The notes under the pieces were generated by a model. That model ran no database searches, was not told where the DNA came from, and saw only the letters and a program-made list of their open reading frames with translations. Positions 1 through 64,000 of a DNA stretch of 64,000 nucleotides are shown in pieces (position 1 is the stretch's first letter; every line of letters begins with the position of its first letter). A program made the position numbers and the translations under genes. This DNA comes from Proteiniphilum sp. X52 (lineage in GTDB: Bacteria; Bacteroidota; Bacteroidia; Bacteroidales; Dysgonomonadaceae): the NCBI RefSeq assembly GCF_003712195.1, contig NZ_RDSD01000011.1:62001-126000 (forward strand), in the 5' to 3' direction.

Positions 1-734
1 TGAATAGTGTCATCGCCCACCGCCGTGGTGGCACTGATTGCCGACTCCAGATCGCCCGGCTCCAGTTGAATCATGTTCATCTGCTGCGCGTGATACACCC
101 AGACTCCCGCCAGAAAATCGGCCTGTAATTCCAACTTCACATTGAGTTTATTGAATTCCGTCTCGCTGATCCGCCCCCTGTATTGATTCATCCCATCGAT
201 GATCCCCAACAAATTCTGCACGTGGTGGCCTATTTCGTGAGCCGTCACATAAGCCATTGCCAGATCACCTTCAGCACCGAAATCAGTTCTTAACTGATGA
301 AAAAAGTTGAGATCGATATACATTTTCTGGTCCGCAGGACAATAGAATGGTCCTACGGCATCCGTAGCCCCGCCACATCCCGAAACCGTGGCATCGGTGA
401 AAGTAACCAAGGTGGGACGTATGTATTGTTTATTCAGTTGCGCGCGGAATATCTCCTCCCACACATCATTGGCGCTGTTAAACACTCCCAGCGTGAAAAC
501 CTTCAGTTCCTCATTCTCATTCACCCTGGAAGGATCTATTACCTCGGTCGATTCTCCCGGAGCGACACTGTTTACCATCTCTAATGCCTGGAAAGGATTT
601 TGGCCCAACAACAATGCTATCACCGCAATGACCAGCGCTCCTACTCCACCGATGGCAGCGTTTCTTCCCCCTCTGCCTCTGCCCCTACGGTCTTCATAGT
701 TGGCCTGGCTGTCATTTCTATTGATCCACTTCAT
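1..734 (-). CDS. Neutral zinc metallopeptidase, YpfJ family (3' end cut off by window edge)
   Basis: The reading frame starts at an ATG at 734 and is open to the window edge (about 244 residues visible, stop not seen). An Arg/Gly-rich N terminus is followed by one membrane segment at about residues 26-44, so the enzyme is probably a membrane-anchored peptidase facing the periplasm. The zinc-binding HEIGHH motif lies at residues 166-171, and the downstream ELQADFLAG is the usual third-ligand region. This order (basic tail, TM helix, HExxHH) is that of the putative neutral zinc metallopeptidase family (YpfJ). Its substrate is not known. No TAnnTTTG promoter is evident just upstream; the TPR gene on the same strand ends 27 bases upstream, so the two may be cotranscribed. 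Confidence 0.9.
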   Translation of the reverse strand, partial: MKWINRNDSQANYEDRRGRGRGGRNAAIGGVGALVIAVIALLLGQNPFQALEMVNSVAPGESTEVIDPSRVNENEELKVFTLGVFNSANDVWEEIFRAQLNKQYIRPTLVTFTDATVSGCGGATDAVGPFYCPADQKMYIDLNFFHQLRTDFGAEGDLAMAYVTAHEIGHHVQNLLGIIDGMNQYRGRISETEFNKLNVKLELQADFLAGVWVYHAQQMNMIQLEPGDLESAISATTAVGDDTI

Positions 735-761
735 AAAACATGTTTTGGTTGTATTCTGTTT

Positions 762-1589
762 TTATTCCGTTTTTTTCAGCCAGCCGTTCACTATTTCGGT
801 ATCGTATCCCAGTTCTTTGGCTTTCCTGAAATCGGCACGGGCAGCTATTTTATCGAATTGCGCAAGACGGACCCGACCCCGAAGAATATAAAAATAGGGA
901 TTGTCTTTCTGGGATCCTTCCACAGCCCGTAAATCAGCCGACGCCCTGAATATCTGATCGGTGTTCACATAACATTCCGCGCGGTTCAGATAAAAGCTGG
1001 GATCGACTTTAGAAGAGGAGTGTATCATGCCGGTATACACCTTCTCAGCTTCCTCCCAGTTGTCATCCAATTTATAAAGAAGCGCCTTGCTCAACTTCGT
1101 ATACATATTGTCCGGATCTATCGCATCTGATGCCTTGAAATCTTCCTCTGCTTTAGCTCTCTCATTTTTTTCGAGAAAAAGCAGACCTCTCCGGTAATAG
1201 GCTTCCACATCCTCCGGATAGTCACTGATAAGAGTGCTGTAATCCTCCATCGCCTCATCAAACCGTTCCATATCACACAGAAGGGAAGCCCGGTTGTGCA
1301 ACACCACATCGGGCATCGGATTATTCCCCATGGAGGCGGTAAATGAAATATATGCATCATCGTAGAGCCCCAATTGCCGTTGCAGTATTCCGAGATTGAG
1401 CAACAAAACGGGATTATTGTCATTCGCCGGTTCCAGCGCCATCGCCTTTTGCAGTGCCACTGCGGCACTATCGAGCCTGTTTTGCTCGATATGGTTGGCT
1501 GAGCGGTCCACCCATCCCATATAATCCAACGTTTGCGCCGACAATGCGTGGGCAAAGAAATACAATATAACCGTAAAAATAATTTTCAT
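762..1589 (-). CDS. Secreted tetratricopeptide (TPR) repeat protein
   Basis: 275 residues from the start at 1589. The frame is open further upstream to 1652, but that extension would run through the divergent promoter region, and the 1589 ATG begins a clean signal peptide (MKIIFTVILYFF..ALSAQ), so it is preferred. After the signal peptide the protein is made of helical repeats with TPR spacing (for example AVALQKAMALEP, AYYRRGLLFLEK, DFKASDAIDPDN), covering most of the chain. TPR proteins of this kind act as periplasmic or outer-membrane scaffolds; no enzymatic motif is visible, so the role is unknown. It precedes the zinc peptidase on the same strand and may form a two-gene operon with it. 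Confidence 0.85.
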   Translation of the reverse strand: MKIIFTVILYFFAHALSAQTLDYMGWVDRSANHIEQNRLDSAAVALQKAMALEPANDNNPVLLLNLGILQRQLGLYDDAYISFTASMGNNPMPDVVLHNRASLLCDMERFDEAMEDYSTLISDYPEDVEAYYRRGLLFLEKNERAKAEEDFKASDAIDPDNMYTKLSKALLYKLDDNWEEAEKVYTGMIHSSSKVDPSFYLNRAECYVNTDQIFRASADLRAVEGSQKDNPYFYILRGRVRLAQFDKIAARADFRKAKELGYDTEIVNGWLKKTE

Positions 1590-1615
1590 CCTGTTTATTA
1601 TATGGATATCAATCA

Positions 1616-1623
1616 CAAAAATA
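1616..1623 (-). promoter_or_regulatory. Bacteroidetes -7 box (TATTTTTG) for the TPR gene
   Basis: On the minus strand TATTTTTG matches the TAnnTTTG -7 consensus of the Bacteroidetes housekeeping sigma factor and lies 26 bases before the 1589 start. It sits back to back with the mscS promoter. Confidence 0.6.
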
Positions 1624-1635
1624 ACTGTTTTTTTG

Positions 1636-1643
1636 TACTTTTG
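1636..1643 (+). promoter_or_regulatory. Bacteroidetes -7 box (TACTTTTG) for mscS
   Basis: TACTTTTG matches TAnnTTTG and lies 26 bases upstream of the ATG at 1670. It is divergent from the box at 1616-1623, so both genes share a roughly 80-base control region. Confidence 0.65.
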
Positions 1644-1669
1644 CGATATCACACTGTTTAAAAACTAAA

Positions 1670-2593
1670 ATGATGACGCCGCTTCAGATATCATTGCCTA
1701 CCGACAGCATTTTTGTGCCACGCTCACCTAATGATCCCTCTTTCGGTCAACTGATCAAAGAAGGCAGGTACGATCACGTGCTGGATAACATTCTCGCATG
1801 GGGGATTGACCTGATAGTGAACATACTTATTGCTATTGTGCTGTTCATCATTGGTCGTTTTTTCATCACGAAGATTGACAATTTTGTGGCAAAGATCATG
1901 CGGAAGAGCTCGATCGACAACACGCTGAAAGGATTCATAAGCAGTGTATTGCAGACCTTCCTTTTTATTGTCTTGTTCATGATCATCATTAATTCCGTGG
2001 GAGTAAAAACCATCTCCATCGCCGCTATTATCGGCACGGTGGGATTGGCCATAGGGCTTGCCATGAAAGACAATCTCTCCAATTTCGCGGGCGGAGTAAT
2101 GATTCTGCTGAGTAAGCCTTTCAGAGGCGGCGATTACATCAGTGCACTGAACCTGGAGGGAACGGTCGAGAAGATCGGTATTATGCACACCATATTGAGG
2201 ACGCGTGACAACAAGACGATTTACATACCCAACGGACCGCTGTCGACCGGAAACATCATCAACAATAACAGCCTCGATGGAACCTTACGCACCGAAATTA
2301 TCATCAACGTGAATTACGGCTGCAATGTGGATGAAGTAAAAGAGTTGCTGTTACAAATCGCCGCCCGCCATCCAAAGGTGTTGAAACAACCCGCACCTTT
2401 TGCAAGGATGTCCAAGATTAACCCCACATCCCTTGAATTCGTTTTCAGGGTATGGGTAAAGAAAGGAAATCTGGCCGAAGTGAACCACGATCTGAGTGAA
2501 ACGGCCTACAAAGAACTTTACGAAAGGGGCTTGATCAGTCCTGCACAGCGTATGTCGGTCTATCTCACAAAAGAGGAGAAAAAGCATATATAG
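1670..2593 (+). CDS. Small-conductance mechanosensitive channel, MscS family
   Basis: 307 residues, the size of E. coli MscS. There are three hydrophobic segments in the N-terminal half (about 42-66, 92-112 and a pore-lining helix around 115-140 with small residues, IGTVGLAIGLAMKDNLSNFAGG), followed by the soluble beta-domain (RGGDYI, GTVEKIGIMHT, IPNGPL) characteristic of MscS. The channel opens on membrane tension and releases solutes during hypo-osmotic shock from the inner membrane. The start at 1670 is preceded by its own -7 box; a second ATG follows at once (MM), so the exact start may be one codon later. It converges with prfC, the two stops being separated by a single base. Confidence 0.93.
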   Translation: MMTPLQISLPTDSIFVPRSPNDPSFGQLIKEGRYDHVLDNILAWGIDLIVNILIAIVLFIIGRFFITKIDNFVAKIMRKSSIDNTLKGFISSVLQTFLFIVLFMIIINSVGVKTISIAAIIGTVGLAIGLAMKDNLSNFAGGVMILLSKPFRGGDYISALNLEGTVEKIGIMHTILRTRDNKTIYIPNGPLSTGNIINNNSLDGTLRTEIIINVNYGCNVDEVKELLLQIAARHPKVLKQPAPFARMSKINPTSLEFVFRVWVKKGNLAEVNHDLSETAYKELYERGLISPAQRMSVYLTKEEKKHI

Positions 2594-2594
2594 T

Positions 2595-4172
2595 TTAATA
2601 CTCTGAGCTAAAGTGGAAGCGGATATTTTTAAAATCCTGCTGGGCCATCATCAAGATATAGCTCGACTCGGCAAGAAAGACATCCCTGTCCTCTTTGTCG
2701 CGCGCCATGTATTGATATTTCCGCTTCTTGAAATCGGCCAGTTGCGCGGCATCATCGCTCTCGATCCAACAGGCCTTGTATAAGTTGATGGGTTCCCAGC
2801 GGCACTGGGCTCCATATTCATGGAGCAGCCGGTACTGTATCACTTCGAACTGAAGCTGCCCCACCGTCCCGATGATCTTCCGTCCGTTAAATTGATTGGT
2901 GAAAAGTTGTGCTACCCCTTCGTCCATCAGTTGTTCGATGCCCTTCTGCAGTTGTTTCGATTTCATCGGATCGGCGTTCTCGATATATTTGAACATCTCG
3001 GGGGAGAAACTCGGCAGCCCTTTGAAGTGCAACTCCTCACCCGCAGTGAGCGTGTCGCCGATCTTGAAGTTGCCGTTATCGGGTAATCCGACGATATCAC
3101 CGGCATAGGCCTCGTCCATAATCTCTTTCTTCTGCGCCATAAAAGCGGTCGGCGACGAAAATTTCATCATCCGGTTAAAACGGACATGCTTGTAGTTCAC
3201 ATTCCGCTCGAATTTTCCTGAGCAGACTTTTACAAAAGCGATACAAGAACGGTGGTTCGGATCCATATTGGCATGGATCTTAAAAACAAATCCCGAGAAG
3301 CTTTCCTCATAGGGATCCACTACACGTTCTTCGGCCCGCACCTCACGGGGAGAGGGTGCTATATCCACAAAACAATCCAGCAACTCTTTCACTCCAAAAT
3401 TATTGAGCGCGGATCCGAAAAACACAGGCGCCAAGGTGCCCGCAAGGTATTCGTCCCGGTCGAATGCCGGGTATACTTCTGTGATCAGTTCCACATCGTC
3501 ACGCAGTTTCTTCGACAGGGGGTCGCCAATATGATTTTCCAGTTCCGGTGACTGGATATCGAGCCTCAGCGATTCCGTCACCATCTGCTTACTGGGCTTA
3601 TAAAGATCCAGACTATTCTTGTAGAGGTTATATACTCCGCGGAACCGTTCTCCCATATCTATGGGCCAACTCAGCGGACGGACGCTGACTTTCAGTTCTT
3701 CCTCCAGTTCGTCGAGAATTTCGAACGGATCCCTCCCTTCACGGTCAAGTTTATTGACAAAGATCATCACCGGTGTATGCCGCATACGGCAGACCTCCAT
3801 CAGCTTGCGTGTCTGGGCTTCCACCCCTTTCGCCACGTCCACCACCACGATCACGCTGTCTACCGCCGTAAGCGTGCGGTATGTGTCTTCAGCAAAATCC
3901 TGGTGGCCGGGCGTATCCAAAATATTGATCTTATGATGCCCATATTCAAATCCCATGACTGAAGTGGCGACAGAAATTCCGCGTTGTTTCTCTATCTCCA
4001 TCCAGTCCGAGGTAGCTGTTTTTTTTATTTTGTTCGATTTCACGGCTCCTGCCACATGAATGGCTCCTCCAAAGAGCAGTAATTTTTCCGTAAGTGTGGT
4101 TTTTCCCGCGTCGGGGTGACTGATCACGGCGAAGGTGCGCCGGCGCTGTATCTCTTCTTTTAATGTCATCAA
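2595..4172 (-). CDS. prfC: Peptide chain release factor 3 (RF3)
   Basis: 525 residues, close to the E. coli length. The GTPase G1 motif is at about residues 18-27 ([10 protein letters not shown]), with DTPGHQDF (G3) at about 87 and NKLD (G4) at about 140, followed by the EF-G-like domains II and III of RF3. RF3 is a cytosolic GTPase that recycles RF1/RF2 from the ribosome after termination. The gene lies 37 bases downstream of rfbD on the same strand with no visible promoter between, so it is probably cotranscribed in a DUF4924-rfbD-prfC string. Adjacent ATG codons at 4172 and 4169 make the first residue uncertain. Confidence 0.97.
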
Positions 4173-4209
4173 TTTAATATTTCAAGATTTAGCTTCGCTG
4201 ATTGACATA

Positions 4210-5166
4210 TTAACTCATCATCGAATCAACACATCTTCTGAGTGCCTCTTTCCATTCCGGAATCTCCACATGAAAAGCGGCACATATTTTTGACAGATCC
4301 ATCACGCTATATGCCGGACGAGGAGCTGGCGCACCATATTCGTCCGTTTTAACAGGGATCAGTTCACAACGGTCGATACCGGCCAACCTTTTGATCTCTT
4401 CGGCAAAGCCGAACCAGGTGGTTTCTCCCCTGTTCGAAAAGTGATAAATGCCCGTTTTCCATTCGGTCTCTTCCGAAAACTGCAGGATATGAACGATCAT
4501 CTCCGCCAGATCTGCCGCATAGGTCGGCGCTCCCCGTTGGTCATCCACCACAGTCAATCTATCCCGCTCATTCATCAACCGGATCATTGTCTTCACAAAA
4601 TTATTACCGAATTCGGAATACAACCAGGAAGTGCGTATAATCATCCACTCACCACCGACAGCTTGCAGGGTTTCTTCACCTTTCAACTTCGACTGGCCGT
4701 AAACCGAAAGTGGATGCGGCTCCATATTCTCGGTATAAGGAATTCCCGACCGGCCGTCGAATACGAAATCGGTAGAAATGTGGATAACCTTTGCCCCTTC
4801 TTGCTTCGCAGCAGTCGCTATATTCCCCACCGCTTTTTCATTTACGAGATATGCCTTCTCTACGTCGGTTTCCGCTTTGTCCACAGCGGTATAAGCAGCG
4901 CAATTGACGACATAGAGTACCCGGTAATCCCTTACAAAAGCCGCCACCTGATCCCCGTCCGTCACATCAAGGTCATTCAGGTCGGTAAATAGGAATTTAA
5001 AGGGCAAATTCATCCGATCGGTCAATTTTTTCAACTCGTTCCCCAATTGTCCGTTGGCTCCGGTCACCAGCACATTTTTCTGTACCAGCCCGTAAAAATA
5101 TTGTTCTCTTGGGGTATCCTTTTCCGTCCCCCCCAGATGTTTGGTTATACCTGTAAATATGGGCAT
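4210..5166 (-). CDS. rfbD: dTDP-4-dehydrorhamnose reductase
   Basis: An SDR-type reductase (about 318 residues from 5166) catalysing the last step of dTDP-L-rhamnose synthesis. The NAD(P)-binding motif VTGANGQLG, STDFVFDG, the YxxxK pair in SVYGQSKLKGE and the RTSWLYSEFGNNFVKTM block are all present. The start is odd. Family members begin a few residues before VTGANGQLG, but no ATG lies there; the codon that would fit is GTA. The nearest ATG is at 5166 and gives an extra stretch of about 25 residues; a further ATG at 5193 lies inside the AATTACY repeat array and is unlikely. No other rhamnose genes are nearby. Confidence 0.9.
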   Translation of the reverse strand: MPIFTGITKHLGGTEKDTPREQYFYGLVQKNVLVTGANGQLGNELKKLTDRMNLPFKFLFTDLNDLDVTDGDQVAAFVRDYRVLYVVNCAAYTAVDKAETDVEKAYLVNEKAVGNIATAAKQEGAKVIHISTDFVFDGRSGIPYTENMEPHPLSVYGQSKLKGEETLQAVGGEWMIIRTSWLYSEFGNNFVKTMIRLMNERDRLTVVDDQRGAPTYAADLAEMIVHILQFSEETEWKTGIYHFSNRGETTWFGFAEEIKRLAGIDRCELIPVKTDEYGAPAPRPAYSVMDLSKICAAFHVEIPEWKEALRRCVDSMMS

Positions 5167-5176
5167 CGCTTTTTTT

Positions 5177-5281
5177 AAATTACTAATTACCAATTATACT
5201 AATTACCAATTACTAATTACCAATTACTAATTACTAATTACTAATTACCAATTACTAATTACCAATTACCAATTACCAATT
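5177..5281 (-). repeat. Heptanucleotide array, unit AATTACY (+ strand)
   Basis: About 15 imperfect tandem copies of AATTACC/AATTACT, read on the + strand, fill the space between the rfbD start and the GARKGAA array. On the coding strand the unit reads GTAATTR or TAATTGG. A shorter array of the same unit lies at 38244-38288 in the same position relative to its neighbours. Confidence 0.85.
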
Positions 5282-5328
5282 TCTTCATTCTTCACTCTTC
5301 ATTCTTCACTCTTCATTCTTCACTCTTA
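5281..5328 (-). repeat. Heptanucleotide array, sense-strand unit GARTGAA
   Basis: About seven copies of GAAGAAT/GAAGAGT-type heptamers in coding-strand sense. The array begins 8 bases after the stop codon of the DUF4924 gene and runs into the AATTACY array. It is one of six such arrays in the window. Confidence 0.85.
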
Positions 5329-5336
5329 TTAACCAA

Positions 5337-5879
5337 TCATCGCATCAATTCATCTTCCTCCACAGCTTTGTATTTTTGGGAAAGAAACCGTAACAGGCCG
5401 GTAATTTGAGCAATGGCAGCCTGTGTCTCACCGGAGATTTCCCGTTTCTGCAATTTCAGCAACAGGTAGCCGTACAAAGCCGTGAAGCAGGTTTCCAGTT
5501 CAGATACATCCTTGTTCCCCGACTTTGCCCTTAAAGCCACAATATGAGGCAGTGTATTGTAGTAAACACCAATATATGCCGACTCCTTAGGGTCTTTCAA
5601 CAACCGTAAATGAAGATCGGTAAGGTCTATGACCAGGTTCTTGTTGATCTGCAGATGCCCCTCTTTCTGTATACCCTCCGATTTCATCATCAAGATCAAT
5701 CCTTCGTACCACTCACGGGCTTCCTTCTTTTCCTCTTCCGTGGGATACACGGGGTCAATCAGCGACTGCCGCACCTTGTCTATATCCAATTCATATGATC
5801 GCAAGATATCTTCCAGTTGCCACATGTACAGCAAATATTCCGCAATATTCTCTTGTTTCTTTTGCCGCGCTATCAACAT
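5337..5879 (-). CDS. DUF4924 family protein
   Basis: 180 residues from the ATG at 5879. An ATG at 5915 also opens the frame but would lie upstream of the -7 box at 5894-5901 and so outside the transcript. The sequence is mostly helical and soluble, with features of the Bacteroidetes-specific DUF4924 family (an N-terminal IARQKKQENIAEYLLYMWQLED segment, a central QINKN, and a C-terminal helical bundle). No catalytic residues are recognisable and the function is unknown. It heads the string DUF4924-rfbD-prfC, with two repeat arrays in the gap before rfbD. Confidence 0.8.
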   Translation of the reverse strand: MLIARQKKQENIAEYLLYMWQLEDILRSYELDIDKVRQSLIDPVYPTEEEKKEAREWYEGLILMMKSEGIQKEGHLQINKNLVIDLTDLHLRLLKDPKESAYIGVYYNTLPHIVALRAKSGNKDVSELETCFTALYGYLLLKLQKREISGETQAAIAQITGLLRFLSQKYKAVEEDELMR

Positions 5880-5883
5880 AACG

Positions 5884-5945
5884 TAATTTTGTGCAAAAAT
5901 ACAACGAATGATCAAGTTTTACATCATCGACCCTGGATATTTTCT
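5884..5945 (+). pseudogene. Truncated copy of the promoter and first codons of the MBL-fold hydrolase gene
   Basis: The stretch carries TAATTTTG, then an ATG at 5908 followed by codons for MIKFYIIDPGYF. It matches the promoter box and first codons of the intact MBL-fold gene at 9268-9330 (TAATTTTG, then MIKFHIIESGYF) with similar spacing. After about twelve codons the similarity stops and no hydrolase motif follows. I read it as a fragment left by duplication or deletion. It overlaps the divergent promoter of the DUF4924 gene. Confidence 0.55.
5894..5901 (-). promoter_or_regulatory. Bacteroidetes -7 box (TATTTTTG) for DUF4924-rfbD-prfC
   Basis: On the minus strand TATTTTTG matches TAnnTTTG and lies 14 bases before the 5879 start. 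Confidence 0.6.
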
Positions 5946-6115
5946 ACTATTGTACCATTATAGCATATTCTCCCCTCCCGATGGGGGTGACCTCAAATCA
6001 ACGCCGGGACAAGAAAACCAATGGAGAGTGTCCACCATGGAAAACATAAATTGCCGGTTAAATGAAAAAAATCCTGTTTTGATGATACGTTTTGACACAC
6101 TTCCTCGTCGGATAA

Positions 6116-6637
6116 ATGAGTATGGACATTGTTGAATACAAAAGAATAGTCGTCGCGCTGCGCCCTTCGTTACTCGCAGTGGCCCGCCGCATCACAGGGA
6201 ATGCCGAGGATGCGGAGGATGTGGTGCAGGATGTATGTTTGAAGATCTGGCATTTCCGTGACCGGATCGATCGAAATGAAAATATGGAGGCATACAGCAC
6301 GACAATGGTGAGGAACCTGAGTATTGACAAGATCCGAAGCCGGAAGCCATTTTCCGATGAACTGGAGTTACTCGGCAAAGAAACGGGAGAACATCCCCCT
6401 GATTCATTGCTTGAAGAAAAAGAAGAACGGAATGCCATTCGCAGGATTATCGAGATGCTGCCGCCATTGCAACAACGGATCTTGCGAATGAAAGATCTCG
6501 AAGGATTTGAAACCGTCGAAATCAGCGAAATGACAGGTATTGCAACCGAAGCCGTACGCAATAACCTCTCACGGGCACGCAAACGGATACGCGAATTATA
6601 CCTGATCTATTATCAAACCCAACAAACGACAAAATGA
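6116..6637 (+). CDS. ECF-type RNA polymerase sigma factor
   Basis: 173 residues, the usual size for extracytoplasmic-function sigma factors. Region 2 is recognisable (ARRITGNAEDAEDVVQDVCLKIW, with the core-binding and -10 contacts), as is region 4 (LPPLQQRILRMKDLEGFETVEISEMTG, a helix-turn-helix) ending in the basic RARKRIRE. ATG codons at 6116 and 6122 are both possible starts. It overlaps the next gene by four bases (ATGA), implying translational coupling with a small membrane protein that is probably its anti-sigma factor. Such factors direct RNA polymerase to a small set of stress or envelope genes; the target is unknown, but the downstream barrel gene is a candidate. Confidence 0.93.
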   Translation: MSMDIVEYKRIVVALRPSLLAVARRITGNAEDAEDVVQDVCLKIWHFRDRIDRNENMEAYSTTMVRNLSIDKIRSRKPFSDELELLGKETGEHPPDSLLEEKEERNAIRRIIEMLPPLQQRILRMKDLEGFETVEISEMTGIATEAVRNNLSRARKRIRELYLIYYQTQQTTK

Positions 6638-7086
6638 AAACAGATATCAGACATCTATTAGACAAATATTTTGAAGGAGACAGCTCTGCCGAAGAAGAGA
6701 AGGTATTGCGTCGTTATTTTACGCGGGACAATCTGCCGGAAGAGCTGAGAGTATACGCGTCCCTATTCCGTTTTCTCGACGACGAAGCAGCAGCACTGGC
6801 CGTATTGGATGAGATTCGTAGCGAAAACACGGCCCCTGTTCATCGCAAGCCTTTGTTTTTAACAAAATTACGGATACTCGCTGCCGCGGCAGCCTCACTG
6901 CTGATCGCCATCTTATTACTGACTCGCCCCGATCGACAATCGTCACTGAACGAAAGCTATGTGTGGGTGGATGGCAAACAAATTACAGATCCGGCCACAG
7001 TCCGTAAATATGCTGAAGCATCTTTCGGAAAAGTACAGTCCGAAAGTGACATCATAGAAGATCAGCTCCGCTTTATGCTGGAATAG
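6634..7086 (+). CDS. Single-pass membrane protein, probable anti-sigma factor
   Basis: 150 residues. The N-terminal soluble part (IRHLLDKYFEGDSSAEEEKVLRRYF) resembles the first helices of Bacteroidetes anti-sigma and FecR-like proteins. One hydrophobic segment lies at about residues 78-97 (LRILAAAAASLLIAILLLT), followed by a short periplasmic tail of about 50 residues. It is coupled to the ECF sigma gene by an ATGA overlap, the classic sigma/anti-sigma arrangement. No zinc-binding HxxxCxxC motif is present. The call rests on context and topology and not on a firm family match. Confidence 0.65.
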   Translation: MKTDIRHLLDKYFEGDSSAEEEKVLRRYFTRDNLPEELRVYASLFRFLDDEAAALAVLDEIRSENTAPVHRKPLFLTKLRILAAAAASLLIAILLLTRPDRQSSLNESYVWVDGKQITDPATVRKYAEASFGKVQSESDIIEDQLRFMLE

Positions 7087-7150
7087 ATCAATGATGGTGA
7101 ATCTTCTTATAAAGCCTGTTTTACTATTTGAACATCAACATGATATCACA

Positions 7151-7609
7151 ATGAAGATAAAAAAAACATTTCCACGCCTGCTTATCCTTTTCCTGTTACT
7201 GGTAACCTGCGGAGCTACGGCAAAAGCACAGGAAACCCTGAGGATCAATACTGTATTCGAAAAATATGGCAAGCAAAAAGGCGCTACAATGGTAGTCCTC
7301 TCCGGCAAGGCGCTCCATAACTATCGACTCGATAAATACCGCAGTATTACCCTGCAATATGACCGGACTATGCTGGATGAAATACAACAGTGCCTTGAAA
7401 CAGATAAAAAACAGGCGTACCAGATAAAAGAAGTCATCAGCAATGGTATTATCTCTTCAGGTTATTATCAGCTACCGGAAGAGGAAAACCAAACCAACCG
7501 GTACATCTTGTTCAAAATCGGGGACGACGGTACTGCCACACTCATTTATATGGAAGGCGGAAAAGATTCCGAAGAACTGATCAACCGGCTATTTATTAAA
7601 AAGGAATAG
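7151..7609 (+). CDS. Secreted small protein of an ECF operon, DUF4252/DUF6108-like
   Basis: 152 residues from 7151; the frame is open from 7091 but the 7151 ATG starts a clear signal peptide (MKIKKTFPRLLILFLLLV..TAKAQ). The mature part starts FEKYGKQKGATMVVLSG and ends with YMEGGKDSEELINRLF, a layout seen in small secreted Bacteroidetes proteins found beside ECF sigma factors; assignment to DUF4252 or DUF6108 is from memory and weak. No catalytic motif is seen. It follows the putative anti-sigma gene after 64 bases and is probably in the same operon. A heptamer array starts shortly after its stop. Confidence 0.7.
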   Translation: MKIKKTFPRLLILFLLLVTCGATAKAQETLRINTVFEKYGKQKGATMVVLSGKALHNYRLDKYRSITLQYDRTMLDEIQQCLETDKKQAYQIKEVISNGIISSGYYQLPEEENQTNRYILFKIGDDGTATLIYMEGGKDSEELINRLFIKKE

Positions 7610-7622
7610 GATGTTGTATGGG

Positions 7623-7846
7623 AGAATGAAGAGTGAAGAATGAAGAATGAAGAATGAAGAATGAAGAATGAAGAGTGAAGAAGGAAGAAGGAAGAGTGAA
7701 GAGTGAAGAATGAAGAGTGAAGAATGAAGAATGAAGAGTGAAGAATGAAGAAGGAAGAATGAAGAGTGAAGAATGAAGAATGAAGAGTGAAGAATGAAGA
7801 GTGAAGAAGGAAGAAGGAAGAAGGAAGAAGGAAGAAGGAGGAAGGA
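7623..7846 (+). repeat. Heptanucleotide array, unit GARKGAA (about 32 units)
   Basis: An almost unbroken run of GAATGAA, GAGTGAA and, toward the 3' end, GAAGGAA heptamers on the coding strand, starting 13 bases after the stop of the secreted protein gene. It is the longest array in the window and is followed by a MITE-like element before the next gene of the same direction. Confidence 0.92.
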
Positions 7847-7880
7847 TTTGCAGATTTAACGATTTTGAATTTTGAATCTT

Positions 7881-7968
7881 GAGTCCCCTCCGAAAAGTCA
7901 AAAGACCATTGATTTTCAATGATTTGAAAACCCGTGAAATCGGTTTTTGGGGATTTCGGAGCAGACTC
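7881..7968 (+). mobile_element. MITE-like element family A, copy 1 (88 bp)
   Basis: The element begins GAGTCCCCTCCGAAA and ends TTTCGGAGCAGACTC, an imperfect terminal inverted repeat of 15 bp. It is flanked on both sides by the 6-bp direct repeat AATCTT (7875-7880 and 7969-7974), as expected for a target-site duplication. An internal ATTGATTTTCAATGA palindrome is shared with the other copies. It carries no coding sequence. Confidence 0.8.
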
Positions 7969-8017
7969 AATCTTGAATTTTTAAATTGAAATAAAATCAT
8001 CAAACAATTATAAAACA

Positions 8018-8932
8018 ATGAAGAGAACTACAATTACCATCGTTTTTTTGTCGATAGCCTTGTATATGGCAGCTTCTTTAACGTTTCCCGCCGATACCAC
8101 TTTTCATTATAACAACCGGAAAGTGGTTATTTCGGAGAACGATAATGAGATAAATATCTCAATGTATCATCTGAATGAGCAGGGTGACACCATAGAAAGC
8201 CGGAAGGTCTACGAAGGCGTCTTCACTGACAGTAGATGCATTGAAAGGGTGTACCAAAACAGTTTTGAAATATCGGTACCTGATATTTTCAAACCGAAAA
8301 ACAAGCGTCGTCCAAGCCGTTCGCACTGGGCCGGTTTCGGTGTGGGATTCTCCAATCTGCCCCAAGGCCTTGATTTCGATGGGGAATTGGCATCCATTGT
8401 CAACCTGAGTCGTTCATTGCAATATAACCTGAATCCCATTGAAGGTTCATGGCGCATAGGAAACAGCAATTTCACCGGAATTGTCGGCATGGGTATCCAG
8501 TTCAACTCCATCCACTGGCAAAACAACAAAGCCATCGAAGTAGAGGATTACAAATCGGTTGTCACCACCACCGAACCGGGCAATGAATACAGAGACTCCC
8601 GCCTGCATTACACCTATCTCACCTTTCCCTTCCTGATAGAAACCAATTGGGATTTGGGACGTCAATCGCATCTCTTTCTGAACGCAGGTGTCGTCGCCAA
8701 AGTAAAGACCGCATCATCATCCGCCGTTTGGAGGAATAATGAAAAAGGAAAAAAAGAAAAGACAAAACTTCCCGGCGACCTGAATATTCGTCCTGTCACG
8801 CTGGATTTACTGGCACAAGGGGGAGTCAACGACCTGGGTTTCTTTATCTCATATTCCCCGTTCAACCTCTTTGGAAAAAATAAGGGCCCTGAAGCCAATC
8901 AGGCAACTATTGGGGTACAACTTTACTTCTGA
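8018..8932 (+). CDS. Outer-membrane beta-barrel protein (PorT/OmpW-like fold), unassigned
   Basis: 304 residues with a signal peptide (about residues 1-25). The N-terminal part is a small beta-rich domain, and the rest alternates aromatic and polar residues, ending in the terminal Phe signature (TIGVQLYF) that marks beta-barrel insertion by the Bam machinery. SHWAGFGVGFSNLPQGL and the later strands are typical of the Bacteroidetes outer-membrane beta-barrel families. No specific family is claimed. It lies downstream of the ECF sigma operon but is separated from it by a heptamer array and a MITE, so cotranscription is uncertain. A hairpin terminator follows. Confidence 0.7.
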   Translation: MKRTTITIVFLSIALYMAASLTFPADTTFHYNNRKVVISENDNEINISMYHLNEQGDTIESRKVYEGVFTDSRCIERVYQNSFEISVPDIFKPKNKRRPSRSHWAGFGVGFSNLPQGLDFDGELASIVNLSRSLQYNLNPIEGSWRIGNSNFTGIVGMGIQFNSIHWQNNKAIEVEDYKSVVTTTEPGNEYRDSRLHYTYLTFPFLIETNWDLGRQSHLFLNAGVVAKVKTASSSAVWRNNEKGKKEKTKLPGDLNIRPVTLDLLAQGGVNDLGFFISYSPFNLFGKNKGPEANQATIGVQLYF

Positions 8933-8977
8933 CGCGGGAAAAGATTCTACACAGCGCTAAACTTCACAATAAACAGG

Positions 8978-9020
8978 CCGGGATTGTTTCTTTTAAAAAA
9001 GAGATACGACCCCGGTTTTT
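8978..9020 (+). terminator. Rho-independent-like terminator after the barrel gene
   Basis: A CCGGG arm at 8978 pairs with CCCGG at 9011, and inner TCTTTT/AAAAGAGA segments extend the stem; TTTTT follows. A second CCCGGTTTTT occurs at 9054-9063 through a local duplication. Confidence 0.55.
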
Positions 9021-9201
9021 AAATAATTGGATCTGCATAAAAATCGACACGATCCCGGTTTTTAAATAATGAGCCTGCTCCGGAATCCCAAAAACCGATT
9101 TCACCGGTTTCCAACTCATTGAAAATCAATTTTCTTTTTGAGGGGATTTGAGTAAAAAGACTTTTCGGAGGGAACTCAATAATTGGATCTGCATAAAAAT
9201 C
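9011..9201 (+). repeat. Tandem duplication of the terminator tail, split by a MITE
   Basis: The block CCCGGTTTTTAAATAAT followed by TTGGATCTGCATAAAAATC occurs once at 9011-9045. The same two halves recur at 9054-9070 and 9184-9201 with a family A MITE plus its target duplication between them. Gene-free stretch 8933-9267 otherwise shows nothing. Confidence 0.7.
9071..9177 (-). mobile_element. MITE-like element family A, copy 2 (107 bp)
   Basis: Inverted relative to the other three copies. Termini are GAGCCTGCTCCGGAA and CTTTTCGGAGGGAACTC. It is flanked by the 6-bp direct repeat AATAAT (9065-9070 and 9178-9183). Internal sequence, read on the minus strand, aligns with the 35318 copy, including TTGATTTTCAATGAGTTG. 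Confidence 0.8.
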
Positions 9202-9267
9202 CTTTTTGGAACTATGGTTGTTTAATGAAATTCGTTGTGTTCAGTGTGGAGATAAGGCAAAAAGAGG

Positions 9268-9275
9268 TAATTTTG
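9268..9275 (+). promoter_or_regulatory. Bacteroidetes -7 box (TAATTTTG) for the MBL-fold gene
   Basis: TAATTTTG matches TAnnTTTG, 18 bases before the ATG at 9294. Confidence 0.6.
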
Positions 9276-9293
9276 TGTAAATATTGATAGAGT

Positions 9294-10076
9294 ATGATCA
9301 AGTTCCATATCATTGAATCGGGATATTTCCTCGGCGACGGCGGTGTCATGTTCGGCCCCGTACCCAAAAAATACTGGTCGGCAAAATATAAGGTGGATGA
9401 AAACAACATGTGTGTGATGGCGCTCCGCTGCCTCTTTATCGAGACAGATAATAGACGTATCCTGGTGGATGCGGGAATAGGCGACAAACACAACTCCCGG
9501 TTGAAATTCTTTCAACCTTTCGATCAGAAGGATATTGCCGGAGAGATCCGGAAAATCGGATATGCGCCGGAAGAGGTGACCGACGTGGTCATCACCCATC
9601 TTCATTTCGATCACTGTGGCGGCTGCACAGTATTTAACAGCAACAAAGAAGCGGTTCCTGCCTATCCCAACGCCACTTATCACCTGAGTCTCGCCCAATG
9701 GAAGAATTACAGAAACCCTTCACTTTTCGAAAAAGGCTCCTTTTTCCCGGACAATATCGAGCCGGTATATGATGCGGGACAGTTACAATTTGTACTGGAA
9801 GACATCCAACTCGACGAACATATCCGGCTGGAATTGTATGACGGCCATACTCCGGGACAGATCGCCCTGCTTTTCGATACCGAAGAAGGGAATTACGCCT
9901 TTCCGGGCGACGTGGTACCCACTTCGCTCAACCTGTCACTAAGCTGGCTTTCTGCCTATGACAACAGCGTGGTCATAGCTATGGAAGAAAAAAAACGTTT
10001 TATGGACAAAGCAATAAAAGATCAACGCACGCTTATCTTTTATCACGATGCCTATACCGTTTCCTCCAAATTATAA
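9294..10076 (+). CDS. MBL-fold metallo-hydrolase (lactonase-like)
   Basis: 260 residues. The metal-binding HLHFDHCGG motif lies around residue 101, the second histidine ligand in DGHTPGQ near 184, the bridging aspartate in FPGDVVP near 205 and a C-terminal histidine in FYHDAY near 250. This set and the length are typical of the AHL-lactonase-like branch of the metallo-beta-lactamase fold, zinc hydrolases of lactones and similar esters; the substrate cannot be read from sequence. No signal peptide is present, so it is cytosolic. The S9-like gene follows closely on the same strand, suggesting a two-gene operon. A fragment of this gene's promoter and start occurs at 5884-5945. Confidence 0.88.
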   Translation: MIKFHIIESGYFLGDGGVMFGPVPKKYWSAKYKVDENNMCVMALRCLFIETDNRRILVDAGIGDKHNSRLKFFQPFDQKDIAGEIRKIGYAPEEVTDVVITHLHFDHCGGCTVFNSNKEAVPAYPNATYHLSLAQWKNYRNPSLFEKGSFFPDNIEPVYDAGQLQFVLEDIQLDEHIRLELYDGHTPGQIALLFDTEEGNYAFPGDVVPTSLNLSLSWLSAYDNSVVIAMEEKKRFMDKAIKDQRTLIFYHDAYTVSSKL

Positions 10077-10134
10077 GAAATCCACCGGTCAGGCACATGC
10101 AAAAGAATGTCTTAATAACCTGAAAATAAAAATT

Positions 10135-11226
10135 ATGATGCTTATGAAAACGAACGTTCTCTTTTTCTCGGCCATCATGGCTGTTCTCAACATTTTTTCC
10201 GCGTTCCCACAGAAAGAAGACTCCCTGCTATCACAGTTGAAATCGCTGGAACAAAAACTTTCGGATTACCAACACCGGTTCGACATATTGGAGAAACAAA
10301 TTGACGACCTGATGTGGTTTCGCCGGCTGGAAGATATTGCCCATGTGGATAAAGTGCGGCTCACAAGCACTCCCCGCTGGAAACCCAAAGAGCCGGAAGA
10401 CCGTTTTGCCGGCAACAAACTGCAATTTTACAGCTATGTCTTCATCCCGAAAAATGTCAACCCCAAGAAAAAGTATCCGCTTATCGTACTCCCTCACAGC
10501 GGAATACATGCCAATTTCTCCACTTATTATTCCCATATTGTGCGTGAACTGATCGCCCAGGGATATATTGTGGTATCGGCCGAATACCGGGGCAGCACAG
10601 GTTACGGGAAAGCGACATACGAAAATATCGATTACGGCGGGCGAGAAAACGACGATGTACTGGAAAGCCGTAATTATATGGTTGAAAATTACACTATTGT
10701 CGACCCTTCACGGGTAGGCGTGATCGGGTGGAGTCACGGCGGCATGATTGCCCTGATGCAGATTCTCCAACATGGCGACAAATACCAATGCGCATTCGCG
10801 GGGGTACCGGTGAGCGACCTGGAGAACCGCCTGGCATCACATGATGAGAGTTATACCGCCTACTTCACCACACCCTATCATATCGGCAGATCCATTGAGG
10901 AGAATCCCGAAGAATACGCCCGCCGTTCACCCACCCACTATGCGCAAAATCTCGACAAGCCGCTACTCATCCATACCAATACCAACGATAACGATGTGTA
11001 CGTGGAAGAGGTGCAACTAATGATCGACACACTCAAAAAGCATGGCAAAGAGTTCTCCTACAAAATCTTTCAGGATGCCTCCGGCGGCCACGGTTTCGAT
11101 CGGATCGACAGTAAGGAAGCCACCGACATCCGTTTCACGGTACACAAGTTTCTGGAACGCTACCTGAAACCGCCGCATCCCTTCGCTTCGCAAAAGGAGA
11201 TGCGCCGCGCGGCCTACGGGTTTTGA
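10135..11226 (+). CDS. Secreted S9-like prolyl oligopeptidase / alpha-beta hydrolase
   Basis: About 363 residues from 10135. The frame is open from 10048, but that overlaps the MBL gene, and an ATG cluster at 10135/10138/10144 starts a signal peptide (MKTNVLFFSAIMAVLNIFSAF). A short coiled-coil-like stretch (LLSQLKSLEQKLSDYQ) follows. The catalytic serine is in GWSHGG near residue 198, the aspartate likely in TNTNDND and the histidine in SGGHGF near the C terminus, the S9 peptidase triad order. It probably hydrolyses peptides or esters outside the cytoplasm. Its 3' end overlaps the convergent M56 gene by 13 bases. Confidence 0.85.
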   Translation: MMLMKTNVLFFSAIMAVLNIFSAFPQKEDSLLSQLKSLEQKLSDYQHRFDILEKQIDDLMWFRRLEDIAHVDKVRLTSTPRWKPKEPEDRFAGNKLQFYSYVFIPKNVNPKKKYPLIVLPHSGIHANFSTYYSHIVRELIAQGYIVVSAEYRGSTGYGKATYENIDYGGRENDDVLESRNYMVENYTIVDPSRVGVIGWSHGGMIALMQILQHGDKYQCAFAGVPVSDLENRLASHDESYTAYFTTPYHIGRSIEENPEEYARRSPTHYAQNLDKPLLIHTNTNDNDVYVEEVQLMIDTLKKHGKEFSYKIFQDASGGHGFDRIDSKEATDIRFTVHKFLERYLKPPHPFASQKEMRRAAYGF

Positions 11227-12629
11227 TCCGGAATCTTTTTCGTAATAATGATTACGCCATTCTTTCCCTCATCGCCATACATTTCAATGGCACTTTTATC
11301 TTTTAGCACCGACATCGACTGGATTTCGTCCGGAAGAATAGATTTCAGTTCAAAATCTTTCGGCATTTTTTCTCCGTCAACAATGATCAAAGGAGGGTTT
11401 TCGAGTATCCGAACCAAATTTTGAGCACTATTTTCCTGGGTTCTGCGGATTAGATCTTTCACATCACCCCGAAGAGAATCCATTGTTCCCGTACCTGTCG
11501 ACAGTGCATCTCTGTTACTCTTTTTCGTTGTGATCAGTATCACTCCCTCTTTTCCCTTATTTCCATACATTCCGATGGCAGAGTTGTTTTTCAACACAGA
11601 AACAGATTCGATTTCTGCAGCGTTGATTTTTTGCATCTCCGCTTCGGAAACGATCTTTTCGTCCACAATATAAAGGGGATGCTTACCGCCGCCTGCGCGA
11701 AGGGTCACTTTTCCCACATCACCCGGAAAATTTTCCGTGGTCTCTGCTTTGGCATTCAGCTTCGGCGCCGAAAGTGCGGTCATTGCCAGGAACAATACGG
11801 GAAGCACCATCGCATAGTTCCATTTCAAGCGTCTGTTTGTCTTGTCTTTCTTCATCATGTCGATTCGTTTGTGCAGGTCGCGTTGCCGGAAATTATTTGC
11901 CAAAGCAAATTTATATTCACCCACGCTTTTGCGGATCAATAAAAGTTGGTATTGTTTGGAATCGATCCCCTCACTGAGCACCTTTTCGTCTGCCTGATAT
12001 TCATGGACAGACTGAATTTCCCGACGCAACAACCATGAGAACGGATTAAACCAGAAGATGCAGGTAAAAAGATCGAAAAAAATCATATCCACCGAATGCC
12101 GAAAATGAATGTGTGCTCTCTCATGGCGGATCACGGCCTGGTTGTCTGCCGATAATTCCCCGCGGGAAAGAATCATATATTTCATCCAGCTGAACGGCGA
12201 AATATTCTTATCGGTCACCCACAAAACCGTTTGATCGGGCAGCATTTTTTTTTCCGAATTCCGGATGATAACGGCAATCTGGCTCAACCCTATCAGGTAA
12301 CGGATAAACGTGAAAAGAAATCCTATGGCAAACAACATGATCAGGATATGCGTCCATGGAATTTCCACCCGCGGTTGCGTTACCACAAATTCAGTGACGG
12401 GGATGGAAGAAAGATCCGTCGAAAATGCGCCGGTAAGCGGTTCTCTCTTTTTCCCGAGGATAAAGTTGAAACGGAAAAGGGGAAGCACTGATATCACCAG
12501 TAACATGCATATCAACGAAAAACGGTTGACATTATGAAACGTAGTATGGGCTAAAAAAAACTTGTATAAGCCGTAAAACAATGCCATTAAGACGGATGCC
12601 CGAAGCAGCCAAAAGAGAAAGAGTTCCAT
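11214..12629 (-). CDS. BlaR1-like M56 membrane peptidase with two plug-like C-terminal repeats
   Basis: 471 residues. The N-terminal half has four hydrophobic segments and the M56 zinc motif HERAH near residue 169 with the following FNPFSWLLRREIQSVHEYQAD signature of BlaR1/MecR1 peptidases. These integral inner-membrane enzymes sense a signal and trigger cleavage of the BlaI-type repressor encoded by the adjacent gene. There is no penicillin-binding sensor domain. Instead the C-terminal half carries two copies of a module resembling the TonB receptor plug (PLYIVDEKIVSE...SVLKNNSAIGMYGNKGKEGVILITTKK-like, then PLIIVDGEKM...MYGDEGKNGVIIITKK-like). The blaI-like gene lies 5 bases upstream on the same strand. 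Confidence 0.9.
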   Translation of the reverse strand: MELFLFWLLRASVLMALFYGLYKFFLAHTTFHNVNRFSLICMLLVISVLPLFRFNFILGKKREPLTGAFSTDLSSIPVTEFVVTQPRVEIPWTHILIMLFAIGFLFTFIRYLIGLSQIAVIIRNSEKKMLPDQTVLWVTDKNISPFSWMKYMILSRGELSADNQAVIRHERAHIHFRHSVDMIFFDLFTCIFWFNPFSWLLRREIQSVHEYQADEKVLSEGIDSKQYQLLLIRKSVGEYKFALANNFRQRDLHKRIDMMKKDKTNRRLKWNYAMVLPVLFLAMTALSAPKLNAKAETTENFPGDVGKVTLRAGGGKHPLYIVDEKIVSEAEMQKINAAEIESVSVLKNNSAIGMYGNKGKEGVILITTKKSNRDALSTGTGTMDSLRGDVKDLIRRTQENSAQNLVRILENPPLIIVDGEKMPKDFELKSILPDEIQSMSVLKDKSAIEMYGDEGKNGVIIITKKIPDQNP

Positions 12630-12634
12630 GCCGG

Positions 12635-13003
12635 TTATTTTTTAGGATCAGACTTTTCCACTTCGTCCAGTAATTTCCGAATCTCTTCCACAGAGATATC
12701 CTGCTCTTTTATAAGCGACGAGACCACACTCAGGTAGGAGTCATCGAAATATTTCTTCACCACACTCCTCAATGTCCCGTTGCGGTATTCCTCTTCACTG
12801 ATGATCGCGAAATAACGATAGGTGGCGCCGAATGTTTCGTGCGAGAGAAAACCCTTCTCTTCGAGCATCCGCGCGTAAGTGGATAATGTGTTGAAATGCG
12901 GTTTCGGATCTGGGTACTTCTCCACCAATTGCTTCACAAAGAGTGCCCCTTCATCCCAAAAAAAACGCATCACCTCTTCTTCCTTTGCTGTCAATCCCCT
13001 CAT
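12635..13003 (-). CDS. BlaI/MecI/CopY-family transcriptional repressor
   Basis: 122 residues with the winged-helix layout of BlaI: LTAKEEEVMRFFWDEGALFVKQLVEKYP, then FNTLSTYARMLEEKGFLSH as recognition helix and wing, and a C-terminal dimerisation helix. These repressors bind dyads in front of their own operon and are inactivated by proteolysis after signalling from the M56 partner, which is encoded 5 bases downstream. The likely promoter is about 225 bases upstream, so the leader contains a complete MITE-like element ending 12 bases before the ATG; no antibiotic resistance gene is adjacent. Confidence 0.92.
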   Translation of the reverse strand: MRGLTAKEEEVMRFFWDEGALFVKQLVEKYPDPKPHFNTLSTYARMLEEKGFLSHETFGATYRYFAIISEEEYRNGTLRSVVKKYFDDSYLSVVSSLIKEQDISVEEIRKLLDEVEKSDPKK

Positions 13004-13015
13004 ATTTCAAATTAT

Positions 13016-13124
13016 GTGTCTGCTCCGAAAAGTCTTTCTTGATGAAAATTCCCCAAAAGAGCTGTTGATTTTCAGCAATTTGCAGACTGCAAAATCGTGT
13101 TTTGGGGTTTTTCGGAGCAGACTC
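13016..13124 (-). mobile_element. MITE-like element family A, copy 3 (109 bp), in the blaI leader
   Basis: Termini GTGTCTGCTCCGAAA and TTTCGGAGCAGACTC form the terminal inverted repeat; a 6-bp AATTAT repeat flanks it on both sides (13010-13015 and 13125-13130). It lies between the probable blaI promoter and the blaI start codon. Orientation relative to other copies is given loosely because the element is near-palindromic. Confidence 0.8.
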
Positions 13125-13230
13125 AATTATTAAACTGTTATACTTAAATTTGAACGTTTTGTGACTATTGAAAATGCAACGTTTCACCGGCATCCGATCA
13201 ACATAACAAGCTATCAATTCAATCACGGGG

Positions 13231-13238
13231 CAAATATA
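13231..13238 (-). promoter_or_regulatory. Bacteroidetes -7 box (TATATTTG) for blaI-blaR1
   Basis: On the minus strand TATATTTG matches TAnnTTTG. It would give a leader of about 220 bases. The rest of the 13004-13376 gap holds the MITE and the divergent SLC13 promoter. Confidence 0.5.
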
Positions 13239-13347
13239 ACTATTTTTTTTCGTTTTCAAACGAATAGATTTAGTTAATAAGTATCATTTCAGGTTCCGGC
13301 CCCCCCCATGGACAACTTTTTCCTCATTAAATAAATAAAAAAAATAT

Positions 13348-13355
13348 TACCTTTG
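13348..13355 (+). promoter_or_regulatory. Bacteroidetes -7 box (TACCTTTG) for the SLC13 permease
   Basis: TACCTTTG matches TAnnTTTG, 22 bases before the ATG at 13377. It rules out the upstream ATG at 13353, which lies inside the box. Confidence 0.65.
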
Positions 13356-13376
13356 CGTCAACTATACTCACTACGT

Positions 13377-15251
13377 ATGGACATAAATGTGTTTATTGTT
13401 TTCGGAATCATACTTCTGACGGTCACTCTTTTTGTGTGGGGTAAAATCCGGTCGGATATTGTAGCCCTCTCCTCCCTCGTCTTATTGGTGTTATCGGGAA
13501 TTCTCACACCCGAAGAAGGATTGTCGGGGTTTTCCAATTCCGTGGTTATCATGATCGTGAGCCTGTTCATTGTGGGAGGTGGAATTTTTCAGACAGGGCT
13601 TGCCAAAATGATCAGTACAAAGATCCTTACTCTGGCGGGAGGCAATCAATTCAAACTCTTCATACTGGTAATGTTAGTGACCGGTGGTATCGGCGGATTT
13701 GTAAGCAATACCGGGACAGTGGCGCTGATGCTCCCTATCGTGATGAGTCTGGCCTCGGAAGCCAATACCGACTCACGACGGTTTCTCATGCCGATGGCTT
13801 TTGCCAGCAGCCTGGGGCTGATCTCGCTGATCAGCACTCCTCCCAACCTGATTATCAACAACACACTAGTCAGCGGAGGATTCGATGGGTTATCCTTCTT
13901 CTCCTTTTTTCCTGTCGGCTTGATCACTCTCACTCTGGGTGTCCTGTTACTCTGGCCTCTCAGCAAACTACTAGTTGCAGGCAGGGATAAGGAAAAATCG
14001 ACCGTACACAAAAACAAGTCTTTAAACCAATTGGCCTCGGAGTATCAATTGGCTGACAATCTCTATAGGGTGCAGATAGAAAAAAATTCTCCCTTTATCA
14101 ATAAAACCCTTCAGGAATTAAATATCACCCAGGCTTATAATGTAAGTATACTCGAGATCCGGAGGATCCACTCACGGAACCGTTTTCATAAAACTGTGGA
14201 TATGAACATGGCCGGGCCGTCGAGTACCTTCAAGGAAGACGACATATTATATGTGCTCGGGAATTTCAATGATGTGGCGTCGCTCGTCAATGGAAATGGC
14301 TTGAAACTGATCGACACCCATAAAACGGAAGGCACCGACAATGCATTATCCGTTTCCAGGGCAGGGGGATTGGAATTCAGTGAAATCGGTATTGCGGAAG
14401 TGGTCTTGATGTCTACATCGAAACTGATCAACAAGCATGTAAAGGAATCCTATTTCCGTCAACTCTATAATGTGAATATACTGGGGATACAACGTAAAGA
14501 CGGATACATCCTTCAGGATGTAAAGGATGAGAGGATGCTTTCGGGCGACGTGTTGCTGGTACAGGGAAAATGGTCGGATATAGAAAAGCTGAATCAGGAG
14601 ACCTCGGAATGGGTGGTGGTCGGGCAACCTATGGAAAATGCGTTGAAAATTCCACTAGACCACAAAGCACCCGTCGCCGCAGTCATCATGGTATTGATGG
14701 TCGTGGCCATGGTATTCAACATAGTACCTACTGTGATTGCCACAATGATAGCAGCACTATTGATGATCATATTGGGATGTTTCCGCAATGTTGAATCGGC
14801 CTATAAAAGCATTAACTGGCAAAGTACTTTTCTGTTCGCGGGTATGTTTCCCTTAGCGATTGCCATGGAGAAAACCGGTGCTTCCAGTTTAATTGCCGAC
14901 GCGATCGTGAGCGGCTTGAGCCAATTCGGCCCAGTATCGGTATTGGCCGGCATCTACCTTGCCACATCCATATTGACAATGTTCATCAGTAATACGGCCA
15001 CTGCCGTGTTGTTCGCGCCCATCGCCCTACAATCCGCCGTGACCATAGGCGTCAGCCCCTACCCGTTTCTGTTCGCCGTGACGGTGGCTGCCAGCATGTG
15101 CTTTGCCAGCCCCTTCTCCACACCGCCCAATGCGTTGGTGATGTCTGCCGGACGATATAAATTTATAGATTACATAAGAGTGGGATTGCCATTGCAGCTT
15201 GTCGTGGGCATTATGATGATCTTCATTTTGCCACTACTGTTTCCACTTTAG
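13377..15251 (+). CDS. SLC13/DASS-family permease with central RCK_C (TrkA-C) domains
   Basis: About 624 residues from 13377. Two hydrophobic halves flank a soluble centre. The N-terminal half has the DASS signatures (GGIGGFVSNTGTVALMLPI and SSLGLISLISTPPNLIINN), and the C-terminal half repeats them (MFISNTATAVLFAPIAL, FASPFSTPPNALVMSAG). The central segment (about 200-400) carries two TrkA-C/RCK_C-like modules (NSPFINKTLQELN..., SKLINKHVKESYFRQ...). These inner-membrane carriers move dicarboxylates, citrate or sulfate with sodium or protons; the substrate is not predictable here. It has its own promoter and is likely monocistronic. No terminator is obvious; a family B MITE follows. Confidence 0.9.
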   Translation: MDINVFIVFGIILLTVTLFVWGKIRSDIVALSSLVLLVLSGILTPEEGLSGFSNSVVIMIVSLFIVGGGIFQTGLAKMISTKILTLAGGNQFKLFILVMLVTGGIGGFVSNTGTVALMLPIVMSLASEANTDSRRFLMPMAFASSLGLISLISTPPNLIINNTLVSGGFDGLSFFSFFPVGLITLTLGVLLLWPLSKLLVAGRDKEKSTVHKNKSLNQLASEYQLADNLYRVQIEKNSPFINKTLQELNITQAYNVSILEIRRIHSRNRFHKTVDMNMAGPSSTFKEDDILYVLGNFNDVASLVNGNGLKLIDTHKTEGTDNALSVSRAGGLEFSEIGIAEVVLMSTSKLINKHVKESYFRQLYNVNILGIQRKDGYILQDVKDERMLSGDVLLVQGKWSDIEKLNQETSEWVVVGQPMENALKIPLDHKAPVAAVIMVLMVVAMVFNIVPTVIATMIAALLMIILGCFRNVESAYKSINWQSTFLFAGMFPLAIAMEKTGASSLIADAIVSGLSQFGPVSVLAGIYLATSILTMFISNTATAVLFAPIALQSAVTIGVSPYPFLFAVTVAASMCFASPFSTPPNALVMSAGRYKFIDYIRVGLPLQLVVGIMMIFILPLLFPL

Positions 15252-15331
15252 TACCGGAGAGAAAACATTGAGCTCCAATAATGTAAAAAAAGGGCAAAAG
15301 GCAAACAATCAATGGATACTTTTCGATATTT

Positions 15332-15524
15332 AGAATCTGTTTTGAATTTTTTCATCCATTGTTTTTTAGCCATTTTTTGATGGATTTGGATTTTCATTGA
15401 TTGAAATGTGGCGGGCCACTTAAAAGAAATGAAAGTTCAAAGGCGCGAAAAAGGGCAAAAAACAATATGAAAGAGTGGAAAAATAAGCGTGAAATAATTA
15501 CTCGTAAAATTCAAAACAGTTTCT
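15332..15524 (+). mobile_element. MITE-like element family B, copy 1 (about 193 bp)
   Basis: Termini GAATCTGTTTTGAATTTT and AAAATTCAAAACAGTTTC form an inverted repeat of about 17-18 bp. The interior (CATCCATTGTTTTTTAGCC, GTGGCGGGCCAC, AGGGCAAAAAACAA) is shared with an inverted copy at 34380-34572. No clear target duplication and no coding sequence. It fills most of the 15252-15615 gap. Confidence 0.75.
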
Positions 15525-15537
15525 TAAGTAAAAATTG

Positions 15538-15545
15538 TAACTTTG
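15538..15545 (+). promoter_or_regulatory. Bacteroidetes -7 box (TAACTTTG) for the M3 peptidase
   Basis: TAACTTTG matches TAnnTTTG and starts 14 bases after the end of the family B MITE, so any -33 element would lie inside the MITE terminus. Confidence 0.6.
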
Positions 15546-15615
15546 CACTTATTTCATAGGAACCCGATTACCCGGTTTTTTTCAATTGTTTAAATCATAT
15601 TTAATTAGAAGTCGA

Positions 15616-17736
15616 ATGAGAAAATTTCTTTTTATTTCATTAGCAGTTATGACATTACTTGCCTGCAACAACGCCAATACCGGTAAAACCGGTGGTGAGC
15701 CCGGCGCCATTTTTTACACCGAATACGATACACCGTTCGGTATGCCTCCTTTCGACCGGATCTCTTTTGAAGATTACAAACCGGCTTTCCTGAAAGGGAT
15801 GGAAGAAGAGGCCAAAGAGATTGATGCCATTGCAAATAATTCCGAAGTTCCCACTTTCGAAAACACCATTGTGGCAATGGAAAACAGAGGAAAAATACTG
15901 ACCCGTGTCTCCCGCGTATTTTACGGTTTGAAAAGCGCTGAAACCAACGACTCCATTCAAGCGTTGGCCGTGGAACTCTCCCCTCTTTTGTCAGAACATC
16001 GTGACAATATCAATTTGAACGAGAAGTTATTTAACCGTATTAAAACGCTGCACGACGATACCACAGGCATGAATCTCAATACCGAACAATACCGGGTATT
16101 GGATAACTATTACAAGAATTTTGTGCGCTCAGGTATCCTGTTGAGTGAAACCGAAAAGTCAAGATTGCGTGAGATCAACAAGGAATTATCCTCACTCACC
16201 CTCGCGTTTGGAAATAACTTGTTGAATGAAACCAACGATTTCAAATTAGTGATCGATAATGAGGAAGATCTTGCAGGACTTCCGGAAGGTGTTATCGCGG
16301 CGGCGGCAGTGGCTGCCGAGGCTGCCGATAAAGAAGGGAAATGGGTATTCAGCCTACAAAAGCCAAGCTGGCTCCCCTTCCTGCAATATGCAGAAAAGCG
16401 TGACCTGCGTGAAAAACTATACAAAGCCATGTATATGCGTGGAGACAATGATAACGGAAACGATAACAAACAGATCATCAACGACATAGTAAACCTGCGC
16501 ATTGAAAAAGCACAAATGCTGGGCTATAAGACACATGCCGATTTTGTGCTTGAAGAAAGTATGGCAAAAACGCCGGAGAACGTCTACAAACTGCTCAATG
16601 ATGTCTGGGCGTATGCGCTGCCTCAGGCCAAAAAAGAAGCGGCGGAACTCCAAAAACTGATCGACGCCGAAGGAGGCAACTTTAAGCTGGCGTCCTGGGA
16701 CTGGTGGTATTACACCGAAAAACTCCGACAGCAGAAATATTCACTCAACGAGGAAGAGATCAAGCCTTACTTCAAGATGGAGAATGTGCGCGAAGGAGTG
16801 TTCGAGGTGGCCAACCGTTTATATGGATTAAACTTCAGGAAATTGGAAAACGTTCCGGCATATCACCCCGAGGTGGAAGCCTACGAGGTGCTTGATGCCG
16901 ATGGATCCCATCTAGCGGTATTCTATACTGACTACTTCCCCCGTACGGGTAAAAACGCCGGCGCATGGATGAGCAGCTTCCGCGGACAGCAGGTCATCGA
17001 AGATGAAAATATCCGTCCCCTGATTTACAATGTGGGTAACTTTACCCGCCCCACGGGAACGATGCCCTCTTTACTCACCCTCGACGAAGTGGAAACCCTC
17101 TTTCATGAGTTCGGACACGCCTTGCACGGCATGATGTCGAACGTCACCTATGGCAGTGTGGCCGGCACAAGTGTTTCGCGCGACTTTGTGGAGCTTCCGT
17201 CACAGGTCATGGAACATTGGGCATTTCACCCCGACGTATTGAAACTATACGCTAAACATTATCAAACAGGCGAAGTGATCCCCGATGAGCTGATCGCAAA
17301 AATCGATGCCGCGTCCAAATTCAATATGGGATTTATCACTACCGAATTTGTCGCGGCAGCGTTACTCGATATGGATTATCATACCCAGCATACGGTGAAG
17401 TCTTTCGATGTACGTGAATTCGAGAAAAAATCGATGGAGAAAATAGGGCTGATTGATGAAATCATACCCCGCTACCGTAGCACCTATTTCTCACATATCT
17501 TCAGTGGTGGATACTCTGCCGGATATTACGCATACCTCTGGGCGGAGGTGCTCGATGCTGATGCTTTCCAGGCATTCGTGGAGAATGGGATTTTCGATAA
17601 AGCCACAGCCGCCAAATTCAGGGATAACGTCTTGTCGAAAGGTAATTCCGACGATCCGATGGAACTCTATAAAAGATTCCGCGGCGCGGAACCCAATCCG
17701 CTGTATCTGCTAAAAAACAGAGGATTCATCGAATAA
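15616..17736 (+). CDS. M3-family peptidyl-dipeptidase (Dcp-like), lipoprotein
   Basis: About 706 residues from 15616. That start gives a lipoprotein signal (MRKFLFISLAVMTLLAC) with Cys as the first mature residue; the ATG at 15586 would bury it. The zinc motif HEFGHALHG lies near residue 497 with the downstream glutamate in VELPSQVMEHWAFHP, the M3 thermolysin-like active site. Length and the N-terminal helical domain match oligopeptidase A/Dcp. It removes C-terminal dipeptides from short peptides, probably in the periplasm anchored to a membrane. It has its own promoter and a strong terminator downstream. Confidence 0.94.
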   Translation: MRKFLFISLAVMTLLACNNANTGKTGGEPGAIFYTEYDTPFGMPPFDRISFEDYKPAFLKGMEEEAKEIDAIANNSEVPTFENTIVAMENRGKILTRVSRVFYGLKSAETNDSIQALAVELSPLLSEHRDNINLNEKLFNRIKTLHDDTTGMNLNTEQYRVLDNYYKNFVRSGILLSETEKSRLREINKELSSLTLAFGNNLLNETNDFKLVIDNEEDLAGLPEGVIAAAAVAAEAADKEGKWVFSLQKPSWLPFLQYAEKRDLREKLYKAMYMRGDNDNGNDNKQIINDIVNLRIEKAQMLGYKTHADFVLEESMAKTPENVYKLLNDVWAYALPQAKKEAAELQKLIDAEGGNFKLASWDWWYYTEKLRQQKYSLNEEEIKPYFKMENVREGVFEVANRLYGLNFRKLENVPAYHPEVEAYEVLDADGSHLAVFYTDYFPRTGKNAGAWMSSFRGQQVIEDENIRPLIYNVGNFTRPTGTMPSLLTLDEVETLFHEFGHALHGMMSNVTYGSVAGTSVSRDFVELPSQVMEHWAFHPDVLKLYAKHYQTGEVIPDELIAKIDAASKFNMGFITTEFVAAALLDMDYHTQHTVKSFDVREFEKKSMEKIGLIDEIIPRYRSTYFSHIFSGGYSAGYYAYLWAEVLDADAFQAFVENGIFDKATAAKFRDNVLSKGNSDDPMELYKRFRGAEPNPLYLLKNRGFIE

Positions 17737-17807
17737 ATTATTGCCCGCGTCCCACATATATCCCATCGCAAAATACCATTCACACGCGATGCGCGCCCCC
17801 TTATTTT

Positions 17808-17844
17808 ATCACCGGATAATTTTCGAGAAAAATTATCCGGTGAT
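17808..17844 (+). terminator. Strong hairpin after the M3 peptidase gene
   Basis: ATCACCGGATAATTTT pairs with AAAATTATCCGGTGAT around a short loop, a near-perfect 16-bp stem. T-rich sequence follows on the + strand only weakly, so it may also act on the minus strand. Confidence 0.65.
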
Positions 17845-17871
17845 ATTGTTCTTAAAAAGATAAAAAAAACG

Positions 17872-17879
17872 TATATTTG
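17872..17879 (+). promoter_or_regulatory. Bacteroidetes -7 box (TATATTTG) for secDF
   Basis: TATATTTG matches TAnnTTTG, about 98 bases before the ATG at 17978, giving a leader of roughly 90 bases. Confidence 0.6.
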
Positions 17880-17977
17880 CACGCTCAAAATAGAAAGGCA
17901 TCGAACATGCCTTTATTTTTACGTGTATACGGAGTTCCTAACCTGAAAATAAATAGTAAACAAAAAGTAATATTGAA

Positions 17978-20920
17978 ATGCAAAACAAAGGATTCATTAA
18001 AGTTTTCAGTATTATCCTGACACTTATCAGTTTGTTTTATCTCTCTTTTAGTGTAGTGGGGAGACAATACAGCAAGAAAGCGGATCAATACGCCAATGGA
18101 GACTTAGCCCTGAAGAATCAGTATCTTGATTCCCTATCTACTGAGAAAGTATATCTGAATTATACGCTTAAGCAGGTTCGCGCCAAGGAGATAGGACTGG
18201 GACTCGACCTGAAGGGGGGGATGAACGTTATCCTCGAAATCGACGCGGCACAAGTGATCGCATCACTGGCCAACACCGATGACCCTCAATTCAATCAGGC
18301 GTTGAGAGAGGCTGTCGCGCAAAACCGTCGTGGCAGTTCATCCGACTTCATCACACTATTCCGGCAGAACTATGAACGGATAGCGCCCGAAGGCAGGCTG
18401 GCCAATATCTACAGCATTACGATGGGTGACAGGGTACGTCCCACCGCTTCCAACGACGAGGTAATCAACATATTGCGTAATGAGTTGACCAGTGTCGCCA
18501 ATAATTCATTCAACGTATTGGCTACCCGTATCGACCGTTTCGGGGTAGTGGCTCCCAACATACAAAAACTGGATCGCGCGGAACGCATTTTAGTGGAGCT
18601 CCCCGGAATTACGGAACCGGAACGTGTACGTAACCTTTTGCAAGGAAGTGCCAATCTCGAATTCTGGAAAACATACAATGTGGGCGAACTGGCGGCCTAC
18701 TTCAACGAAATGAACGCGCGGTCGAGCGAATATGCCATGGCGCAAAGATCGGGTCAGGCCACCACTGACACCACCTCAGCCGAAACAGAACAGGACGCCA
18801 TGGCCGGAGATTCACTTCTGCGGGCTGATTCACTTTCATCACCTCTGTTCGAAGGGGAAGGGAAAAACATCGTCATCAACAGAAGCTTTGTGGAGTATTT
18901 CAATGAACCCTACTTCGCAATGGGCGGAGCCGCGGGGCCGGTAGTAGGAACCGTATCAAAACTCGATACAGCTGAGGTGAATTTCCTCCTGAACAGATAC
19001 AAGGATATATTCCCGGCCGACGTGCGGTTTAAGTGGGGATTCAAACCCATCGACCAGCGTGAAACTTACTTCCAGTTATTCGCCCTCAAAGGTGATGGAA
19101 GCAAGCGCGGCCCCGCATTGGATGGAGACGTGGTAACCAGTGCCCGTGCCGACCAGGGACGCCAGGGATCGGCCTGGGAAGTAACCATGACGATGAACTC
19201 GAGTGGTGCCAGCCGATGGGCGACCATCACCGGCGCCGAGATCGGAAAATCAATCGCTATCGTGCTCGACGGATACGTATATTCAGCCCCCACAGTGAAC
19301 GGGCGCATCGACGGAGGACGTTCCTCCATCACCGGCAATTTCACGCCGCAGGAAGCTCAGGACTTGGAGAACGTGCTTAAATCGGGTAAGATGCAAGCCG
19401 GTGTCCGTATCGTACAGGAAGACGTGGTAGGCCCTTCTTTGGGACAGGAAGCCATCCGCGACGGATTTATCTCCTTTGTAATAGCCCTGGTGGTTCTCTT
19501 TACCTTCACCTGCCTGCTTTACGGTTTTGTTCCGGGCATAGTGATCAACGGAGCGCTCCTTCTCAACTTCTTCTTTACGCTGGGAGCGCTCGCGGCATTC
19601 CAGGCGGTGCTTACACTTCCCGGTATTGCCGGTATGATCCTCTCCCTTGCGATGGCGGTGGATGCCAACGTACTTATCAATGAGCGCATCAAGGAAGAGC
19701 TCGCGGCTGGCAAAACACTCCGACGGGCATTGGAAGATGGTTACAAAAACGCTTTCTCTGCCATCTTCGACTCGAACCTTACCACCATCATCACCGGTAT
19801 CATCCTGGCTGTTTTCGGTGTGGGCGCTATCAGAGGATTTGCCGTTACTCTTATCATTGGTATTTCCGTTTCGTTCCTCACAGCCGTTTTCGTCACTCGT
19901 TTGGTCTACGAAAGCCAGTTATCCAGAGACAAATGGCTTCATCTCACCTTCAACACGAAATTCTCTAAAACGCTCTTTAAAGAATATAGTTTCGATTTTA
20001 TTCATAACAGCAAGAGAGTGCTGATTGGTATTGGAATTTTTGTAGTGGTCAGCATTATCTCACTCTTTACACTGGGACTGAATTCAGGAATTGACTTCAC
20101 GGGTGGACGGAATTATATTGTCCGCTTCGATCACCCTGTACGTGTGGGTGATGTGGAAAATGCCCTTAATCCCTATCTCAATGAATCGGTTCGCGTTATT
20201 ACCATCGGTTCGAGCAACCAGGTGCGTATCTCTACCAACTATATGATTGAGGAAGAAGGTGCCGGCGTGGAAGATCAATTGAAAGATCTGCTTGGACAGG
20301 GACTGAAAGAATTTATGACACCGGGAAAAACGATTGACGATCATATCCAAAGTTTCCAGAAAGTAGGACCCAGTATTGCTGAAGATATGATCAGGAATGC
20401 CTTCCTGGCACTCTTCATCGCTCTCGGCTGCATGGGTATCTATATCCTTTCGCGTTTCCGCAATTGGGGATTTTCCCTGGGTACTGTCGCTGCCTTGGCC
20501 GTAGACGCCTTCGCGGTGATAGGGTTGTATTCCCTGCTATGGAAGATTATGCCTTTCTCTATGGAGATGGATCAGACCTTCGTGGCAGCTATCCTCACCA
20601 TAGTGGGTTACTCCATCAATGACAAGGTGGTGGTGTTCGACCGTGTGCGCGAATACAGGCAACTCTATCCCAAAAGGGGATTGAGGGATCTCTTCAACGA
20701 TTCCATGAACGCCACACTGGCCCGTACCATCAACACCGGTTTGAGTACTATCCTTGTGATTATCTGTATTCTTTTCTTCGGTGGTGACGCGGTGAGAAGT
20801 TTCGTGTTTGCCATGCTCATTGGGGTGGCAGTGGGAACAATCACCAGTTTGTTCGTCGCCTCACCTCTTGCCTACAAGATATTACTCAATCAGCAAGACA
20901 AAAAGAAAATAGAAAAGTAA
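17978..20920 (+). CDS. secDF: Fused protein translocase subunit SecDF
   Basis: 980 residues carrying SecD then SecF in one chain, as usual in Bacteroidetes. The SecD part begins with a membrane helix, then the D1 motif GLGLDLKGGMNVILE near residue 70, the periplasmic P1 domain with a low-complexity insert (about 250-290), and six-helix membrane block (GMILSLAMAVDANVLINERI). The SecF part starts near 660 (GLNSGIDFTGGRNYIVRF) and ends with YSINDKVVVFDRVRE and its membrane helices. The complex uses the proton gradient to pull secreted proteins out of SecYEG. A hairpin terminator follows. Confidence 0.97.
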   Translation: MQNKGFIKVFSIILTLISLFYLSFSVVGRQYSKKADQYANGDLALKNQYLDSLSTEKVYLNYTLKQVRAKEIGLGLDLKGGMNVILEIDAAQVIASLANTDDPQFNQALREAVAQNRRGSSSDFITLFRQNYERIAPEGRLANIYSITMGDRVRPTASNDEVINILRNELTSVANNSFNVLATRIDRFGVVAPNIQKLDRAERILVELPGITEPERVRNLLQGSANLEFWKTYNVGELAAYFNEMNARSSEYAMAQRSGQATTDTTSAETEQDAMAGDSLLRADSLSSPLFEGEGKNIVINRSFVEYFNEPYFAMGGAAGPVVGTVSKLDTAEVNFLLNRYKDIFPADVRFKWGFKPIDQRETYFQLFALKGDGSKRGPALDGDVVTSARADQGRQGSAWEVTMTMNSSGASRWATITGAEIGKSIAIVLDGYVYSAPTVNGRIDGGRSSITGNFTPQEAQDLENVLKSGKMQAGVRIVQEDVVGPSLGQEAIRDGFISFVIALVVLFTFTCLLYGFVPGIVINGALLLNFFFTLGALAAFQAVLTLPGIAGMILSLAMAVDANVLINERIKEELAAGKTLRRALEDGYKNAFSAIFDSNLTTIITGIILAVFGVGAIRGFAVTLIIGISVSFLTAVFVTRLVYESQLSRDKWLHLTFNTKFSKTLFKEYSFDFIHNSKRVLIGIGIFVVVSIISLFTLGLNSGIDFTGGRNYIVRFDHPVRVGDVENALNPYLNESVRVITIGSSNQVRISTNYMIEEEGAGVEDQLKDLLGQGLKEFMTPGKTIDDHIQSFQKVGPSIAEDMIRNAFLALFIALGCMGIYILSRFRNWGFSLGTVAALAVDAFAVIGLYSLLWKIMPFSMEMDQTFVAAILTIVGYSINDKVVVFDRVREYRQLYPKRGLRDLFNDSMNATLARTINTGLSTILVIICILFFGGDAVRSFVFAMLIGVAVGTITSLFVASPLAYKILLNQQDKKKIEK

Positions 20921-20941
20921 CAGCTTTTTACAGTAAATGGA

Positions 20942-20972
20942 AAAACGGGGGCGAAATGGCTCCCGTTTTTTG
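20942..20972 (+). terminator. Rho-independent terminator after secDF
   Basis: AAAACGGGGGC pairs with GCTCCCGTTTT across a short loop and is followed by T residues. Confidence 0.8.
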
Positions 20973-20994
20973 TTGGAGAATAAAAAATTTTTCA

Positions 20995-21002
20995 TACTTT
21001 TG
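20995..21002 (+). promoter_or_regulatory. Bacteroidetes -7 box (TACTTTTG) for tRNA-Thr
   Basis: TACTTTTG matches TAnnTTTG, 14 bases before the tRNA 5' end. Confidence 0.65.
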
Positions 21003-21016
21003 CACTCTCATCACAA

Positions 21017-21089
21017 GCCACAATAGCTCAGTCGGTAGAGTAACGCATTCGTAACGCGTGGGTCGCGAGTTCAAGTCTCGCTTGTGGCT
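21017..21089 (+). tRNA. tRNA-Thr, anticodon CGT
   Basis: 73 bases that fold as a cloverleaf: acceptor GCCACAA/TTGTGGC, D-stem GCTC/GAGT, anticodon stem ACGCA/CGCGT around the loop TTCGTAA, and T-stem GCGAG/CTCGC with loop TTCAAGT. The anticodon CGT reads the threonine codon ACG. The 31-39 pair at the base of the anticodon loop is an A-C mismatch. CCA is not encoded. It stands alone with its own promoter. Confidence 0.93.
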
Positions 21090-21164
21090 CTTCCAGAGGC
21101 GATTGCGTCACCGGCGCGCTACTCGACCGGGTCGGCGGTTCATCCGACAGCCATTCCACTATCG

Positions 21165-21764
21165 TCACAGAATTGTTTTATTGATGCTGTGGATATAGCT
21201 GAGCAATTCTTCCCTGCCCTGCCCTTTCTCGGATGAAGTGACAAAGACAGGCGGCAGTTCCTCCCAAGTTTCCAACAGCTTTTCCTTATAGCCGTCGATA
21301 TTCAGTTGCAGGCGCCCGGAGCCCAGCTTATCGGCTTTGGTGAAAACGATGGCAAACGGAACACCATTCTCTCCCAACCATTCCATAAACTCCAGGTCAA
21401 TCTTCTGTGCCTCATGGCGCGAATCCACCAGCACAAACAGGTTGGTCATCGCTTCCCGTTCCAGGACATAATCCTCGATGATCTTACGGAGTTTATCCCG
21501 ACCCTCTTTGCCGCGGCGTGCATAGCCGTATCCCGGCAAGTCCACCAGATACCATTCGTCATTGATTAGAAAATGGTTGATAAGCATCGTCTTCCCCGGC
21601 GTGGAAGAGGTCATAGCCAACCCTTTCCGGTTAGTCAGCATATTGATGAGCGACGATTTTCCCACATTCGACCGGCCAATAAACGCATACTCCGGTTTCC
21701 CATCCTGCGGGCACTTCCGGTAGTCGCTGTTACTTATCACGAATTCCGCTTTTTTTATGATCAT
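21165..21764 (-). CDS. engB: Ribosome biogenesis GTP-binding protein EngB (YsxC/YihA)
   Basis: 199 residues, family length. P-loop [10 protein letters not shown] at about 30-39, TPGKT (G2 region), [11 protein letters not shown] (G3) near 75, TKADKL (G4) near 142 and SSEKG (G5). EngB is a cytosolic GTPase needed for large-subunit assembly. It lies downstream of the symporter gene on the same strand with a heptamer array in between. No promoter box is seen between them. Confidence 0.96.
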
Positions 21765-21821
21765 ATTTTTTCAAATTTCAGATTCAAAAATCCAGATTCC
21801 AAAATCGTTAAAGCCATGCAT

Positions 21822-21968
21822 CTCTTTTCCCTCTTTCCTCTTTCCTCTTTCCTCTTTCCTCTTCCCTCTTCCCTCTTCCCTCTTTCCTCTTCCCTCTTCC
21901 CTCTTTCCTCTTCCCTCTTCATTTTTCATTCTTCATTCTTCACTCTTCATTCTTCACTCTTCTTTCTT
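21822..21968 (-). repeat. Heptanucleotide array, sense unit GARTGAA passing into GAGGRAA
   Basis: Read on the minus strand, the array starts inside the last codons of the symporter gene as GAGTGAA/GAATGAA units and continues beyond its stop as about 15 GAGGGAA/GAGGAAA units toward engB. It encodes the last residues of the symporter. Confidence 0.88.
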
Positions 21969-23424
21969 TTTTCACACGCGAAACCGTCCAAAGTCCCAGA
22001 CCGGTGAACAGGCCGTTCATCAGCAGCAGTTCATAGCCTACCCGGTAAGCGAATAGCTGTCGCATCACCATTTCAATGATAAAACAGAGTAGGGGTGCGG
22101 CAACAGCCACGTAGGGCACCCATTTGTCCGTCGGCTTCACTTTACTGTAAAGCCCGAAGGCATAAAGACCCAGCAACGGCCCGTAAGTGTAAGAAGCCAA
22201 CTTGTAGATAGCGTTGATAATACTGTCCGATCCAATCGCTTCTATCAGCAGGATAATCAGCACAAATGCCGCGCTGACCCCCATATGCACCATCTTCCTG
22301 GTACGGATATCCTTCTGTTCCTGTGCTTTTGTCTGGGAAACCGCTTTCATATTCAGGATATCCACACAAAATGAAGTCGTCAGCGCCGTCAAGGCAGAGT
22401 CCGCGCTCGAAAAGGCTGCCGCCACAATGCCCACAATAAAAATCCCCAACACTGCCTGTCCAAGGTATTCGCTCGCAATTACAGGCAGGATATTGTCGGA
22501 TATTTCCGGTAACATGATGCCTTTCTGTTCTGCAAAGGCAATCAGCAATACTCCCAGGGAGAGAAAGAGAAAGTTGATGGGAGCAAACGCCAACCCGTAG
22601 GATACCACGTTCTTTTGCGCGTCCTTCAGTGTGCGGATGGTCAGGTTCTTCTGCATCTGGTCCTGATCCAGTCCCGTCATCACAATCGTGATAAACATTC
22701 CGCTAAAGAACTGCTTGAAGAAATTTTGGGTGCTTGCCCAGTCGTCAAAGACAAAAATGCGGAAATGCGCACTGTTGCCAATTGTCGTCACCACCCCGCC
22801 AAAATCCAGATTCAACCGCATGGCTATCTGCCAGACAATCAATATGAGCGCGGTGATAAACAGGATCGTCTGCAGCCAGTCTGTCCAGATAATCGTCTTG
22901 ATGCCGCTCTTGTGGCTGTAGAGCCAAATCACCAAGATAATCCCCATCACCGTCACCACAAAAGGTACTCCCCAGGCATCGAATACCAGTGTCTGCAGGA
23001 TAAAAGCCACCAGATAGAGCCGTGCTGCCGCACCCACGATTTTCGAAATCAGGAAAAACCAAGCACCCGTTTTATAGGATCTCGGCCCGTACCGCTGATC
23101 CAGATAACCATAAATAGTGGTCAGGTTCAAGCGGTAGTAGAGAGGTAAGAGTATATAAGCAATCACCAGGTAGCCGAAGAAAAAGCCAAACACCATCTGC
23201 ATGTAAGTCATATCGAGGTTTCGCACCATTCCCGGGACGGAGACGAATGTCACCCCCGAGATAGATGTGCCCACCATGGCTATAGCCACCACATACCATC
23301 TGGATGATTTATTGGCACGGAAAAAAGTATCGTTACCCGAACCTTTTCGACTGGTGAGGTAGGATATCAGCATCAGCAGTCCAAAATAGACGACAATTAC
23401 GATCAGGATAAAAGTAGATTGCAT
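21940..23424 (-). CDS. Sodium:solute symporter (SSS family)
   Basis: About 494 residues from 23424. The frame is open to 23574, but the -7 box at 23446-23453 and the membrane helix starting at MQSTFILIVIVVYF support the shorter form. Thirteen or so hydrophobic segments are visible, with the SSS hallmarks (GTSISGVTFVSVPG near the N terminus and the sodium-site region AAAFSSADSALTALTTSFCVDI). The substrate (sugar, amino acid or organic acid) cannot be told. The final residues (KKERRVKNEE) are encoded by the heptamer array, so the natural C terminus was probably altered by the array. EngB follows on the same strand. Confidence 0.92.
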   Translation of the reverse strand: MQSTFILIVIVVYFGLLMLISYLTSRKGSGNDTFFRANKSSRWYVVAIAMVGTSISGVTFVSVPGMVRNLDMTYMQMVFGFFFGYLVIAYILLPLYYRLNLTTIYGYLDQRYGPRSYKTGAWFFLISKIVGAAARLYLVAFILQTLVFDAWGVPFVVTVMGIILVIWLYSHKSGIKTIIWTDWLQTILFITALILIVWQIAMRLNLDFGGVVTTIGNSAHFRIFVFDDWASTQNFFKQFFSGMFITIVMTGLDQDQMQKNLTIRTLKDAQKNVVSYGLAFAPINFLFLSLGVLLIAFAEQKGIMLPEISDNILPVIASEYLGQAVLGIFIVGIVAAAFSSADSALTALTTSFCVDILNMKAVSQTKAQEQKDIRTRKMVHMGVSAAFVLIILLIEAIGSDSIINAIYKLASYTYGPLLGLYAFGLYSKVKPTDKWVPYVAVAAPLLCFIIEMVMRQLFAYRVGYELLLMNGLFTGLGLWTVSRVKKERRVKNEE

Positions 23425-23445
23425 AACCAGTGTGTGTTTTGGGTG

Positions 23446-23453
23446 CAAATATA
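23446..23453 (-). promoter_or_regulatory. Bacteroidetes -7 box (TATATTTG) for the symporter gene
   Basis: On the minus strand TATATTTG matches TAnnTTTG, 21 bases before the 23424 start. Confidence 0.65.
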
Positions 23454-23683
23454 GTGAAAGCCGAGAGACAAACCAAACTTGTTTGAGTATGTCAGAGGCG
23501 CATTCTATATTCTCAAAATCCCAAAAAACAAAGCGCGGACAGGCCAATAAAAAGGTTAAAACAAAATAGCACATCGGTTGTTAATTATATATTACGTCCC
23601 GCGGTTCATCGAAGGAAGAGAGGAGTGGCGAGTTGAATGAACGACGACCGGCGGTGGACGAAATAAAAAACGCAAAAAACAGT

Positions 23684-24634
23684 ATGCCAAAAGAAAAGAT
23701 ATGCCTCATTATCAATCCTGTTTCGGGTACGGAATCCAAGAAAAACATTCCTGAGGAAGTGGCGGCCGCATTTGACCAGCGAAAATATGACATCGTTATC
23801 CGCATCACCGGTTATCCCGATCATGCCACGGAGATAGCCCGCAAAGCAGCAAAGAGGAATTACAAATACGTACTGGTGGCCGGCGGGGACGGCACGGTAA
23901 ACGAGGTGGCCAAGTCGCTGGTGCATACCCATACCACGCTGGGGATCATTCCATCCGGCTCGGGAAACGGACTGGCCAGGGAGCTGGGTATTCCCCTGGA
24001 GACGGAAAAAGCCATTGACATCATCCTTCGGGCACATACGCGCACCATCGATTACGGCGTGGCCAACGGACACATTTTTTTCTGCACCTGCGGTTTCGGC
24101 TTTGATGCTTTTATCAGCGACCGTTTTGCAGAAAGTAAAAAACGGGGGCCGCTGGGTTATGTGCGCAATATCCTGGAGAGTGTGGTCGATTTCCGCTCGG
24201 AAAAGTATGAGATCACCACCGACGACGAAACCATTACCGAGCGCGCCTTCATCCTCACCTGTGCCAACGCCTCGCAGTATGGCAACGACGCGCATATCGC
24301 ACCGGGTGCCAGTATGGATGACGGCATGATGAATGTCTCCATTCTGAAACCTCTGAATGCCATCGAAATACCGCAGACCACCCTTCAACTCTTTACCAAT
24401 AATATCGATAAGAACAGCAAGATGACCTCGTTAGTCACCCGCAACCTGCTGATCAAACGCTCCCGTGCCGGAGTGATGCACGTGGACGGAGAACCGGTGA
24501 GCACGGGTAAAGAAATCAAGGTGGAAATTATCCATAAAGGGCTCAAGGTGCTTGCTCCGGAAAACAGCACGCCCGAAAAAAAGCGGAAAGAGAGCGAAAA
24601 CATCTTCAACTCCCTTACCCGCTGGTTTAATTAG
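23684..24634 (+). CDS. Diacylglycerol/lipid kinase family protein (YegS/DagK type)
   Basis: 316 residues from 23684; the frame is open from 23633, but MPKEKICLIINPVSGT is the usual start of the family. The nucleotide-binding motif GGDGTVNEVAKSL lies near residue 66 and the IPSGSGNGLARELG motif near 92; GFGFDAFISDRFAESKKRGPLGY and the C-terminal HVDGEP complete the DAGK catalytic fold. It phosphorylates diacylglycerol or a related lipid at the inner membrane. It is divergent from the symporter and converges with ovoA; no clear promoter box was found. Confidence 0.92.
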   Translation: MPKEKICLIINPVSGTESKKNIPEEVAAAFDQRKYDIVIRITGYPDHATEIARKAAKRNYKYVLVAGGDGTVNEVAKSLVHTHTTLGIIPSGSGNGLARELGIPLETEKAIDIILRAHTRTIDYGVANGHIFFCTCGFGFDAFISDRFAESKKRGPLGYVRNILESVVDFRSEKYEITTDDETITERAFILTCANASQYGNDAHIAPGASMDDGMMNVSILKPLNAIEIPQTTLQLFTNNIDKNSKMTSLVTRNLLIKRSRAGVMHVDGEPVSTGKEIKVEIIHKGLKVLAPENSTPEKKRKESENIFNSLTRWFN

Positions 24635-24745
24635 ACTTTTATAGTAACACTATTGCAAAAAAATCACCGCCTGACGATATTTTGCGACCCATCCTGACTC
24701 TCATTGGCTAAAAGAGTGGAACACGCTTCGGTTGCCATCAAACAA

Positions 24746-26851
24746 TTATTTCTTCTTCCAGATTGTAACCTGCAACGTCCGGTTTTCCATCAAACGCGAT
24801 GATCTTTTTATCGTCTTCTTGATATCCTGTGGATCGGATATGAGCTCGAACTGTGGTGCCAACGTCGCTTTTATACCATCGAGGGATGTCACCGGTTCGC
24901 CGTCTTTTTTAAAACCTCCCGGCCATTTGTCCCTCGGTGTCCTGGTCGTATCCCACTCGTAGTCCGACGCCAGTATCAAATAACCATTGTCGTTCAATCG
25001 TTCGTGAATGTGCGACAGGAAAAGCAGGGGATCGCTTAACTCTTCCAGCAATGCCGGGACAATGATCAGATCGTATCCCGAGTAGAGGGGTTTCAGATTC
25101 ATGGCGTCAGCCTGCATAAACAGAATATTTGCCTTTGCTTCCGACAGGTCAAAATCAGCCAGCACAATATCGCGGTAGAATACCAGTTCACCCTCGTCTT
25201 TTGTCGTATAGCGCACATAACCCTGCTCCTGCAGTTGGATGGGGATCCTTATCATTCGGGCGGTAAAGTCCAGGGCCGTCACATCCTTGTACTTCCGCGC
25301 CAGTTCAAAGGCAAGCCGTCCCGTGTCGGCATTCAGATCCAGGATACGTGCTGTGGCATTTCCTTTGAGCAACTCATCCGCCAGTTCTGCCAGCCGGATA
25401 GTGAATACGGGGTTATTACCCCAGGCATCACCCCAGCTGTTCTCGCAGCATAGCGTCACTTCCTCATCCGTTTCATAATCCGCCTGCTGTATCACCGGCG
25501 GCCTGTCTGATTCCACATACCTGAATCCGGCATGTTGATAGAAATGCCGCCTGAAAGCATATCGCGAGTGAATGGTCGCTTCGTTGCCGGTCGATATCCA
25601 AGAACCTCCCTTGATGAGATTATGCTTTCCGTCGAAGGTCGGCGTGGAGAAATCGTCATACATCGGATGCACCTTGAAGCCGGGAAAACCCGTGATAGGC
25701 GTCTCGGTCCACTGCCACACATTCCCGATCACATCAAAGAAATCTCCCTGTTCGAACATATCCACGGGGCAGGGCGAAGTGAAATATTCCAGATTGACAT
25801 TGCCTGGTGCCTGTTCCCACCGCGTCACCTCCGTCAAGCCTGCCGCCTGATGCAGCCGGTACCATTCCGCTTCGGTGGGCAATCTGAAGTTACGTCCCGT
25901 ATTCGCACTCTTCCAGTTACAAAAGGCTTTTGCTTCCAGATAGTTCACCTCCACCGGCCAGTTCCACGGCATGGGTATCTCTTCGGCCACCAATCTCAAG
26001 CGGTAGCCATCCTCATCTTTCCTCCAGAAGAGCGGCATCTGTGCCCGTGCATAGTTACGCCAGTTCCACCCCTCTTCTGTCCAGTAGTCCTCTGTTTCGT
26101 ATCCTTTATCTTCTATGAATTCCAGAAATTCCTTGTTGGAAACCAGGTATTTCGACGCGGAGAAATCAGCCACCTCTTCCTCAGAGGCGCCGTATTCGTT
26201 ATCCCAACCATAAAGCGGATGATCTGCGGGCTTTCCTAATTTCATCAGAGCACCTGTCACAGGTATCAATTCGTTTGCCGGCGCCTCTCCGCTGACATTG
26301 CACCGCTCGCCGAATCGGCCCTTTACCACCTGATTCAATGGCAACTGGCGGATCAACACCGACGAAGTCTCCAAGTGGATCCGTTCATGTTCAATGCCCA
26401 TCATCACCATCCAGAAAGGACTCTCCCAATCAATCGGTAATTCAAGCGGAGTATTGTCAATCACTTTCAGAATCAACTCTTTCGCCTTATCGCGATAAAC
26501 CCGCACCTCCGACACCGGCGGCCAATCGTAATGGTTGTTATCCAGATCGTCCCAACTCATCTCATCCACCCCAATGGCGAAGGTCGACTCAAATTCAGGA
26601 TTGATGCGACGGTCGATGATCTTTGCCAGATACAGCTTGTTGATAAAAAAGACAGCCGTATGCCCCAGATAAAAGAGAATGATATGGCGCAACGGATCAC
26701 CACGCATATAAAACACATCATCCGACCTCAACTGCGTGTATAGCAACTCGTCAATTGCCCAAGTCTTCAGAAAATAATCCCGGATCTCCTGCCGTTTTTC
26801 TTCCGGCGCGCCGAATCGCAGATCAATTGTTTTAGTAATCAATTCTTTCAT
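24746..26851 (-). CDS. ovoA: Ovothiol synthase OvoA (5-histidylcysteine sulfoxide synthase / methyltransferase)
   Basis: 701 residues, the full OvoA length, with three modules. A DinB-like N-terminal domain supplies the iron ligands (H64 in LGHTAVFF and the HERIH motif at 155-159). An FGE-sulfatase-type domain follows (about 200-460; LPTEAEWYRLHQAAG, GNVWQWTETPITGF, KGGSW, HAGFRYV). A C-terminal SAM methyltransferase domain (from about 500; RILDLNADTGRLAFEL) finishes it. OvoA couples cysteine to C5 of histidine with oxygen and N-methylates the imidazole, giving the antioxidant ovothiol; the lyase OvoB is not adjacent. The gap to the upstream GNAT gene is filled exactly by a heptamer array, ending 7 bases before the ovoA ATG. 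Confidence 0.93.
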   Translation of the reverse strand: MKELITKTIDLRFGAPEEKRQEIRDYFLKTWAIDELLYTQLRSDDVFYMRGDPLRHIILFYLGHTAVFFINKLYLAKIIDRRINPEFESTFAIGVDEMSWDDLDNNHYDWPPVSEVRVYRDKAKELILKVIDNTPLELPIDWESPFWMVMMGIEHERIHLETSSVLIRQLPLNQVVKGRFGERCNVSGEAPANELIPVTGALMKLGKPADHPLYGWDNEYGASEEEVADFSASKYLVSNKEFLEFIEDKGYETEDYWTEEGWNWRNYARAQMPLFWRKDEDGYRLRLVAEEIPMPWNWPVEVNYLEAKAFCNWKSANTGRNFRLPTEAEWYRLHQAAGLTEVTRWEQAPGNVNLEYFTSPCPVDMFEQGDFFDVIGNVWQWTETPITGFPGFKVHPMYDDFSTPTFDGKHNLIKGGSWISTGNEATIHSRYAFRRHFYQHAGFRYVESDRPPVIQQADYETDEEVTLCCENSWGDAWGNNPVFTIRLAELADELLKGNATARILDLNADTGRLAFELARKYKDVTALDFTARMIRIPIQLQEQGYVRYTTKDEGELVFYRDIVLADFDLSEAKANILFMQADAMNLKPLYSGYDLIIVPALLEELSDPLLFLSHIHERLNDNGYLILASDYEWDTTRTPRDKWPGGFKKDGEPVTSLDGIKATLAPQFELISDPQDIKKTIKRSSRLMENRTLQVTIWKKK

Positions 26852-26858
26852 ATGATTA

Positions 26859-27040
26859 TTTCACTCTTCATTCTTCATTCTTCACTCTTCATTCTTCATT
26901 CTTCACTCTTCATTCTTCATTCTTCACTCTTCATTCTTCACTCTTCATTCTTCATTTTTCACTCTTCATTTTTCATTCTTCACTCTTCATTCTTCACTCT
27001 TCATTCTTCATTTTTCACTCTTCATTTTTCATTCTTCACT
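26859..27040 (-). repeat. Heptanucleotide array spanning the GNAT-ovoA gap (about 26 units)
   Basis: On the minus strand GAATGAA, GAGTGAA and GAAAAAT-type heptamers begin in the stop codon of the GNAT gene and run without a break until 7 bases before the ovoA start. There is no room for a separate promoter. Confidence 0.92.
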
Positions 27041-27599
27041 ACCAACAATCAATTATCTTAACCGCCAAATAGACTTTCTTCATTTCAAATTCCTTTCCCC
27101 CGGTGCTTAATTTCCTCTGTGAAATTCCCGCGACAGGCACGAATCCCAACTTTTTGTAAAGTTCCAATGCGGGCTTATTCTTTTCCCACACCCTGATCAC
27201 AGCATGGGAATAATTCTCCGACGCCTTTTGCAGGTAGTTTTTCAGCATCTGCGAAGCAATCCCCCTACCGCGATAATCCGCATGTACCATTACCTCGGCT
27301 ATATACACCGATTGACCCACCGGAACATGGGGACACCCATCGGCAGGGAAATCCGGATCTCTCTTCAAGGGAAAAGCTGCGAGCAATCCCGCCAGTCGGT
27401 CGCCGACAAACGCCACACAACCGGTTCCGTCGTGGAATAAATTATCCAGGGTAACCTCTACGGTTTCCGGAGCGATAAACTGGGCATACCCACCTGTGGT
27501 AAAGGCATGCAGATAAAGTCCTGTCAACTTGCTCCTGAACTCCGAATAATGGAGTGTATTCCATCCACAAATCCTGATCGTCTCTTTCACATCTTCCAT
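27039..27599 (-). CDS. GNAT-family N-acetyltransferase
   Basis: 186 residues with the GNAT fold: beta-strand YIAEVMVHADYRGRG, the acetyl-CoA pyrophosphate loop RGRGIASQ near residue 112, and the later VWEKNKPALELYKKLGFVPV typical of the C-terminal half. It would transfer an acetyl group from acetyl-CoA to an amine in the cytosol; the substrate is unknown. It directly precedes ovoA on the same strand, so a link to ovothiol or histidine chemistry is possible but unproven. The stop is TAG, and the heptamer array begins inside it. Confidence 0.85.
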   Translation of the reverse strand: MEDVKETIRICGWNTLHYSEFRSKLTGLYLHAFTTGGYAQFIAPETVEVTLDNLFHDGTGCVAFVGDRLAGLLAAFPLKRDPDFPADGCPHVPVGQSVYIAEVMVHADYRGRGIASQMLKNYLQKASENYSHAVIRVWEKNKPALELYKKLGFVPVAGISQRKLSTGGKEFEMKKVYLAVKIIDCW

Positions 27600-27800
27600 T
27601 TTCCCTTCATACGGACAATCCCACGATCAACCTCGCAGGGAACGTTTTCGTTTTCCTTCGCACCTCACCAAAACTCAAACAAGTTGGTTTTTGGTAACGG
27701 TTTGTCGTCAATTGTTTTGCCGAACGAAGAAAAGAACTTTACTATTCAACAAATCAAAATGAGGGATGTTCAAAAGCATAACCGGTTTCATTACCCCTGG

Positions 27801-29717
27801 TCAGATGATCTCCACCATGGGCGCCCCTTCCATTACAATATCCCCGTGGTGGACAAAAATACGGTGCACGGTTCCGGAGACTTCCGATGCAATATCGTTC
27901 TCCATTTTCATGGCTTCGAGCACAAGGATATTATCGCCTCTTTTCACAATATCTCCCTCTTTCACAAAAATACGCAAAATATTACCCGGCATCGGACACA
28001 TTACGCAATATCCTTTGGGAGATTCTTTTCCATTTTCAGGCATATGGGCGATAGCCTGCCCAAGGAGTGCTTTTTCCTTTTGTTCCACCGCGTGAGTTTC
28101 AACCTGCGCACTCTCCCACTCTTTTTGCCGTCGTCCTTTCAGATAATTTGCGGCGACATTGGGAAATAATTCCAGCAGAAGTTCTTCTTTCTCATCTTTT
28201 GCAAGAAGAACCCCTCCATAGTCTTCCAGAACCGGGTTTTCCTGACGTCTATAAGTAGAAGTATCATAAGGGACTTCTTGCCGTGTGCCGGCAATCTGTA
28301 AGCGGAATTCCGGATCTACCGGAACCGGTGTTTTTCCGTATTCACCTTTTACAAGAGATACAAACTGATTGGAGGGATTGGCATATTTGGGACGGCCGTT
28401 CTTCAGGTTCAATGCCGAACTCACAGCCTGTACCCCCACGATCTGGCTGGTGGGCGTCACCAAGGGTGGCAGTCCCGCGTCAAGACGCACACTGGGGATC
28501 AGTTTCATTGCCTCAGGAAGGATATCGAGCGAATTGACCTGCTTCAACTGGGCAACCATGTTAGTGTACATCCCCCCGGGAATCTGCGCCTCTTTGACAC
28601 GTTCGTCGGGTTTGGGAAAATTGAAATAGCCTTCAATGGCATGGCAGGCATCCAACAGCGCCGTTTCATCATTACGTCCCACGGCTTCAATAGCCAGCTC
28701 GAACTGTTTGTCTATTTCAACCGGGATACTGTCCGTCAAAGGATTAAACGGTTTCGGAAACTGCTTCACGGCATCGTATGCTTCCAGTTCCTTGCGGATA
28801 TCGAACAGTTTTTCATTGATCTTTGCCACAGCCTCCATATTCACATCCAGCTCAATTCCCAGCTTCTTGCAGAAGATATAAATCAACTCAATAGCCGGCG
28901 CTGCCGGGCCACCCGCGAAATTCCAGATAACGGTATCCACGATATCCGCCCCGTGGATAATGGCTGTAAGCACGGCCCCCAAACCGAATCCTGGCGTGCA
29001 GTGGGTATGGAAATCGACCGGCACCTTCAGTTGCTCCTTGAATAAAGGTATCAGTGTGGCTACCCGTGAAGGCGGAATCAACCCGCTCATGTCTTTGATG
29101 GTAATCATATCGGCACCCAGGGCAAGCATCTCTTTTGCCTTATTCAAAAAGTACTCATCCGTAAAAATGGGTGTATGGAGGGAATGCCCGGTTTCCCGCT
29201 TCCGGGAAAGGAAACCAAACAACCCCTTTTTCTTGTTTCCGGGAGAAGGAACCTCATCATATTTGGGGTCTATGGTGTAACATACGGCACAATCCGCCAT
29301 CCCTCCATATTTCCTGATCGAGGTGACACTCGATTTGATATTGTCCACATCATTCAAGGCATCAAAAATACGCATGATATCCAACCCCGAAGCCACAGCG
29401 TTCCTAAAAAAACCGTCGATGATCTCATCGGGATAAGGAGCATAACCATACAGGTTCCGGCCACGGGATAGCGCGGTCAATTTAGTCACTCCTCCCACAA
29501 CCCGATGGATCTTCTCCAGCCTGTCCCAAGGGTTCTCGTTCAAAAAGCGCATTACCGAGTCGGGCACAGCACCTCCCCATACTTCCATGGCATAAAAATT
29601 GGCATCCTTGTAATAGGGCAATACTCTGTCGACTTGTGATTGGTTCATTCGCGTGGCAAAAGCCGATTGCTGGCCGTCACGTAACGTGAGATCTCTGATG
29701 AAAAGTTTTTGTGTCAT
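27801..29717 (-). CDS. oadA: Oxaloacetate decarboxylase alpha / pyruvate carboxylase subunit B
   Basis: 638 residues from 29717; the frame is open to 29756, but that overlaps the -7 box. Order of domains: HMGL-like carboxyltransferase (RDLTLRDGQQSAFATR at the N terminus, DMSGLIPPS, DFHTHCTPGFGLGA metal site), the PYC_OADA conserved domain (about 300-500) and a biotinyl domain with EAMKMEN about 39 residues from the end. The enzyme moves a carboxyl group between biotin and pyruvate/oxaloacetate. No beta or gamma decarboxylase subunit or biotin carboxylase gene is nearby, so the exact reaction is open. Confidence 0.93.
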   Translation of the reverse strand: MTQKLFIRDLTLRDGQQSAFATRMNQSQVDRVLPYYKDANFYAMEVWGGAVPDSVMRFLNENPWDRLEKIHRVVGGVTKLTALSRGRNLYGYAPYPDEIIDGFFRNAVASGLDIMRIFDALNDVDNIKSSVTSIRKYGGMADCAVCYTIDPKYDEVPSPGNKKKGLFGFLSRKRETGHSLHTPIFTDEYFLNKAKEMLALGADMITIKDMSGLIPPSRVATLIPLFKEQLKVPVDFHTHCTPGFGLGAVLTAIIHGADIVDTVIWNFAGGPAAPAIELIYIFCKKLGIELDVNMEAVAKINEKLFDIRKELEAYDAVKQFPKPFNPLTDSIPVEIDKQFELAIEAVGRNDETALLDACHAIEGYFNFPKPDERVKEAQIPGGMYTNMVAQLKQVNSLDILPEAMKLIPSVRLDAGLPPLVTPTSQIVGVQAVSSALNLKNGRPKYANPSNQFVSLVKGEYGKTPVPVDPEFRLQIAGTRQEVPYDTSTYRRQENPVLEDYGGVLLAKDEKEELLLELFPNVAANYLKGRRQKEWESAQVETHAVEQKEKALLGQAIAHMPENGKESPKGYCVMCPMPGNILRIFVKEGDIVKRGDNILVLEAMKMENDIASEVSGTVHRIFVHHGDIVMEGAPMVEII

Positions 29718-29753
29718 AATAGTGTTTTTTTCAATTAAACAGGTTATACCCTG

Positions 29754-29761
29754 CAAAAGTA
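29754..29761 (-). promoter_or_regulatory. Bacteroidetes -7 box (TACTTTTG) for oadA
   Basis: On the minus strand TACTTTTG matches TAnnTTTG, 36 bases before the 29717 start. Confidence 0.65.
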
Positions 29762-29855
29762 TAACAATAATAAATCATTTCCTATTTTTATTATGGAAAT
29801 TTTTCCATAATCTGACCGAATAAATGAAAACAAGGAATTTCTCGAAAAAAAACCG

Positions 29856-29863
29856 TAAATTTG
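29856..29863 (+). promoter_or_regulatory. Bacteroidetes -7 box (TAAATTTG) for the tricorn-like protease
   Basis: TAAATTTG matches TAnnTTTG, 25 bases before the ATG at 29889. It is divergent from the oadA promoter. Confidence 0.65.
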
Positions 29864-29888
29864 ACCTCAAAATAACAAATGTAGATGT

Positions 29889-32800
29889 ATGAGAAAACTC
29901 ACTACCCTGATCCTGTCAAGCCTCTTTTTCCTGCAGGCTTCGGCAATGGACGACGCGCGAATGATGCGTTATCCCGATATCAACGGAAACCTGATCGCAT
30001 TCGTGTATGCAGGTGATATCTGGACAGTAAATGCCAACGGTGGTGTCGCAAAAAGAATCACCTCACACCCCGGTATCGAGTTGTTTCCCAAGATATCACC
30101 CGATGGCAAATGGATCGCCTTCTCAGCCGAGTATTCCGGTAGCCGCCAGATATGGGTAATGCCATCCGGCGGGGGTAACGCACGGCAACTCACCTTCTAC
30201 AACCCCGTTGGAGAAATGCCGCCCAGGGGCGGATTCGACAACGTTGTGCTCGACTGGACACCCGACAGCAAGGGTATCCTTTTCCGGGCCAACCGTACGA
30301 GTTTCGGCGACCGTAACGGACGTTATTTCATTGTCAGTATCGACGGCGGATTTGAGGAACCGCTTCCCATCGTCAACGGCGGCTTCGCCACCTTCTCGCC
30401 CGACGGATCACAACTCTGCTTCACCCCGGTCGACCGCGAGTTCCGCACCTGGAAACGTTATAAGGGAGGACGCTCCACAGACCTGTGGACATACGACCTG
30501 GCAAACAACCGTTCACAACAAATCACTCAATGGACCGGTTCCGACCAGTGGCCCGTATGGCACGGCAACAATATCTTTTTTGCTTCCGACCGCGACACCC
30601 GCCTGAATATCTGGCGGCATAACATCACTACCGGCGAAAATGAGCAAATTACGCGCCATAGCGACTTCGATGTGATGTGGCCCTCCGGCCGTAATGGCAA
30701 GTTGGTTTATGAAAACGGTGGTTACCTCCATGTGCTCGATCTTGCATCCGGCAGTAGCCGTAAGATAACGGTATCCATCCATTACGACAATCCCAACCTG
30801 CAGCCCTATTTCAGAAATGTGAAGGATTTTATCGGCAGTTATAGCCTCTCGCCCTCCGGGAAAAGGGCACTTTTCGAGGCTCGCGGCGATATCTACAGCG
30901 TACCGGTGGAAAAAGGAGAAATACGAAATCTCACCAATACGCAAGGTGTCCGTGAAATCTCTCCCGTATGGTCGCCCGACGGCAAACAGATCGCCTACTA
31001 CTCCGACGCGACCGGAGAGTACGAACTCTACATACTCGAGAATAAGGAGGGAGCAACCCCGCGACAAGTCACCCACGGCTCCGCAGCATGGAAACATACG
31101 GCCGAATGGTCACCACGCAGCACACACCTCGTCTACAGCGACCGCACCATGAAGCTATGGCTGGTGGATGTCGCCACGGGCAGGCAGACCGCTATTGACC
31201 AAGCCACCGCGGAAGAGATCAGAGATTACGCTTTCTCTCCCGACGGCGACTGGATAGCCTACAGCAAATCGTCTCCCAACTACCAATCCGCCCTCTGGGT
31301 GTACCGGCTTTCCAGCGGCCGCAAGTACCAGCTTACCGATGCCACCTTTTCCGACAGCAACCCGCTATTCAGCCGCGATGGAAAATTCCTCTTTTTCCTC
31401 TCCAATCGCGACTTCAACCTGGCTTTCAGCAGCTTCGAGTTCGATTATCTTTACAACAACGCTACCCGTATCTACGCCCTTCCACTGCATGACGACGGCA
31501 CAACCCTCACCCCCTACAAGGAAGACAAGGAACCCTATGGTGGGGAGAAAGACGATGATGCGGAGAAAAACGGGGAAAAAAGCACCGCAAAAGAAAAAGA
31601 CAGAAAGGGTGATAGCGAATTGCCGGGAGAGATAAAAGTAAAGATAGATATCGATAACGCACAAAACCGGATACAGGCCTTACCCCTGCAACCCGGCAAC
31701 TATCGCGTCATTGGTGCTGTGGAAGAGGGACTCCTCTATGCCACCGGAAATAAGATCATGCGTTACAATATCAACGAAGAAAAAGCTGAAGATATCCTTG
31801 ACGAGACGGGTTACGGCATCCTCGCGGCAGATGGAAAATCGTTTATCTATCGCCGGGGTAACAATTACGGTGTGGCAAAAAACCAGACAGGACAAGCGGC
31901 CGGCACAGGTACGATCAATCTTGACAACCTCACTATGAAAATCGATCCCCGTGCCGAATGGAACCAGATCTATGCCGATGCATTCCGTATCTTCCGCGAC
32001 TACTTTTACGTGAATAACCTGCATGGCGTGGACTGGAAAAATATTCAGAAAAGTTACGGAGCACTGCTTCCTTACGTACCCAGCCGATTCGATCTCGACT
32101 ATATCCTCAACGAAATAGTGAGTGAGACCAATACCGGCCATGCGTATGTCGACTGGGGTGATATCGCGCGGGTAGACCGTATCAATGGAGGTTTATTGGG
32201 TGCGGAATTAGAGGCTGACCTTTCCGCCGGCCGATACAAGATACGGAAAATATATCCCGGCGAAAACTGGAACGAAAACCGTCGGTCACCTCTTACCGAA
32301 AGTGGCATCAATATAAAAGAAGGCGACTATATCATCCGCATGAACGGGCAGGAGCTGACCACCGCCCAAAATCCTTATGAACTGCTCGAGAACATGGGCG
32401 ACCGGCATATCGAGCTGACAGTGAACGACAGCCCCTCGCCTACGGGGGCAAAAAGCTATAACGTCAAAACCATTACAAGCGAACAGGAACTCAGATATAT
32501 GGACTGGGTGAATCAACGCAGGGAAATGGTCGACCGGCTTTCCGATGGCAAGATCGGCTACATTCATGTCCCCAACACGGCTGTCGAAGGTAACCGCGAG
32601 CTTTTCAGGGGAATGTATGCCTACCATCATAAAGAGGCGCTTATCATCGATGACCGGTACAATGGCGGCGGCTTTATCCCCGACAGGATGATCGACCTGC
32701 TTAACCGCCGCACACTGGTTTACTGGCACCGTAACGGTTTGCCGCAACCGATGAAAACGCCCGGTATCGCGCACGACGGCCCCAAGGCAATGCTTATCAA

Positions 32801-33176
32801 CGGCTATTCCTCTTCCGGCGGTGACGCTTTCCCTTACTTCTTCCGTAAAACCGGAGAAGGCAAGTTGATCGGCACCCGTACCTGGGGCGGATTGGTCGGC
32901 ATCTCCGGCAATGCCCGCCTGGTAGATGGCGGTTACATTTCCGTTCCCCGTTTTGGAATTTATGATCAAACCGGAGAATGGATCATTGAAGGTATCGGCG
33001 TTTATCCCGACATAGAAGTGGTTGACCGCCCCGAGGAACTGGCCAGAGGAAACGACCCCTCCATCGAGAAAGCGGTGGAGGTGCTGCTTGAAGAACTCAA
33101 GGCCAATCCCCGTCCGCAGGTCAACACACCCGCGCCACCCGACCGCTCACAGTGGATTGAGGTGGAAGTAAAATAG
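29889..33176 (+). CDS. Secreted tricorn-like S41 protease
   Basis: 1095 residues. A signal peptide (1-19) is followed by a large beta-propeller region made of PD40/WD40-like repeats (SPDGKWIAFSAEY, SPDGSQLCF, SPDGKQIAYYSD, SPDGDWIAYSKS), a charged low-complexity linker around 550-585, a PDZ-like domain near 770-850 (GDYIIRMNGQELTT), and a C-terminal S41 catalytic domain with the nucleophile in NGYSSSGGDAFPYFF near residue 980 and GIGVYPDIEV near the end. Tricorn-type enzymes degrade peptides delivered by other proteases; with a signal peptide this one acts in the periplasm. It converges with the TIGR01777 gene with only two bases between the stops. Confidence 0.94.
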   Translation: MRKLTTLILSSLFFLQASAMDDARMMRYPDINGNLIAFVYAGDIWTVNANGGVAKRITSHPGIELFPKISPDGKWIAFSAEYSGSRQIWVMPSGGGNARQLTFYNPVGEMPPRGGFDNVVLDWTPDSKGILFRANRTSFGDRNGRYFIVSIDGGFEEPLPIVNGGFATFSPDGSQLCFTPVDREFRTWKRYKGGRSTDLWTYDLANNRSQQITQWTGSDQWPVWHGNNIFFASDRDTRLNIWRHNITTGENEQITRHSDFDVMWPSGRNGKLVYENGGYLHVLDLASGSSRKITVSIHYDNPNLQPYFRNVKDFIGSYSLSPSGKRALFEARGDIYSVPVEKGEIRNLTNTQGVREISPVWSPDGKQIAYYSDATGEYELYILENKEGATPRQVTHGSAAWKHTAEWSPRSTHLVYSDRTMKLWLVDVATGRQTAIDQATAEEIRDYAFSPDGDWIAYSKSSPNYQSALWVYRLSSGRKYQLTDATFSDSNPLFSRDGKFLFFLSNRDFNLAFSSFEFDYLYNNATRIYALPLHDDGTTLTPYKEDKEPYGGEKDDDAEKNGEKSTAKEKDRKGDSELPGEIKVKIDIDNAQNRIQALPLQPGNYRVIGAVEEGLLYATGNKIMRYNINEEKAEDILDETGYGILAADGKSFIYRRGNNYGVAKNQTGQAAGTGTINLDNLTMKIDPRAEWNQIYADAFRIFRDYFYVNNLHGVDWKNIQKSYGALLPYVPSRFDLDYILNEIVSETNTGHAYVDWGDIARVDRINGGLLGAELEADLSAGRYKIRKIYPGENWNENRRSPLTESGINIKEGDYIIRMNGQELTTAQNPYELLENMGDRHIELTVNDSPSPTGAKSYNVKTITSEQELRYMDWVNQRREMVDRLSDGKIGYIHVPNTAVEGNRELFRGMYAYHHKEALIIDDRYNGGGFIPDRMIDLLNRRTLVYWHRNGLPQPMKTPGIAHDGPKAMLINGYSSSGGDAFPYFFRKTGEGKLIGTRTWGGLVGISGNARLVDGGYISVPRFGIYDQTGEWIIEGIGVYPDIEVVDRPEELARGNDPSIEKAVEVLLEELKANPRPQVNTPAPPDRSQWIEVEVK

Positions 33177-33178
33177 AT

Positions 33179-34117
33179 TTAGGTGTTCTCATCCTTTCCT
33201 TTCATTCTCAAGAGAGTGGCTTCTATTGCTTCTTTTACTGAAGGATAAGTGAATTCATACCCTGCATCGATCACCTTTTGTGATGAGATGCGACTGCCAT
33301 ACAGTACCATATCGGCTGCCTCTCCCATAAAGAGCCGCAGCAGAAAAGCCGGTATCGGCGGCATAAGAAAAGGACGCTTCACCTCTTTGGCCAGCCTCTT
33401 CATAAAGCCGGCATTGGTGATAAATTCCGGTGCGACCGCATTATACACGCCCCGCATCGCGCTATCTTCCACCGCCTTCAAATAGAGGCGGCAAATATCC
33501 TCCATATGGATCCAACTCAAATATTGTCTGCCCGAACCCAGTGGTGCTCCAAATCCGAACCGCGCCGGCAGCACCATTTTTCCGAAAGCTTCACTGTCTT
33601 TGGATATCACAAAGGCCGTTCGCAGCGCCACGGTACGCACATCCAGTTCATCCCTGAACCTGAAAGCCTCGGCTTCCCATTTCCGGCAGGTACGACTCAG
33701 AAAATCACTATCCGCGGGATTATCCTCCTCGGTGAAGATCTTCTCTCCCGTCTCCTGTCCGTAAAAACCGACCGCCGAAGCAGAGATAAATGCCTCCGGT
33801 TTTTTATCCATCTTTTTCACTGTCTCCAGCAACAATCTTGCCGTCTGCACACGGCTCTCCACAATCTTCTGTTTCTTCAGCCGCGTCCAGGAGCCATCGC
33901 CTAAGTTTGATCCGGCCAGGTGAACAATCACGTCAGCCTGTTCCACGGCCTCCCTGTCGATCTCTCCTTTCCGGTAATCCCAGCGATAGCGCGGAATCCG
34001 GGCCTTCACATACCGTTCACGACTTAACCAGATCACCTTGTATCCTTTCCCGATGAGCAATTCCGATAGCCTTTTGCCCACCATTCCCGATCCGCCTGTA
34101 ATCAAAATCGTCTTCAT
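33179..34117 (-). CDS. TIGR01777-family NAD-dependent epimerase (SDR39U1-like)
   Basis: 312 residues. Rossmann motif ITGGSGMVGKRLSELL at the N terminus, VHLAGSNLGDGSWT near 66, SASAVGFYG near 118, RTAFVISKDSEAFGKM, and a C-terminal DUF1731-type segment (APEFITNAGFMKRLAKEVKRPFLMPPIPAF). The family is widespread (YfcH in E. coli, SDR39U1 in animals) but its substrate is not established. A hairpin-rich element also found before upxY lies directly upstream of the start codon. Confidence 0.92.
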   Translation of the reverse strand: MKTILITGGSGMVGKRLSELLIGKGYKVIWLSRERYVKARIPRYRWDYRKGEIDREAVEQADVIVHLAGSNLGDGSWTRLKKQKIVESRVQTARLLLETVKKMDKKPEAFISASAVGFYGQETGEKIFTEEDNPADSDFLSRTCRKWEAEAFRFRDELDVRTVALRTAFVISKDSEAFGKMVLPARFGFGAPLGSGRQYLSWIHMEDICRLYLKAVEDSAMRGVYNAVAPEFITNAGFMKRLAKEVKRPFLMPPIPAFLLRLFMGEAADMVLYGSRISSQKVIDAGYEFTYPSVKEAIEATLLRMKGKDENT

Positions 34118-34127
34118 TTGTAATCCT

Positions 34128-34217
34128 TCAATCTCTTAGGGTTTCCCCACTGCTTGCAGCGGGAAGTAAAAATTACTCCTCCATGATTCTCCCACGGCTT
34201 GCGGCAGGGAGATTCAT
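34128..34217 (-). repeat. Hairpin-rich leader element (family C), copy 1
   Basis: Read on the minus strand, this 90-bp stretch aligns with 40210-40302 at roughly 80% identity. Both contain CTTCCCGCTGSAAGCAG followed by GGGAA, which folds into a hairpin with a four-base loop, and a second imperfect hairpin around TGCCGCAAGC. It ends about 10 bases from the ATG at 34117. The rest of the 34118-34591 gap holds a duplicated CTTCGCCATATAAT (about 34287-34317) and a family B MITE. Confidence 0.65.
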
Positions 34218-34379
34218 TAATAAAGTTGGAAACAGTTTCTTAGACGCCTCATCAGATAAACAAAAAAAGAGCGCAATTGTTGCCCTCTTCGCCATATAAT
34301 GCACTTCGCCATATAATATCATATTTCACTTCATATTAAACAATTCATACAGAACAATTGTTATTTCATAAATAATATC

Positions 34380-34572
34380 GAAACTGTTTTGAATTTCACG
34401 AGAAATTGTATTACACCTATTTTTCCACTCTTTCATCTTGTTTTTTTGCCCTTTTTCGCTCCTTCGAATTCTCATCTCTTTCCAGTGGCCCGCCACATTT
34501 CAATGAATGAAATTCCAAATCCATCAAAAAACGGCTAAAAAACAATGGATGAAAAAATTCAAAACAGTTTCT
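34380..34572 (-). mobile_element. MITE-like element family B, copy 2 (about 193 bp)
   Basis: The reverse complement aligns along its length with 15332-15524. Termini are GAAACTGTTTTGAATTT and TTCAAAACAGTTTC. It ends 19 bases before the pirin ATG, so any pirin promoter must lie in or beyond the element. A stray AAACAGTTTCTTAGA at about 34230-34244 resembles a single leftover end. Confidence 0.75.
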
Positions 34573-34591
34573 TGATCAACCAAAATTAATT

Positions 34592-35311
34592 ATGAAAACT
34601 GTTTATCATTCGGCTGCCTCCCGGGGGTACGCCAATCACGGCTGGCTAAAATCTGCCCATACATTTAGTTTTTCCAATTACCACAATCGCGCGAGGATGC
34701 ATTTCGGTGTGCTTCGGGTAATCAATGATGACTCTATAGAAGGGGGAGGAGGTTTCGGCACGCATCCCCACAACGACATGGAAATTATCACCATCCCCCT
34801 GGAAGGCGATTTGGAGCACAGGGACAGCATGGGTAACGGCGGTATGATCCGCAATGGGGATATACAGGTGATGTCTTCCGGCACCGGAGTAACCCACAGC
34901 GAGTTCAATGCCAACAGCGACCGGCGTGTGGAACTGTTACAGATATGGATCTTTCCCCGTGAGAAAAGCATCACGCCAAGATACGAGCAAATGCATATCG
35001 CCGATTCCGCAAAACCCAATGATTTCCAACAGATCATCTCGCCCCACAAAGAAGATGAAGGGTTGTGGATTCATCAGGATGCATGGTTTCACCTGGCTCA
35101 GTTCGACAGTGGTGTGATGAAAGAATACAACCTCAAAAAAACGGGAAACGGCGTCTATATTTTCGTCATTCGGGGAAAAGCCAAAGTTGGCGATCAAATA
35201 CTGCACAAGAGGGATGGTTATGGTATTTGGGATACCGACCATTTCCCTCTTGAAGCATTGGAGAATTCAGAAATCCTGTTGATGGAAGTTCCTATAGAAC
35301 TACCGAAATAA
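34592..35311 (+). CDS. Pirin family protein (YhhW-like)
   Basis: 239 residues with two cupin domains. The N-terminal metal-binding motif is seen in FGTHPHNDMEIITIPLEG near residue 55-70 and the matching HRDSMG and SGTGVTHSEFN further on; the C-terminal cupin lacks clear metal ligands, as usual for pirins. Bacterial pirins of this type bind iron and some oxidise quercetin; the physiological role is unclear. No TAnnTTTG box lies between the family B MITE and the ATG. A family A MITE begins 6 bases after the stop. Confidence 0.92.
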   Translation: MKTVYHSAASRGYANHGWLKSAHTFSFSNYHNRARMHFGVLRVINDDSIEGGGGFGTHPHNDMEIITIPLEGDLEHRDSMGNGGMIRNGDIQVMSSGTGVTHSEFNANSDRRVELLQIWIFPREKSITPRYEQMHIADSAKPNDFQQIISPHKEDEGLWIHQDAWFHLAQFDSGVMKEYNLKKTGNGVYIFVIRGKAKVGDQILHKRDGYGIWDTDHFPLEALENSEILLMEVPIELPK

Positions 35312-35317
35312 AATTAT

Positions 35318-35427
35318 GAGTCCCCTCCGAAAAGTCTTTTTTACCCAAATCCCCCTCAAAAGAACTATTGATTTTCAATGAGTTGCAGACCCAGGAAATC
35401 GGTTTTTTGAGTTTTCGGAGCAGGCTC
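35318..35427 (+). mobile_element. MITE-like element family A, copy 4 (110 bp)
   Basis: Termini GAGTCCCCTCCGAAA and TTTCGGAGCAGGCTC, flanked by AATTAT on both sides (35312-35317 and 35428-35433). It lies in the convergent space between pirin and the YugP-type gene, where its palindromic form could act as a terminator. Confidence 0.82.
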
Positions 35428-35452
35428 AATTATTTAATTATTTACCCACTGA

Positions 35453-36130
35453 TCATCTTCTGCTCGTAGCAATCATGATGTAGTAAAGTAATGTGGCGAG
35501 GGAACTGAGTGCTGCCACCACATAAGTGTATCCGGCCCAGCGAAGGGCATCCACCGCCTGATTGTGGTTGCCCGCATCGGTAATACCGGCGGTGCTGAGC
35601 CAACGGAGGGCACGGTTGGTAGCATTCTTTTCCACCGGCAGTGTGATAAAACTGAAGAGTGTGGAAAGAGCAAACATGGCAATTCCGAACCAGAGAAGCA
35701 TGGGGAAGGTCTGGATCAGGATAATACCGGCCAGGATCACCCACATGACCCATTTGGAGGTAGACGAAATCACCGGCACCAGTGCCGAACGCATTTTCAA
35801 GGGCGCATATCCTTTCGCGTGCTGGACGGCATGTCCCGTTTCGTGAGCTGCCACCGCGGCAGCTGCCACGCTATTAGAGCCGTATACCGGTTCACTCAAG
35901 TTGATGGTCTTATTCAACGGGTTATAGTGGTCTGTCAGCCGCCCTCTCACGGAGATCACCTGCACATCGTAGATCCCGTTGTCGCGCAGCATCTTTTCCG
36001 CCACCTCTTTCCCTGTCATCCCATTGCGTAAGGGAATTTTTGAATACTTCTTGAAGCGGCTCTGCAGCGTGCCTTGCACGATCCAGCCCGCCACCGCAAT
36101 TGTAATAAATATAATCCAGATTGTAGCCAT
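35453..36130 (-). CDS. Membrane zinc metallopeptidase, YugP family
   Basis: 225 residues. A membrane helix at the N terminus (IIFITIAVAGWIVQG), the zinc motif HETGHAVQH near residue 96, and three hydrophobic segments in the C-terminal half (about 122-180 and 205-220). GRLTDHYNPLNKTINLSE upstream of the zinc motif is characteristic of the YugP-type neutral zinc metallopeptidases. The substrate is unknown. The gene follows purA on the same strand, with a heptamer array in the gap. Confidence 0.92.
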   Translation of the reverse strand: MATIWIIFITIAVAGWIVQGTLQSRFKKYSKIPLRNGMTGKEVAEKMLRDNGIYDVQVISVRGRLTDHYNPLNKTINLSEPVYGSNSVAAAAVAAHETGHAVQHAKGYAPLKMRSALVPVISSTSKWVMWVILAGIILIQTFPMLLWFGIAMFALSTLFSFITLPVEKNATNRALRWLSTAGITDAGNHNQAVDALRWAGYTYVVAALSSLATLLYYIMIATSRR

Positions 36131-36167
36131 TATTTCATTTGATTTAATAAATATGGTTCATTCCCAG

Positions 36168-36358
36168 TTCTTCATTCTTCATTCTTCATTCTTCATTCTT
36201 CATTCTTCATTCTTCATTCTTCACTCTTCATTCTTCATTCTTCATTCTTCATTCTTCACTCTTCATTCTTCATTCTTCATTCTTCATTCTTCATTCTTCA
36301 TTCTTCATTCTTCACTCTTCACTCTTCATTTTTCACTCTTCATTTTTCACTCTTCATT
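36168..36358 (-). repeat. Heptanucleotide array between purA and the YugP-type gene (about 27 units)
   Basis: On the minus strand GAGTGAA/GAATGAA units run from about 57 bases after the purA stop to 37 bases before the next start codon. The right part mixes GAAAAAT units. Confidence 0.9.
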
Positions 36359-36414
36359 GAACATCCCGGAGACGGCAAAAGTTCATAGCGCCCGCTCACC
36401 GGCGGACAGGATTT

Positions 36415-37674
36415 TTATCTTATAATTGTCTGTGCGCGGTCGGGGCCAACTGATACGATTGCGACAGGAACTCCCAATTCCGTTTCCAAAAAGGTCAGGT
36501 AATTGTTGAATTCTTCAGGAAATTCGTCTTCCGACTGCATCTTTGTCATATCGGCCTGCCATCCGGGAAGATCCACATAAACAGGTTCAATACCATCCGA
36601 GATATCATAAGGCAGGTCTTCGGTCTCCTCGCCGTTCACCCTATAGGCCACGCAGGCTTTGATTGTCTCAAAGTTGTCCAACACGTCACTCTTCATCATT
36701 ACCAACTTCGTAACCCCATTCAACATAATGGTATAGCGCAGCGCTACCAGGTCGATCCATCCGCAACGGCGCGGCCGTCCTGTTACAGAACCATACTCGT
36801 TCCCGTTATCGCGCAACCGTTGCCCGTCCTGATCCAACAGTTCCGTAGGGAAAGGTCCGCTGCCTACCCGTGTACAATAAGCCTTGAAGATGCCGTACAC
36901 CTCGCCGATCCGTCCGGGAGCTACTCCTAGTCCGCTGCAGGCACCGGCACAAATAGTATTGGAAGAAGTCACGAAAGGATACGAACCGAAATCTATATCC
37001 AGCATCGATCCTTGTGCACCCTCGGCCAGCACCGACCCTCCTTCCGCCAGATGTTTATTAATAAAATGTTCGCTGTCGATAATTGTAAACTCCTTCATCT
37101 TCTCAATTCCCTCGAACCAAGGCTTTTCAAGGGCAGGCAGGTCATATTCCAACGGGTAATGGTCGAGCAATTCCTTGTGTCGCAGCACTGCATTGCGATA
37201 TTTCTCTTCAAAGTTGTGGAAGAGGTCTCCGACCCTCAATCCGTGGCGTCCGGCCTTATCGGTATAAGCAGGGCCTATACCTCTCCCTGTCGTACCGATT
37301 TTTGCATCACCCATCGCTTTTTCCGAAGCCGCATCCAGCAGGCGGTGCGTCGGCAGGATCAGGTGCGCCTTTTTAGAGATGAAAAGCCTGTCGGTGAGTG
37401 TGTGTCCTGAAGACTCCAACCCTTCCACTTCCTGTTTGAAGAGTGCAGGATCGATCACTACCCCGTTTCCTATGATATTTATTTTTCCATCCTGAAAAAT
37501 TCCCGACGGGATCGATTTCAGGACATATTTCTCCCCTTCGAATTCCAGCGTATGCCCCGCATTAGGTCCACCCTGAAACCGCGCCACCACCTCATACTGA
37601 GGTGTAAGCACATCCACCACTTTTCCTTTACCTTCGTCGCCCCACTGGAGCCCTAAGAGTACATCAACTTTCAT
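36415..37674 (-). CDS. purA: Adenylosuccinate synthetase
   Basis: 419 residues, family length. The P-loop-like GDEGKGK is at residues 12-18, followed by GGPNAGHT near 36, GRGIGPAYTDKAGR near 130, EGAQGSMLDIDFGSYPFVTSSN near 220 and GSVTGRPRRCGWID near 296. The enzyme uses GTP to join IMP and aspartate, the first committed step to AMP. Its start codon overlaps the fur-family stop (ATGA), so the two are translationally coupled. Confidence 0.98.
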   Translation of the reverse strand: MKVDVLLGLQWGDEGKGKVVDVLTPQYEVVARFQGGPNAGHTLEFEGEKYVLKSIPSGIFQDGKINIIGNGVVIDPALFKQEVEGLESSGHTLTDRLFISKKAHLILPTHRLLDAASEKAMGDAKIGTTGRGIGPAYTDKAGRHGLRVGDLFHNFEEKYRNAVLRHKELLDHYPLEYDLPALEKPWFEGIEKMKEFTIIDSEHFINKHLAEGGSVLAEGAQGSMLDIDFGSYPFVTSSNTICAGACSGLGVAPGRIGEVYGIFKAYCTRVGSGPFPTELLDQDGQRLRDNGNEYGSVTGRPRRCGWIDLVALRYTIMLNGVTKLVMMKSDVLDNFETIKACVAYRVNGEETEDLPYDISDGIEPVYVDLPGWQADMTKMQSEDEFPEEFNNYLTFLETELGVPVAIVSVGPDRAQTIIR

Positions 37675-38195
37675 TTTTTATTTTGTTTACCTTTGCTTTT
37701 ATTCTGTTTTGTTTCAGTGTCACGTGCCAGCTTCCTCAGCTCCATCCGTTTAGCATGGACGCACTTGCTGCATGTGCCGTAGATGTAAGTGCTGTAGTAA
37801 CTCACTTTGAACTTCCTGATCTTTTTGAGTTGGACAGGCGTCAGCAAGTCACCCGTCATCTCACGCACCTCTCCACAAGTGGTACAGATAAGATGGTCAT
37901 GGTTTTCGTTACCATACGCACGTTCGTATTTCGATATATTCGCCCCGAACTGGTGTTTTACTACCAGTCCGCAATCCAGCAACAGTTGAATGGTATTATA
38001 AAGTGTGGCACGACTCACCCGGAAGTTCACTTCAATCATAGAATTATACAGAGAATCCATATCAAAATGGCCCCGGGTAGAATAGATATGATCGAGAATC
38101 GCAAACCGTTCGGGTGTTTTTCTGTGCTTGTGGAGTGTCAGATACTCCATAAACTCGCTTCTTACCTGTTGCTTCAATTTTTGAGCGCCATCCAT
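37671..38195 (-). CDS. Fur-family transcriptional regulator
   Basis: 174 residues. Winged-helix DNA-binding part (HRKTPERFAILDHIYSTRGHFDMDSLYNSMIE, then VSRATLYNTIQLLLDCGLV), the metal/dimerisation domain with HDHLICTTCGEV and a C-terminal CSKC pair that would hold a structural zinc. Such regulators control iron, zinc or peroxide responses; which one cannot be told. The -7 box ends only about 7 bases before the ATG at 38195, so the transcript would be almost leaderless. purA overlaps its 3' end. Confidence 0.93.
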   Translation of the reverse strand: MDGAQKLKQQVRSEFMEYLTLHKHRKTPERFAILDHIYSTRGHFDMDSLYNSMIEVNFRVSRATLYNTIQLLLDCGLVVKHQFGANISKYERAYGNENHDHLICTTCGEVREMTGDLLTPVQLKKIRKFKVSYYSTYIYGTCSKCVHAKRMELRKLARDTETKQNKSKGKQNKK

Positions 38196-38201
38196 AGGTT
38201 A

Positions 38202-38209
38202 CAAAATTA
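38202..38209 (-). promoter_or_regulatory. Bacteroidetes -7 box (TAATTTTG) for fur-purA
   Basis: On the minus strand TAATTTTG matches TAnnTTTG and lies 6 bases before the start codon, which predicts a transcript start at or next to the ATG. Confidence 0.5.
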
Positions 38210-38243
38210 TTCTATTTTTTCGATTTTACCCTTTTTTTCAGTT

Positions 38244-38288
38244 GAAAATTACAAATTACCAATTACTAATTACCAATTACAAATTATC
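38244..38288 (-). repeat. Heptanucleotide array, unit AATTACY (+ strand), short copy
   Basis: About six AATTACC/AATTACT/AATTACA units upstream of the fur-family gene. As at 5177-5328, it lies between a GARKGAA array and the next start codon. Between it and the array at 38396 lies about 100 bases with nothing recognisable. Confidence 0.8.
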
Positions 38289-38395
38289 ACGACCACATTT
38301 CATTTCGCCACAGACTACCTGCTCTTTCACCTCACTTAATCACATAGGCACCTTTTCACTTTCCTCCTGGTTCTGATATTCTTTGTCCGTCTTCC

Positions 38396-38528
38396 CTCCT
38401 TTCCACTCTTCCCTCTTCATCTTTCATTCTTCATTTTTCCCTCTTCCCTCTTCATTCTTCACTCTTCACTCTTCATTCTTCATTCTTCACTCTTCACTCT
38501 TCATTTTCACTCTTCATTTTCACTTCAC
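38396..38528 (-). repeat. Heptanucleotide array after the GHL10 gene (about 18 units)
   Basis: On the minus strand the units begin at the TGA stop of the GHL10 gene (GTGAAGTGAAAATGAAGAG) and continue as GAGTGAA, GAATGAA and finally GAGGGAA units. Confidence 0.88.
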
Positions 38529-39971
38529 CGTCTCCGAGTGGTAGAAGAAAGCCGGAATGCACGGCCCGCTCTCATTATGATAGGCATCCGATGTGGTAAT
38601 ATAGTAGTAATAAGCCTTGTCGTTGTCTTCCGCCCGGTAATGGAACCGGCGCTCCCGCAGTCCTACCGCCATGAGGTTTTCCGCATTCTCCAGACTCAGT
38701 GCATCACTTTCGCTCCGATAGACGTTATAAGTCACTCTCTCTTCACTGTTTCCTTCCCATGAAAGTTCAAACACCCCCTCCTCATTTCTCTCCGCCCGCA
38801 GGTTGTAAGGAGTGTGGGGAATGGAATCGCTCAGCCAGGTCATGGACGGCAATTTCGCCGGGTACTTGTAATACTCCTGCAACTCCCGCAAGATTCCTTT
38901 GGTATTGGAAAGCACGTTATCGGCACGGAAATAGGCCTGCCCATGAGTATCCCTCCGGCGGGTATAATCCACCTGGTTCAGTATATCACGGTGTGACCAT
39001 CCCAATTCGATCATTTGATATGCCCCCAGTCCCGGCACCACGATCCTGCCGTTGCCATGCTTCAACCAATCGTCCACAAAAGGGTAGAAGAGTCCCTCCT
39101 TATAATACATCATCGGATAGATCGCATCATGCTTTCCCATCATCATCCACTTACCGGCATCCTGGGATACCGTCTCCAATGCAGTCCACCCTACTCCATT
39201 ACCACCCAATGCGCGATACCGTCCCAATGGGGCACTACTCACCTGCACCCACGGCTTCAACGCCTTCACCTGGTCGTACGCCTTCGTCACAAAGCGGGTA
39301 ATGTTATCCCTGCGCCATTCATCCCGTGTTTTCCCTTTGCCATGCAGCCGGTATAATCCATCGTCGGGGAAGCGTCCCCTGTTGTCCGGATAGCGGATAT
39401 AATCAAAATGGATCCCGTCCACATCATAACCGGCGACGATCTCTTTCACGATTGAGAGCAGATAATCGTCCGTACGCGGATTCCCCGGGTCGAGAAACCA
39501 TTCCCTCTGAAATTGTTTGGTGATGGAAGGATTTTTTTTCGTTACAGACCTTGCTCCTAAGCTGCGCACATGCCGGTCATTTCCCAGGGGGTAAGTGACT
39601 ACCCAGGCATGGCATGCCAACCCCCGCTTGTGGCATTCCTCCACAACAAAGGCAAGAGGATCGAACGCGGGGCGTCCCGGCCCGGCGGGAGCAATGAGGG
39701 TGGACATCGGCTCGACATGTGAGTGGTAGAGCACCTCCCCCCTGCCCCTCACCTGAAAGAGTACCGTATTGAAATTGTGTTTCTTCAGGTTATCCAGTAT
39801 ATCTGTCAGTTCTCTTTTTTGCACCTCAACACTGGTACGGTTACGCGGCCAGTCCAGCCCGTAATTGGTGGTCAACCAGACCGCTCTCACCTCCGTGGCC
39901 GGCGGCCCGGACGAAAACAACGCTGTTGTCCCGGTCAAAAACAAAATCAGCAGGGGAAATATTTTGCGCAT
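38520..39971 (-). CDS. Secreted family 10-like glycosyl hydrolase (GHL10, YngK-like)
   Basis: 483 residues. A signal peptide (about 1-22) is followed by the GHL10 catalytic domain (EVRAVWLTTNYGLDWPRN at the start; FNTVLFQVRGRGEVLYHSHVEP; DVDGIHFDYIRYP with candidate acidic residues near 195; WVQVSSAPLGR; KHDAIYPMMYY). A C-terminal fibronectin-III-like domain (about 390-475) ends the protein. GHL10 enzymes are thought to cleave peptidoglycan-related or other bacterial glycans after removal of side chains; activity here is inferred. It has its own promoter. Confidence 0.92.
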   Translation of the reverse strand: MRKIFPLLILFLTGTTALFSSGPPATEVRAVWLTTNYGLDWPRNRTSVEVQKRELTDILDNLKKHNFNTVLFQVRGRGEVLYHSHVEPMSTLIAPAGPGRPAFDPLAFVVEECHKRGLACHAWVVTYPLGNDRHVRSLGARSVTKKNPSITKQFQREWFLDPGNPRTDDYLLSIVKEIVAGYDVDGIHFDYIRYPDNRGRFPDDGLYRLHGKGKTRDEWRRDNITRFVTKAYDQVKALKPWVQVSSAPLGRYRALGGNGVGWTALETVSQDAGKWMMMGKHDAIYPMMYYKEGLFYPFVDDWLKHGNGRIVVPGLGAYQMIELGWSHRDILNQVDYTRRRDTHGQAYFRADNVLSNTKGILRELQEYYKYPAKLPSMTWLSDSIPHTPYNLRAERNEEGVFELSWEGNSEERVTYNVYRSESDALSLENAENLMAVGLRERRFHYRAEDNDKAYYYYITTSDAYHNESGPCIPAFFYHSETVK

Positions 39972-40023
39972 AATAGAATTGGCAATCGTCGTTATTATCC
40001 TCTCTCCTTTCGCGGAGCGGATG

Positions 40024-40031
40024 CAAATTTA
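40024..40031 (-). promoter_or_regulatory. Bacteroidetes -7 box (TAAATTTG) for the GHL10 gene
   Basis: On the minus strand TAAATTTG matches TAnnTTTG, 52 bases before the start at 39971. Confidence 0.6.
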
Positions 40032-40209
40032 GTATAAATAGAAAGCCGGAAGAAGTCAATTTTAGAATGTTAACAGTTTCAGATTAAATAGAATGTCGGC
40101 CTTGGCTTTTAAAGGGCTACAAGAAATGGCAAAGGAAATCGACTAAATCCCCTCCGTTCCTTGCCCATGAATGGAAAAAACATTAATTTCGGGAACAGAA
40201 AGTGATGGA

Positions 40210-40302
40210 ATGATTCTCCTTGCCGCAAGCGGAGGGGTATCGTAGAGGAGCAATTTTGACTTCCCGCTGGAAGCAGCAGGGAATTAAACCCTGAGAGATC
40301 GA
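40210..40302 (+). repeat. Hairpin-rich leader element (family C), copy 2, before upxY
   Basis: It aligns with the minus strand of 34128-34217 over about 90 bp, with TTCCCGCTGGAAGCAG...GGGAA and TTGCCGCAAGC as foldable cores. Bases that differ between copies in the first stem include G-T replaced by G-C. It ends 11 bases before the upxY ATG. The remaining part of the 39972-40313 gap shows the GHL10 promoter and nothing else recognisable. Confidence 0.65.
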
Positions 40303-40313
40303 TCAAAAAAAGT

Positions 40314-40817
40314 ATGGCAGAAAAGAGATGGCTGGCAGCTTATGTGAAGATGCACCACGAGAAGCGGGTACGCGACCGCCTCACGGCAATGGGGGTTGAG
40401 AATTTCCTGCCGGTGCAGGAGGAAATGCGGCAGTGGAGCGACCGCAAGAAGAAGGTGGAGCGGGTACTTATCCCGATGATGATTTTTGTAAATGTAGACA
40501 CCGAGGAGCAGCGTAGTGTCATTGCCGAACCTTCAATACTGCGCTATCTGACGTTGCGTGGCGAACATGCGCCCACGGAGATACCTGCGGAACAGATGGA
40601 ACGCTTCCGTTTCATGCTCGACCATTCCGACAGTGCCGTCAGTTTCAGTGCCGGTGACCTGCAACCGGGTGAGAAGGTGCGTGTGATCAAAGGGCCGCTT
40701 GCCGGCCTCGAAGGCGACCTGATCACGGTGGAGGGTAAATCCAAAATTGCTATCCGCATCCATCAGCTTGGTTGTGCGGAAGTGGAAATGAGTGTTTCCC
40801 TGGTGGAGAAGATATAA
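40314..40817 (+). CDS. UpxY-type transcription antiterminator (NusG paralogue) of the capsule locus
   Basis: 167 residues. An N-terminal NGN domain (KRWLAAYVKMHHEKRVRDRLTAMGVENFLPVQEE; RVLIPMMIFVNVD) is followed by a C-terminal KOW motif (PGEKVRVIKGPLAGLEGDLITVEGKSKIAIRI). In Bacteroides, UpxY proteins are the first gene of capsule operons and keep RNA polymerase from terminating in that operon's long leader. Position here fits: it opens the + strand polysaccharide locus. No UpxZ partner is present. Its last codons are copied as a 43-bp direct repeat at 41431-41473. Confidence 0.92.
   Translation: MAEKRWLAAYVKMHHEKRVRDRLTAMGVENFLPVQEEMRQWSDRKKKVERVLIPMMIFVNVDTEEQRSVIAEPSILRYLTLRGEHAPTEIPAEQMERFRFMLDHSDSAVSFSAGDLQPGEKVRVIKGPLAGLEGDLITVEGKSKIAIRIHQLGCAEVEMSVSLVEKI
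40772..40814 (+). repeat. 43-bp direct repeat, left copy (3' end of upxY)
   Basis: Identical over 43 bp to 41431-41473. The left copy is the native coding sequence of the UpxY C terminus. Confidence 0.9.
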
Positions 40818-40891
40818 CCCCTTCAATTTGAACATGTAAAATTATAGACAAAAAAATGCACTCCTCATTGAACAATATTTAGAAAAACTAT

Positions 40892-40899
40892 TAACTTTG
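40892..40899 (+). promoter_or_regulatory. Bacteroidetes -7 box (TAACTTTG) before the ATPase remnant
   Basis: TAACTTTG matches TAnnTTTG and lies 20 bases before the ATG at 40919. Confidence 0.5.
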
Positions 40900-40918
40900 T
40901 AGTGCAATTTTCAAAAAA

Positions 40919-41427
40919 ATGGATTCGCTATTCAATGCAAGGGTTTTCATTTAGGGAATACCTGAAATTTGAGCATGCCCTCGATGTGAAAGTTTATTCG
41001 TAACTTTGTCTCATTGGCAACGAAATTGGAAATCAGCCGTAATTCACTCGAAGAATATATGTCGTTTATGGAAGACGCGGGACTTATAGCCCGTCTTCGC
41101 GACCAATCAACCGGAATAATTGGTCTGGGGAAAGTAAATAAAGTGTATTTGGACAATACAAATTTAGTTTATTATTTATCTGAAAGAGAGCCGGAAATCG
41201 GAAATATCCGCGAAACTTTTTTTCTAAACCAAACGCGGGTAAATAATGCGGTAGTTTCTTCCGTTGCCGGCGATTTTAAAATAGCGCAATATACATTTGA
41301 AGTGGGAGGTAGAAGTAAAACGCGGGAACAAATAAAAAACAGGCCAAACGCTTTCATCGTGAAAGACGATATTGAGTACGGATATAAAAATGTTATTCCC
41401 CTCTGGGCTTTTGGGCTAAATTATTGA
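40919..41427 (+). pseudogene. Remnant of an AAA ATPase with DUF4143 C terminus (large internal deletion)
   Basis: An ATG at 40919 opens MDSLFN, as in full-length members. A nearby frame reads GFSFREYLKFEHALDV, the mid-protein motif of this ATPase family, and stops at 41001-41003. The open frame 41014-41427 then encodes the winged-helix and C-terminal part (LEISRNSLEEYMSFMEDAGLIARL...KVYLDNTNLVYYL...VGGRSKTREQI...NVIPLWAFG). Walker A and B regions are missing, so at most about 170 of the usual near-400 codons survive. It sits between the two 43-bp repeat copies. Confidence 0.8.
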
Positions 41428-41430
41428 AGT

Positions 41431-41473
41431 TTGTGCGGAAGTGGAAATGAGTGTTTCCCTGGTGGAGAAGATA
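41431..41473 (+). repeat. 43-bp direct repeat, right copy
   Basis: Identical to 40772-40814. It follows the ATPase remnant directly and has no coding role. Confidence 0.9.
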
Positions 41474-41494
41474 CCGTAGTGAATGCTTTTTTCG

Positions 41495-41502
41495 TATCTT
41501 TG
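41495..41502 (+). promoter_or_regulatory. Bacteroidetes -7 box (TATCTTTG) for the HAD gene
   Basis: TATCTTTG matches TAnnTTTG, 28 bases before the ATG at 41531. Confidence 0.6.
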
Positions 41503-41530
41503 CCGTTATTAATATGAAACATTCAGAGTC

Positions 41531-41956
41531 ATGATCATCGCCATCGACTTCGACGGTACTATTGTGGAACATGCCTATCCCGACATCGGCAAACCCATTC
41601 CTTTCGCTATTGAAACGCTTCTGCAAATGCAAAAAGACGGGCACAAGCTGATACTGTGGACAGTGCGAAAAGGCCGCCTCCTGCAGGAAGCCATCGACTA
41701 CTGCGCCCAACGGAAGCTCTATTTCTATGCGGAGAATGAGAACTACCGTGGGGAAAACAAGGAGTTGGGAGAAGAGGTTTCGCGTAAACTGGCTGTCGAT
41801 ATGTTTATCGACGACCGCAACCTGGGAGGACTCCCCGACTGGAGCACCATTTACAACGCTGTTAAAGCGACTGCCGAAGGGGCGAACGGATTAAAGAGCA
41901 TGGCAGGACCCTCGCGTATGGCAGAACCGAAGAAGAAAAGACGATGGTTTTTCTGA
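41531..41956 (+). CDS. Small HAD-like hydrolase
   Basis: 141 residues. It begins with the HAD nucleophile motif IDFDGTIVEH (Asp at 6 and 8), has LWTVRKGR as the threonine motif II near 47 and FIDDRN as motif IV near 99, so all core HAD motifs are present in a minimal, capless fold. Likely a phosphatase or nucleotidase in the cytosol; substrate unknown. The C terminus is basic (KKKRRWFF). Similar small HAD proteins occur in Bacteroidetes capsule loci, but no direct function is established. Confidence 0.8.
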   Translation: MIIAIDFDGTIVEHAYPDIGKPIPFAIETLLQMQKDGHKLILWTVRKGRLLQEAIDYCAQRKLYFYAENENYRGENKELGEEVSRKLAVDMFIDDRNLGGLPDWSTIYNAVKATAEGANGLKSMAGPSRMAEPKKKRRWFF

Positions 41957-42080
41957 GTACTGCCTGAAACCAACACCAAGATTCCCACAATAAGAGACAA
42001 ACCTCAGAACCACCACTCCCATGTGCATCCCATTTTTCACTTTTTCTATTTCAGAAAGGTCTGAATATGGTTTTTTATTG

Positions 42081-42088
42081 TATTTTTG
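42081..42088 (+). promoter_or_regulatory. Bacteroidetes -7 box (TATTTTTG) for the export operon
   Basis: TATTTTTG matches TAnnTTTG, giving a leader of about 105 bases before the ATG at 42202. No flanking inverted repeats that would mark an invertible promoter were found. Confidence 0.6.
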
Positions 42089-42201
42089 CACGGTATTCCG
42101 ATTGGAACTGCCTGCGCGCATTGTGACAGGTAGTCACGAAGTGCGCCCAAAAACGACCGTTTTTCCACTACAGAAATTTATAACGACAAAACTAAGACTA
42201 T

Positions 42202-44571
42202 ATGCATAGAGAGACCAGGATTAGCGTGTTGATCACGATATTGTTTTTCCTGTCCTGCGGACTGTTTGCCCAGATGAGCGACCAGCAGGTCATTCAGGAG
42301 TTGCGAAAATACGAGAACTCAGGCATGTCTCAACAACAGATACTCACAGAACTGCAAAGAAAGGGAGTCACCATCGCACAATTGCAACGCCTCCGCGCAC
42401 ACTATGAGGAAAACAAGGATATTACCGACGGCGGCGTGGAATCTAACTACGACCCTTCGGAAAAAAGTTTCCGGGATACGTCCGAGATACCGGTCATCAC
42501 GGCACAAACAGTACAGACAGCACCCGAAGACCGGATTTACGGTCAGGACTTTTTCACCGCCGGCAACCTTACTTTCGCGCCCAACATGAATATGCCCACT
42601 CCGGCCAACTACGTGCTGGGATCGGGTGATGAAGTGATTATCGATGTGTGGGGCAATTCCGAACTCAACGTGCGCTACACCATCACCCCCGACGGCCATA
42701 TCACCGTGCCGGGCCTGGGGCGCATCATGCTCAACGGCCTCAACGTACAACAGGCTGAAGCGAAAATACGCAACGAGTTCTCCTCTATTTATTCCGATCT
42801 CGACTCTTCCACTCCCGGCACTTTTCTTGCCATCTCCGTGGGTAACGTGCGTACCATCAAGGTGAATGTGATGGGCGAAGTAGCCACACCGGGCACCTAC
42901 ACCCTCTCCTCCTTCGCCTCAGCCTTCCATGCCCTCTATGTATCAGGCGGCCCCTCGAAAATAGGGAGCCTGCGCAATATCCGCATTTTCAGGGCCGGAA
43001 GAAACGTGGCAACCGTGGACCTATATGAGTATCTGATGAAAGGAGATAACACCGGCGACATCAACCTGCATGACGGCGATATTGTGATGGTGGAACCGTA
43101 TAGTACCCTGGCACAAATCACAGGAGAGGTCAGGCGTCCCATGTGGTACGAAATGCGGGAAGACGAAACGCTTGAAGATCTTATCCGTTTTTCCGGCGGC
43201 TTTAGCGGCAACGCCTACCGCGCCAATGTGACGTTGCACCGGAAAGGCGTGAACGAGATGGAAGCCCATACCCTCAATCAACCCGAATACGCCTCCTTCA
43301 AGATGCAGGACGGCGACCGGATAGAGGTAGGTGACATCTTAGATAAATACTCCAATATGGTAGAGATTACAGGAGCTGTGGAGCGTCCCGGTAAATATGC
43401 CGTGGGAGAACGCATCAAAACCGTGCGCGACCTGGTAGAGATCGCCCTCGGGCCCACGGGCGACGCCTATCTTTACCGCGCGCTGCTCTACCGCGAGCAA
43501 GACGACCTGCGACAGACCATGGAGTCGTTCGACCTCGACGCCCTGCTCAACAACCGTATTGCCGACATCCCTTTGCGGAAGAACGACCGGCTCCATGTCC
43601 CCTCCATTTTTTCCATCGAGGACAACCTCACCATATCTGTCGGCGGTTCCGTCCGTGCTCCGGGCAACTATCCCTTCGCCCTGAACATGCGTGTAGAAGA
43701 CGCCATCCTCCGGGCGGGCGGACTGAGCGAAGAAGCCTCCACGGCACGGGTCGACGTTTACCGACGGATCAAGGATCCCTCCAGTACCACCGTACCGTCC
43801 ACGATGAGCGAGGTGTACACCTTCACCCTGGAGGAAGGCAAGATCGTATCGAGCGACCCCACCTTTGTCCTTCAACCGTTCGACCAGATCGAGGTACGCC
43901 GCTCGCCCGGTTACGAGCCCCAAAACATGGTCACCATCAACGGAGAGATCCTTTTTGGCGGCCGATTTGCCAAGAAGAGCCGGAATGAGCGTCTCTCCTC
44001 GTTGGTGGAAAGGGCGGGAGGTTTGACCGAATACGCCTATCCCAAAGGCGCCAGGTTGTTGCGCAGGCTGACCCCAGATGAAATGGAAAGGAGCCGCAAG
44101 GCGCTGATGACGCGCGCCCGGGTGGAGAGCGACTCTACCTTTGTCGGTGAACTCGACCTCACCGTGCAGAACGTGGGGATCGACCTGGAAAAGGCGTTGA
44201 AAAATCCGGGGGGATCCGACGATATCATCCTCCGGGAGGGAGATGTGCTGACCGTTCCCCAGTTCAACAATACCGTCAAAATCTCCGGCGGGGTGATGTA
44301 TCCCAATACGGTCACTTACCAGAAAAATATGAAGCTGGACGGTTATATCCGGCAGGCAGGAGGTTATTCACGTTTGGCAATGAAGAGCAAGCCTTTCGTG
44401 ATTTACGCCAACGGCAAGGTCTCCAGCGGCCGATGGGCTAAGATAGAACCGGGTTGCGAGATCGTGGTTCCCGAGAAACCCGACAGGGAACCGATGTCGT
44501 TGCAAGGCATACTGGGGATTTCGACCAGCCTCGCCTCCATCGCCCTGTTGATCAGCAATCTTGTCAAATAA
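42202..44571 (+). CDS. Polysaccharide export outer-membrane protein (Wza-like, multiple SLBB domains)
   Basis: 789 residues. Signal peptide (about 1-24), a Gln-rich helical region (MSDQQVIQELRKYENSGMSQQQILTEL), the poly-export domain near 130-210 (NYVLGSGDEVIIDVWGNSE...TPDGHITVPGLGRIML), and then several SLBB repeats (VMGEVATPGTYTLSSFAS, ITGAVERPGKYAVGE, VGGSVRAPGNYPF, INGEILFGGRFA, ISGGVMYPNTVTYQ). A hydrophobic stretch ends the chain (LASIALLISNLV). It forms the channel for capsule or exopolysaccharide across the outer membrane and is larger than E. coli Wza. Wzz follows 17 bases downstream. Confidence 0.93.
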   Translation: MHRETRISVLITILFFLSCGLFAQMSDQQVIQELRKYENSGMSQQQILTELQRKGVTIAQLQRLRAHYEENKDITDGGVESNYDPSEKSFRDTSEIPVITAQTVQTAPEDRIYGQDFFTAGNLTFAPNMNMPTPANYVLGSGDEVIIDVWGNSELNVRYTITPDGHITVPGLGRIMLNGLNVQQAEAKIRNEFSSIYSDLDSSTPGTFLAISVGNVRTIKVNVMGEVATPGTYTLSSFASAFHALYVSGGPSKIGSLRNIRIFRAGRNVATVDLYEYLMKGDNTGDINLHDGDIVMVEPYSTLAQITGEVRRPMWYEMREDETLEDLIRFSGGFSGNAYRANVTLHRKGVNEMEAHTLNQPEYASFKMQDGDRIEVGDILDKYSNMVEITGAVERPGKYAVGERIKTVRDLVEIALGPTGDAYLYRALLYREQDDLRQTMESFDLDALLNNRIADIPLRKNDRLHVPSIFSIEDNLTISVGGSVRAPGNYPFALNMRVEDAILRAGGLSEEASTARVDVYRRIKDPSSTTVPSTMSEVYTFTLEEGKIVSSDPTFVLQPFDQIEVRRSPGYEPQNMVTINGEILFGGRFAKKSRNERLSSLVERAGGLTEYAYPKGARLLRRLTPDEMERSRKALMTRARVESDSTFVGELDLTVQNVGIDLEKALKNPGGSDDIILREGDVLTVPQFNNTVKISGGVMYPNTVTYQKNMKLDGYIRQAGGYSRLAMKSKPFVIYANGKVSSGRWAKIEPGCEIVVPEKPDREPMSLQGILGISTSLASIALLISNLVK

Positions 44572-44588
44572 TCAAACAAAACGGACAC

Positions 44589-45743
44589 ATGACACAAGAC
44601 AACTATACACAGGAAAACCAAAACAGGCTTCCGTCCCCCGAAACAACCGATGAAATCGATCTAACCGAGATTCTACGGAAGTTATGGATCAAGCGGAAAT
44701 TTATCCTGAAGACCACCGGCATCTTTCTCCTGATAGGCCTCTTTATCGCACTCTTTTCCCCTGTAAAATACACCGCACACTGCACGGTCGTGCCCCAGAG
44801 CAGCAAAGATGGGGCAACCGGCAATTTAGGCGGTCTTGCCGCCATGATGGGCATGAATATCGGCGTGGGAGCCGGAGGAGGGGAAACCCTTTCTCCTAAC
44901 GTTTATCCGCAGATCGTAAAGAGTGTCCCTTTTACCCGGGAAATCATGAAAACCCCCATAAAAGTGGAAAAATCCGAAGGAAAAGAAATTTTGTTGTACG
45001 ACTACTATACAAACAAACAATACCAACCCTTCAACCTGATAGGGAGCATTAAGAAATATACCATTGGATTGCCCTTCCTGCTTATAAACGCTATCCGCGG
45101 AAGCGGCATTCAGGAAGAGGCGTACCCTTCCGACAGCCTATCACTGCCTACCCTTAACAAAGAGGAAGAGCGGGTATATCAGAGGATTCAAAGTTCAATA
45201 CAATTGAACCTGAACGCCAAGGACGGGTATATCTCCATTGATTACACTTTTCCCGAAGCCGAAGCGGCCGCCCGTATCACCGATCAGGTGCGCAAAACGC
45301 TGGAGCAATACGTGACGGCGTTCAAGTCGGAGAAAATGGAAGATAACCTTGCGTTTGTGCAGCAAAGTTTTGATGAGGCGCAAAAGGATTTTCAACAAAA
45401 GCAGGAACGCCTCGCCTTTTTCCAGGATGCCAACCGGGGGTTGACCACCGCTTCGGCACGTGCCACCGAGCAACGGCTCCGCAGCGAATATGATATAGCA
45501 TTCACCGTCTATAGCGAATTGGCCAAACAATTGGAGCAAGCCAAACTGGCGGTAAAGGAATCCAAACCGGTGTTGACGGTGATTGAACCCGTGGTAGTCC
45601 CGGTACAGAAAAGCGCTCCCAGACGAAGTATTATTTTAGCCGGTTTTGTTTTTCTGGGAGTTTTCATCGGCACAGGATGGATATTAGCAAAGCCGTTTAT
45701 TAAAGATATTGCGAATGAGGTAAAAAAAGCAGAAGAGGTTTAA
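44589..45743 (+). CDS. Chain-length determinant protein (Wzz family)
   Basis: 384 residues from 44589; an upstream ATG at 44454 lies inside the export gene and is rejected. The Wzz domain begins near 25 (IDLTEILRKLWIKRKFILKTTG), with membrane helices near 38-58 and 350-372 (SIILAGFVFLGVFIGTGWILA) flanking a periplasmic coiled-coil region (about 240-320; QQSFDEAQKDFQQKQERLAFFQD). It regulates polymer length by working with Wzy. There is no tyrosine-kinase domain. A long degraded stretch follows. Confidence 0.92.
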   Translation: MTQDNYTQENQNRLPSPETTDEIDLTEILRKLWIKRKFILKTTGIFLLIGLFIALFSPVKYTAHCTVVPQSSKDGATGNLGGLAAMMGMNIGVGAGGGETLSPNVYPQIVKSVPFTREIMKTPIKVEKSEGKEILLYDYYTNKQYQPFNLIGSIKKYTIGLPFLLINAIRGSGIQEEAYPSDSLSLPTLNKEEERVYQRIQSSIQLNLNAKDGYISIDYTFPEAEAAARITDQVRKTLEQYVTAFKSEKMEDNLAFVQQSFDEAQKDFQQKQERLAFFQDANRGLTTASARATEQRLRSEYDIAFTVYSELAKQLEQAKLAVKESKPVLTVIEPVVVPVQKSAPRRSIILAGFVFLGVFIGTGWILAKPFIKDIANEVKKAEEV

Positions 45744-46211
45744 AAAATAGAACCTTCAAACAGCTTCATCAAATTATCCAGCGGTTAAAAAATCTTTCCC
45801 AGGCCGCCATTGCTTTCTTTATCAGGTTGTTGATGGTTTTGCTCTCGACAATATTATCTTTTGTTACGGTCACTGTTTTGTAGATCGTTTTGAGTTAAAG
45901 CCTAGAGCACTCTATGATTTATAATTAATTGGTTTTAATCACACTGAATCGTATTTCCCATTCTCAACTTTTTTAGTCAAGAATCAAAAAATCAATATAT
46001 TTTATTCCTTTGAGTGAGGTTTTGAAGGGGTATCTAGTCAGACCGGTTCTGATGACGGCTCATATTGTTGTGTTGAGCGTGGTCAGGAATACGCATTTCC
46101 GGATATAGGTTGTTCTTTTTCTGATGATTCCCGGTGTGGTCGTTATGGAATAATGATGCTATAGAAAATAATTACTTATGAAGGTTTGGGAAACATTTCA
46201 TTAAATTGTTG
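45744..46211 (-). other. Gene-free stretch with degraded minus-strand coding remnants
   Basis: 468 bases without an intact gene. On the minus strand two stretches look like eroded coding sequence. The first is 45769-45894 (42 codons, ending in TINNLIKKAMAAWERFFNRW). The second is 45973-46158 (62 codons with one internal TGA, including TPGIIRKRTTYIRK and RYPFKTSLKGIKYIDFLI). I do not recognise a family; an old insertion sequence or lost sugar gene are both possible. Confidence 0.3.
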
Positions 46212-46219
46212 TACTTTTG
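46212..46219 (+). promoter_or_regulatory. Bacteroidetes -7 box (TACTTTTG) for the sugar-gene operon
   Basis: TACTTTTG matches TAnnTTTG, 24 bases before the ATG at 46244. It rules out the in-frame ATG at 46217. Confidence 0.65.
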
Positions 46220-46243
46220 TGGGCTATAAGATTGAAAGAAACA

Positions 46244-47221
46244 ATGAACGCAAAAAAGATATTAGTAACCGGAGGTGCCGGATTTATTGGTTCAAATTTA
46301 ACGGAAGAACTCCTGAAACGTGGTGATCATGTGACTGTTCTTGATAATTTTTCAACTGGCAAAATTGAGAACCTACTCCCTCTTATTGGCTCTTATCCCT
46401 CTACATTTAAGTTGGTTGTGGGCGATATTCGCCAATTAGATGACTGTCGCAAGGCAGTGGACGGAATAGAATATGTTTTTCATGAGGCGGCACTCGGTTC
46501 GGTACCCCGTTCCATCAAAGATCCCATAACTTCAAATGAAGTCAACGTGTCGGGTTTTTTGAATATGCTGGTTGCCAGCCGAGATGCCAGCGTCAGGCGG
46601 TTTATTTATGCCGCCAGTTCCTCTACTTATGGCGATAGCAAGTCGCTACCCAAAGTGGAGAGTGTGATCGGCAAGCCATTGTCTCCTTACGCCATTACCA
46701 AATATGTGAACGAGCTCTATGCCGATGTGTTTGCCAAAACATACGGCATAGAGACTATCGGCTTGCGTTATTTCAATGTGTTCGGAAGAAGGCAGGATCC
46801 CAATGGCGCTTATGCCGCAGTAATCCCGTTGTTCGTGAAAAAGTTGATGAAGCTTGAACCTATTACGATTAACGGCGATGGAGAATATAGCCGTGACTTT
46901 ACCTATATCGACAACGTGATTCAGATGAATATCTGTGCGATGGATACAGAAAACCCCCAAGCGGTTAATCAAGTCTATAACACAGCATATGGTGAACGCA
47001 CCACTTTGAATCAATTAATTGCCACTTTGAAAGAATATTTGGGCGAATATGATTCCCGTATTCCCCATGTAGAGGTGATTCATGGGCCAAAAAGGGCGGG
47101 TGATATTCCTCATTCGTTGGCGAATATTGATAAAGCTAAAAAAATGTTGGGTTATGTCCCCCAATTTTCAATGAAAGCAGGTCTAAAAGAAGCGGTAAAA
47201 TGGTACTGGGAGAATTTGTGA
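46244..47221 (+). CDS. UDP-N-acetylhexosamine(uronate) 4-epimerase (WbpP/TviC type SDR)
   Basis: 325 residues from 46244. NAD motif VTGGAGFIGSNLTEEL at the N terminus, the family signature HEAALGSVPRSIKDPITSNEVN near 85, catalytic S-x-Y-K in ASSSTYGDSKSLPK...YAITKYVNE near 140-165, and GLRYFNVFGRRQDPNGAYAAVIPLF. This signature separates WbpP/TviC from plain GalE. It interconverts UDP-GlcNAc and UDP-GalNAc, or their uronic acids, in the cytosol. The dehydrogenase encoded 18 bases downstream makes UDP-GalNAcA a likely end product. Confidence 0.88.
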   Translation: MNAKKILVTGGAGFIGSNLTEELLKRGDHVTVLDNFSTGKIENLLPLIGSYPSTFKLVVGDIRQLDDCRKAVDGIEYVFHEAALGSVPRSIKDPITSNEVNVSGFLNMLVASRDASVRRFIYAASSSTYGDSKSLPKVESVIGKPLSPYAITKYVNELYADVFAKTYGIETIGLRYFNVFGRRQDPNGAYAAVIPLFVKKLMKLEPITINGDGEYSRDFTYIDNVIQMNICAMDTENPQAVNQVYNTAYGERTTLNQLIATLKEYLGEYDSRIPHVEVIHGPKRAGDIPHSLANIDKAKKMLGYVPQFSMKAGLKEAVKWYWENL

Positions 47222-47239
47222 TAAAACAGCATCTATCTC

Positions 47240-48511
47240 ATGAGTAATGAAATAAAAATTGCAGTAATCGGGCTAGGCTATGTAGGGTTACCCCTTGCCC
47301 GTCTTTTTAGCACCAAATACAAAACAATTGGTTTTGACCTGAACCAAGCCCGGGTAGATGAATTGATGGTTGGCGTGGATTCCACGTTAGAAGTAGAGAA
47401 TGCTTTGTTGAAAGAAGCCATTGATAAATATGGATTGACATGCACAACCTATATAGAAGATATTCGTGAATGTAATTTCTATGTGGTGGCGGTGCCAACC
47501 CCGGTAGATCGCAACAACAATCCCGATTTGCGTCCGTTATACGAAGCCAGTAAAACCGTGGGCAAAGTAATTTCAAAAGGCGATATCGTTGTGTATGAAT
47601 CTACCGTGTATCCTGGAGTCACAGAAGATGAATGTATTCCGGTTGTTGAAAAAGTAAGCGGGTTGAAATACAACGAAGATTTCTTTGCTGGGTATAGTCC
47701 GGAAAGAGTTAATCCCGGCGACAAGAAGCATACCGTAGAAAAGATCAAAAAAGTCACCTCCGGCAGCACGCCCGAAATCGGTGAAATGGTGGACGAAGTG
47801 TATGCTTCCGTAATCACAGCAGGTACTCATTTAGCCCCCACCATCAAGGTGGCGGAGGCAGCCAAAGTAATCGAAAACTCGCAACGCGATATCAATATTG
47901 CCTTTGTGAACGAGTTGGCGAAGATTTTCAATAAAATGGATATCAATACTCAAGATGTGTTGGCAGCTGCAAGTACAAAATGGAATTTCCTTCCCTTTAA
48001 ACCCGGATTAGTGGGTGGTCACTGCATTGGAGTGGATCCCTACTATTTGGCGCAAGCCGCACAACGGAATGGATACAACCCTGAGATCATCCTTGCCGGC
48101 CGTCGCATGAACGATAGTATGGGAGAGTATGTGGCTGATCAGGTGGTAAAATTGATGTTGAAAAAAGGCATTCAGGTGCTTGGCTCCAAAGTATTGGTCC
48201 TCGGGTTCACGTTTAAGGAAAACTGCCCCGATGTACGCAACACCAAGGTAATTGATATTGTGCGTACCCTAAAAGAATATAATGCCGAAGTAACCATACA
48301 TGACCCATGGGCTAATCCCGTAATTGCCAAGCATGAATATGGAGTGGATATTTTGAACGAACTGCCAAAAAACAAGTTTGATGCGGTGATTTTAGCCGTG
48401 GCGCACAAGGAATTCATCAACATTGATATATCTTCCATTACTATGGATATGAAAAAAGTAATATATGATGTGAAGGGAATGTTATTAGAAGAAGTTGATG
48501 GAAAGCTGTAG
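47240..48511 (+). CDS. Nucleotide-sugar 6-dehydrogenase (WbpO/TviB type, UDP-HexNAc to UDP-HexNAcA)
   Basis: 423 residues. NAD motif [15 protein letters not shown] at 10-24, AVPTPVD near 90, [12 protein letters not shown] near 120, SPERVNPGD near 155, [22 protein letters not shown] near 215, and the catalytic cysteine in [17 protein letters not shown] near 262. These are the motifs of UDP-glucose/UDP-HexNAc dehydrogenases; the SQRDINIA form points to the HexNAc branch (WbpO/TviB). It oxidises C6 twice with NAD. The partner epimerase is directly upstream. Confidence 0.9.
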
Positions 48512-48522
48512 AGTAACTTACT

Positions 48523-49710
48523 ATGGATATATTAAAACTTATAGGACGAGATAAAGAACTGTTTACGGAAGATATTCAACGAAACGAAGCAGCGCTATCA
48601 GAGATAGTCAACTCATCCAGTTTCCTGGTGATAGGAGGCGCCGGGTCCATAGGCCAGGCAGTGACTAAAGAAATATTCAAGCGCAAACCCCGTAAACTAC
48701 ATGTGGTGGATATCAGTGAAAACAACATGGTTGAACTGGTGCGGGATATTCGTAGCACTTTTGGATATATAGACGGGGACTTCCGGACATTCGCACTTGA
48801 TGTAGCTTCTATTGAGTATGACGGATTTTGGAACAATGACGGAAAATATGACTATGTTCTAAATCTTTCCGCCCTAAAACATGTCCGGAGTGAAAAAGAT
48901 CCTTATACCCTTATGAGGATGATTGATGTCAATATCCTTAATACTGTTAAAACAGTAAAACAATCCATTGATAAAGGAGTAAAGAAATATTTCTGTGTTT
49001 CTACCGATAAAGCCGCTAACCCTGCCAATATGATGGGAGCTTCCAAACGTATAATGGAAATGTTTTTGATGCATTTGAGCAAAAAAATAGAGATTTCTAC
49101 TGCACGTTTTGCCAATGTGGCTTTTTCCGATGGGTCATTGCTTCACGGATTCAATCAAAGAATACAAAAACGTCAGCCCATTGTGGCTCCCAATGATGTA
49201 AAAAGATATTTTGTCACCCCAAAAGAATCAGGAGAGCTTTGTCTGATGTCCACCATATTGGGAGAAAATAGAGATATCTTTTTCCCTAAGTTAAGTGAAA
49301 GTCTTCACCTTATTACTTTTTCTGATATAGCAGTTCGTTATTTAAAAGGAATAGGTTACGAACCTTATTTGTGTAAGGACGAAGAAGAAGCTCGTCAATT
49401 GGTACACACTCTACCTGCAGAAGGAAAATGGACTTGTTTTTTTACTGAAAGTGATACGACCGGGGAAAAAGACTTTGAGGAATTTTTCACAGACAATGAA
49501 GAACTGGATTTGTCTCGTTTTACTAATTTGGGTATTATCAAAAATAAACCTATTTATGATGAAGCATTGCTTGACCACTTTCTTAAAATTATAGCAGAAA
49601 TGAAGCAAACTGGAAATTGGACAAAAGAAGGTATTGTCTCTCTTTTTTTTGAACTGATACCCAATTTCGATTATATAGAAAAAGGGAAATATTTAGATGC
49701 AAAAATGTAA
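48523..49710 (+). CDS. Nucleotide-sugar 4,6-dehydratase, CapD/LegB-like
   Basis: 395 residues. Rossmann motif VIGGAGSIGQAVTKEIF near 38, LNLSALKHVRSEKDPYTLMRMIDVN near 115, STDKAANPANMMGASKRIMEMFLM near 162 in which Met replaces the usual catalytic Tyr, as in PglF/WbpM-type dehydratases, and ARFANVAFSDGSLLHGF. It should convert a UDP- or GDP-GlcNAc to the 4-keto-6-deoxy sugar. The following aminotransferase, acetyltransferase and CBS-nucleotidyltransferase point to a 2,4-diamino-2,4,6-trideoxyhexose. The exact nucleotide is inferred only. Confidence 0.8.
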   Translation: MDILKLIGRDKELFTEDIQRNEAALSEIVNSSSFLVIGGAGSIGQAVTKEIFKRKPRKLHVVDISENNMVELVRDIRSTFGYIDGDFRTFALDVASIEYDGFWNNDGKYDYVLNLSALKHVRSEKDPYTLMRMIDVNILNTVKTVKQSIDKGVKKYFCVSTDKAANPANMMGASKRIMEMFLMHLSKKIEISTARFANVAFSDGSLLHGFNQRIQKRQPIVAPNDVKRYFVTPKESGELCLMSTILGENRDIFFPKLSESLHLITFSDIAVRYLKGIGYEPYLCKDEEEARQLVHTLPAEGKWTCFFTESDTTGEKDFEEFFTDNEELDLSRFTNLGIIKNKPIYDEALLDHFLKIIAEMKQTGNWTKEGIVSLFFELIPNFDYIEKGKYLDAKM

Positions 49711-49723
49711 TTAAGTTGATACA

Positions 49724-50863
49724 ATGAATTATAAAATACCCTTATTCCAATTAAATTTTGATGAACAAGAAGTTCTCGCAGTAACAGAAACAATTCGTAG
49801 TAAATGGATATCTACAGGCCCCAAATGTGAGGAACTGGAAACAACATTTGCCGAAATGTTGGGAGTGAAACATGCAATTAGTTTGTCCAATTGTACGGAT
49901 GCTTTGCATTTGGCTTGTATCGTAAATGGTATTGGAGCGAGTGATGAAGTCTTGTGTCCATCTCTAACTTTTGCAGCTTCGGTTAATTGTATCCGCTATG
50001 TAGGGGCTACGCCTATATTCTGTGATATCCGAGGACTTCATGATATAAATATAGATCCGGAGGACATTCAAAAGAAAATAACTCCAAAAACAAAAGCTAT
50101 TGTGGTTGTTCATATGGCCGGCTTCCCATGTGAAATGGATGAAATAATGGAAATAGCTAAAAAAAATAATCTTAAAGTAATTGAGGACGCATGTCATGGG
50201 CCACTTTCAGAATATAAAGATAAAAAACTTGGAACTATTGGAGATGTAGGCTGTTTTAGTTTCTTTTCGAATAAAAATATAAGTACTGGCGAAGGGGGAA
50301 TGATTGTCACCAATAACGATGAGTATGCCGAGAGAATTCGCTTGTTGCGTTCTCATGGTATGACAACGATGTCCTATCAAAGAGCAAAAGGTCACGCTAC
50401 GGCGTATGATATTGTGGAGCTCGGTTATAATTTCAGAATGGATGATATTAGAGCATCTATTGCAATTGTACAATTGAAAAAATTGCAGGCAGATTTAGAT
50501 AAGCGAGTCGATGTCAGAAAAAATTATTTGACTGCTCTTTCGGGTATTGAACAAATAGAAATCCCTTTTAAAAATAACAAGGAATTTGTTTCAAATTATA
50601 TAATGCCTATCGTTTTAAAAAACTCTACTGTTGAAAAAAGAGATGCTCTTCGGAATTATTTACATGAGAATGGTATTCAGACAAGCAATCATTATCCTCC
50701 AATCCATAAATTTTCTATTTATAAAGAAAACTCTTCTTCTTTACCTATTACCGAATATGTGTGTGAAAACGAAATCACACTTCCAATGTACGCAGTTTTG
50801 ACAAACAAAGAGATAGCGTGGATAGCTGAAACGATTAAAACCTTTTTCGCTTTTTATGAGTGA
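49724..50863 (+). CDS. DegT/DnrJ/EryC1-family sugar aminotransferase
   Basis: 379 residues. N-terminal signature WISTGPKCEELETTFAEMLGV, SLSNCTDALHLAC, CPSLTFAASVNCIRYVGATPIFCDI, VVHMAGFPCEMDEI, EDACHGPLSEYKDKKLGTIGDVGCFSFFSNKN with the PLP lysine at about 188, and ISTGEGGMIVTNND. It is a PLP enzyme that transfers an amino group from glutamate to a keto sugar, here most likely C4 of the product of the preceding dehydratase. It overlaps the next gene by 8 bases. Confidence 0.9.
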   Translation: MNYKIPLFQLNFDEQEVLAVTETIRSKWISTGPKCEELETTFAEMLGVKHAISLSNCTDALHLACIVNGIGASDEVLCPSLTFAASVNCIRYVGATPIFCDIRGLHDINIDPEDIQKKITPKTKAIVVVHMAGFPCEMDEIMEIAKKNNLKVIEDACHGPLSEYKDKKLGTIGDVGCFSFFSNKNISTGEGGMIVTNNDEYAERIRLLRSHGMTTMSYQRAKGHATAYDIVELGYNFRMDDIRASIAIVQLKKLQADLDKRVDVRKNYLTALSGIEQIEIPFKNNKEFVSNYIMPIVLKNSTVEKRDALRNYLHENGIQTSNHYPPIHKFSIYKENSSSLPITEYVCENEITLPMYAVLTNKEIAWIAETIKTFFAFYE

Positions 50864-51488
50864 GGTAATTCTTGTTGGAGGATTTCATGAGATTATTGAA
50901 CTCTGTGAAGAACAAGATTTAGTAATTCGTGGAATTATAGACAATAAGATAAGTGGATTTTATTGTGGATATCCGATTATCGGTTCGGATAATGATGCAA
51001 AAGGAATATTTAATAAATACAGAGAAACACCCTTGATAATTACCCCTGATAATCCAAATGTGCGAGAAAAGCTAGTTTCTCTATATAAAGATGTGGGATT
51101 TAAGTTTTATTCTTTAATTGGAAAAAGAGCTCATATTTCCAAAAGGGCTACCATAGGAGAAGGATGTGTTATTCAAAATGGTGTAAATATTTCATCTCAT
51201 GTCACGATTGGTAACTTTGTTAAAGTAAATACGAATGCCAATATAATGCATGATGTTTCAATAGGTGATTTTTCCACAATAGCTCCTAATAGTGTTTTGT
51301 TAGGGAAAGTAGATATTAGAAAAAATGCATATATTGGTGCGAATTCTACTATTTTACCTTTTCTTCACGTTGGAGATGAAGCTTTGGTAGGAGCAGGCTC
51401 AATAGTTACCAAAAATGTCGAGGCAAAAAAAATTGTAATGGGTAACCCTGCAAAAGAATTAAAAAAAAATAATTCCTTTTTTATCTAA
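50856..51488 (+). CDS. Sugar O/N-acyltransferase, NeuD/PglD type (left-handed beta-helix)
   Basis: 210 residues. An N-terminal Rossmann-like nucleotide-sugar binding part (VILVGGFHEIIELCEEQDLVIRGIIDN) is followed by hexapeptide repeats (ISKRATIGEGCVIQNGVNISSHVTIGNFVKVN, AYIGANSTILPFLHVGDEALVGAGSIVTKNV), and VMGNPAKELK at the end. The active histidine is probably the one in NIMHDVSIGDF. In NeuD/PglD proteins this adds an acetyl group to the amino group made by the partner aminotransferase. Tight overlap with that gene supports this. Confidence 0.87.
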   Translation: MSEVILVGGFHEIIELCEEQDLVIRGIIDNKISGFYCGYPIIGSDNDAKGIFNKYRETPLIITPDNPNVREKLVSLYKDVGFKFYSLIGKRAHISKRATIGEGCVIQNGVNISSHVTIGNFVKVNTNANIMHDVSIGDFSTIAPNSVLLGKVDIRKNAYIGANSTILPFLHVGDEALVGAGSIVTKNVEAKKIVMGNPAKELKKNNSFFI

Positions 51489-51506
51489 GAATGTAATTTT
51501 TAAGTA

Positions 51507-52805
51507 ATGAGGACATTGTGGGTATGTAATTTTTCAAATGCAGAAATAAGAGATGAATTGGTTTTCAAGAATTCTTTATTAGATAGAATAATGAGAGTAT
51601 TCTTTAAGAAGCCAAGGATTTTCTCTGACTATGGAATATGGATTTCTAATGGAATAAAAGCTTTTGAAAGTTGTTCTACAAATATAGAACTATTTATTAT
51701 ATCTCCTCATTATGGATTAAAATCAAAAATACAATCTTTTAAAAAAGCGGGAATTACTTACTTTTTTTTTAAACCCAATGACGACACTCTTTTGCAAAAG
51801 ACTTTTTTAAAAAGGAATAATCAATATAGACAAAATAGAAATATTATTAAAGACATTGTAGCGGATGTACGCCCAGATATAATCCATTTTTATGGGGCTG
51901 AAAATCCACGCTATTCTATAGCTGCTATAGATATTGACACTGAACAATTTCCTGTTTTGGTTTCATTGCAGACGTTAATGTCCCCCCCTTCCTTTTATGC
52001 AAAATATCCAATTTCTAAAAAAGAATACGATCACAGAGTTAAAATAGAACAAGCTGTTTTAAGAAAGGCTACGTTTATTGGTTCACCTACAAAAGAATAC
52101 ACGGAATATGTATGGCGAAATATCAATTCTGAAGCTATCATAACGGATTCTTTTTTGTTCCTACAGCAAGAATTTCCTATAATCAACGTTTCTAAAAATT
52201 ATGACTTTGTATATTTTGCTGCCGGAATTGAAAAAGCAATAGACATTGTTTTAACTGTAGTCTCAATTGTTGTAAAAAAGCATCGTAATGTATTGGTGAA
52301 TGTAATTGGCGGGTGCTCCCCAGAGTCTTTAGAAAAGATAAACAAGAAAGTGGAAGATCTGGAAATTAAAAAAAATATTGTTTTTTCTGGAATGTTGCCT
52401 GAACATAAAGATGTTCTGTTAAAAATACAAGAATCTAAATTTGCCATATTGCCTTTAAAAGTAGACAACATTTCAGGAACAATTAGAGAGGCCATGTTTG
52501 CAGGTCTTCCAGTGGTAACAACTATCACTGATGGGACTCCTTTGCTTAATGAAAAAAGACAAAGCGTTTTATTATCGAAACATGATGATTATGAATCTAT
52601 GGCCGATAATATGATTAGATTAATTGAAAATCCAAACGAAGGTGAGGTCTTAAAGAAGAATGCTTTTATAACTGTTCATGAAATGTGGGATAATAATCAC
52701 ATTCTAAAGAAGTTATTAAAAGTGTATGAGTGTATCCATCAAAATAGAATCTTTAAGAAAGAACTACCCTCTGAGTATTTTATATTAAATAAAACAAAAA
52801 TATGA
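51507..52805 (+). CDS. Glycosyltransferase, GT4-like
   Basis: 432 residues, very AT-rich. The C-terminal half has a GT-B fold (VNVIGGCSPESLEKINKKVEDL, NIVFSGMLPEHKDVLLKIQESKFAILPLK, FSGTIREAMFAGLPVVTT) with the conserved glutamate of GT4 in REAMFAGLP near 330. It would add a sugar to the growing repeat unit at the cytoplasmic face of the membrane; donor and acceptor are unknown. The start codon of the next gene overlaps its stop (ATGA). Confidence 0.82.
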   Translation: MRTLWVCNFSNAEIRDELVFKNSLLDRIMRVFFKKPRIFSDYGIWISNGIKAFESCSTNIELFIISPHYGLKSKIQSFKKAGITYFFFKPNDDTLLQKTFLKRNNQYRQNRNIIKDIVADVRPDIIHFYGAENPRYSIAAIDIDTEQFPVLVSLQTLMSPPSFYAKYPISKKEYDHRVKIEQAVLRKATFIGSPTKEYTEYVWRNINSEAIITDSFLFLQQEFPIINVSKNYDFVYFAAGIEKAIDIVLTVVSIVVKKHRNVLVNVIGGCSPESLEKINKKVEDLEIKKNIVFSGMLPEHKDVLLKIQESKFAILPLKVDNISGTIREAMFAGLPVVTTITDGTPLLNEKRQSVLLSKHDDYESMADNMIRLIENPNEGEVLKKNAFITVHEMWDNNHILKKLLKVYECIHQNRIFKKELPSEYFILNKTKI

Positions 52806-53851
52806 AAGAGAACATTACGAATATTATTGATTCTCAGGATAGTATCTTTACAGCTCTGTCTAAAATGGATAAAGAGGGAGTGAAATCATTATTGGTTTTC
52901 AGTGGAAACATTTTTGAAGCTTTGTTAACAATAGGGGATATACAGCGTGCTATAATACGAAATGTTGACCTAAAATTACCCGTATGTGAAATATTGGATA
53001 AAAATAAAGTTTATGCAAACCCTACTGATAATATACAGACTATAAAAAATAAGGTTTACCGATTGCGAGCCGAATGTATGCCTATTGTCAATGATCAGGG
53101 TGAACTGGTAGATATTTATTACTGGAAGGATTTATTTGATGTAAACCAAACTCATGCAAGAGAAAAAATCAATCTTCCTGTGATTATTATGGCTGGAGGA
53201 AAAGGTACTAGGCTAAAGCCCATTACAAATATTATCCCCAAACCTCTGATTCCTCTCGGAGAAAAAACAATACTTGAACTGATTCTAGATCAATTTGAAG
53301 AAATTGGATGCTCTCGTTTTTTTATGTCTGTAAACTATAAATTTGATATCCTAAAATATTATTTGGATAACCTTGAGAAAAAATACAATATTAACTTTTT
53401 TAAAGAGGAAAAGCCATTAGGTACTATAGGAAGTGTTTCTCTTTTAAAAAATATCCTTACGGAACCTTTTTTTGTTTCGAATTGTGACATTATTATTGAC
53501 CAAGATTTTAGAGATGTCTATGAATATCATAAGAATAATAAGAATCTTATTACTCTCGTTACGGCTGTTAAATCCTATAGTATTCCTTACGGAGTGATTG
53601 AAACGGGAGAAGGTGGTATTCTCAGTTCAATGTCAGAAAAGCCTAACATTACCTATATGATTAATACAGGTGTATATCTTCTAGAGCCGAGTTTAATTGA
53701 GGAAATTCCTTATAATACTTTTTTTCATATCACAGATCTTATTGAAAAGGTACGAAATAAGGGTGGACAAATAGGTTGTTTCCCGGTAAGTGAGAAGTCA
53801 TGGAAGGATATAGGTGACTGGAAAGAATATTTCAAATATATAGCTAAATGA
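52802..53851 (+). CDS. CBS-domain sugar-1-phosphate nucleotidyltransferase (PtmE/RfbA-like)
   Basis: 349 residues. Two CBS motifs occupy the first 115 residues (SLLVFSGNIFEALLTIGDIQRAII; RAECMPIVNDQGELVDIYYWKDL). The nucleotidyltransferase domain follows with IMAGGKGTRLKPITNIIPKPLIPLGEKT near 128-156 and the FVSNCDIIID acidic site near 222. The CBS-NTP_transferase fusion is the architecture of PtmE, which makes GDP-glucosamine for legionaminic acid in Campylobacter. That suggests a GDP-linked pathway with the dehydratase-aminotransferase-acetyltransferase set. Overlaps both neighbours by ATGA. Confidence 0.82.
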   Translation: MKENITNIIDSQDSIFTALSKMDKEGVKSLLVFSGNIFEALLTIGDIQRAIIRNVDLKLPVCEILDKNKVYANPTDNIQTIKNKVYRLRAECMPIVNDQGELVDIYYWKDLFDVNQTHAREKINLPVIIMAGGKGTRLKPITNIIPKPLIPLGEKTILELILDQFEEIGCSRFFMSVNYKFDILKYYLDNLEKKYNINFFKEEKPLGTIGSVSLLKNILTEPFFVSNCDIIIDQDFRDVYEYHKNNKNLITLVTAVKSYSIPYGVIETGEGGILSSMSEKPNITYMINTGVYLLEPSLIEEIPYNTFFHITDLIEKVRNKGGQIGCFPVSEKSWKDIGDWKEYFKYIAK

Positions 53852-55380
53852 CTTCTGAAGCAAAAACAGATAATTTCAAAATATTCAAAAATACAATGGC
53901 ATTGTATATCCGAATGGGTATTACAATGATTATTTCTTTTTTTACCACTCGCTTTACTTTACAAATACTAGGAGTTGAGGATTATGGTTTAAATAATGTA
54001 GTTTCCAGTCTGGTAACCATGTTTAGTTTTATTAATGGTTCAATGGGAACTGCCGTTCAGCGATTTTATTCTATCGAGATAGGAAAAAGCAATAATCCAA
54101 GAATATTGTCTCAGATTTTTTCTACTGCCATGTACCTACATCTTTTGATTGCTGTGATAACTTTTCTTATTGCGCAATTTTTTTTGTTTTTTTTCTTTTC
54201 TGCGTTAACTATTCCTATGGAACGGTTAATAGCAGCCAAATATGTTTTTCAGATTTCAGTAATTTCTTTAATTTTCAATATCCTTAATGTTCCGTATGTC
54301 GCTCTGCTTAGGGCAAGAGAGGAGTTTGCCAAAATTGCACTATTGGATATTTTTCAATCAGTCTTACGTTTATTGGTGTTATTCCTTCTATTTGCAATTT
54401 CTTATGATAAATTAGTGTCTCTTGCGTTGTTTAATTTAGCAATAACTCTTGTTTATTTTCTTTCCACTATTCTTGTGGCTGGAAAATACCAAGAAACAAA
54501 ATTTAAAATTTCCAGAGATCAAGAATATATAAAAAAGATGCTATCCTTCATATCGATGCTGATATTGACAGTATTGGCATCCGTCTTTAATAAACAAGGA
54601 ATAATTTTATTAGTAAATGTGTTTTTTGGACTAACGGTAAATGCTGCTTATGCTATAGCCTTTCAAATTTCTAATATTTTGGAAACATTTGCTATGAACT
54701 TTAAGCAGTCAGTTGTTCCCCAACTAATGGTGTCTTACGCTTCAGATAATTTTGAAAGAATGAACAAATTAATGTTTTTGGGAACCAAAGCCACCTTTTT
54801 TTTAATGATGCTCATATCCATCCCTCTATTTCTTGAAGCTGACTTTATTTTAAAGATTTGGTTGAGCCCTCCCCCCCCTTATGCTGCTCAATTTACCCAA
54901 TTAATGATTATACAGTTAAATATCGATACTTTTTCATACTTCATTTATCAATGCGTACATGCATCCGGTAGAATAAAAAAACAGCAACTATATACCACTT
55001 TATCCTATTTCCTCAGTGTTTTTGTTACTTTTTTGTTTTTTAAGTTAGAGTATAATTTTTTTTACGCAGTATATGTGGCCATAATATTCTCTTTAATTCG
55101 GAATTTTATAATAATGTATGCTGCCAAAGAATCTATTGATATTAATCTGAGAAAATATACATTCAGCGTGATAGCTAAAAGTGTGCTATTTGCAGGTACC
55201 CTTTTTTTTCTTTCTGCTGGTATAATTAATACCTTAAATTCCTCTATGCTGCGACTTTTGATAATACTTTTACTTAACTTCTTATTTGCCGTAATAATAG
55301 GGTATTATTTGTTTCTGGATAGAACTGAAAAGACCTTACTTTTAAACATTGTTAGTAAAATAAAGCAGAAGTTTAAATAA
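53848..55380 (+). CDS. Polysaccharide flippase (Wzx/MATE-like)
   Basis: 510 residues with about 14 hydrophobic segments across the whole length, beginning after a short polar start (NFKIFKNTMALYIRMGITMIISFFTTRFTLQILGVEDYGLNNVVSSL, typical of the polysaccharide biosynthesis protein/Wzx family). It moves undecaprenyl-linked repeat units across the inner membrane. A position between the nucleotidyltransferase and the polymerase gene fits a Wzx/Wzy-type pathway. Start codon overlaps the preceding stop. Confidence 0.9.
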   Translation: MTSEAKTDNFKIFKNTMALYIRMGITMIISFFTTRFTLQILGVEDYGLNNVVSSLVTMFSFINGSMGTAVQRFYSIEIGKSNNPRILSQIFSTAMYLHLLIAVITFLIAQFFLFFFFSALTIPMERLIAAKYVFQISVISLIFNILNVPYVALLRAREEFAKIALLDIFQSVLRLLVLFLLFAISYDKLVSLALFNLAITLVYFLSTILVAGKYQETKFKISRDQEYIKKMLSFISMLILTVLASVFNKQGIILLVNVFFGLTVNAAYAIAFQISNILETFAMNFKQSVVPQLMVSYASDNFERMNKLMFLGTKATFFLMMLISIPLFLEADFILKIWLSPPPPYAAQFTQLMIIQLNIDTFSYFIYQCVHASGRIKKQQLYTTLSYFLSVFVTFLFFKLEYNFFYAVYVAIIFSLIRNFIIMYAAKESIDINLRKYTFSVIAKSVLFAGTLFFLSAGIINTLNSSMLRLLIILLLNFLFAVIIGYYLFLDRTEKTLLLNIVSKIKQKFK

Positions 55381-55396
55381 TGAGAGTCGTATTTTT

Positions 55397-56443
55397 ATGG
55401 AGACTGTTATATATGTGAATATAGTCGTTTTGTTGTTTGCCTATTTGGGCAGATACAGAAAAGCTTTTCTCATTTTGGCTTTTTTATGTATATTTCTATT
55501 TCTCTCATTCAGAATTGATTTTGGTAGCGATTATAAAGCATATTCATATTATTTTTTGCAAATCAGCGAAGGCGGATATTCTTATGAGGAACTGGGAAAA
55601 GAATATGGATGGTTTTTATTTAATTATCTTTGCAGGAATATCACATTTCCTGGATTAGTTGCCTTACATGCTTTGTTATATGTCATTTCCTTTTATCTTT
55701 TAATAGTTAAAACGGTTTCCTCAAAGTTCTATTGGTTAGCAACTTTTATCTTGATTTTTGATCCTGATAACATGCTAATACACTTATCGGCAATGAGACA
55801 ATCTCTTGCTATTTGTTTTTTAATCATGGGGTGTCTATGGTTAAATGGAAAGAAAAAGAATAAACTGCCAGGTTTTATCTCATTTTTGATTGCTGCATCT
55901 TTTCATATAAGCTCTTTGGTTTTCACAGTGGCTTATTTCTTCTTAGTATGGACCCGAAAAGGATCTGTGAATAAAATGAAAGGATTATTTATTTTAGTAT
56001 CCTCGGTGACTTTGTTTCCTATTTCTCTCATGTTAATATCTTTATTTCCTATACCTCAGAATTATTCTACTTATTTGGAAGAGTCTTCGAGTTCTTTTGG
56101 TATTGGTTTTATAATAACCTTGTTTCTTTTTATTTTTTACTTGTTTAATGAGAAACACATAAAGTCATCAGATAAGATTTATATAAGAAGTGTAGAAGTG
56201 GGGTATTTTTTAACTCCCATTAGGTATGGTGTATCGATGTTTGGGCGTATAATTTTTTATTTTTCTGTCTTTAATATTGTAGGATTCCCTATTTTATTGC
56301 AAAATATGAATAAGAAAAATATAAAATGGATTGGATTGAGTGTTATGATCATATTTATTCTTTTTCGTTTTTTTATGTTCTTTCAATCCGATATAACAGG
56401 CGAATCGTATGAGAAGTATAATATTGTTTTTGACTATTTATGA
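55397..56443 (+). CDS. Polysaccharide polymerase, EpsG/Wzy-like
   Basis: 348 residues with about ten hydrophobic segments. The N-terminal motif (FRIDFGSDYKAYSYYF) and the central LSAMRQSLAICFLIMGCLWL are typical of the EpsG family of exopolysaccharide polymerases. In Wzx/Wzy systems it joins repeat units at the periplasmic face of the inner membrane. It is the only polymerase candidate in the window. Its stop overlaps the next start (ATGA). Confidence 0.85.
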   Translation: METVIYVNIVVLLFAYLGRYRKAFLILAFLCIFLFLSFRIDFGSDYKAYSYYFLQISEGGYSYEELGKEYGWFLFNYLCRNITFPGLVALHALLYVISFYLLIVKTVSSKFYWLATFILIFDPDNMLIHLSAMRQSLAICFLIMGCLWLNGKKKNKLPGFISFLIAASFHISSLVFTVAYFFLVWTRKGSVNKMKGLFILVSSVTLFPISLMLISLFPIPQNYSTYLEESSSSFGIGFIITLFLFIFYLFNEKHIKSSDKIYIRSVEVGYFLTPIRYGVSMFGRIIFYFSVFNIVGFPILLQNMNKKNIKWIGLSVMIIFILFRFFMFFQSDITGESYEKYNIVFDYL

Positions 56444-57660
56444 CTAAAAATGTACATATCTGTTTCTTAAGTGGCTTTTTCCCGGATTCAATCTACCAAG
56501 AAATTCTATCTGCCAGTACCTATAATATGCAGCATGCCGCTAATAAATTGCAGCAATCTTTTTTAGCGGGACTTTCTTTTTATTATCCGGATTTGTACAT
56601 AATAAATGCTCCATTTGTGGGTTCTTTTCCTAAACGATATAATAGGCTTTTTGTGCCTAAGGCTACCATGGTTCCTTTTAAAGGAACAAGTATGGGGTTC
56701 TTGAACCTTACAGGCATAAAGCAGCCTATTATTAAAAGAAAAATTACACGGGAATTAACTCTGTGGGTTAATAAGTTAAACGGAGAGCAGGCTATTGTTA
56801 TTGTGTATGCTCTTATAACTTCGCGAATGGAAGCAGTAATAAATATCAAGAAACGATTCCCAAACGTAAAAATTATTCAGATTGTCCCTGATTTAGTGCA
56901 ATTTATGGGAACTCCTTCTGGAAGATTATATCATTATTATTACAGGAAAAATTGTGTGAGAACTCCACAGCTTGTAAAAGAAATTGATGCTTTTATTTTG
57001 TTGAGTAAATACATGGCGCAGGAACTTGGCATTGAACACAAACCACATGATGTTATTGAAGGAATAGCTTCCGATTTAAATACAGAAGTCAATTCCAGTA
57101 TGCCAAAATTCCCTGCAAAAACTATTTTATATACCGGGACATTGGCAGAACGGTATGGGGTAATGAACTTGGTTCACGCTTTTATGTTGTTAAATGATGC
57201 TGATTCTCAATTAATAATATGTGGTAGTGGAGATAGTGAGAGTGAAATAAAAGAACTGAGCGTAAAATGCCCCAATATTGTATTCAAAGGCAGCATTAGC
57301 AACAAAGAAGCATTAGATTTGCAAAAGAGGGCATCGTTGCTTGTAAACCCTCGAACTCCCGAAGGTGATTTCACGCGATTTTCTTTTCCTTCAAAAACAA
57401 TAGAATACTTTCAATCTGGCACCCCTACCCTTCTTTACAGATTACCGGGCATTCCTGAAGAGTACTATCAATATTGTTTTTCAATTGAACAGGATTTCTC
57501 TGTTGAATTCTTATCGAAAACATTAGAAAAAATCCTATCTTTATCTCATAAAGAGTTATGTAATAAAGGAGAAATGGCAAAACAATTTGTTTTAAAAAAT
57601 AAAAATGCCATCAAACAAGTTGAAAAATTAAAGAATATCATAGAAATAGAATTAGTATGA
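56440..57660 (+). CDS. Glycosyltransferase, GT4 family
   Basis: 406 residues. GT-B fold: ILYTGTLAERYGVMNLVHAFMLL near 228, LIICGSGDSESEIKELSVKCPNIVFKGSISNKEALDLQKRASLLVNPRTPEG near 258-305, and FSFPSKTIEYFQSGTPTLLY with the conserved glutamate near 322. It likely adds one residue of the repeat unit. It ends the tightly overlapping run that began at 49724; after it comes an acyltransferase pseudogene. Confidence 0.87.
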   Translation: MTKNVHICFLSGFFPDSIYQEILSASTYNMQHAANKLQQSFLAGLSFYYPDLYIINAPFVGSFPKRYNRLFVPKATMVPFKGTSMGFLNLTGIKQPIIKRKITRELTLWVNKLNGEQAIVIVYALITSRMEAVINIKKRFPNVKIIQIVPDLVQFMGTPSGRLYHYYYRKNCVRTPQLVKEIDAFILLSKYMAQELGIEHKPHDVIEGIASDLNTEVNSSMPKFPAKTILYTGTLAERYGVMNLVHAFMLLNDADSQLIICGSGDSESEIKELSVKCPNIVFKGSISNKEALDLQKRASLLVNPRTPEGDFTRFSFPSKTIEYFQSGTPTLLYRLPGIPEEYYQYCFSIEQDFSVEFLSKTLEKILSLSHKELCNKGEMAKQFVLKNKNAIKQVEKLKNIIEIELV

Positions 57661-57715
57661 AAAAAGTTTTCAGTTTGAAGATAAAGTCTTATTTCTTTGT
57701 TCTTACAAAACAAAG

Positions 57716-58113
57716 ATGATTAAATATTTTCGTAAAATAGGGTAAACATGGGTATAATATTTACGTATATGGAAATCCTTTTGATATGTTTGGAACTGAA
57801 CACCGCAATGTGTTACATTAAGAATCAATGTCACATTACAGAAGGCGTTAATATGTTACGCATGACGGAGAAACATTGTTGTTTCGGCATTTAATTCCTA
57901 ATTTAGAAATTACTTCACTTATCACAATCGGAGATGATGTTTATGCTGGTTTTAGATCATTAATCCTGCCGGGGAATTTCCGTTGAAAATAATTGTATAA
58001 TCGCAGTAGGAAATGTATTAACCATAGATATACCTGATAATTGTGTGTATGGAAGTGTTTTAAATCCACAGACAGTTATTTTCAAAAAATCAAAGAGAAA
58101 TCCCTGCATTTAG
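57716..58113 (+). pseudogene. Frameshifted hexapeptide-repeat acyltransferase (WcaF/maltose acetyltransferase-like)
   Basis: Different frames carry pieces in the right order: MIKYFRKIG (ATG at 57716), IYVYGNPFDMFGTEHRNVLH, QCHITEGVN, THDGETLLFRHLIPNLEITSLITIGDDVYAGFRSLILPG, then after another frame change ENNCIIAVGNVLTIDIPDNCVYGSV ending at TAG 58113. At least three frameshifts are needed to join them. It is a dead sugar O-acetyltransferase. The remainder of the 57661-58233 gap shows nothing recognisable. Confidence 0.8.
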
Positions 58114-58233
58114 GACATTTGAAAGGTGAAGAGAAAAACAAAATTTTGAAGAAATATTTTAAATATAAACAAAATTCAATCATATAGAAAGATAATAGTT
58201 ATATTTACTACATCTTTTTCTAAAATAAAAAAA

Positions 58234-59298
58234 ATGAACTCAAATAATCTTTTTAGTGGAAAAAGCCTCCTTATCACCGGTGGAACCGGTTCATTTGGTA
58301 ACGCAGTTTTGAAACGTTTTTTGAATAAGGATATTAAAGAAATCCGTATTTTTAGTCGTGATGAAAAAAAGCAAGATGATATGCGTCATCACTTGCAAAA
58401 TTCGAAAGTAAAATTCTATATCGGAGATGTACGGGATAAACGCAGCGTGGATGCTGCCATGATGGGGGTGGACTATGTTTTTCATGCCGCCGCTTTGAAA
58501 CAAGTGCCTTCGTGTGAATTCTTTCCTATACAGGCTGTTCGTACGAATGTATTGGGTACTGAAAATGTATTGGATTCAGCAATTGAACATCGCGTGAAAA
58601 ATGTAGTAGTATTGAGTACAGACAAGGCTGCTTACCCTATCAATGCAATGGGAATTAGTAAAGCGATGATGGAAAAAGTGGCTATTGCAAAAGGACGTCA
58701 ATTGGGTGCTAGTGCCAAGACAACTATTTGCTGCACTCGTTACGGTAATGTGATGGCGAGTCGGGGGTCGGTTATTCCTTTGTGGGTAGAACAAATTAAG
58801 GCTGGCAAACCTATTACCATCACTGACCCGAAAATGACTCGCTATATGATGACGTTGGAAGATGCGGTTGACTTGGTGCTATACGCTTTTGAGCATGGGC
58901 ATAATGGAGATTTATTTGTACAGAAAGCTCCAGCTGCAACGCTAACAGTATTGGCAGATGCTTTGAAAGGATTGTATCAGGCCGATAACGAAGTGAAAGT
59001 AATTGGCACGCGTCATGGCGAAAAATTGTATGAAACATTGGTTACTCGTGAAGAAATGTTCAAATCGGAAGACATGGGAGACTATTTCCGCATTCCGGCC
59101 GATAGCCGCGATTTGAATTATGACAAGTATTTTATTGAAGGGGAAGAAGATATATCAAAAATAGAAGATTATCATTCACACAATGCCTGTCAATTGGATG
59201 TGGAGGGAATGAAAGAGTTGCTGTTGAAGTTGGATTTCATTTGCAAAGATTTGAAGGTAAAAGATAAAAGTATGCAGGAAAATGATTTATTGGATTGA
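58234..59298 (+). CDS. fnlA: UDP-GlcNAc 4,6-dehydratase / 5-epimerase (FnlA/CapE/WbjB)
   Basis: 354 residues. SLLITGGTGSFGNAVLKRFL at the N terminus, EIRIFSRDEKKQDDMRHHL, HAAALKQVPSCEFFPIQAVRTN near 87, STDKAAYPINAMGISKAMMEKV near 128 with Met in the catalytic Tyr position as in this family, and CTRYGNVMASRGSVIPLW. It starts UDP-N-acetyl-L-fucosamine synthesis from UDP-GlcNAc. The reductase/epimerase and 2-epimerase partners are at 59500 and 62108. A 201-base gap to the next gene shows no promoter box and nothing recognisable. Confidence 0.93.
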   Translation: MNSNNLFSGKSLLITGGTGSFGNAVLKRFLNKDIKEIRIFSRDEKKQDDMRHHLQNSKVKFYIGDVRDKRSVDAAMMGVDYVFHAAALKQVPSCEFFPIQAVRTNVLGTENVLDSAIEHRVKNVVVLSTDKAAYPINAMGISKAMMEKVAIAKGRQLGASAKTTICCTRYGNVMASRGSVIPLWVEQIKAGKPITITDPKMTRYMMTLEDAVDLVLYAFEHGHNGDLFVQKAPAATLTVLADALKGLYQADNEVKVIGTRHGEKLYETLVTREEMFKSEDMGDYFRIPADSRDLNYDKYFIEGEEDISKIEDYHSHNACQLDVEGMKELLLKLDFICKDLKVKDKSMQENDLLD

Positions 59299-59499
59299 AC
59301 TATTGACTGTAAATTATGATTCTTTAGATAACTCAAAATCCGAAGATTAAAGTAGATTATTAAAAGAGAACATTGAAATTAAAAATATATTAGGTGCTAT
59401 TGTATTAATACAAAATAAATAGACAAAAGGGAAAAAATACAAGTTTGTTATAAAACTTGATTCTTTTTTCTTCTTACTTGAATCTTAAAATATAACAAA

Positions 59500-60699
59500 A
59501 TGAACATACTAGTTACTGGCGCAAAAGGTTTTGTTGGCAAAAACTTGGTTGCCCAACTTAATAACATTAAAACAGGGAAAGCTAAGTTCTATCCGAATGT
59601 TATTATTGATGCTGTTTATGAATATGATATGGACAGTACGCACAAACAATTGGAGGAATATTGTCAAAACGCGGATTTTGTGTTTAATTTAGCGGGTGTG
59701 AATCGGCCAAAAGATGAGACGGAGTTTATGCAAGGCAATTACGGCTTCGCTTCGACTCTTTTAGATACGTTGAAGAAGCATAACAATACGTGCCCTGTAA
59801 TGCTCTCAAGTTCTATACAGGCTACACTTGAGGGACGATATGCCGGTAGCGAATATGGAAAAAGCAAGAAGGCAGGAGAAGAGCTGTTTTTTGATTATTC
59901 GAAAGAAAAAGGAGCCAAAGTGTTGGTGTACCGTTTCCCAAACTTATTTGGTAAATGGTGTCATCCAAATTATAACAGCGTGGTTGCAACATTTTGCAAT
60001 AATATAGCCAATGATTTGCCAATTCAAGTGAATGATCGGGCTATTGAATTGGAGTTGCTTTATATAGACGATTTGGTGGATGAAATGATAGCAGCTTTGA
60101 ATGGGGAAGAGCATCATTGTGAGTTCAACGGAGTGGATACCTTGCTACAAGCAGATGGGCGATATTGTTGTGTTCCCGTTACCCATAAAGCAACGTTGGG
60201 AGAAATAGTGGACTTGTTAGAAGCATTTAATAATCAGCCTAAAACCTTAATTGTACCGGAAATCCCCAATAACTCCTTTGCTAAAAAACTATACTCAACC
60301 TATTTGAGTTATCTCCCTAAAAGAAAAGTCGCTTTTCCGCTAAAAATGAATTGCGATGCCCGAGGTAGTTTTACCGAATTGTTGAAATCGGAAAAATGTG
60401 GCCAAGTAAGTGTGAATATTTCCAAGCCGGGTATCACCAAAGGACAACATTGGCATAACAGCAAATGGGAGTTCTTCATTGTAGTGTTCGGCCGTGCATT
60501 GATTCAAGAACGCAAAGTAGATTCAGATGAAGTGATAGAATTTGAAGTATCAGGAGAAAATATTCACGCTGTTCACATGCTTCCCGGATACACGCATAAT
60601 ATCATCAATTTAAGTGAAAAAGAAGATTTGGTTACGGTAATGTGGGCCAATGAATCGTTTGATCCTAATCGTCCGGATACATTTAGTTTGTTCGTATGA
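59500..60699 (+). CDS. fnlB: UDP-2-acetamido-2,6-dideoxy-hexulose reductase/epimerase with cupin (FnlB/CapF/WbjC)
   Basis: 399 residues. N-terminal SDR domain (ILVTGAKGFVGKNLVAQL; NLAGVNRPKDETEFMQGN; SSSIQATLEGRYAGSEYGKSKKAGE with Tyr and Lys of the active site) and a C-terminal cupin (DARGSFTELLKSE; KGQHWHNSKWEFFIVVFG with histidine metal ligands; MLPGYTHNIINLSEKEDLVTVMWANE). This two-domain build is specific to CapF/WbjC, the second enzyme to UDP-L-FucNAc. Its stop overlaps the following lipoprotein gene by ATGA. Confidence 0.94.
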   Translation: MNILVTGAKGFVGKNLVAQLNNIKTGKAKFYPNVIIDAVYEYDMDSTHKQLEEYCQNADFVFNLAGVNRPKDETEFMQGNYGFASTLLDTLKKHNNTCPVMLSSSIQATLEGRYAGSEYGKSKKAGEELFFDYSKEKGAKVLVYRFPNLFGKWCHPNYNSVVATFCNNIANDLPIQVNDRAIELELLYIDDLVDEMIAALNGEEHHCEFNGVDTLLQADGRYCCVPVTHKATLGEIVDLLEAFNNQPKTLIVPEIPNNSFAKKLYSTYLSYLPKRKVAFPLKMNCDARGSFTELLKSEKCGQVSVNISKPGITKGQHWHNSKWEFFIVVFGRALIQERKVDSDEVIEFEVSGENIHAVHMLPGYTHNIINLSEKEDLVTVMWANESFDPNRPDTFSLFV

Positions 60700-62108
60700 A
60701 ACGCAGAAGTAAAAACTTAATTATTTCTCTCTTTTGTGTAGTGATTTTCATCTCTTGTATGAGAGATGTACCAGCTCCTTTAAAAAACATAGATTTGGTT
60801 GAACCTGGAGATTTCCTTTTGGTAGAAGCCTCTGAAAATGCCGAATATTACGATCTTTTTTATGGGGATAGTTTATCTTTGACGGAAGTAGATAGCACAC
60901 TCTCTACTAAAGTGGAAATTGATAACGACCTATTTGATATTAATAATAACAAAATATTTTTGAAAGATAAAAATAATATAAGCCACGTCTATGAAACTAT
61001 CAACTTAGTGGATTTAAAATCGAATAAGAAACTTTCTATAAAAGTTAAATTACGATTTTGGTTGACAAAAAAATATGGTTTAAAAGTTCAAGAACGATAT
61101 CCCCCACAGAATATATTAGTATACACTTCTAGTGATACTACCTATATAATTGAAAAGAATACATTATTCTATTTTACGAAACAACTGGGAGAGAAAGTTT
61201 ATTGTACCAGTTTTCCGCTGGAAGGAGGACTGTATAATCAGATGATTTGTAAAAATGGATACTATGCTATACGAACTGAAAATAAAATTTATTTAAGTAA
61301 TAATTTAACAAAGTGGGACATTATTTATAACGATAAAAGAGCTATTAAAGAGTCAATGGTTATAACACAAAATGAGAATGGTGACGAACTCTTGTTCTCT
61401 GAGTATACACCGGGTATTGATTATAAAAGGCATCATATTTATGCATATAACCTACGAAATAAGACGATGTCGATTAGGATGACCTTTTATAAAAGGAGTG
61501 ATTTTTATGAAAATAAATTACAGCCTTATGCTAGGCATATTCATTTCTTAGTTCAAGATAAGTATTCCGATAATATTTTTATAGGAACAGGTGACTCTCA
61601 AGGCGAAGCTGGAATATATTTTTCTGAGGATATGGGCATAACATTTAAAAAACTAGGAGGAGGAAATGAAAAGTGGCGTTCTTTGGCCATGATGTTTAAT
61701 AGTGAATTTATTTTTTGGAATATGGATTCGGCTGAACCTCAATACTTATTTAGATTAAATAGAAAAGATTTGCAAGAAAATGTCAGTTGGGAAAAAATTG
61801 ACAAATATCCTCTTATAAACAGTGCTTTGTGGTGCTCTGCTTATGTTTCAGATTTTGACATGTATATAATGTCTTCCAATGGGGAAGGACAACTCTATGA
61901 TAATAAATTTAGAAATTATGGTATTAGCATTGCGAAAAATAGACCAGAGGTGTACGAACTGCAAGCAAGAAAATGTAAAGGTATTGATGGAAAATATGCA
62001 CAGTACAGTCAATTTATGCCTATCGGGACCGACGTTCATAATTTTGTATATTTCGTAGATCTAGAAAATAATTATATATATAAGTGTAAAGTCACAGAAA
62101 TAAAGTAA
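60696..62108 (+). CDS. Lipoprotein with Asp-box (BNR-like) beta-propeller motif, unassigned
   Basis: 470 residues. The N terminus is a lipoprotein signal (LIISLFCVVIFISC, Cys at about 22). The remainder is beta-rich without membrane segments; AGIYFSEDMGITFKKL near 306 is a good Asp-box (SxDxGxTF), and YLSNNLTKWDII may be a second, decayed one, which suggests a sialidase-like propeller. No catalytic residues of sialidases are recognisable. Placement is unusual: it is joined by an ATGA overlap to fnlB upstream and a one-base TAATG overlap to fnlC downstream, inside a cytosolic sugar pathway. Function unknown; a polysaccharide-binding surface protein is a guess. Confidence 0.65.
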   Translation: MKRRSKNLIISLFCVVIFISCMRDVPAPLKNIDLVEPGDFLLVEASENAEYYDLFYGDSLSLTEVDSTLSTKVEIDNDLFDINNNKIFLKDKNNISHVYETINLVDLKSNKKLSIKVKLRFWLTKKYGLKVQERYPPQNILVYTSSDTTYIIEKNTLFYFTKQLGEKVYCTSFPLEGGLYNQMICKNGYYAIRTENKIYLSNNLTKWDIIYNDKRAIKESMVITQNENGDELLFSEYTPGIDYKRHHIYAYNLRNKTMSIRMTFYKRSDFYENKLQPYARHIHFLVQDKYSDNIFIGTGDSQGEAGIYFSEDMGITFKKLGGGNEKWRSLAMMFNSEFIFWNMDSAEPQYLFRLNRKDLQENVSWEKIDKYPLINSALWCSAYVSDFDMYIMSSNGEGQLYDNKFRNYGISIAKNRPEVYELQARKCKGIDGKYAQYSQFMPIGTDVHNFVYFVDLENNYIYKCKVTEIK

Positions 62109-63244
62109 TGAAGAAGTTAAAAGTATTAACAGTTGTGGGGACACGCCCTGAAATTATCCGCCTCGCATGTGTATTGCAAAAATTAGATAAAAGTGAAGCA
62201 ATTGAGCATGTTTTAGTGCATACGGGGCAGAATTATGATTATGAATTGAATGAAGTGTTTTTTGAAGATCTAGGTCTGCGGAAACCTAACCATTTTTTGA
62301 ACGCAGCAGGTAAAAACGCAACAGAAACAGCTGGGCAAATCTTGATAAAGATTGATCCTATATTAGAGCAGGAAAAGCCAGAAGCTTTTTTGGTGTTAGG
62401 GGATACCAACTCTTGTTTATGTGCAATTGCTGCTAAAAAACGTCATATACCTATTTTCCACATGGAGGCGGGAAATCGCTGTTTTGATCAGCGTGTACCG
62501 GAAGAGAGTAATCGGAGAATTGTAGATCATACGGCCGATATTAACTTAACTTACAGTGATATTGCCAGAGAATATCTATTGGCAGAGGGATTAAGACCTG
62601 ATAGAGTGATAAAAATTGGAAGCCCCATGTATGAAGTTTTGATGCAATACTTACCAAAAATTGAAAACTCTACCATTCTTTCTAAACTCAATTTGAAAAA
62701 CAAAAAATACTTCGTTATATCGGCACATCGAGAGGAGAATATTTCTTCCGAAAAAAACTTTGATAATTTAGTAAAAATATTAAACGATATTGCCCAGACT
62801 TATGATTATCCAGTGATTGTGTCAACACACCCACGCACACGAAAAATGATAGAAAAGAAAGGTGTAACTTTTCATCCAAATGTGCGACTAATGAAACCTA
62901 TTGCGTTAAGTGATTATAATAAACTTCAAATAAATGCATTTGCGGTATTGTCAGATAGTGGAACTATTTCTGAAGAATCTTCTATTTTAAATTTCAGGGC
63001 ATTAAATATTCGTGAGGCTCATGAGCGCCCTGAGGCCATGGAAGAAGCGAGTGTAATAATGGTGGGCCTTAATCCAGAGAGAGTGATGCAGGGATTAGCT
63101 CAGTTACAATATCAAGAAACAGGGGATACTAGAAATTTTCGCCCCGTTGCGGATTATAGTATGCCGAATGTAAGTGATAAGGTTGTGCGAATTATAATTT
63201 CATACACAGACTATATTAAAAGAGTTGTTTGGAATGAGCAATAG
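62108..63244 (+). CDS. fnlC: UDP-N-acetylglucosamine 2-epimerase family (FnlC/CapG/WbjD)
   Basis: 378 residues. VVGTRPEIIRLACVLQKL at the N terminus, HTGQNYDYELNEVFFEDLGLRKPNHFL near 38, VLGDTNSCLCAIAAKKRHIPIFHMEAGNRCFDQRVPEESNRRIVDH near 95-140, SAHREENISSEKNF near 204 and LSDSGTISEESSILNFRALNIREAHERPE near 280. These are the motifs of WecB-like 2-epimerases; with FnlA and FnlB adjacent it is the third enzyme of UDP-L-FucNAc synthesis. The next gene begins 11 bases before its stop. Confidence 0.92.
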   Translation: MKKLKVLTVVGTRPEIIRLACVLQKLDKSEAIEHVLVHTGQNYDYELNEVFFEDLGLRKPNHFLNAAGKNATETAGQILIKIDPILEQEKPEAFLVLGDTNSCLCAIAAKKRHIPIFHMEAGNRCFDQRVPEESNRRIVDHTADINLTYSDIAREYLLAEGLRPDRVIKIGSPMYEVLMQYLPKIENSTILSKLNLKNKKYFVISAHREENISSEKNFDNLVKILNDIAQTYDYPVIVSTHPRTRKMIEKKGVTFHPNVRLMKPIALSDYNKLQINAFAVLSDSGTISEESSILNFRALNIREAHERPEAMEEASVIMVGLNPERVMQGLAQLQYQETGDTRNFRPVADYSMPNVSDKVVRIIISYTDYIKRVVWNEQ

Positions 63245-64000
63245 ATGGATATTATATGTAGGAGGTTTTGAACTTCCCGATAAAAATGCAGCAGCTCAGC
63301 GTGTGATTGGCAATGGGAATGTTTTCAAAAAATTGGGATATGATACGTTCTTTTTAGGATTATCTAAAAAGGAACAACCAAAATATATATGCGATTATGA
63401 GGGGTTTAAATATACGAACTTACCTTATCCTGCAAATAAGAAAGGATGGTATAAATATTTAACTTCTATTCGACATCTAACTCCTTTCTTAGAAAAAAAG
63501 CCTACATTGATAATTGCTTACAATTACCCTTCAGTTGCTTTAAGTAGATTAAGGAGATGGAGCCGAAAACATAATACTCCCTTGATTTCGGATTGTACTG
63601 AATGGTATGGAGCGAAAGGAAATGTTTTGTTTCGAGCGATAAAAGGGTTTGACACGTATTATAGAATGAGAGTTGTCCATCCCAAACTAGATGGAATAAT
63701 AACGATAAGTTCTTTTTTATATGGGTTCTACAAAAAACGAATGAGGGCAATAGTTAATATTCCTCCATTAGTTGACTCAAGCATGTTGAAATGGCAGAAT
63801 AATGATTTCGTTAAACTTTCAGATGATGATAAAATTCAAGTAGTATATGCTGGTTCTCCAGGTGCAGGGAATAAGGATAGGATCGATTTAATACTAGATT
63901 CATTATCTAATCTTAAGAATGAAGGAATCTCTAATTTCTTTTTTACAATAATTGGTATCACATTGGATCAGTTCGAAGAATCATTCGCTAAATCGATACC
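63234..64000 (+). CDS. Glycosyltransferase, GT4-like (3' end cut off by window edge)
   Basis: The ATG at 63234 overlaps the end of fnlC, and the frame is open to the edge (about 255 residues). It starts RWILYVGGFELPDKNAAAQRVIGNG, a GT-B N-terminal domain with a donor-side KNAAAQRV motif seen in WbuB-like transferases, and DGIITISSFLYGFY marks the hinge; QVVYAGSPGAGNKDRIDLILDSL begins the C-terminal domain. By position it probably transfers L-FucNAc or the next sugar. Confidence 0.85.
   Translation, partial: MSNRWILYVGGFELPDKNAAAQRVIGNGNVFKKLGYDTFFLGLSKKEQPKYICDYEGFKYTNLPYPANKKGWYKYLTSIRHLTPFLEKKPTLIIAYNYPSVALSRLRRWSRKHNTPLISDCTEWYGAKGNVLFRAIKGFDTYYRMRVVHPKLDGIITISSFLYGFYKKRMRAIVNIPPLVDSSMLKWQNNDFVKLSDDDKIQVVYAGSPGAGNKDRIDLILDSLSNLKNEGISNFFFTIIGITLDQFEESFAKSI

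Follow-up and report, generated by a model that had tools for sequence, protein, structure and literature searches.

Heptamer arrays reading outward from gene edges in a Proteiniphilum genome

Six GARKGAA arrays and their genome-wide census

The window analysed here, a 64,000-nt stretch of a Proteiniphilum genome (G000; 4.43 Mb in 96 contigs), carries six tandem arrays of the heptamer GARKGAA (Table 1). A three-unit pattern with at most two mismatches matched 110 times in the window and never in 100 shuffles, confirming the arrays reported in the original prediction. As it had also stated, all six lie in co-directional gaps in the sense orientation. Its observation that they begin at a stop codon holds as a placement at the gene end; three arrays overlap that end, and two of these reach several codons into the gene, whereas a single overlap had been counted. 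Array 4 occupies almost the whole intergenic gap. Checked against the phase-variation repeats of surface protein genes, the flanking genes of the window were found to include those for adenylosuccinate synthetase, a symporter and an acetyltransferase.

Table 1. Heptamer arrays of the window and the genes beside them (offset: array start minus gene end, in nt; minus values lie inside the gene)
Feature	Position	Strand	Offset	Context
GARKGAA array 1	5281..5328	-	+8	sense to both genes; past stop of DUF4924 gene 5337-5879 (Pfam)
GGTAATT/AGTAATT array	5178..5281	-		directly 3' of array 1; ends 11 nt ahead of called start of RmlD-like gene 4210-5166
GARKGAA array 2	7623..7846	+	+13	past stop of DUF6108 gene 7151-7609
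GARKGAA array 3	21822..21968	-	-29	inside end of symporter gene (stop at 21940); gives its last codons and stop
GAATYTK-type tract	21779..21806 or 21772..21803, by scan	-		between array 3 and start of GTPase gene 21165-21764
GARKGAA array 4	26859..27040	-	-2	covers TAG stop of acetyltransferase gene 27039-27599; ends 7-8 nt before start of 24746-26851
GARKGAA array 5	36168..36358	-	+56	past stop of adenylosuccinate synthetase gene 36415-37674
GARKGAA array 6 (imperfect)	38396..38528	-	-9	inside end of gene 38520-39971; supplies its TGA
GGTAATT array	38246..38286	-		gap of array 6; 51 nt ahead of start of 37671-38195

Across the genome, a 28-mer array pattern gave 274 overlapping matches, against 1 for the same pattern read backwards. 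A sequence-only model found at least 130 matches in 54 clusters (from scoring 150 of 639 candidates, so that short arrays may have been missed), and no GARKGAA array was found in 400 kb sampled outside the first stretches. We took stretches around all clusters, using L018 for the one at the start of contig C4, called genes with our own codon-Markov script, whose starts may be off, and called 58 arrays around every model match. Since the first 40 stretches had been chosen for arrays, array densities are not genome averages, and array lengths are uncertain because the assembly breaks at some arrays.

These 58 arrays comprised 36 in co-directional gaps in the sense orientation, 8 in such gaps in the antisense orientation, 4 between convergent genes, 5 between divergent genes, and 5 at the end of a contig or locus, where one neighbouring gene is absent; these last five were left out of later statistics. 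The original prediction had staked its rule on unequal orientations and on an absence from genes. Both were found: sense outnumbered antisense 36:8 in co-directional gaps (p=2.5e-5; 30:8 outside the window, p=5e-4), and none of the arrays lay within a gene (0/58). Position was non-random too. The 5' edge of the 36 sense arrays had a median of -3.5 nt relative to the upstream stop, and 28 of them began within 10 nt of that stop or overlapped it, compared with 8.0 expected under random placement in the same gaps (maximum 17 in 20,000 draws). The antisense arrays were also placed selectively, with five of the eight starting within 20 nt of a start codon against 0.85 expected.

The stricter forms of the rule fared less well. 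A strict dependence on strand and gap type fails genome-wide, because the eight antisense arrays exist, as do the four convergent and five divergent ones that had been thought absent. Restriction to co-directional gaps, true of the window's six, is mostly baseline and was rejected as a rule: 689 of 865 sampled gaps (80%) are co-directional, with 88 convergent and 88 divergent, and the gap types that hold arrays match this supply.

Outward polarity across heptamer families

GARKGAA is one of six heptamer families, with RGAACTK, AATTACH, RAATTAA, CAAGARY and GAATYTK, that we scanned for in 2.007 Mb of G000 and in 0.4 Mb of a relative, G014. In all six, the word has one strand that points away from the gene beside it, and the array is consequently sense at a gene's end and antisense at a gene's start. 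We counted one array per gap edge and dropped arrays that lay more than 40 nt from any edge or whose edge distances differed by less than 20 nt. Among such clear-edge arrays of G000, 99/102 faced outward and 3 inward (54:1 at stops, 45:2 at starts), with GAATYTK read in reverse, a choice made after both genomes had been seen. In G014 the count was 23/24, or 19/20 without GAATYTK. The inward exceptions stand in L066, L063 and L221, and in L267 of G014. Four families were individually significant, CAAGARY and GAATYTK not (Table 2); apart from GARKGAA, the five families had their strands named with these same data in view, and the Fisher tests are independent of the naming. The stop-codon rule first seen for GARKGAA is the gene-end half of a wider outward rule.

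Table 2. Near-edge arrays in co-directional gaps of G000, by family
Family	Sense near stop	Sense near start	Antisense near start	Antisense near stop	Fisher p
GARKGAA	29	3	3	0	0.003
RGAACTK	9	1	11	3	0.003
AATTACH	5	0	19	0	2e-5
RAATTAA	3	0	4	0	0.03
CAAGARY	3	0	2	1	0.4
GAATYTK (opposite facing)	1	4	0	3	0.14

In G014, AATTACH had no sense array near a stop or a start, seven antisense arrays near starts and two antisense near stops.

The same polarity emerged when no families were defined. In stretches chosen for GARKGAA there were 117 arrays of period 7 and 29 of period 8. Measured on the coding strand, the AT skew of period-7 arrays was positive in 58 and negative in 6 of 64 near stops, and positive in 10 and negative in 44 of 55 near starts (difference p=2e-13; p=9e-8 without GARKGAA; p=3e-4 in G014). 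In wider relatives (L099-L153), arrays near stops agreed (14 positive, 1 negative of 21), while the start-side skew failed there (3 positive, 2 negative of 6). Period-8 arrays were polar in GC skew and not in AT skew, and longer periods were not polar.

Arrays lay at a median of -0.5 nt from stops and 10 nt from starts. Where a co-directional gap held two arrays, 23 of 26 pairs converged and none stood back to back (our own count, with GAATYTK read in reverse). Within genes, the 2.0 Mb contained none of the six families' arrays; Tandem Repeats Finder (TRF) listed four arrays of period 14 or 21 within genes. The base composition of array-free gaps was rejected as the cause, for these gaps have no such skew and are A-rich before starts, the opposite of the arrays.

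Relatives, RNA genes and known heptamer repeats

GARKGAA arrays occur in at least 8 of 61 genomes at E<=1e-5, our own counted, a lower bound given the stricter filters and the at most 106 candidates scored per genome. In the other genomes, 16 of 19 arrays are sense, with a start between -19 and +40 nt relative to a stop, so that the non-random strand and position recur there; five of the 19 come from G014, in stretches also used for the edge-polarity counts, and the two counts therefore overlap.

A comparison of orthologous gaps, made for arrays 3 to 6 and wherever a gap was covered in both genomes, showed changes between relatives in both the word and the number of units. The gene adjoining array 4 has 95% protein identity to its counterpart in P. 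acetatigenes DSM 18083 (L099); in L099 and L117 the array-4 gap is occupied by other heptamers, and in G014 by a shorter array. In another gap (L073:9683-10102), the array measures 257 nt against 33 nt in G014, with identical array borders. The array-6 gap of G021 (L187) has different units followed by the same 3' flank as array 6, and symporter orthologues differ in their last codons, where array 3 supplies them. In more distant relatives the gaps are usually shorter and without a GARKGAA-type array.

Polarity also extends to an RNA gene. An array at the end of contig C87 starts 8 nt from the 5' end of a 5S rRNA gene (L094 9797-9908), and the 23S-5S spacer carries a polar pair of tracts, A-rich next to 23S and T-rich ahead of 5S. 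This spacer is short in G014 and G021, longer in G000, where unit number differs between the two copies seen, and filled by a different heptamer in G016. Although the evidence is one locus plus its homologues, the spacer is polar without codons, so that polarity needs none. No arrays of the six families were seen within 130 nt on either side of 8 tRNAs (60 of 101 own-genome stretches; L217-L257 left out). A loose repeat-like spacer lies between two tRNAs in L202.

These observations bear on the roles first proposed for the arrays, among them linking or insulating adjacent genes in the transcript, or entry by a mechanism that senses the end of translation. Neither is supported: the same words stand antisense before starts, the codon-free rRNA spacer holds a polar pair, and orthologous gaps have no array or another heptamer. 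Start-side arrays, the rRNA spacer and turnover together argue against a conserved transcript linker or stop-codon sensing.

Short tandem heptamers are known from cyanobacteria as STRR. Mrazek is said to have found in 2007, in work on long simple sequence repeats, that heptamers were the commonest long unit in most genomes studied, and to have proposed polymerase slippage. That work is known here through two papers, by whose account long simple repeats in many bacteria are most often heptamers, with slippage as a suggested cause (PMC4679880, PMC4692102); the portions of them drawn on here do not mention gene-edge polarity for long simple sequence repeats.

The original prediction knew of no described case of such a rule in Bacteroidetes. 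A closely similar one exists outside them, for the GGGAATC and GGGGA(C/T)T heptamers of Xanthomonas and Nostoc (PMC4692102, 2015). These repeats lie near the ORF on their 5' side irrespective of how that ORF is oriented. Most are no more than 50 bp past a stop, if on the coding strand, or ahead of a start, if on the non-coding one; in Xanthomonas they often form convergent pairs, and no function was found for them (PMC4692102). By that account, the likeness to the Proteiniphilum arrays covers the heptamer unit, the mostly intergenic location, closeness to the 5'-side ORF, the many convergent pairs, variation of unit number among relatives and the scarcity between divergent ORFs (PMC4692102). 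The Proteiniphilum arrays are likewise tandem and mainly intergenic, and 99/102 clear-edge arrays lie by their 5'-side ORF. The differences are that the Xanthomonas/Nostoc repeats are G-rich and form quadruplexes in vitro, whereas a G3 quadruplex pattern fits 2/58 GARKGAA arrays and some Proteiniphilum words are G-free on one strand; that several words obey one rule in one genome here; and that GARKGAA is sense-biased, whereas the Xanthomonas repeats are about even in sense and antisense (PMC4692102). G-tract quadruplexes and the GGGAATC/GGGGAYT words do not characterise the Proteiniphilum arrays: two-unit copies in 2.0 Mb numbered 0 for GGGAATC, 0 for GGGGACT and 1 for GGGGATT.

Direct repeats of TAACTGA are reported from Beggiatoaceae, Cyanobacteria and some Bacteroidetes, with long arrays in a few Bacteroidetes (PMC4679880, 2015). 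According to the parts of that paper used here, they too are intergenic heptamers near gene edges with stop codons in the forward orientation, and in their main species they stand mostly just before starts, forward, in 2-6 units (PMC4679880). Our 2.0 Mb held no two-unit tandem copy of TAACTGA (119 single copies), and GARKGAA stood sense near a start in 3/35 near-edge co-directional arrays. Among open-licence papers we found no heptamer gene-edge rule in print for Bacteroidetes.

Possible origins of the polarity

On balance, we think it probable that the arrays are fast-turnover heptamer satellites of unconstrained intergenic DNA that keep a fixed polarity to the gene they touch through directional making or extension. 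Heptamer satellites would arise and turn over quickly between the genes of this Proteiniphilum lineage, and the strand in which A outnumbers T (GARKGAA, RGAACTK, AATTACH, RAATTAA and others) begins at the gene edge and reads away from it. Slippage-type gain and loss of units in unconstrained DNA may account for confinement and turnover, but not for polarity, which we infer to come from directional array-making, with selection at gene ends probably setting the array borders. At stops, arrays may intrude on the final codons of the gene, since a unit whose K is T contains TGA, and such units stop every frame within about 21 nt, as 7 is not a multiple of 3; at starts most arrays halt about 10 nt short. 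The preference of GARKGAA for stops (31/35 clear-edge arrays) is not predicted by a pure edge rule.

Polarity could instead reflect selection on RNA, if purine- or A-rich trailers and pyrimidine- or T-rich leaders were tolerated or useful and the opposite orientations purged, for example by avoiding Rho loading past a stop, or by S1-type binding or the lack of a false AUG before a start. The pattern can equally be described in these terms. RNA of the sense GARKGAA strand lacks C, and RNA of the opposite strand lacks G and is rich in C, a composition like that of a Rho loading site; GARKGAA can also contain ATG, which is likely harmful ahead of a start. We nevertheless regard this explanation as unlikely. 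GC skew without GARKGAA shows no difference between stops and starts (p=0.75), AATTACC and GGTAATT are too alike for 24/24 in our genome to result from selection alone, a polarity of 97% is hard to believe for such similar words, the rRNA spacer is polar without translation, and arrays are not conserved between relatives. Insulation from Rho by C-free array RNA, considered on its own, is not general, because AATTACH arrays past stops have C and almost no G. A codon filter acting on randomly oriented slippage, which would keep GARKGAA at gene ends for its all-frame stops and the reverse at starts for its lack of ATG, is less plausible still. It draws on the 18 of 36 sense arrays within which the gene's own stop falls and on L070 and L086, where the last unit, read by eye, seems to supply ATGAAGAA as the start codon. 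Several sense arrays, though, begin immediately beyond the stop, at a point where further stop codons make no difference; stops can also occur on the reverse strands of RGAACTK, AATTACH and RAATTAA, yet these strands are rare at gene ends (3, 0 and 0 near-edge co-directional arrays); and the rRNA spacer has no codons. The polarity of families neutral with respect to stops weakens this reading. Stop selection or ATG avoidance explains part of the GARKGAA pattern, not AATTACH, RGAACTK or the rRNA spacer.

Outward polarity would be automatic if a dispersed intergenic cassette of fixed order, such as GARKGAA then GGTAATT, were copied into gaps either way. That order occurs in nine co-directional gaps and the reverse in one, with similar junctions, and other dispersed matches are found in 27/93 co-directional array gaps against 123/634 array-free ones (p=0.04). 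At that cut-off, though, 66 of the 93 array gaps have no other dispersed sequence, single arrays are the commonest state, and the flanks read showed no terminal repeats shared by the arrays; we therefore consider a cassette improbable, the most so of these readings.

A directional origin or growth of the arrays is favoured because slippage, the codon filter and RNA-level selection leave polarity unexplained or hard to believe. The 99:3 polarity, at ends and starts and over several unrelated words, points to how arrays are made; the outward direction hints at directional repeat-making rather than an mRNA signal, and the same polarity also speaks against quadruplex or stop-codon function as the general cause of the Xanthomonas/Nostoc ORF-edge rule. 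More tentatively, and with confidence well below even, a directional generator can be imagined, common to Bacteroidales, Xanthomonas and Nostoc, in which new DNA made in repair or replication runs outward from a gene edge that is conserved, and slipping heptamer words are added to its 3' end as it grows, polarity being set by mutation and not by RNA function. Convergent arrays would then fill each gap from its two sides, with the same behaviour at stops, starts and rRNA ends, and simple repeats in bacteria would have a telomere-like polarity.

As a maker of the arrays, non-homologous end joining is not required. Ku was not found in the array-bearing genomes G002, G006, G013, G014 and G046; it was found in the array-bearing G000, G007 and G021, but also in G001, G003, G017 and G018, which gave no match in the 61-genome scan for arrays, a distribution showing that Ku is dispensable. 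Ready-made seeds, meaning 10-mers that lie in gaps but not in arrays, number 10 for GARKGAA, 5 for RGAACTK and 19 for AATTACH, too few to explain the pattern. Within genes, 10-mers are mostly sense (43:16 for GARKGAA-like, 20:3 for RGAACTK-like), which fits the arrays at stops and not those at starts. Along the arrays themselves, an age gradient appears as a trend only (31 arrays, p=0.09).

Arrays at gene starts and contig ends

In two own-genome stretches (L070 and L086) the final unit of the array enters the next gene. A lipoprotein-like signal peptide opening with Met-Lys-Lys appears, as judged by eye, to take its start from the ATGAAGAA of this unit, and a single array would thus provide both stop and start. 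Since heptamer arrays also sit at the ends of three contigs of this genome, the assembly probably breaks at them.

Features associated with the arrays and gaps
Feature	Location
Arrays entering the next gene	L070:10037-10094; L086:9939-10045
Heptamer arrays at contig ends	C4:4-182; C7:128381-128551; C87:167623 onward
Inverted-repeat-like element, TTGAGTCCCCTCCGAAA ... TTTCGGAGCAGACTCAA	window about 7877-7972
Similar elements	L073:9700-9840; L069:12350-12560
Dispersed non-coding repeat with AAAGTTCAAAGGCGCGAAAAAGGGCAAAAAACAA	window 15252-15615; tens of other gaps
CACATTAGTCACATTGG-type repeat, longer period	L067:10445-10874; L073:747-887; L082:18372-18500

Arrays in rRNA spacers and of period 8

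Two of this genome's rRNA operon copies, compared at their 23S-5S spacers (L282 and L297), carry unequal numbers of heptamers, and the 23S-5S spacer of a relative (G016; L278) carries a different heptamer. Period-8 arrays in the own-genome stretches were polar in GC skew, G-rich in the direction leading away from the adjoining gene (p=1.4e-6), and showed no polarity in AT skew.

Other repeats in gaps

An inverted-repeat-like element lies immediately 3' of GARKGAA arrays, and similar elements occur in two further stretches. In the gap comparison, segments resembling the AAAGTTCAAAGGCGCGAAAAAGGGCAAAAAACAA repeat had 25 to 36 matches each; its gap in the window also contains a TTTTTCATCCATTGTTTTTTAGCC stretch that recurs in several gaps. 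The CACATTAGTCACATTGG-type repeat is scattered over tens of gaps, with up to 44 matches.
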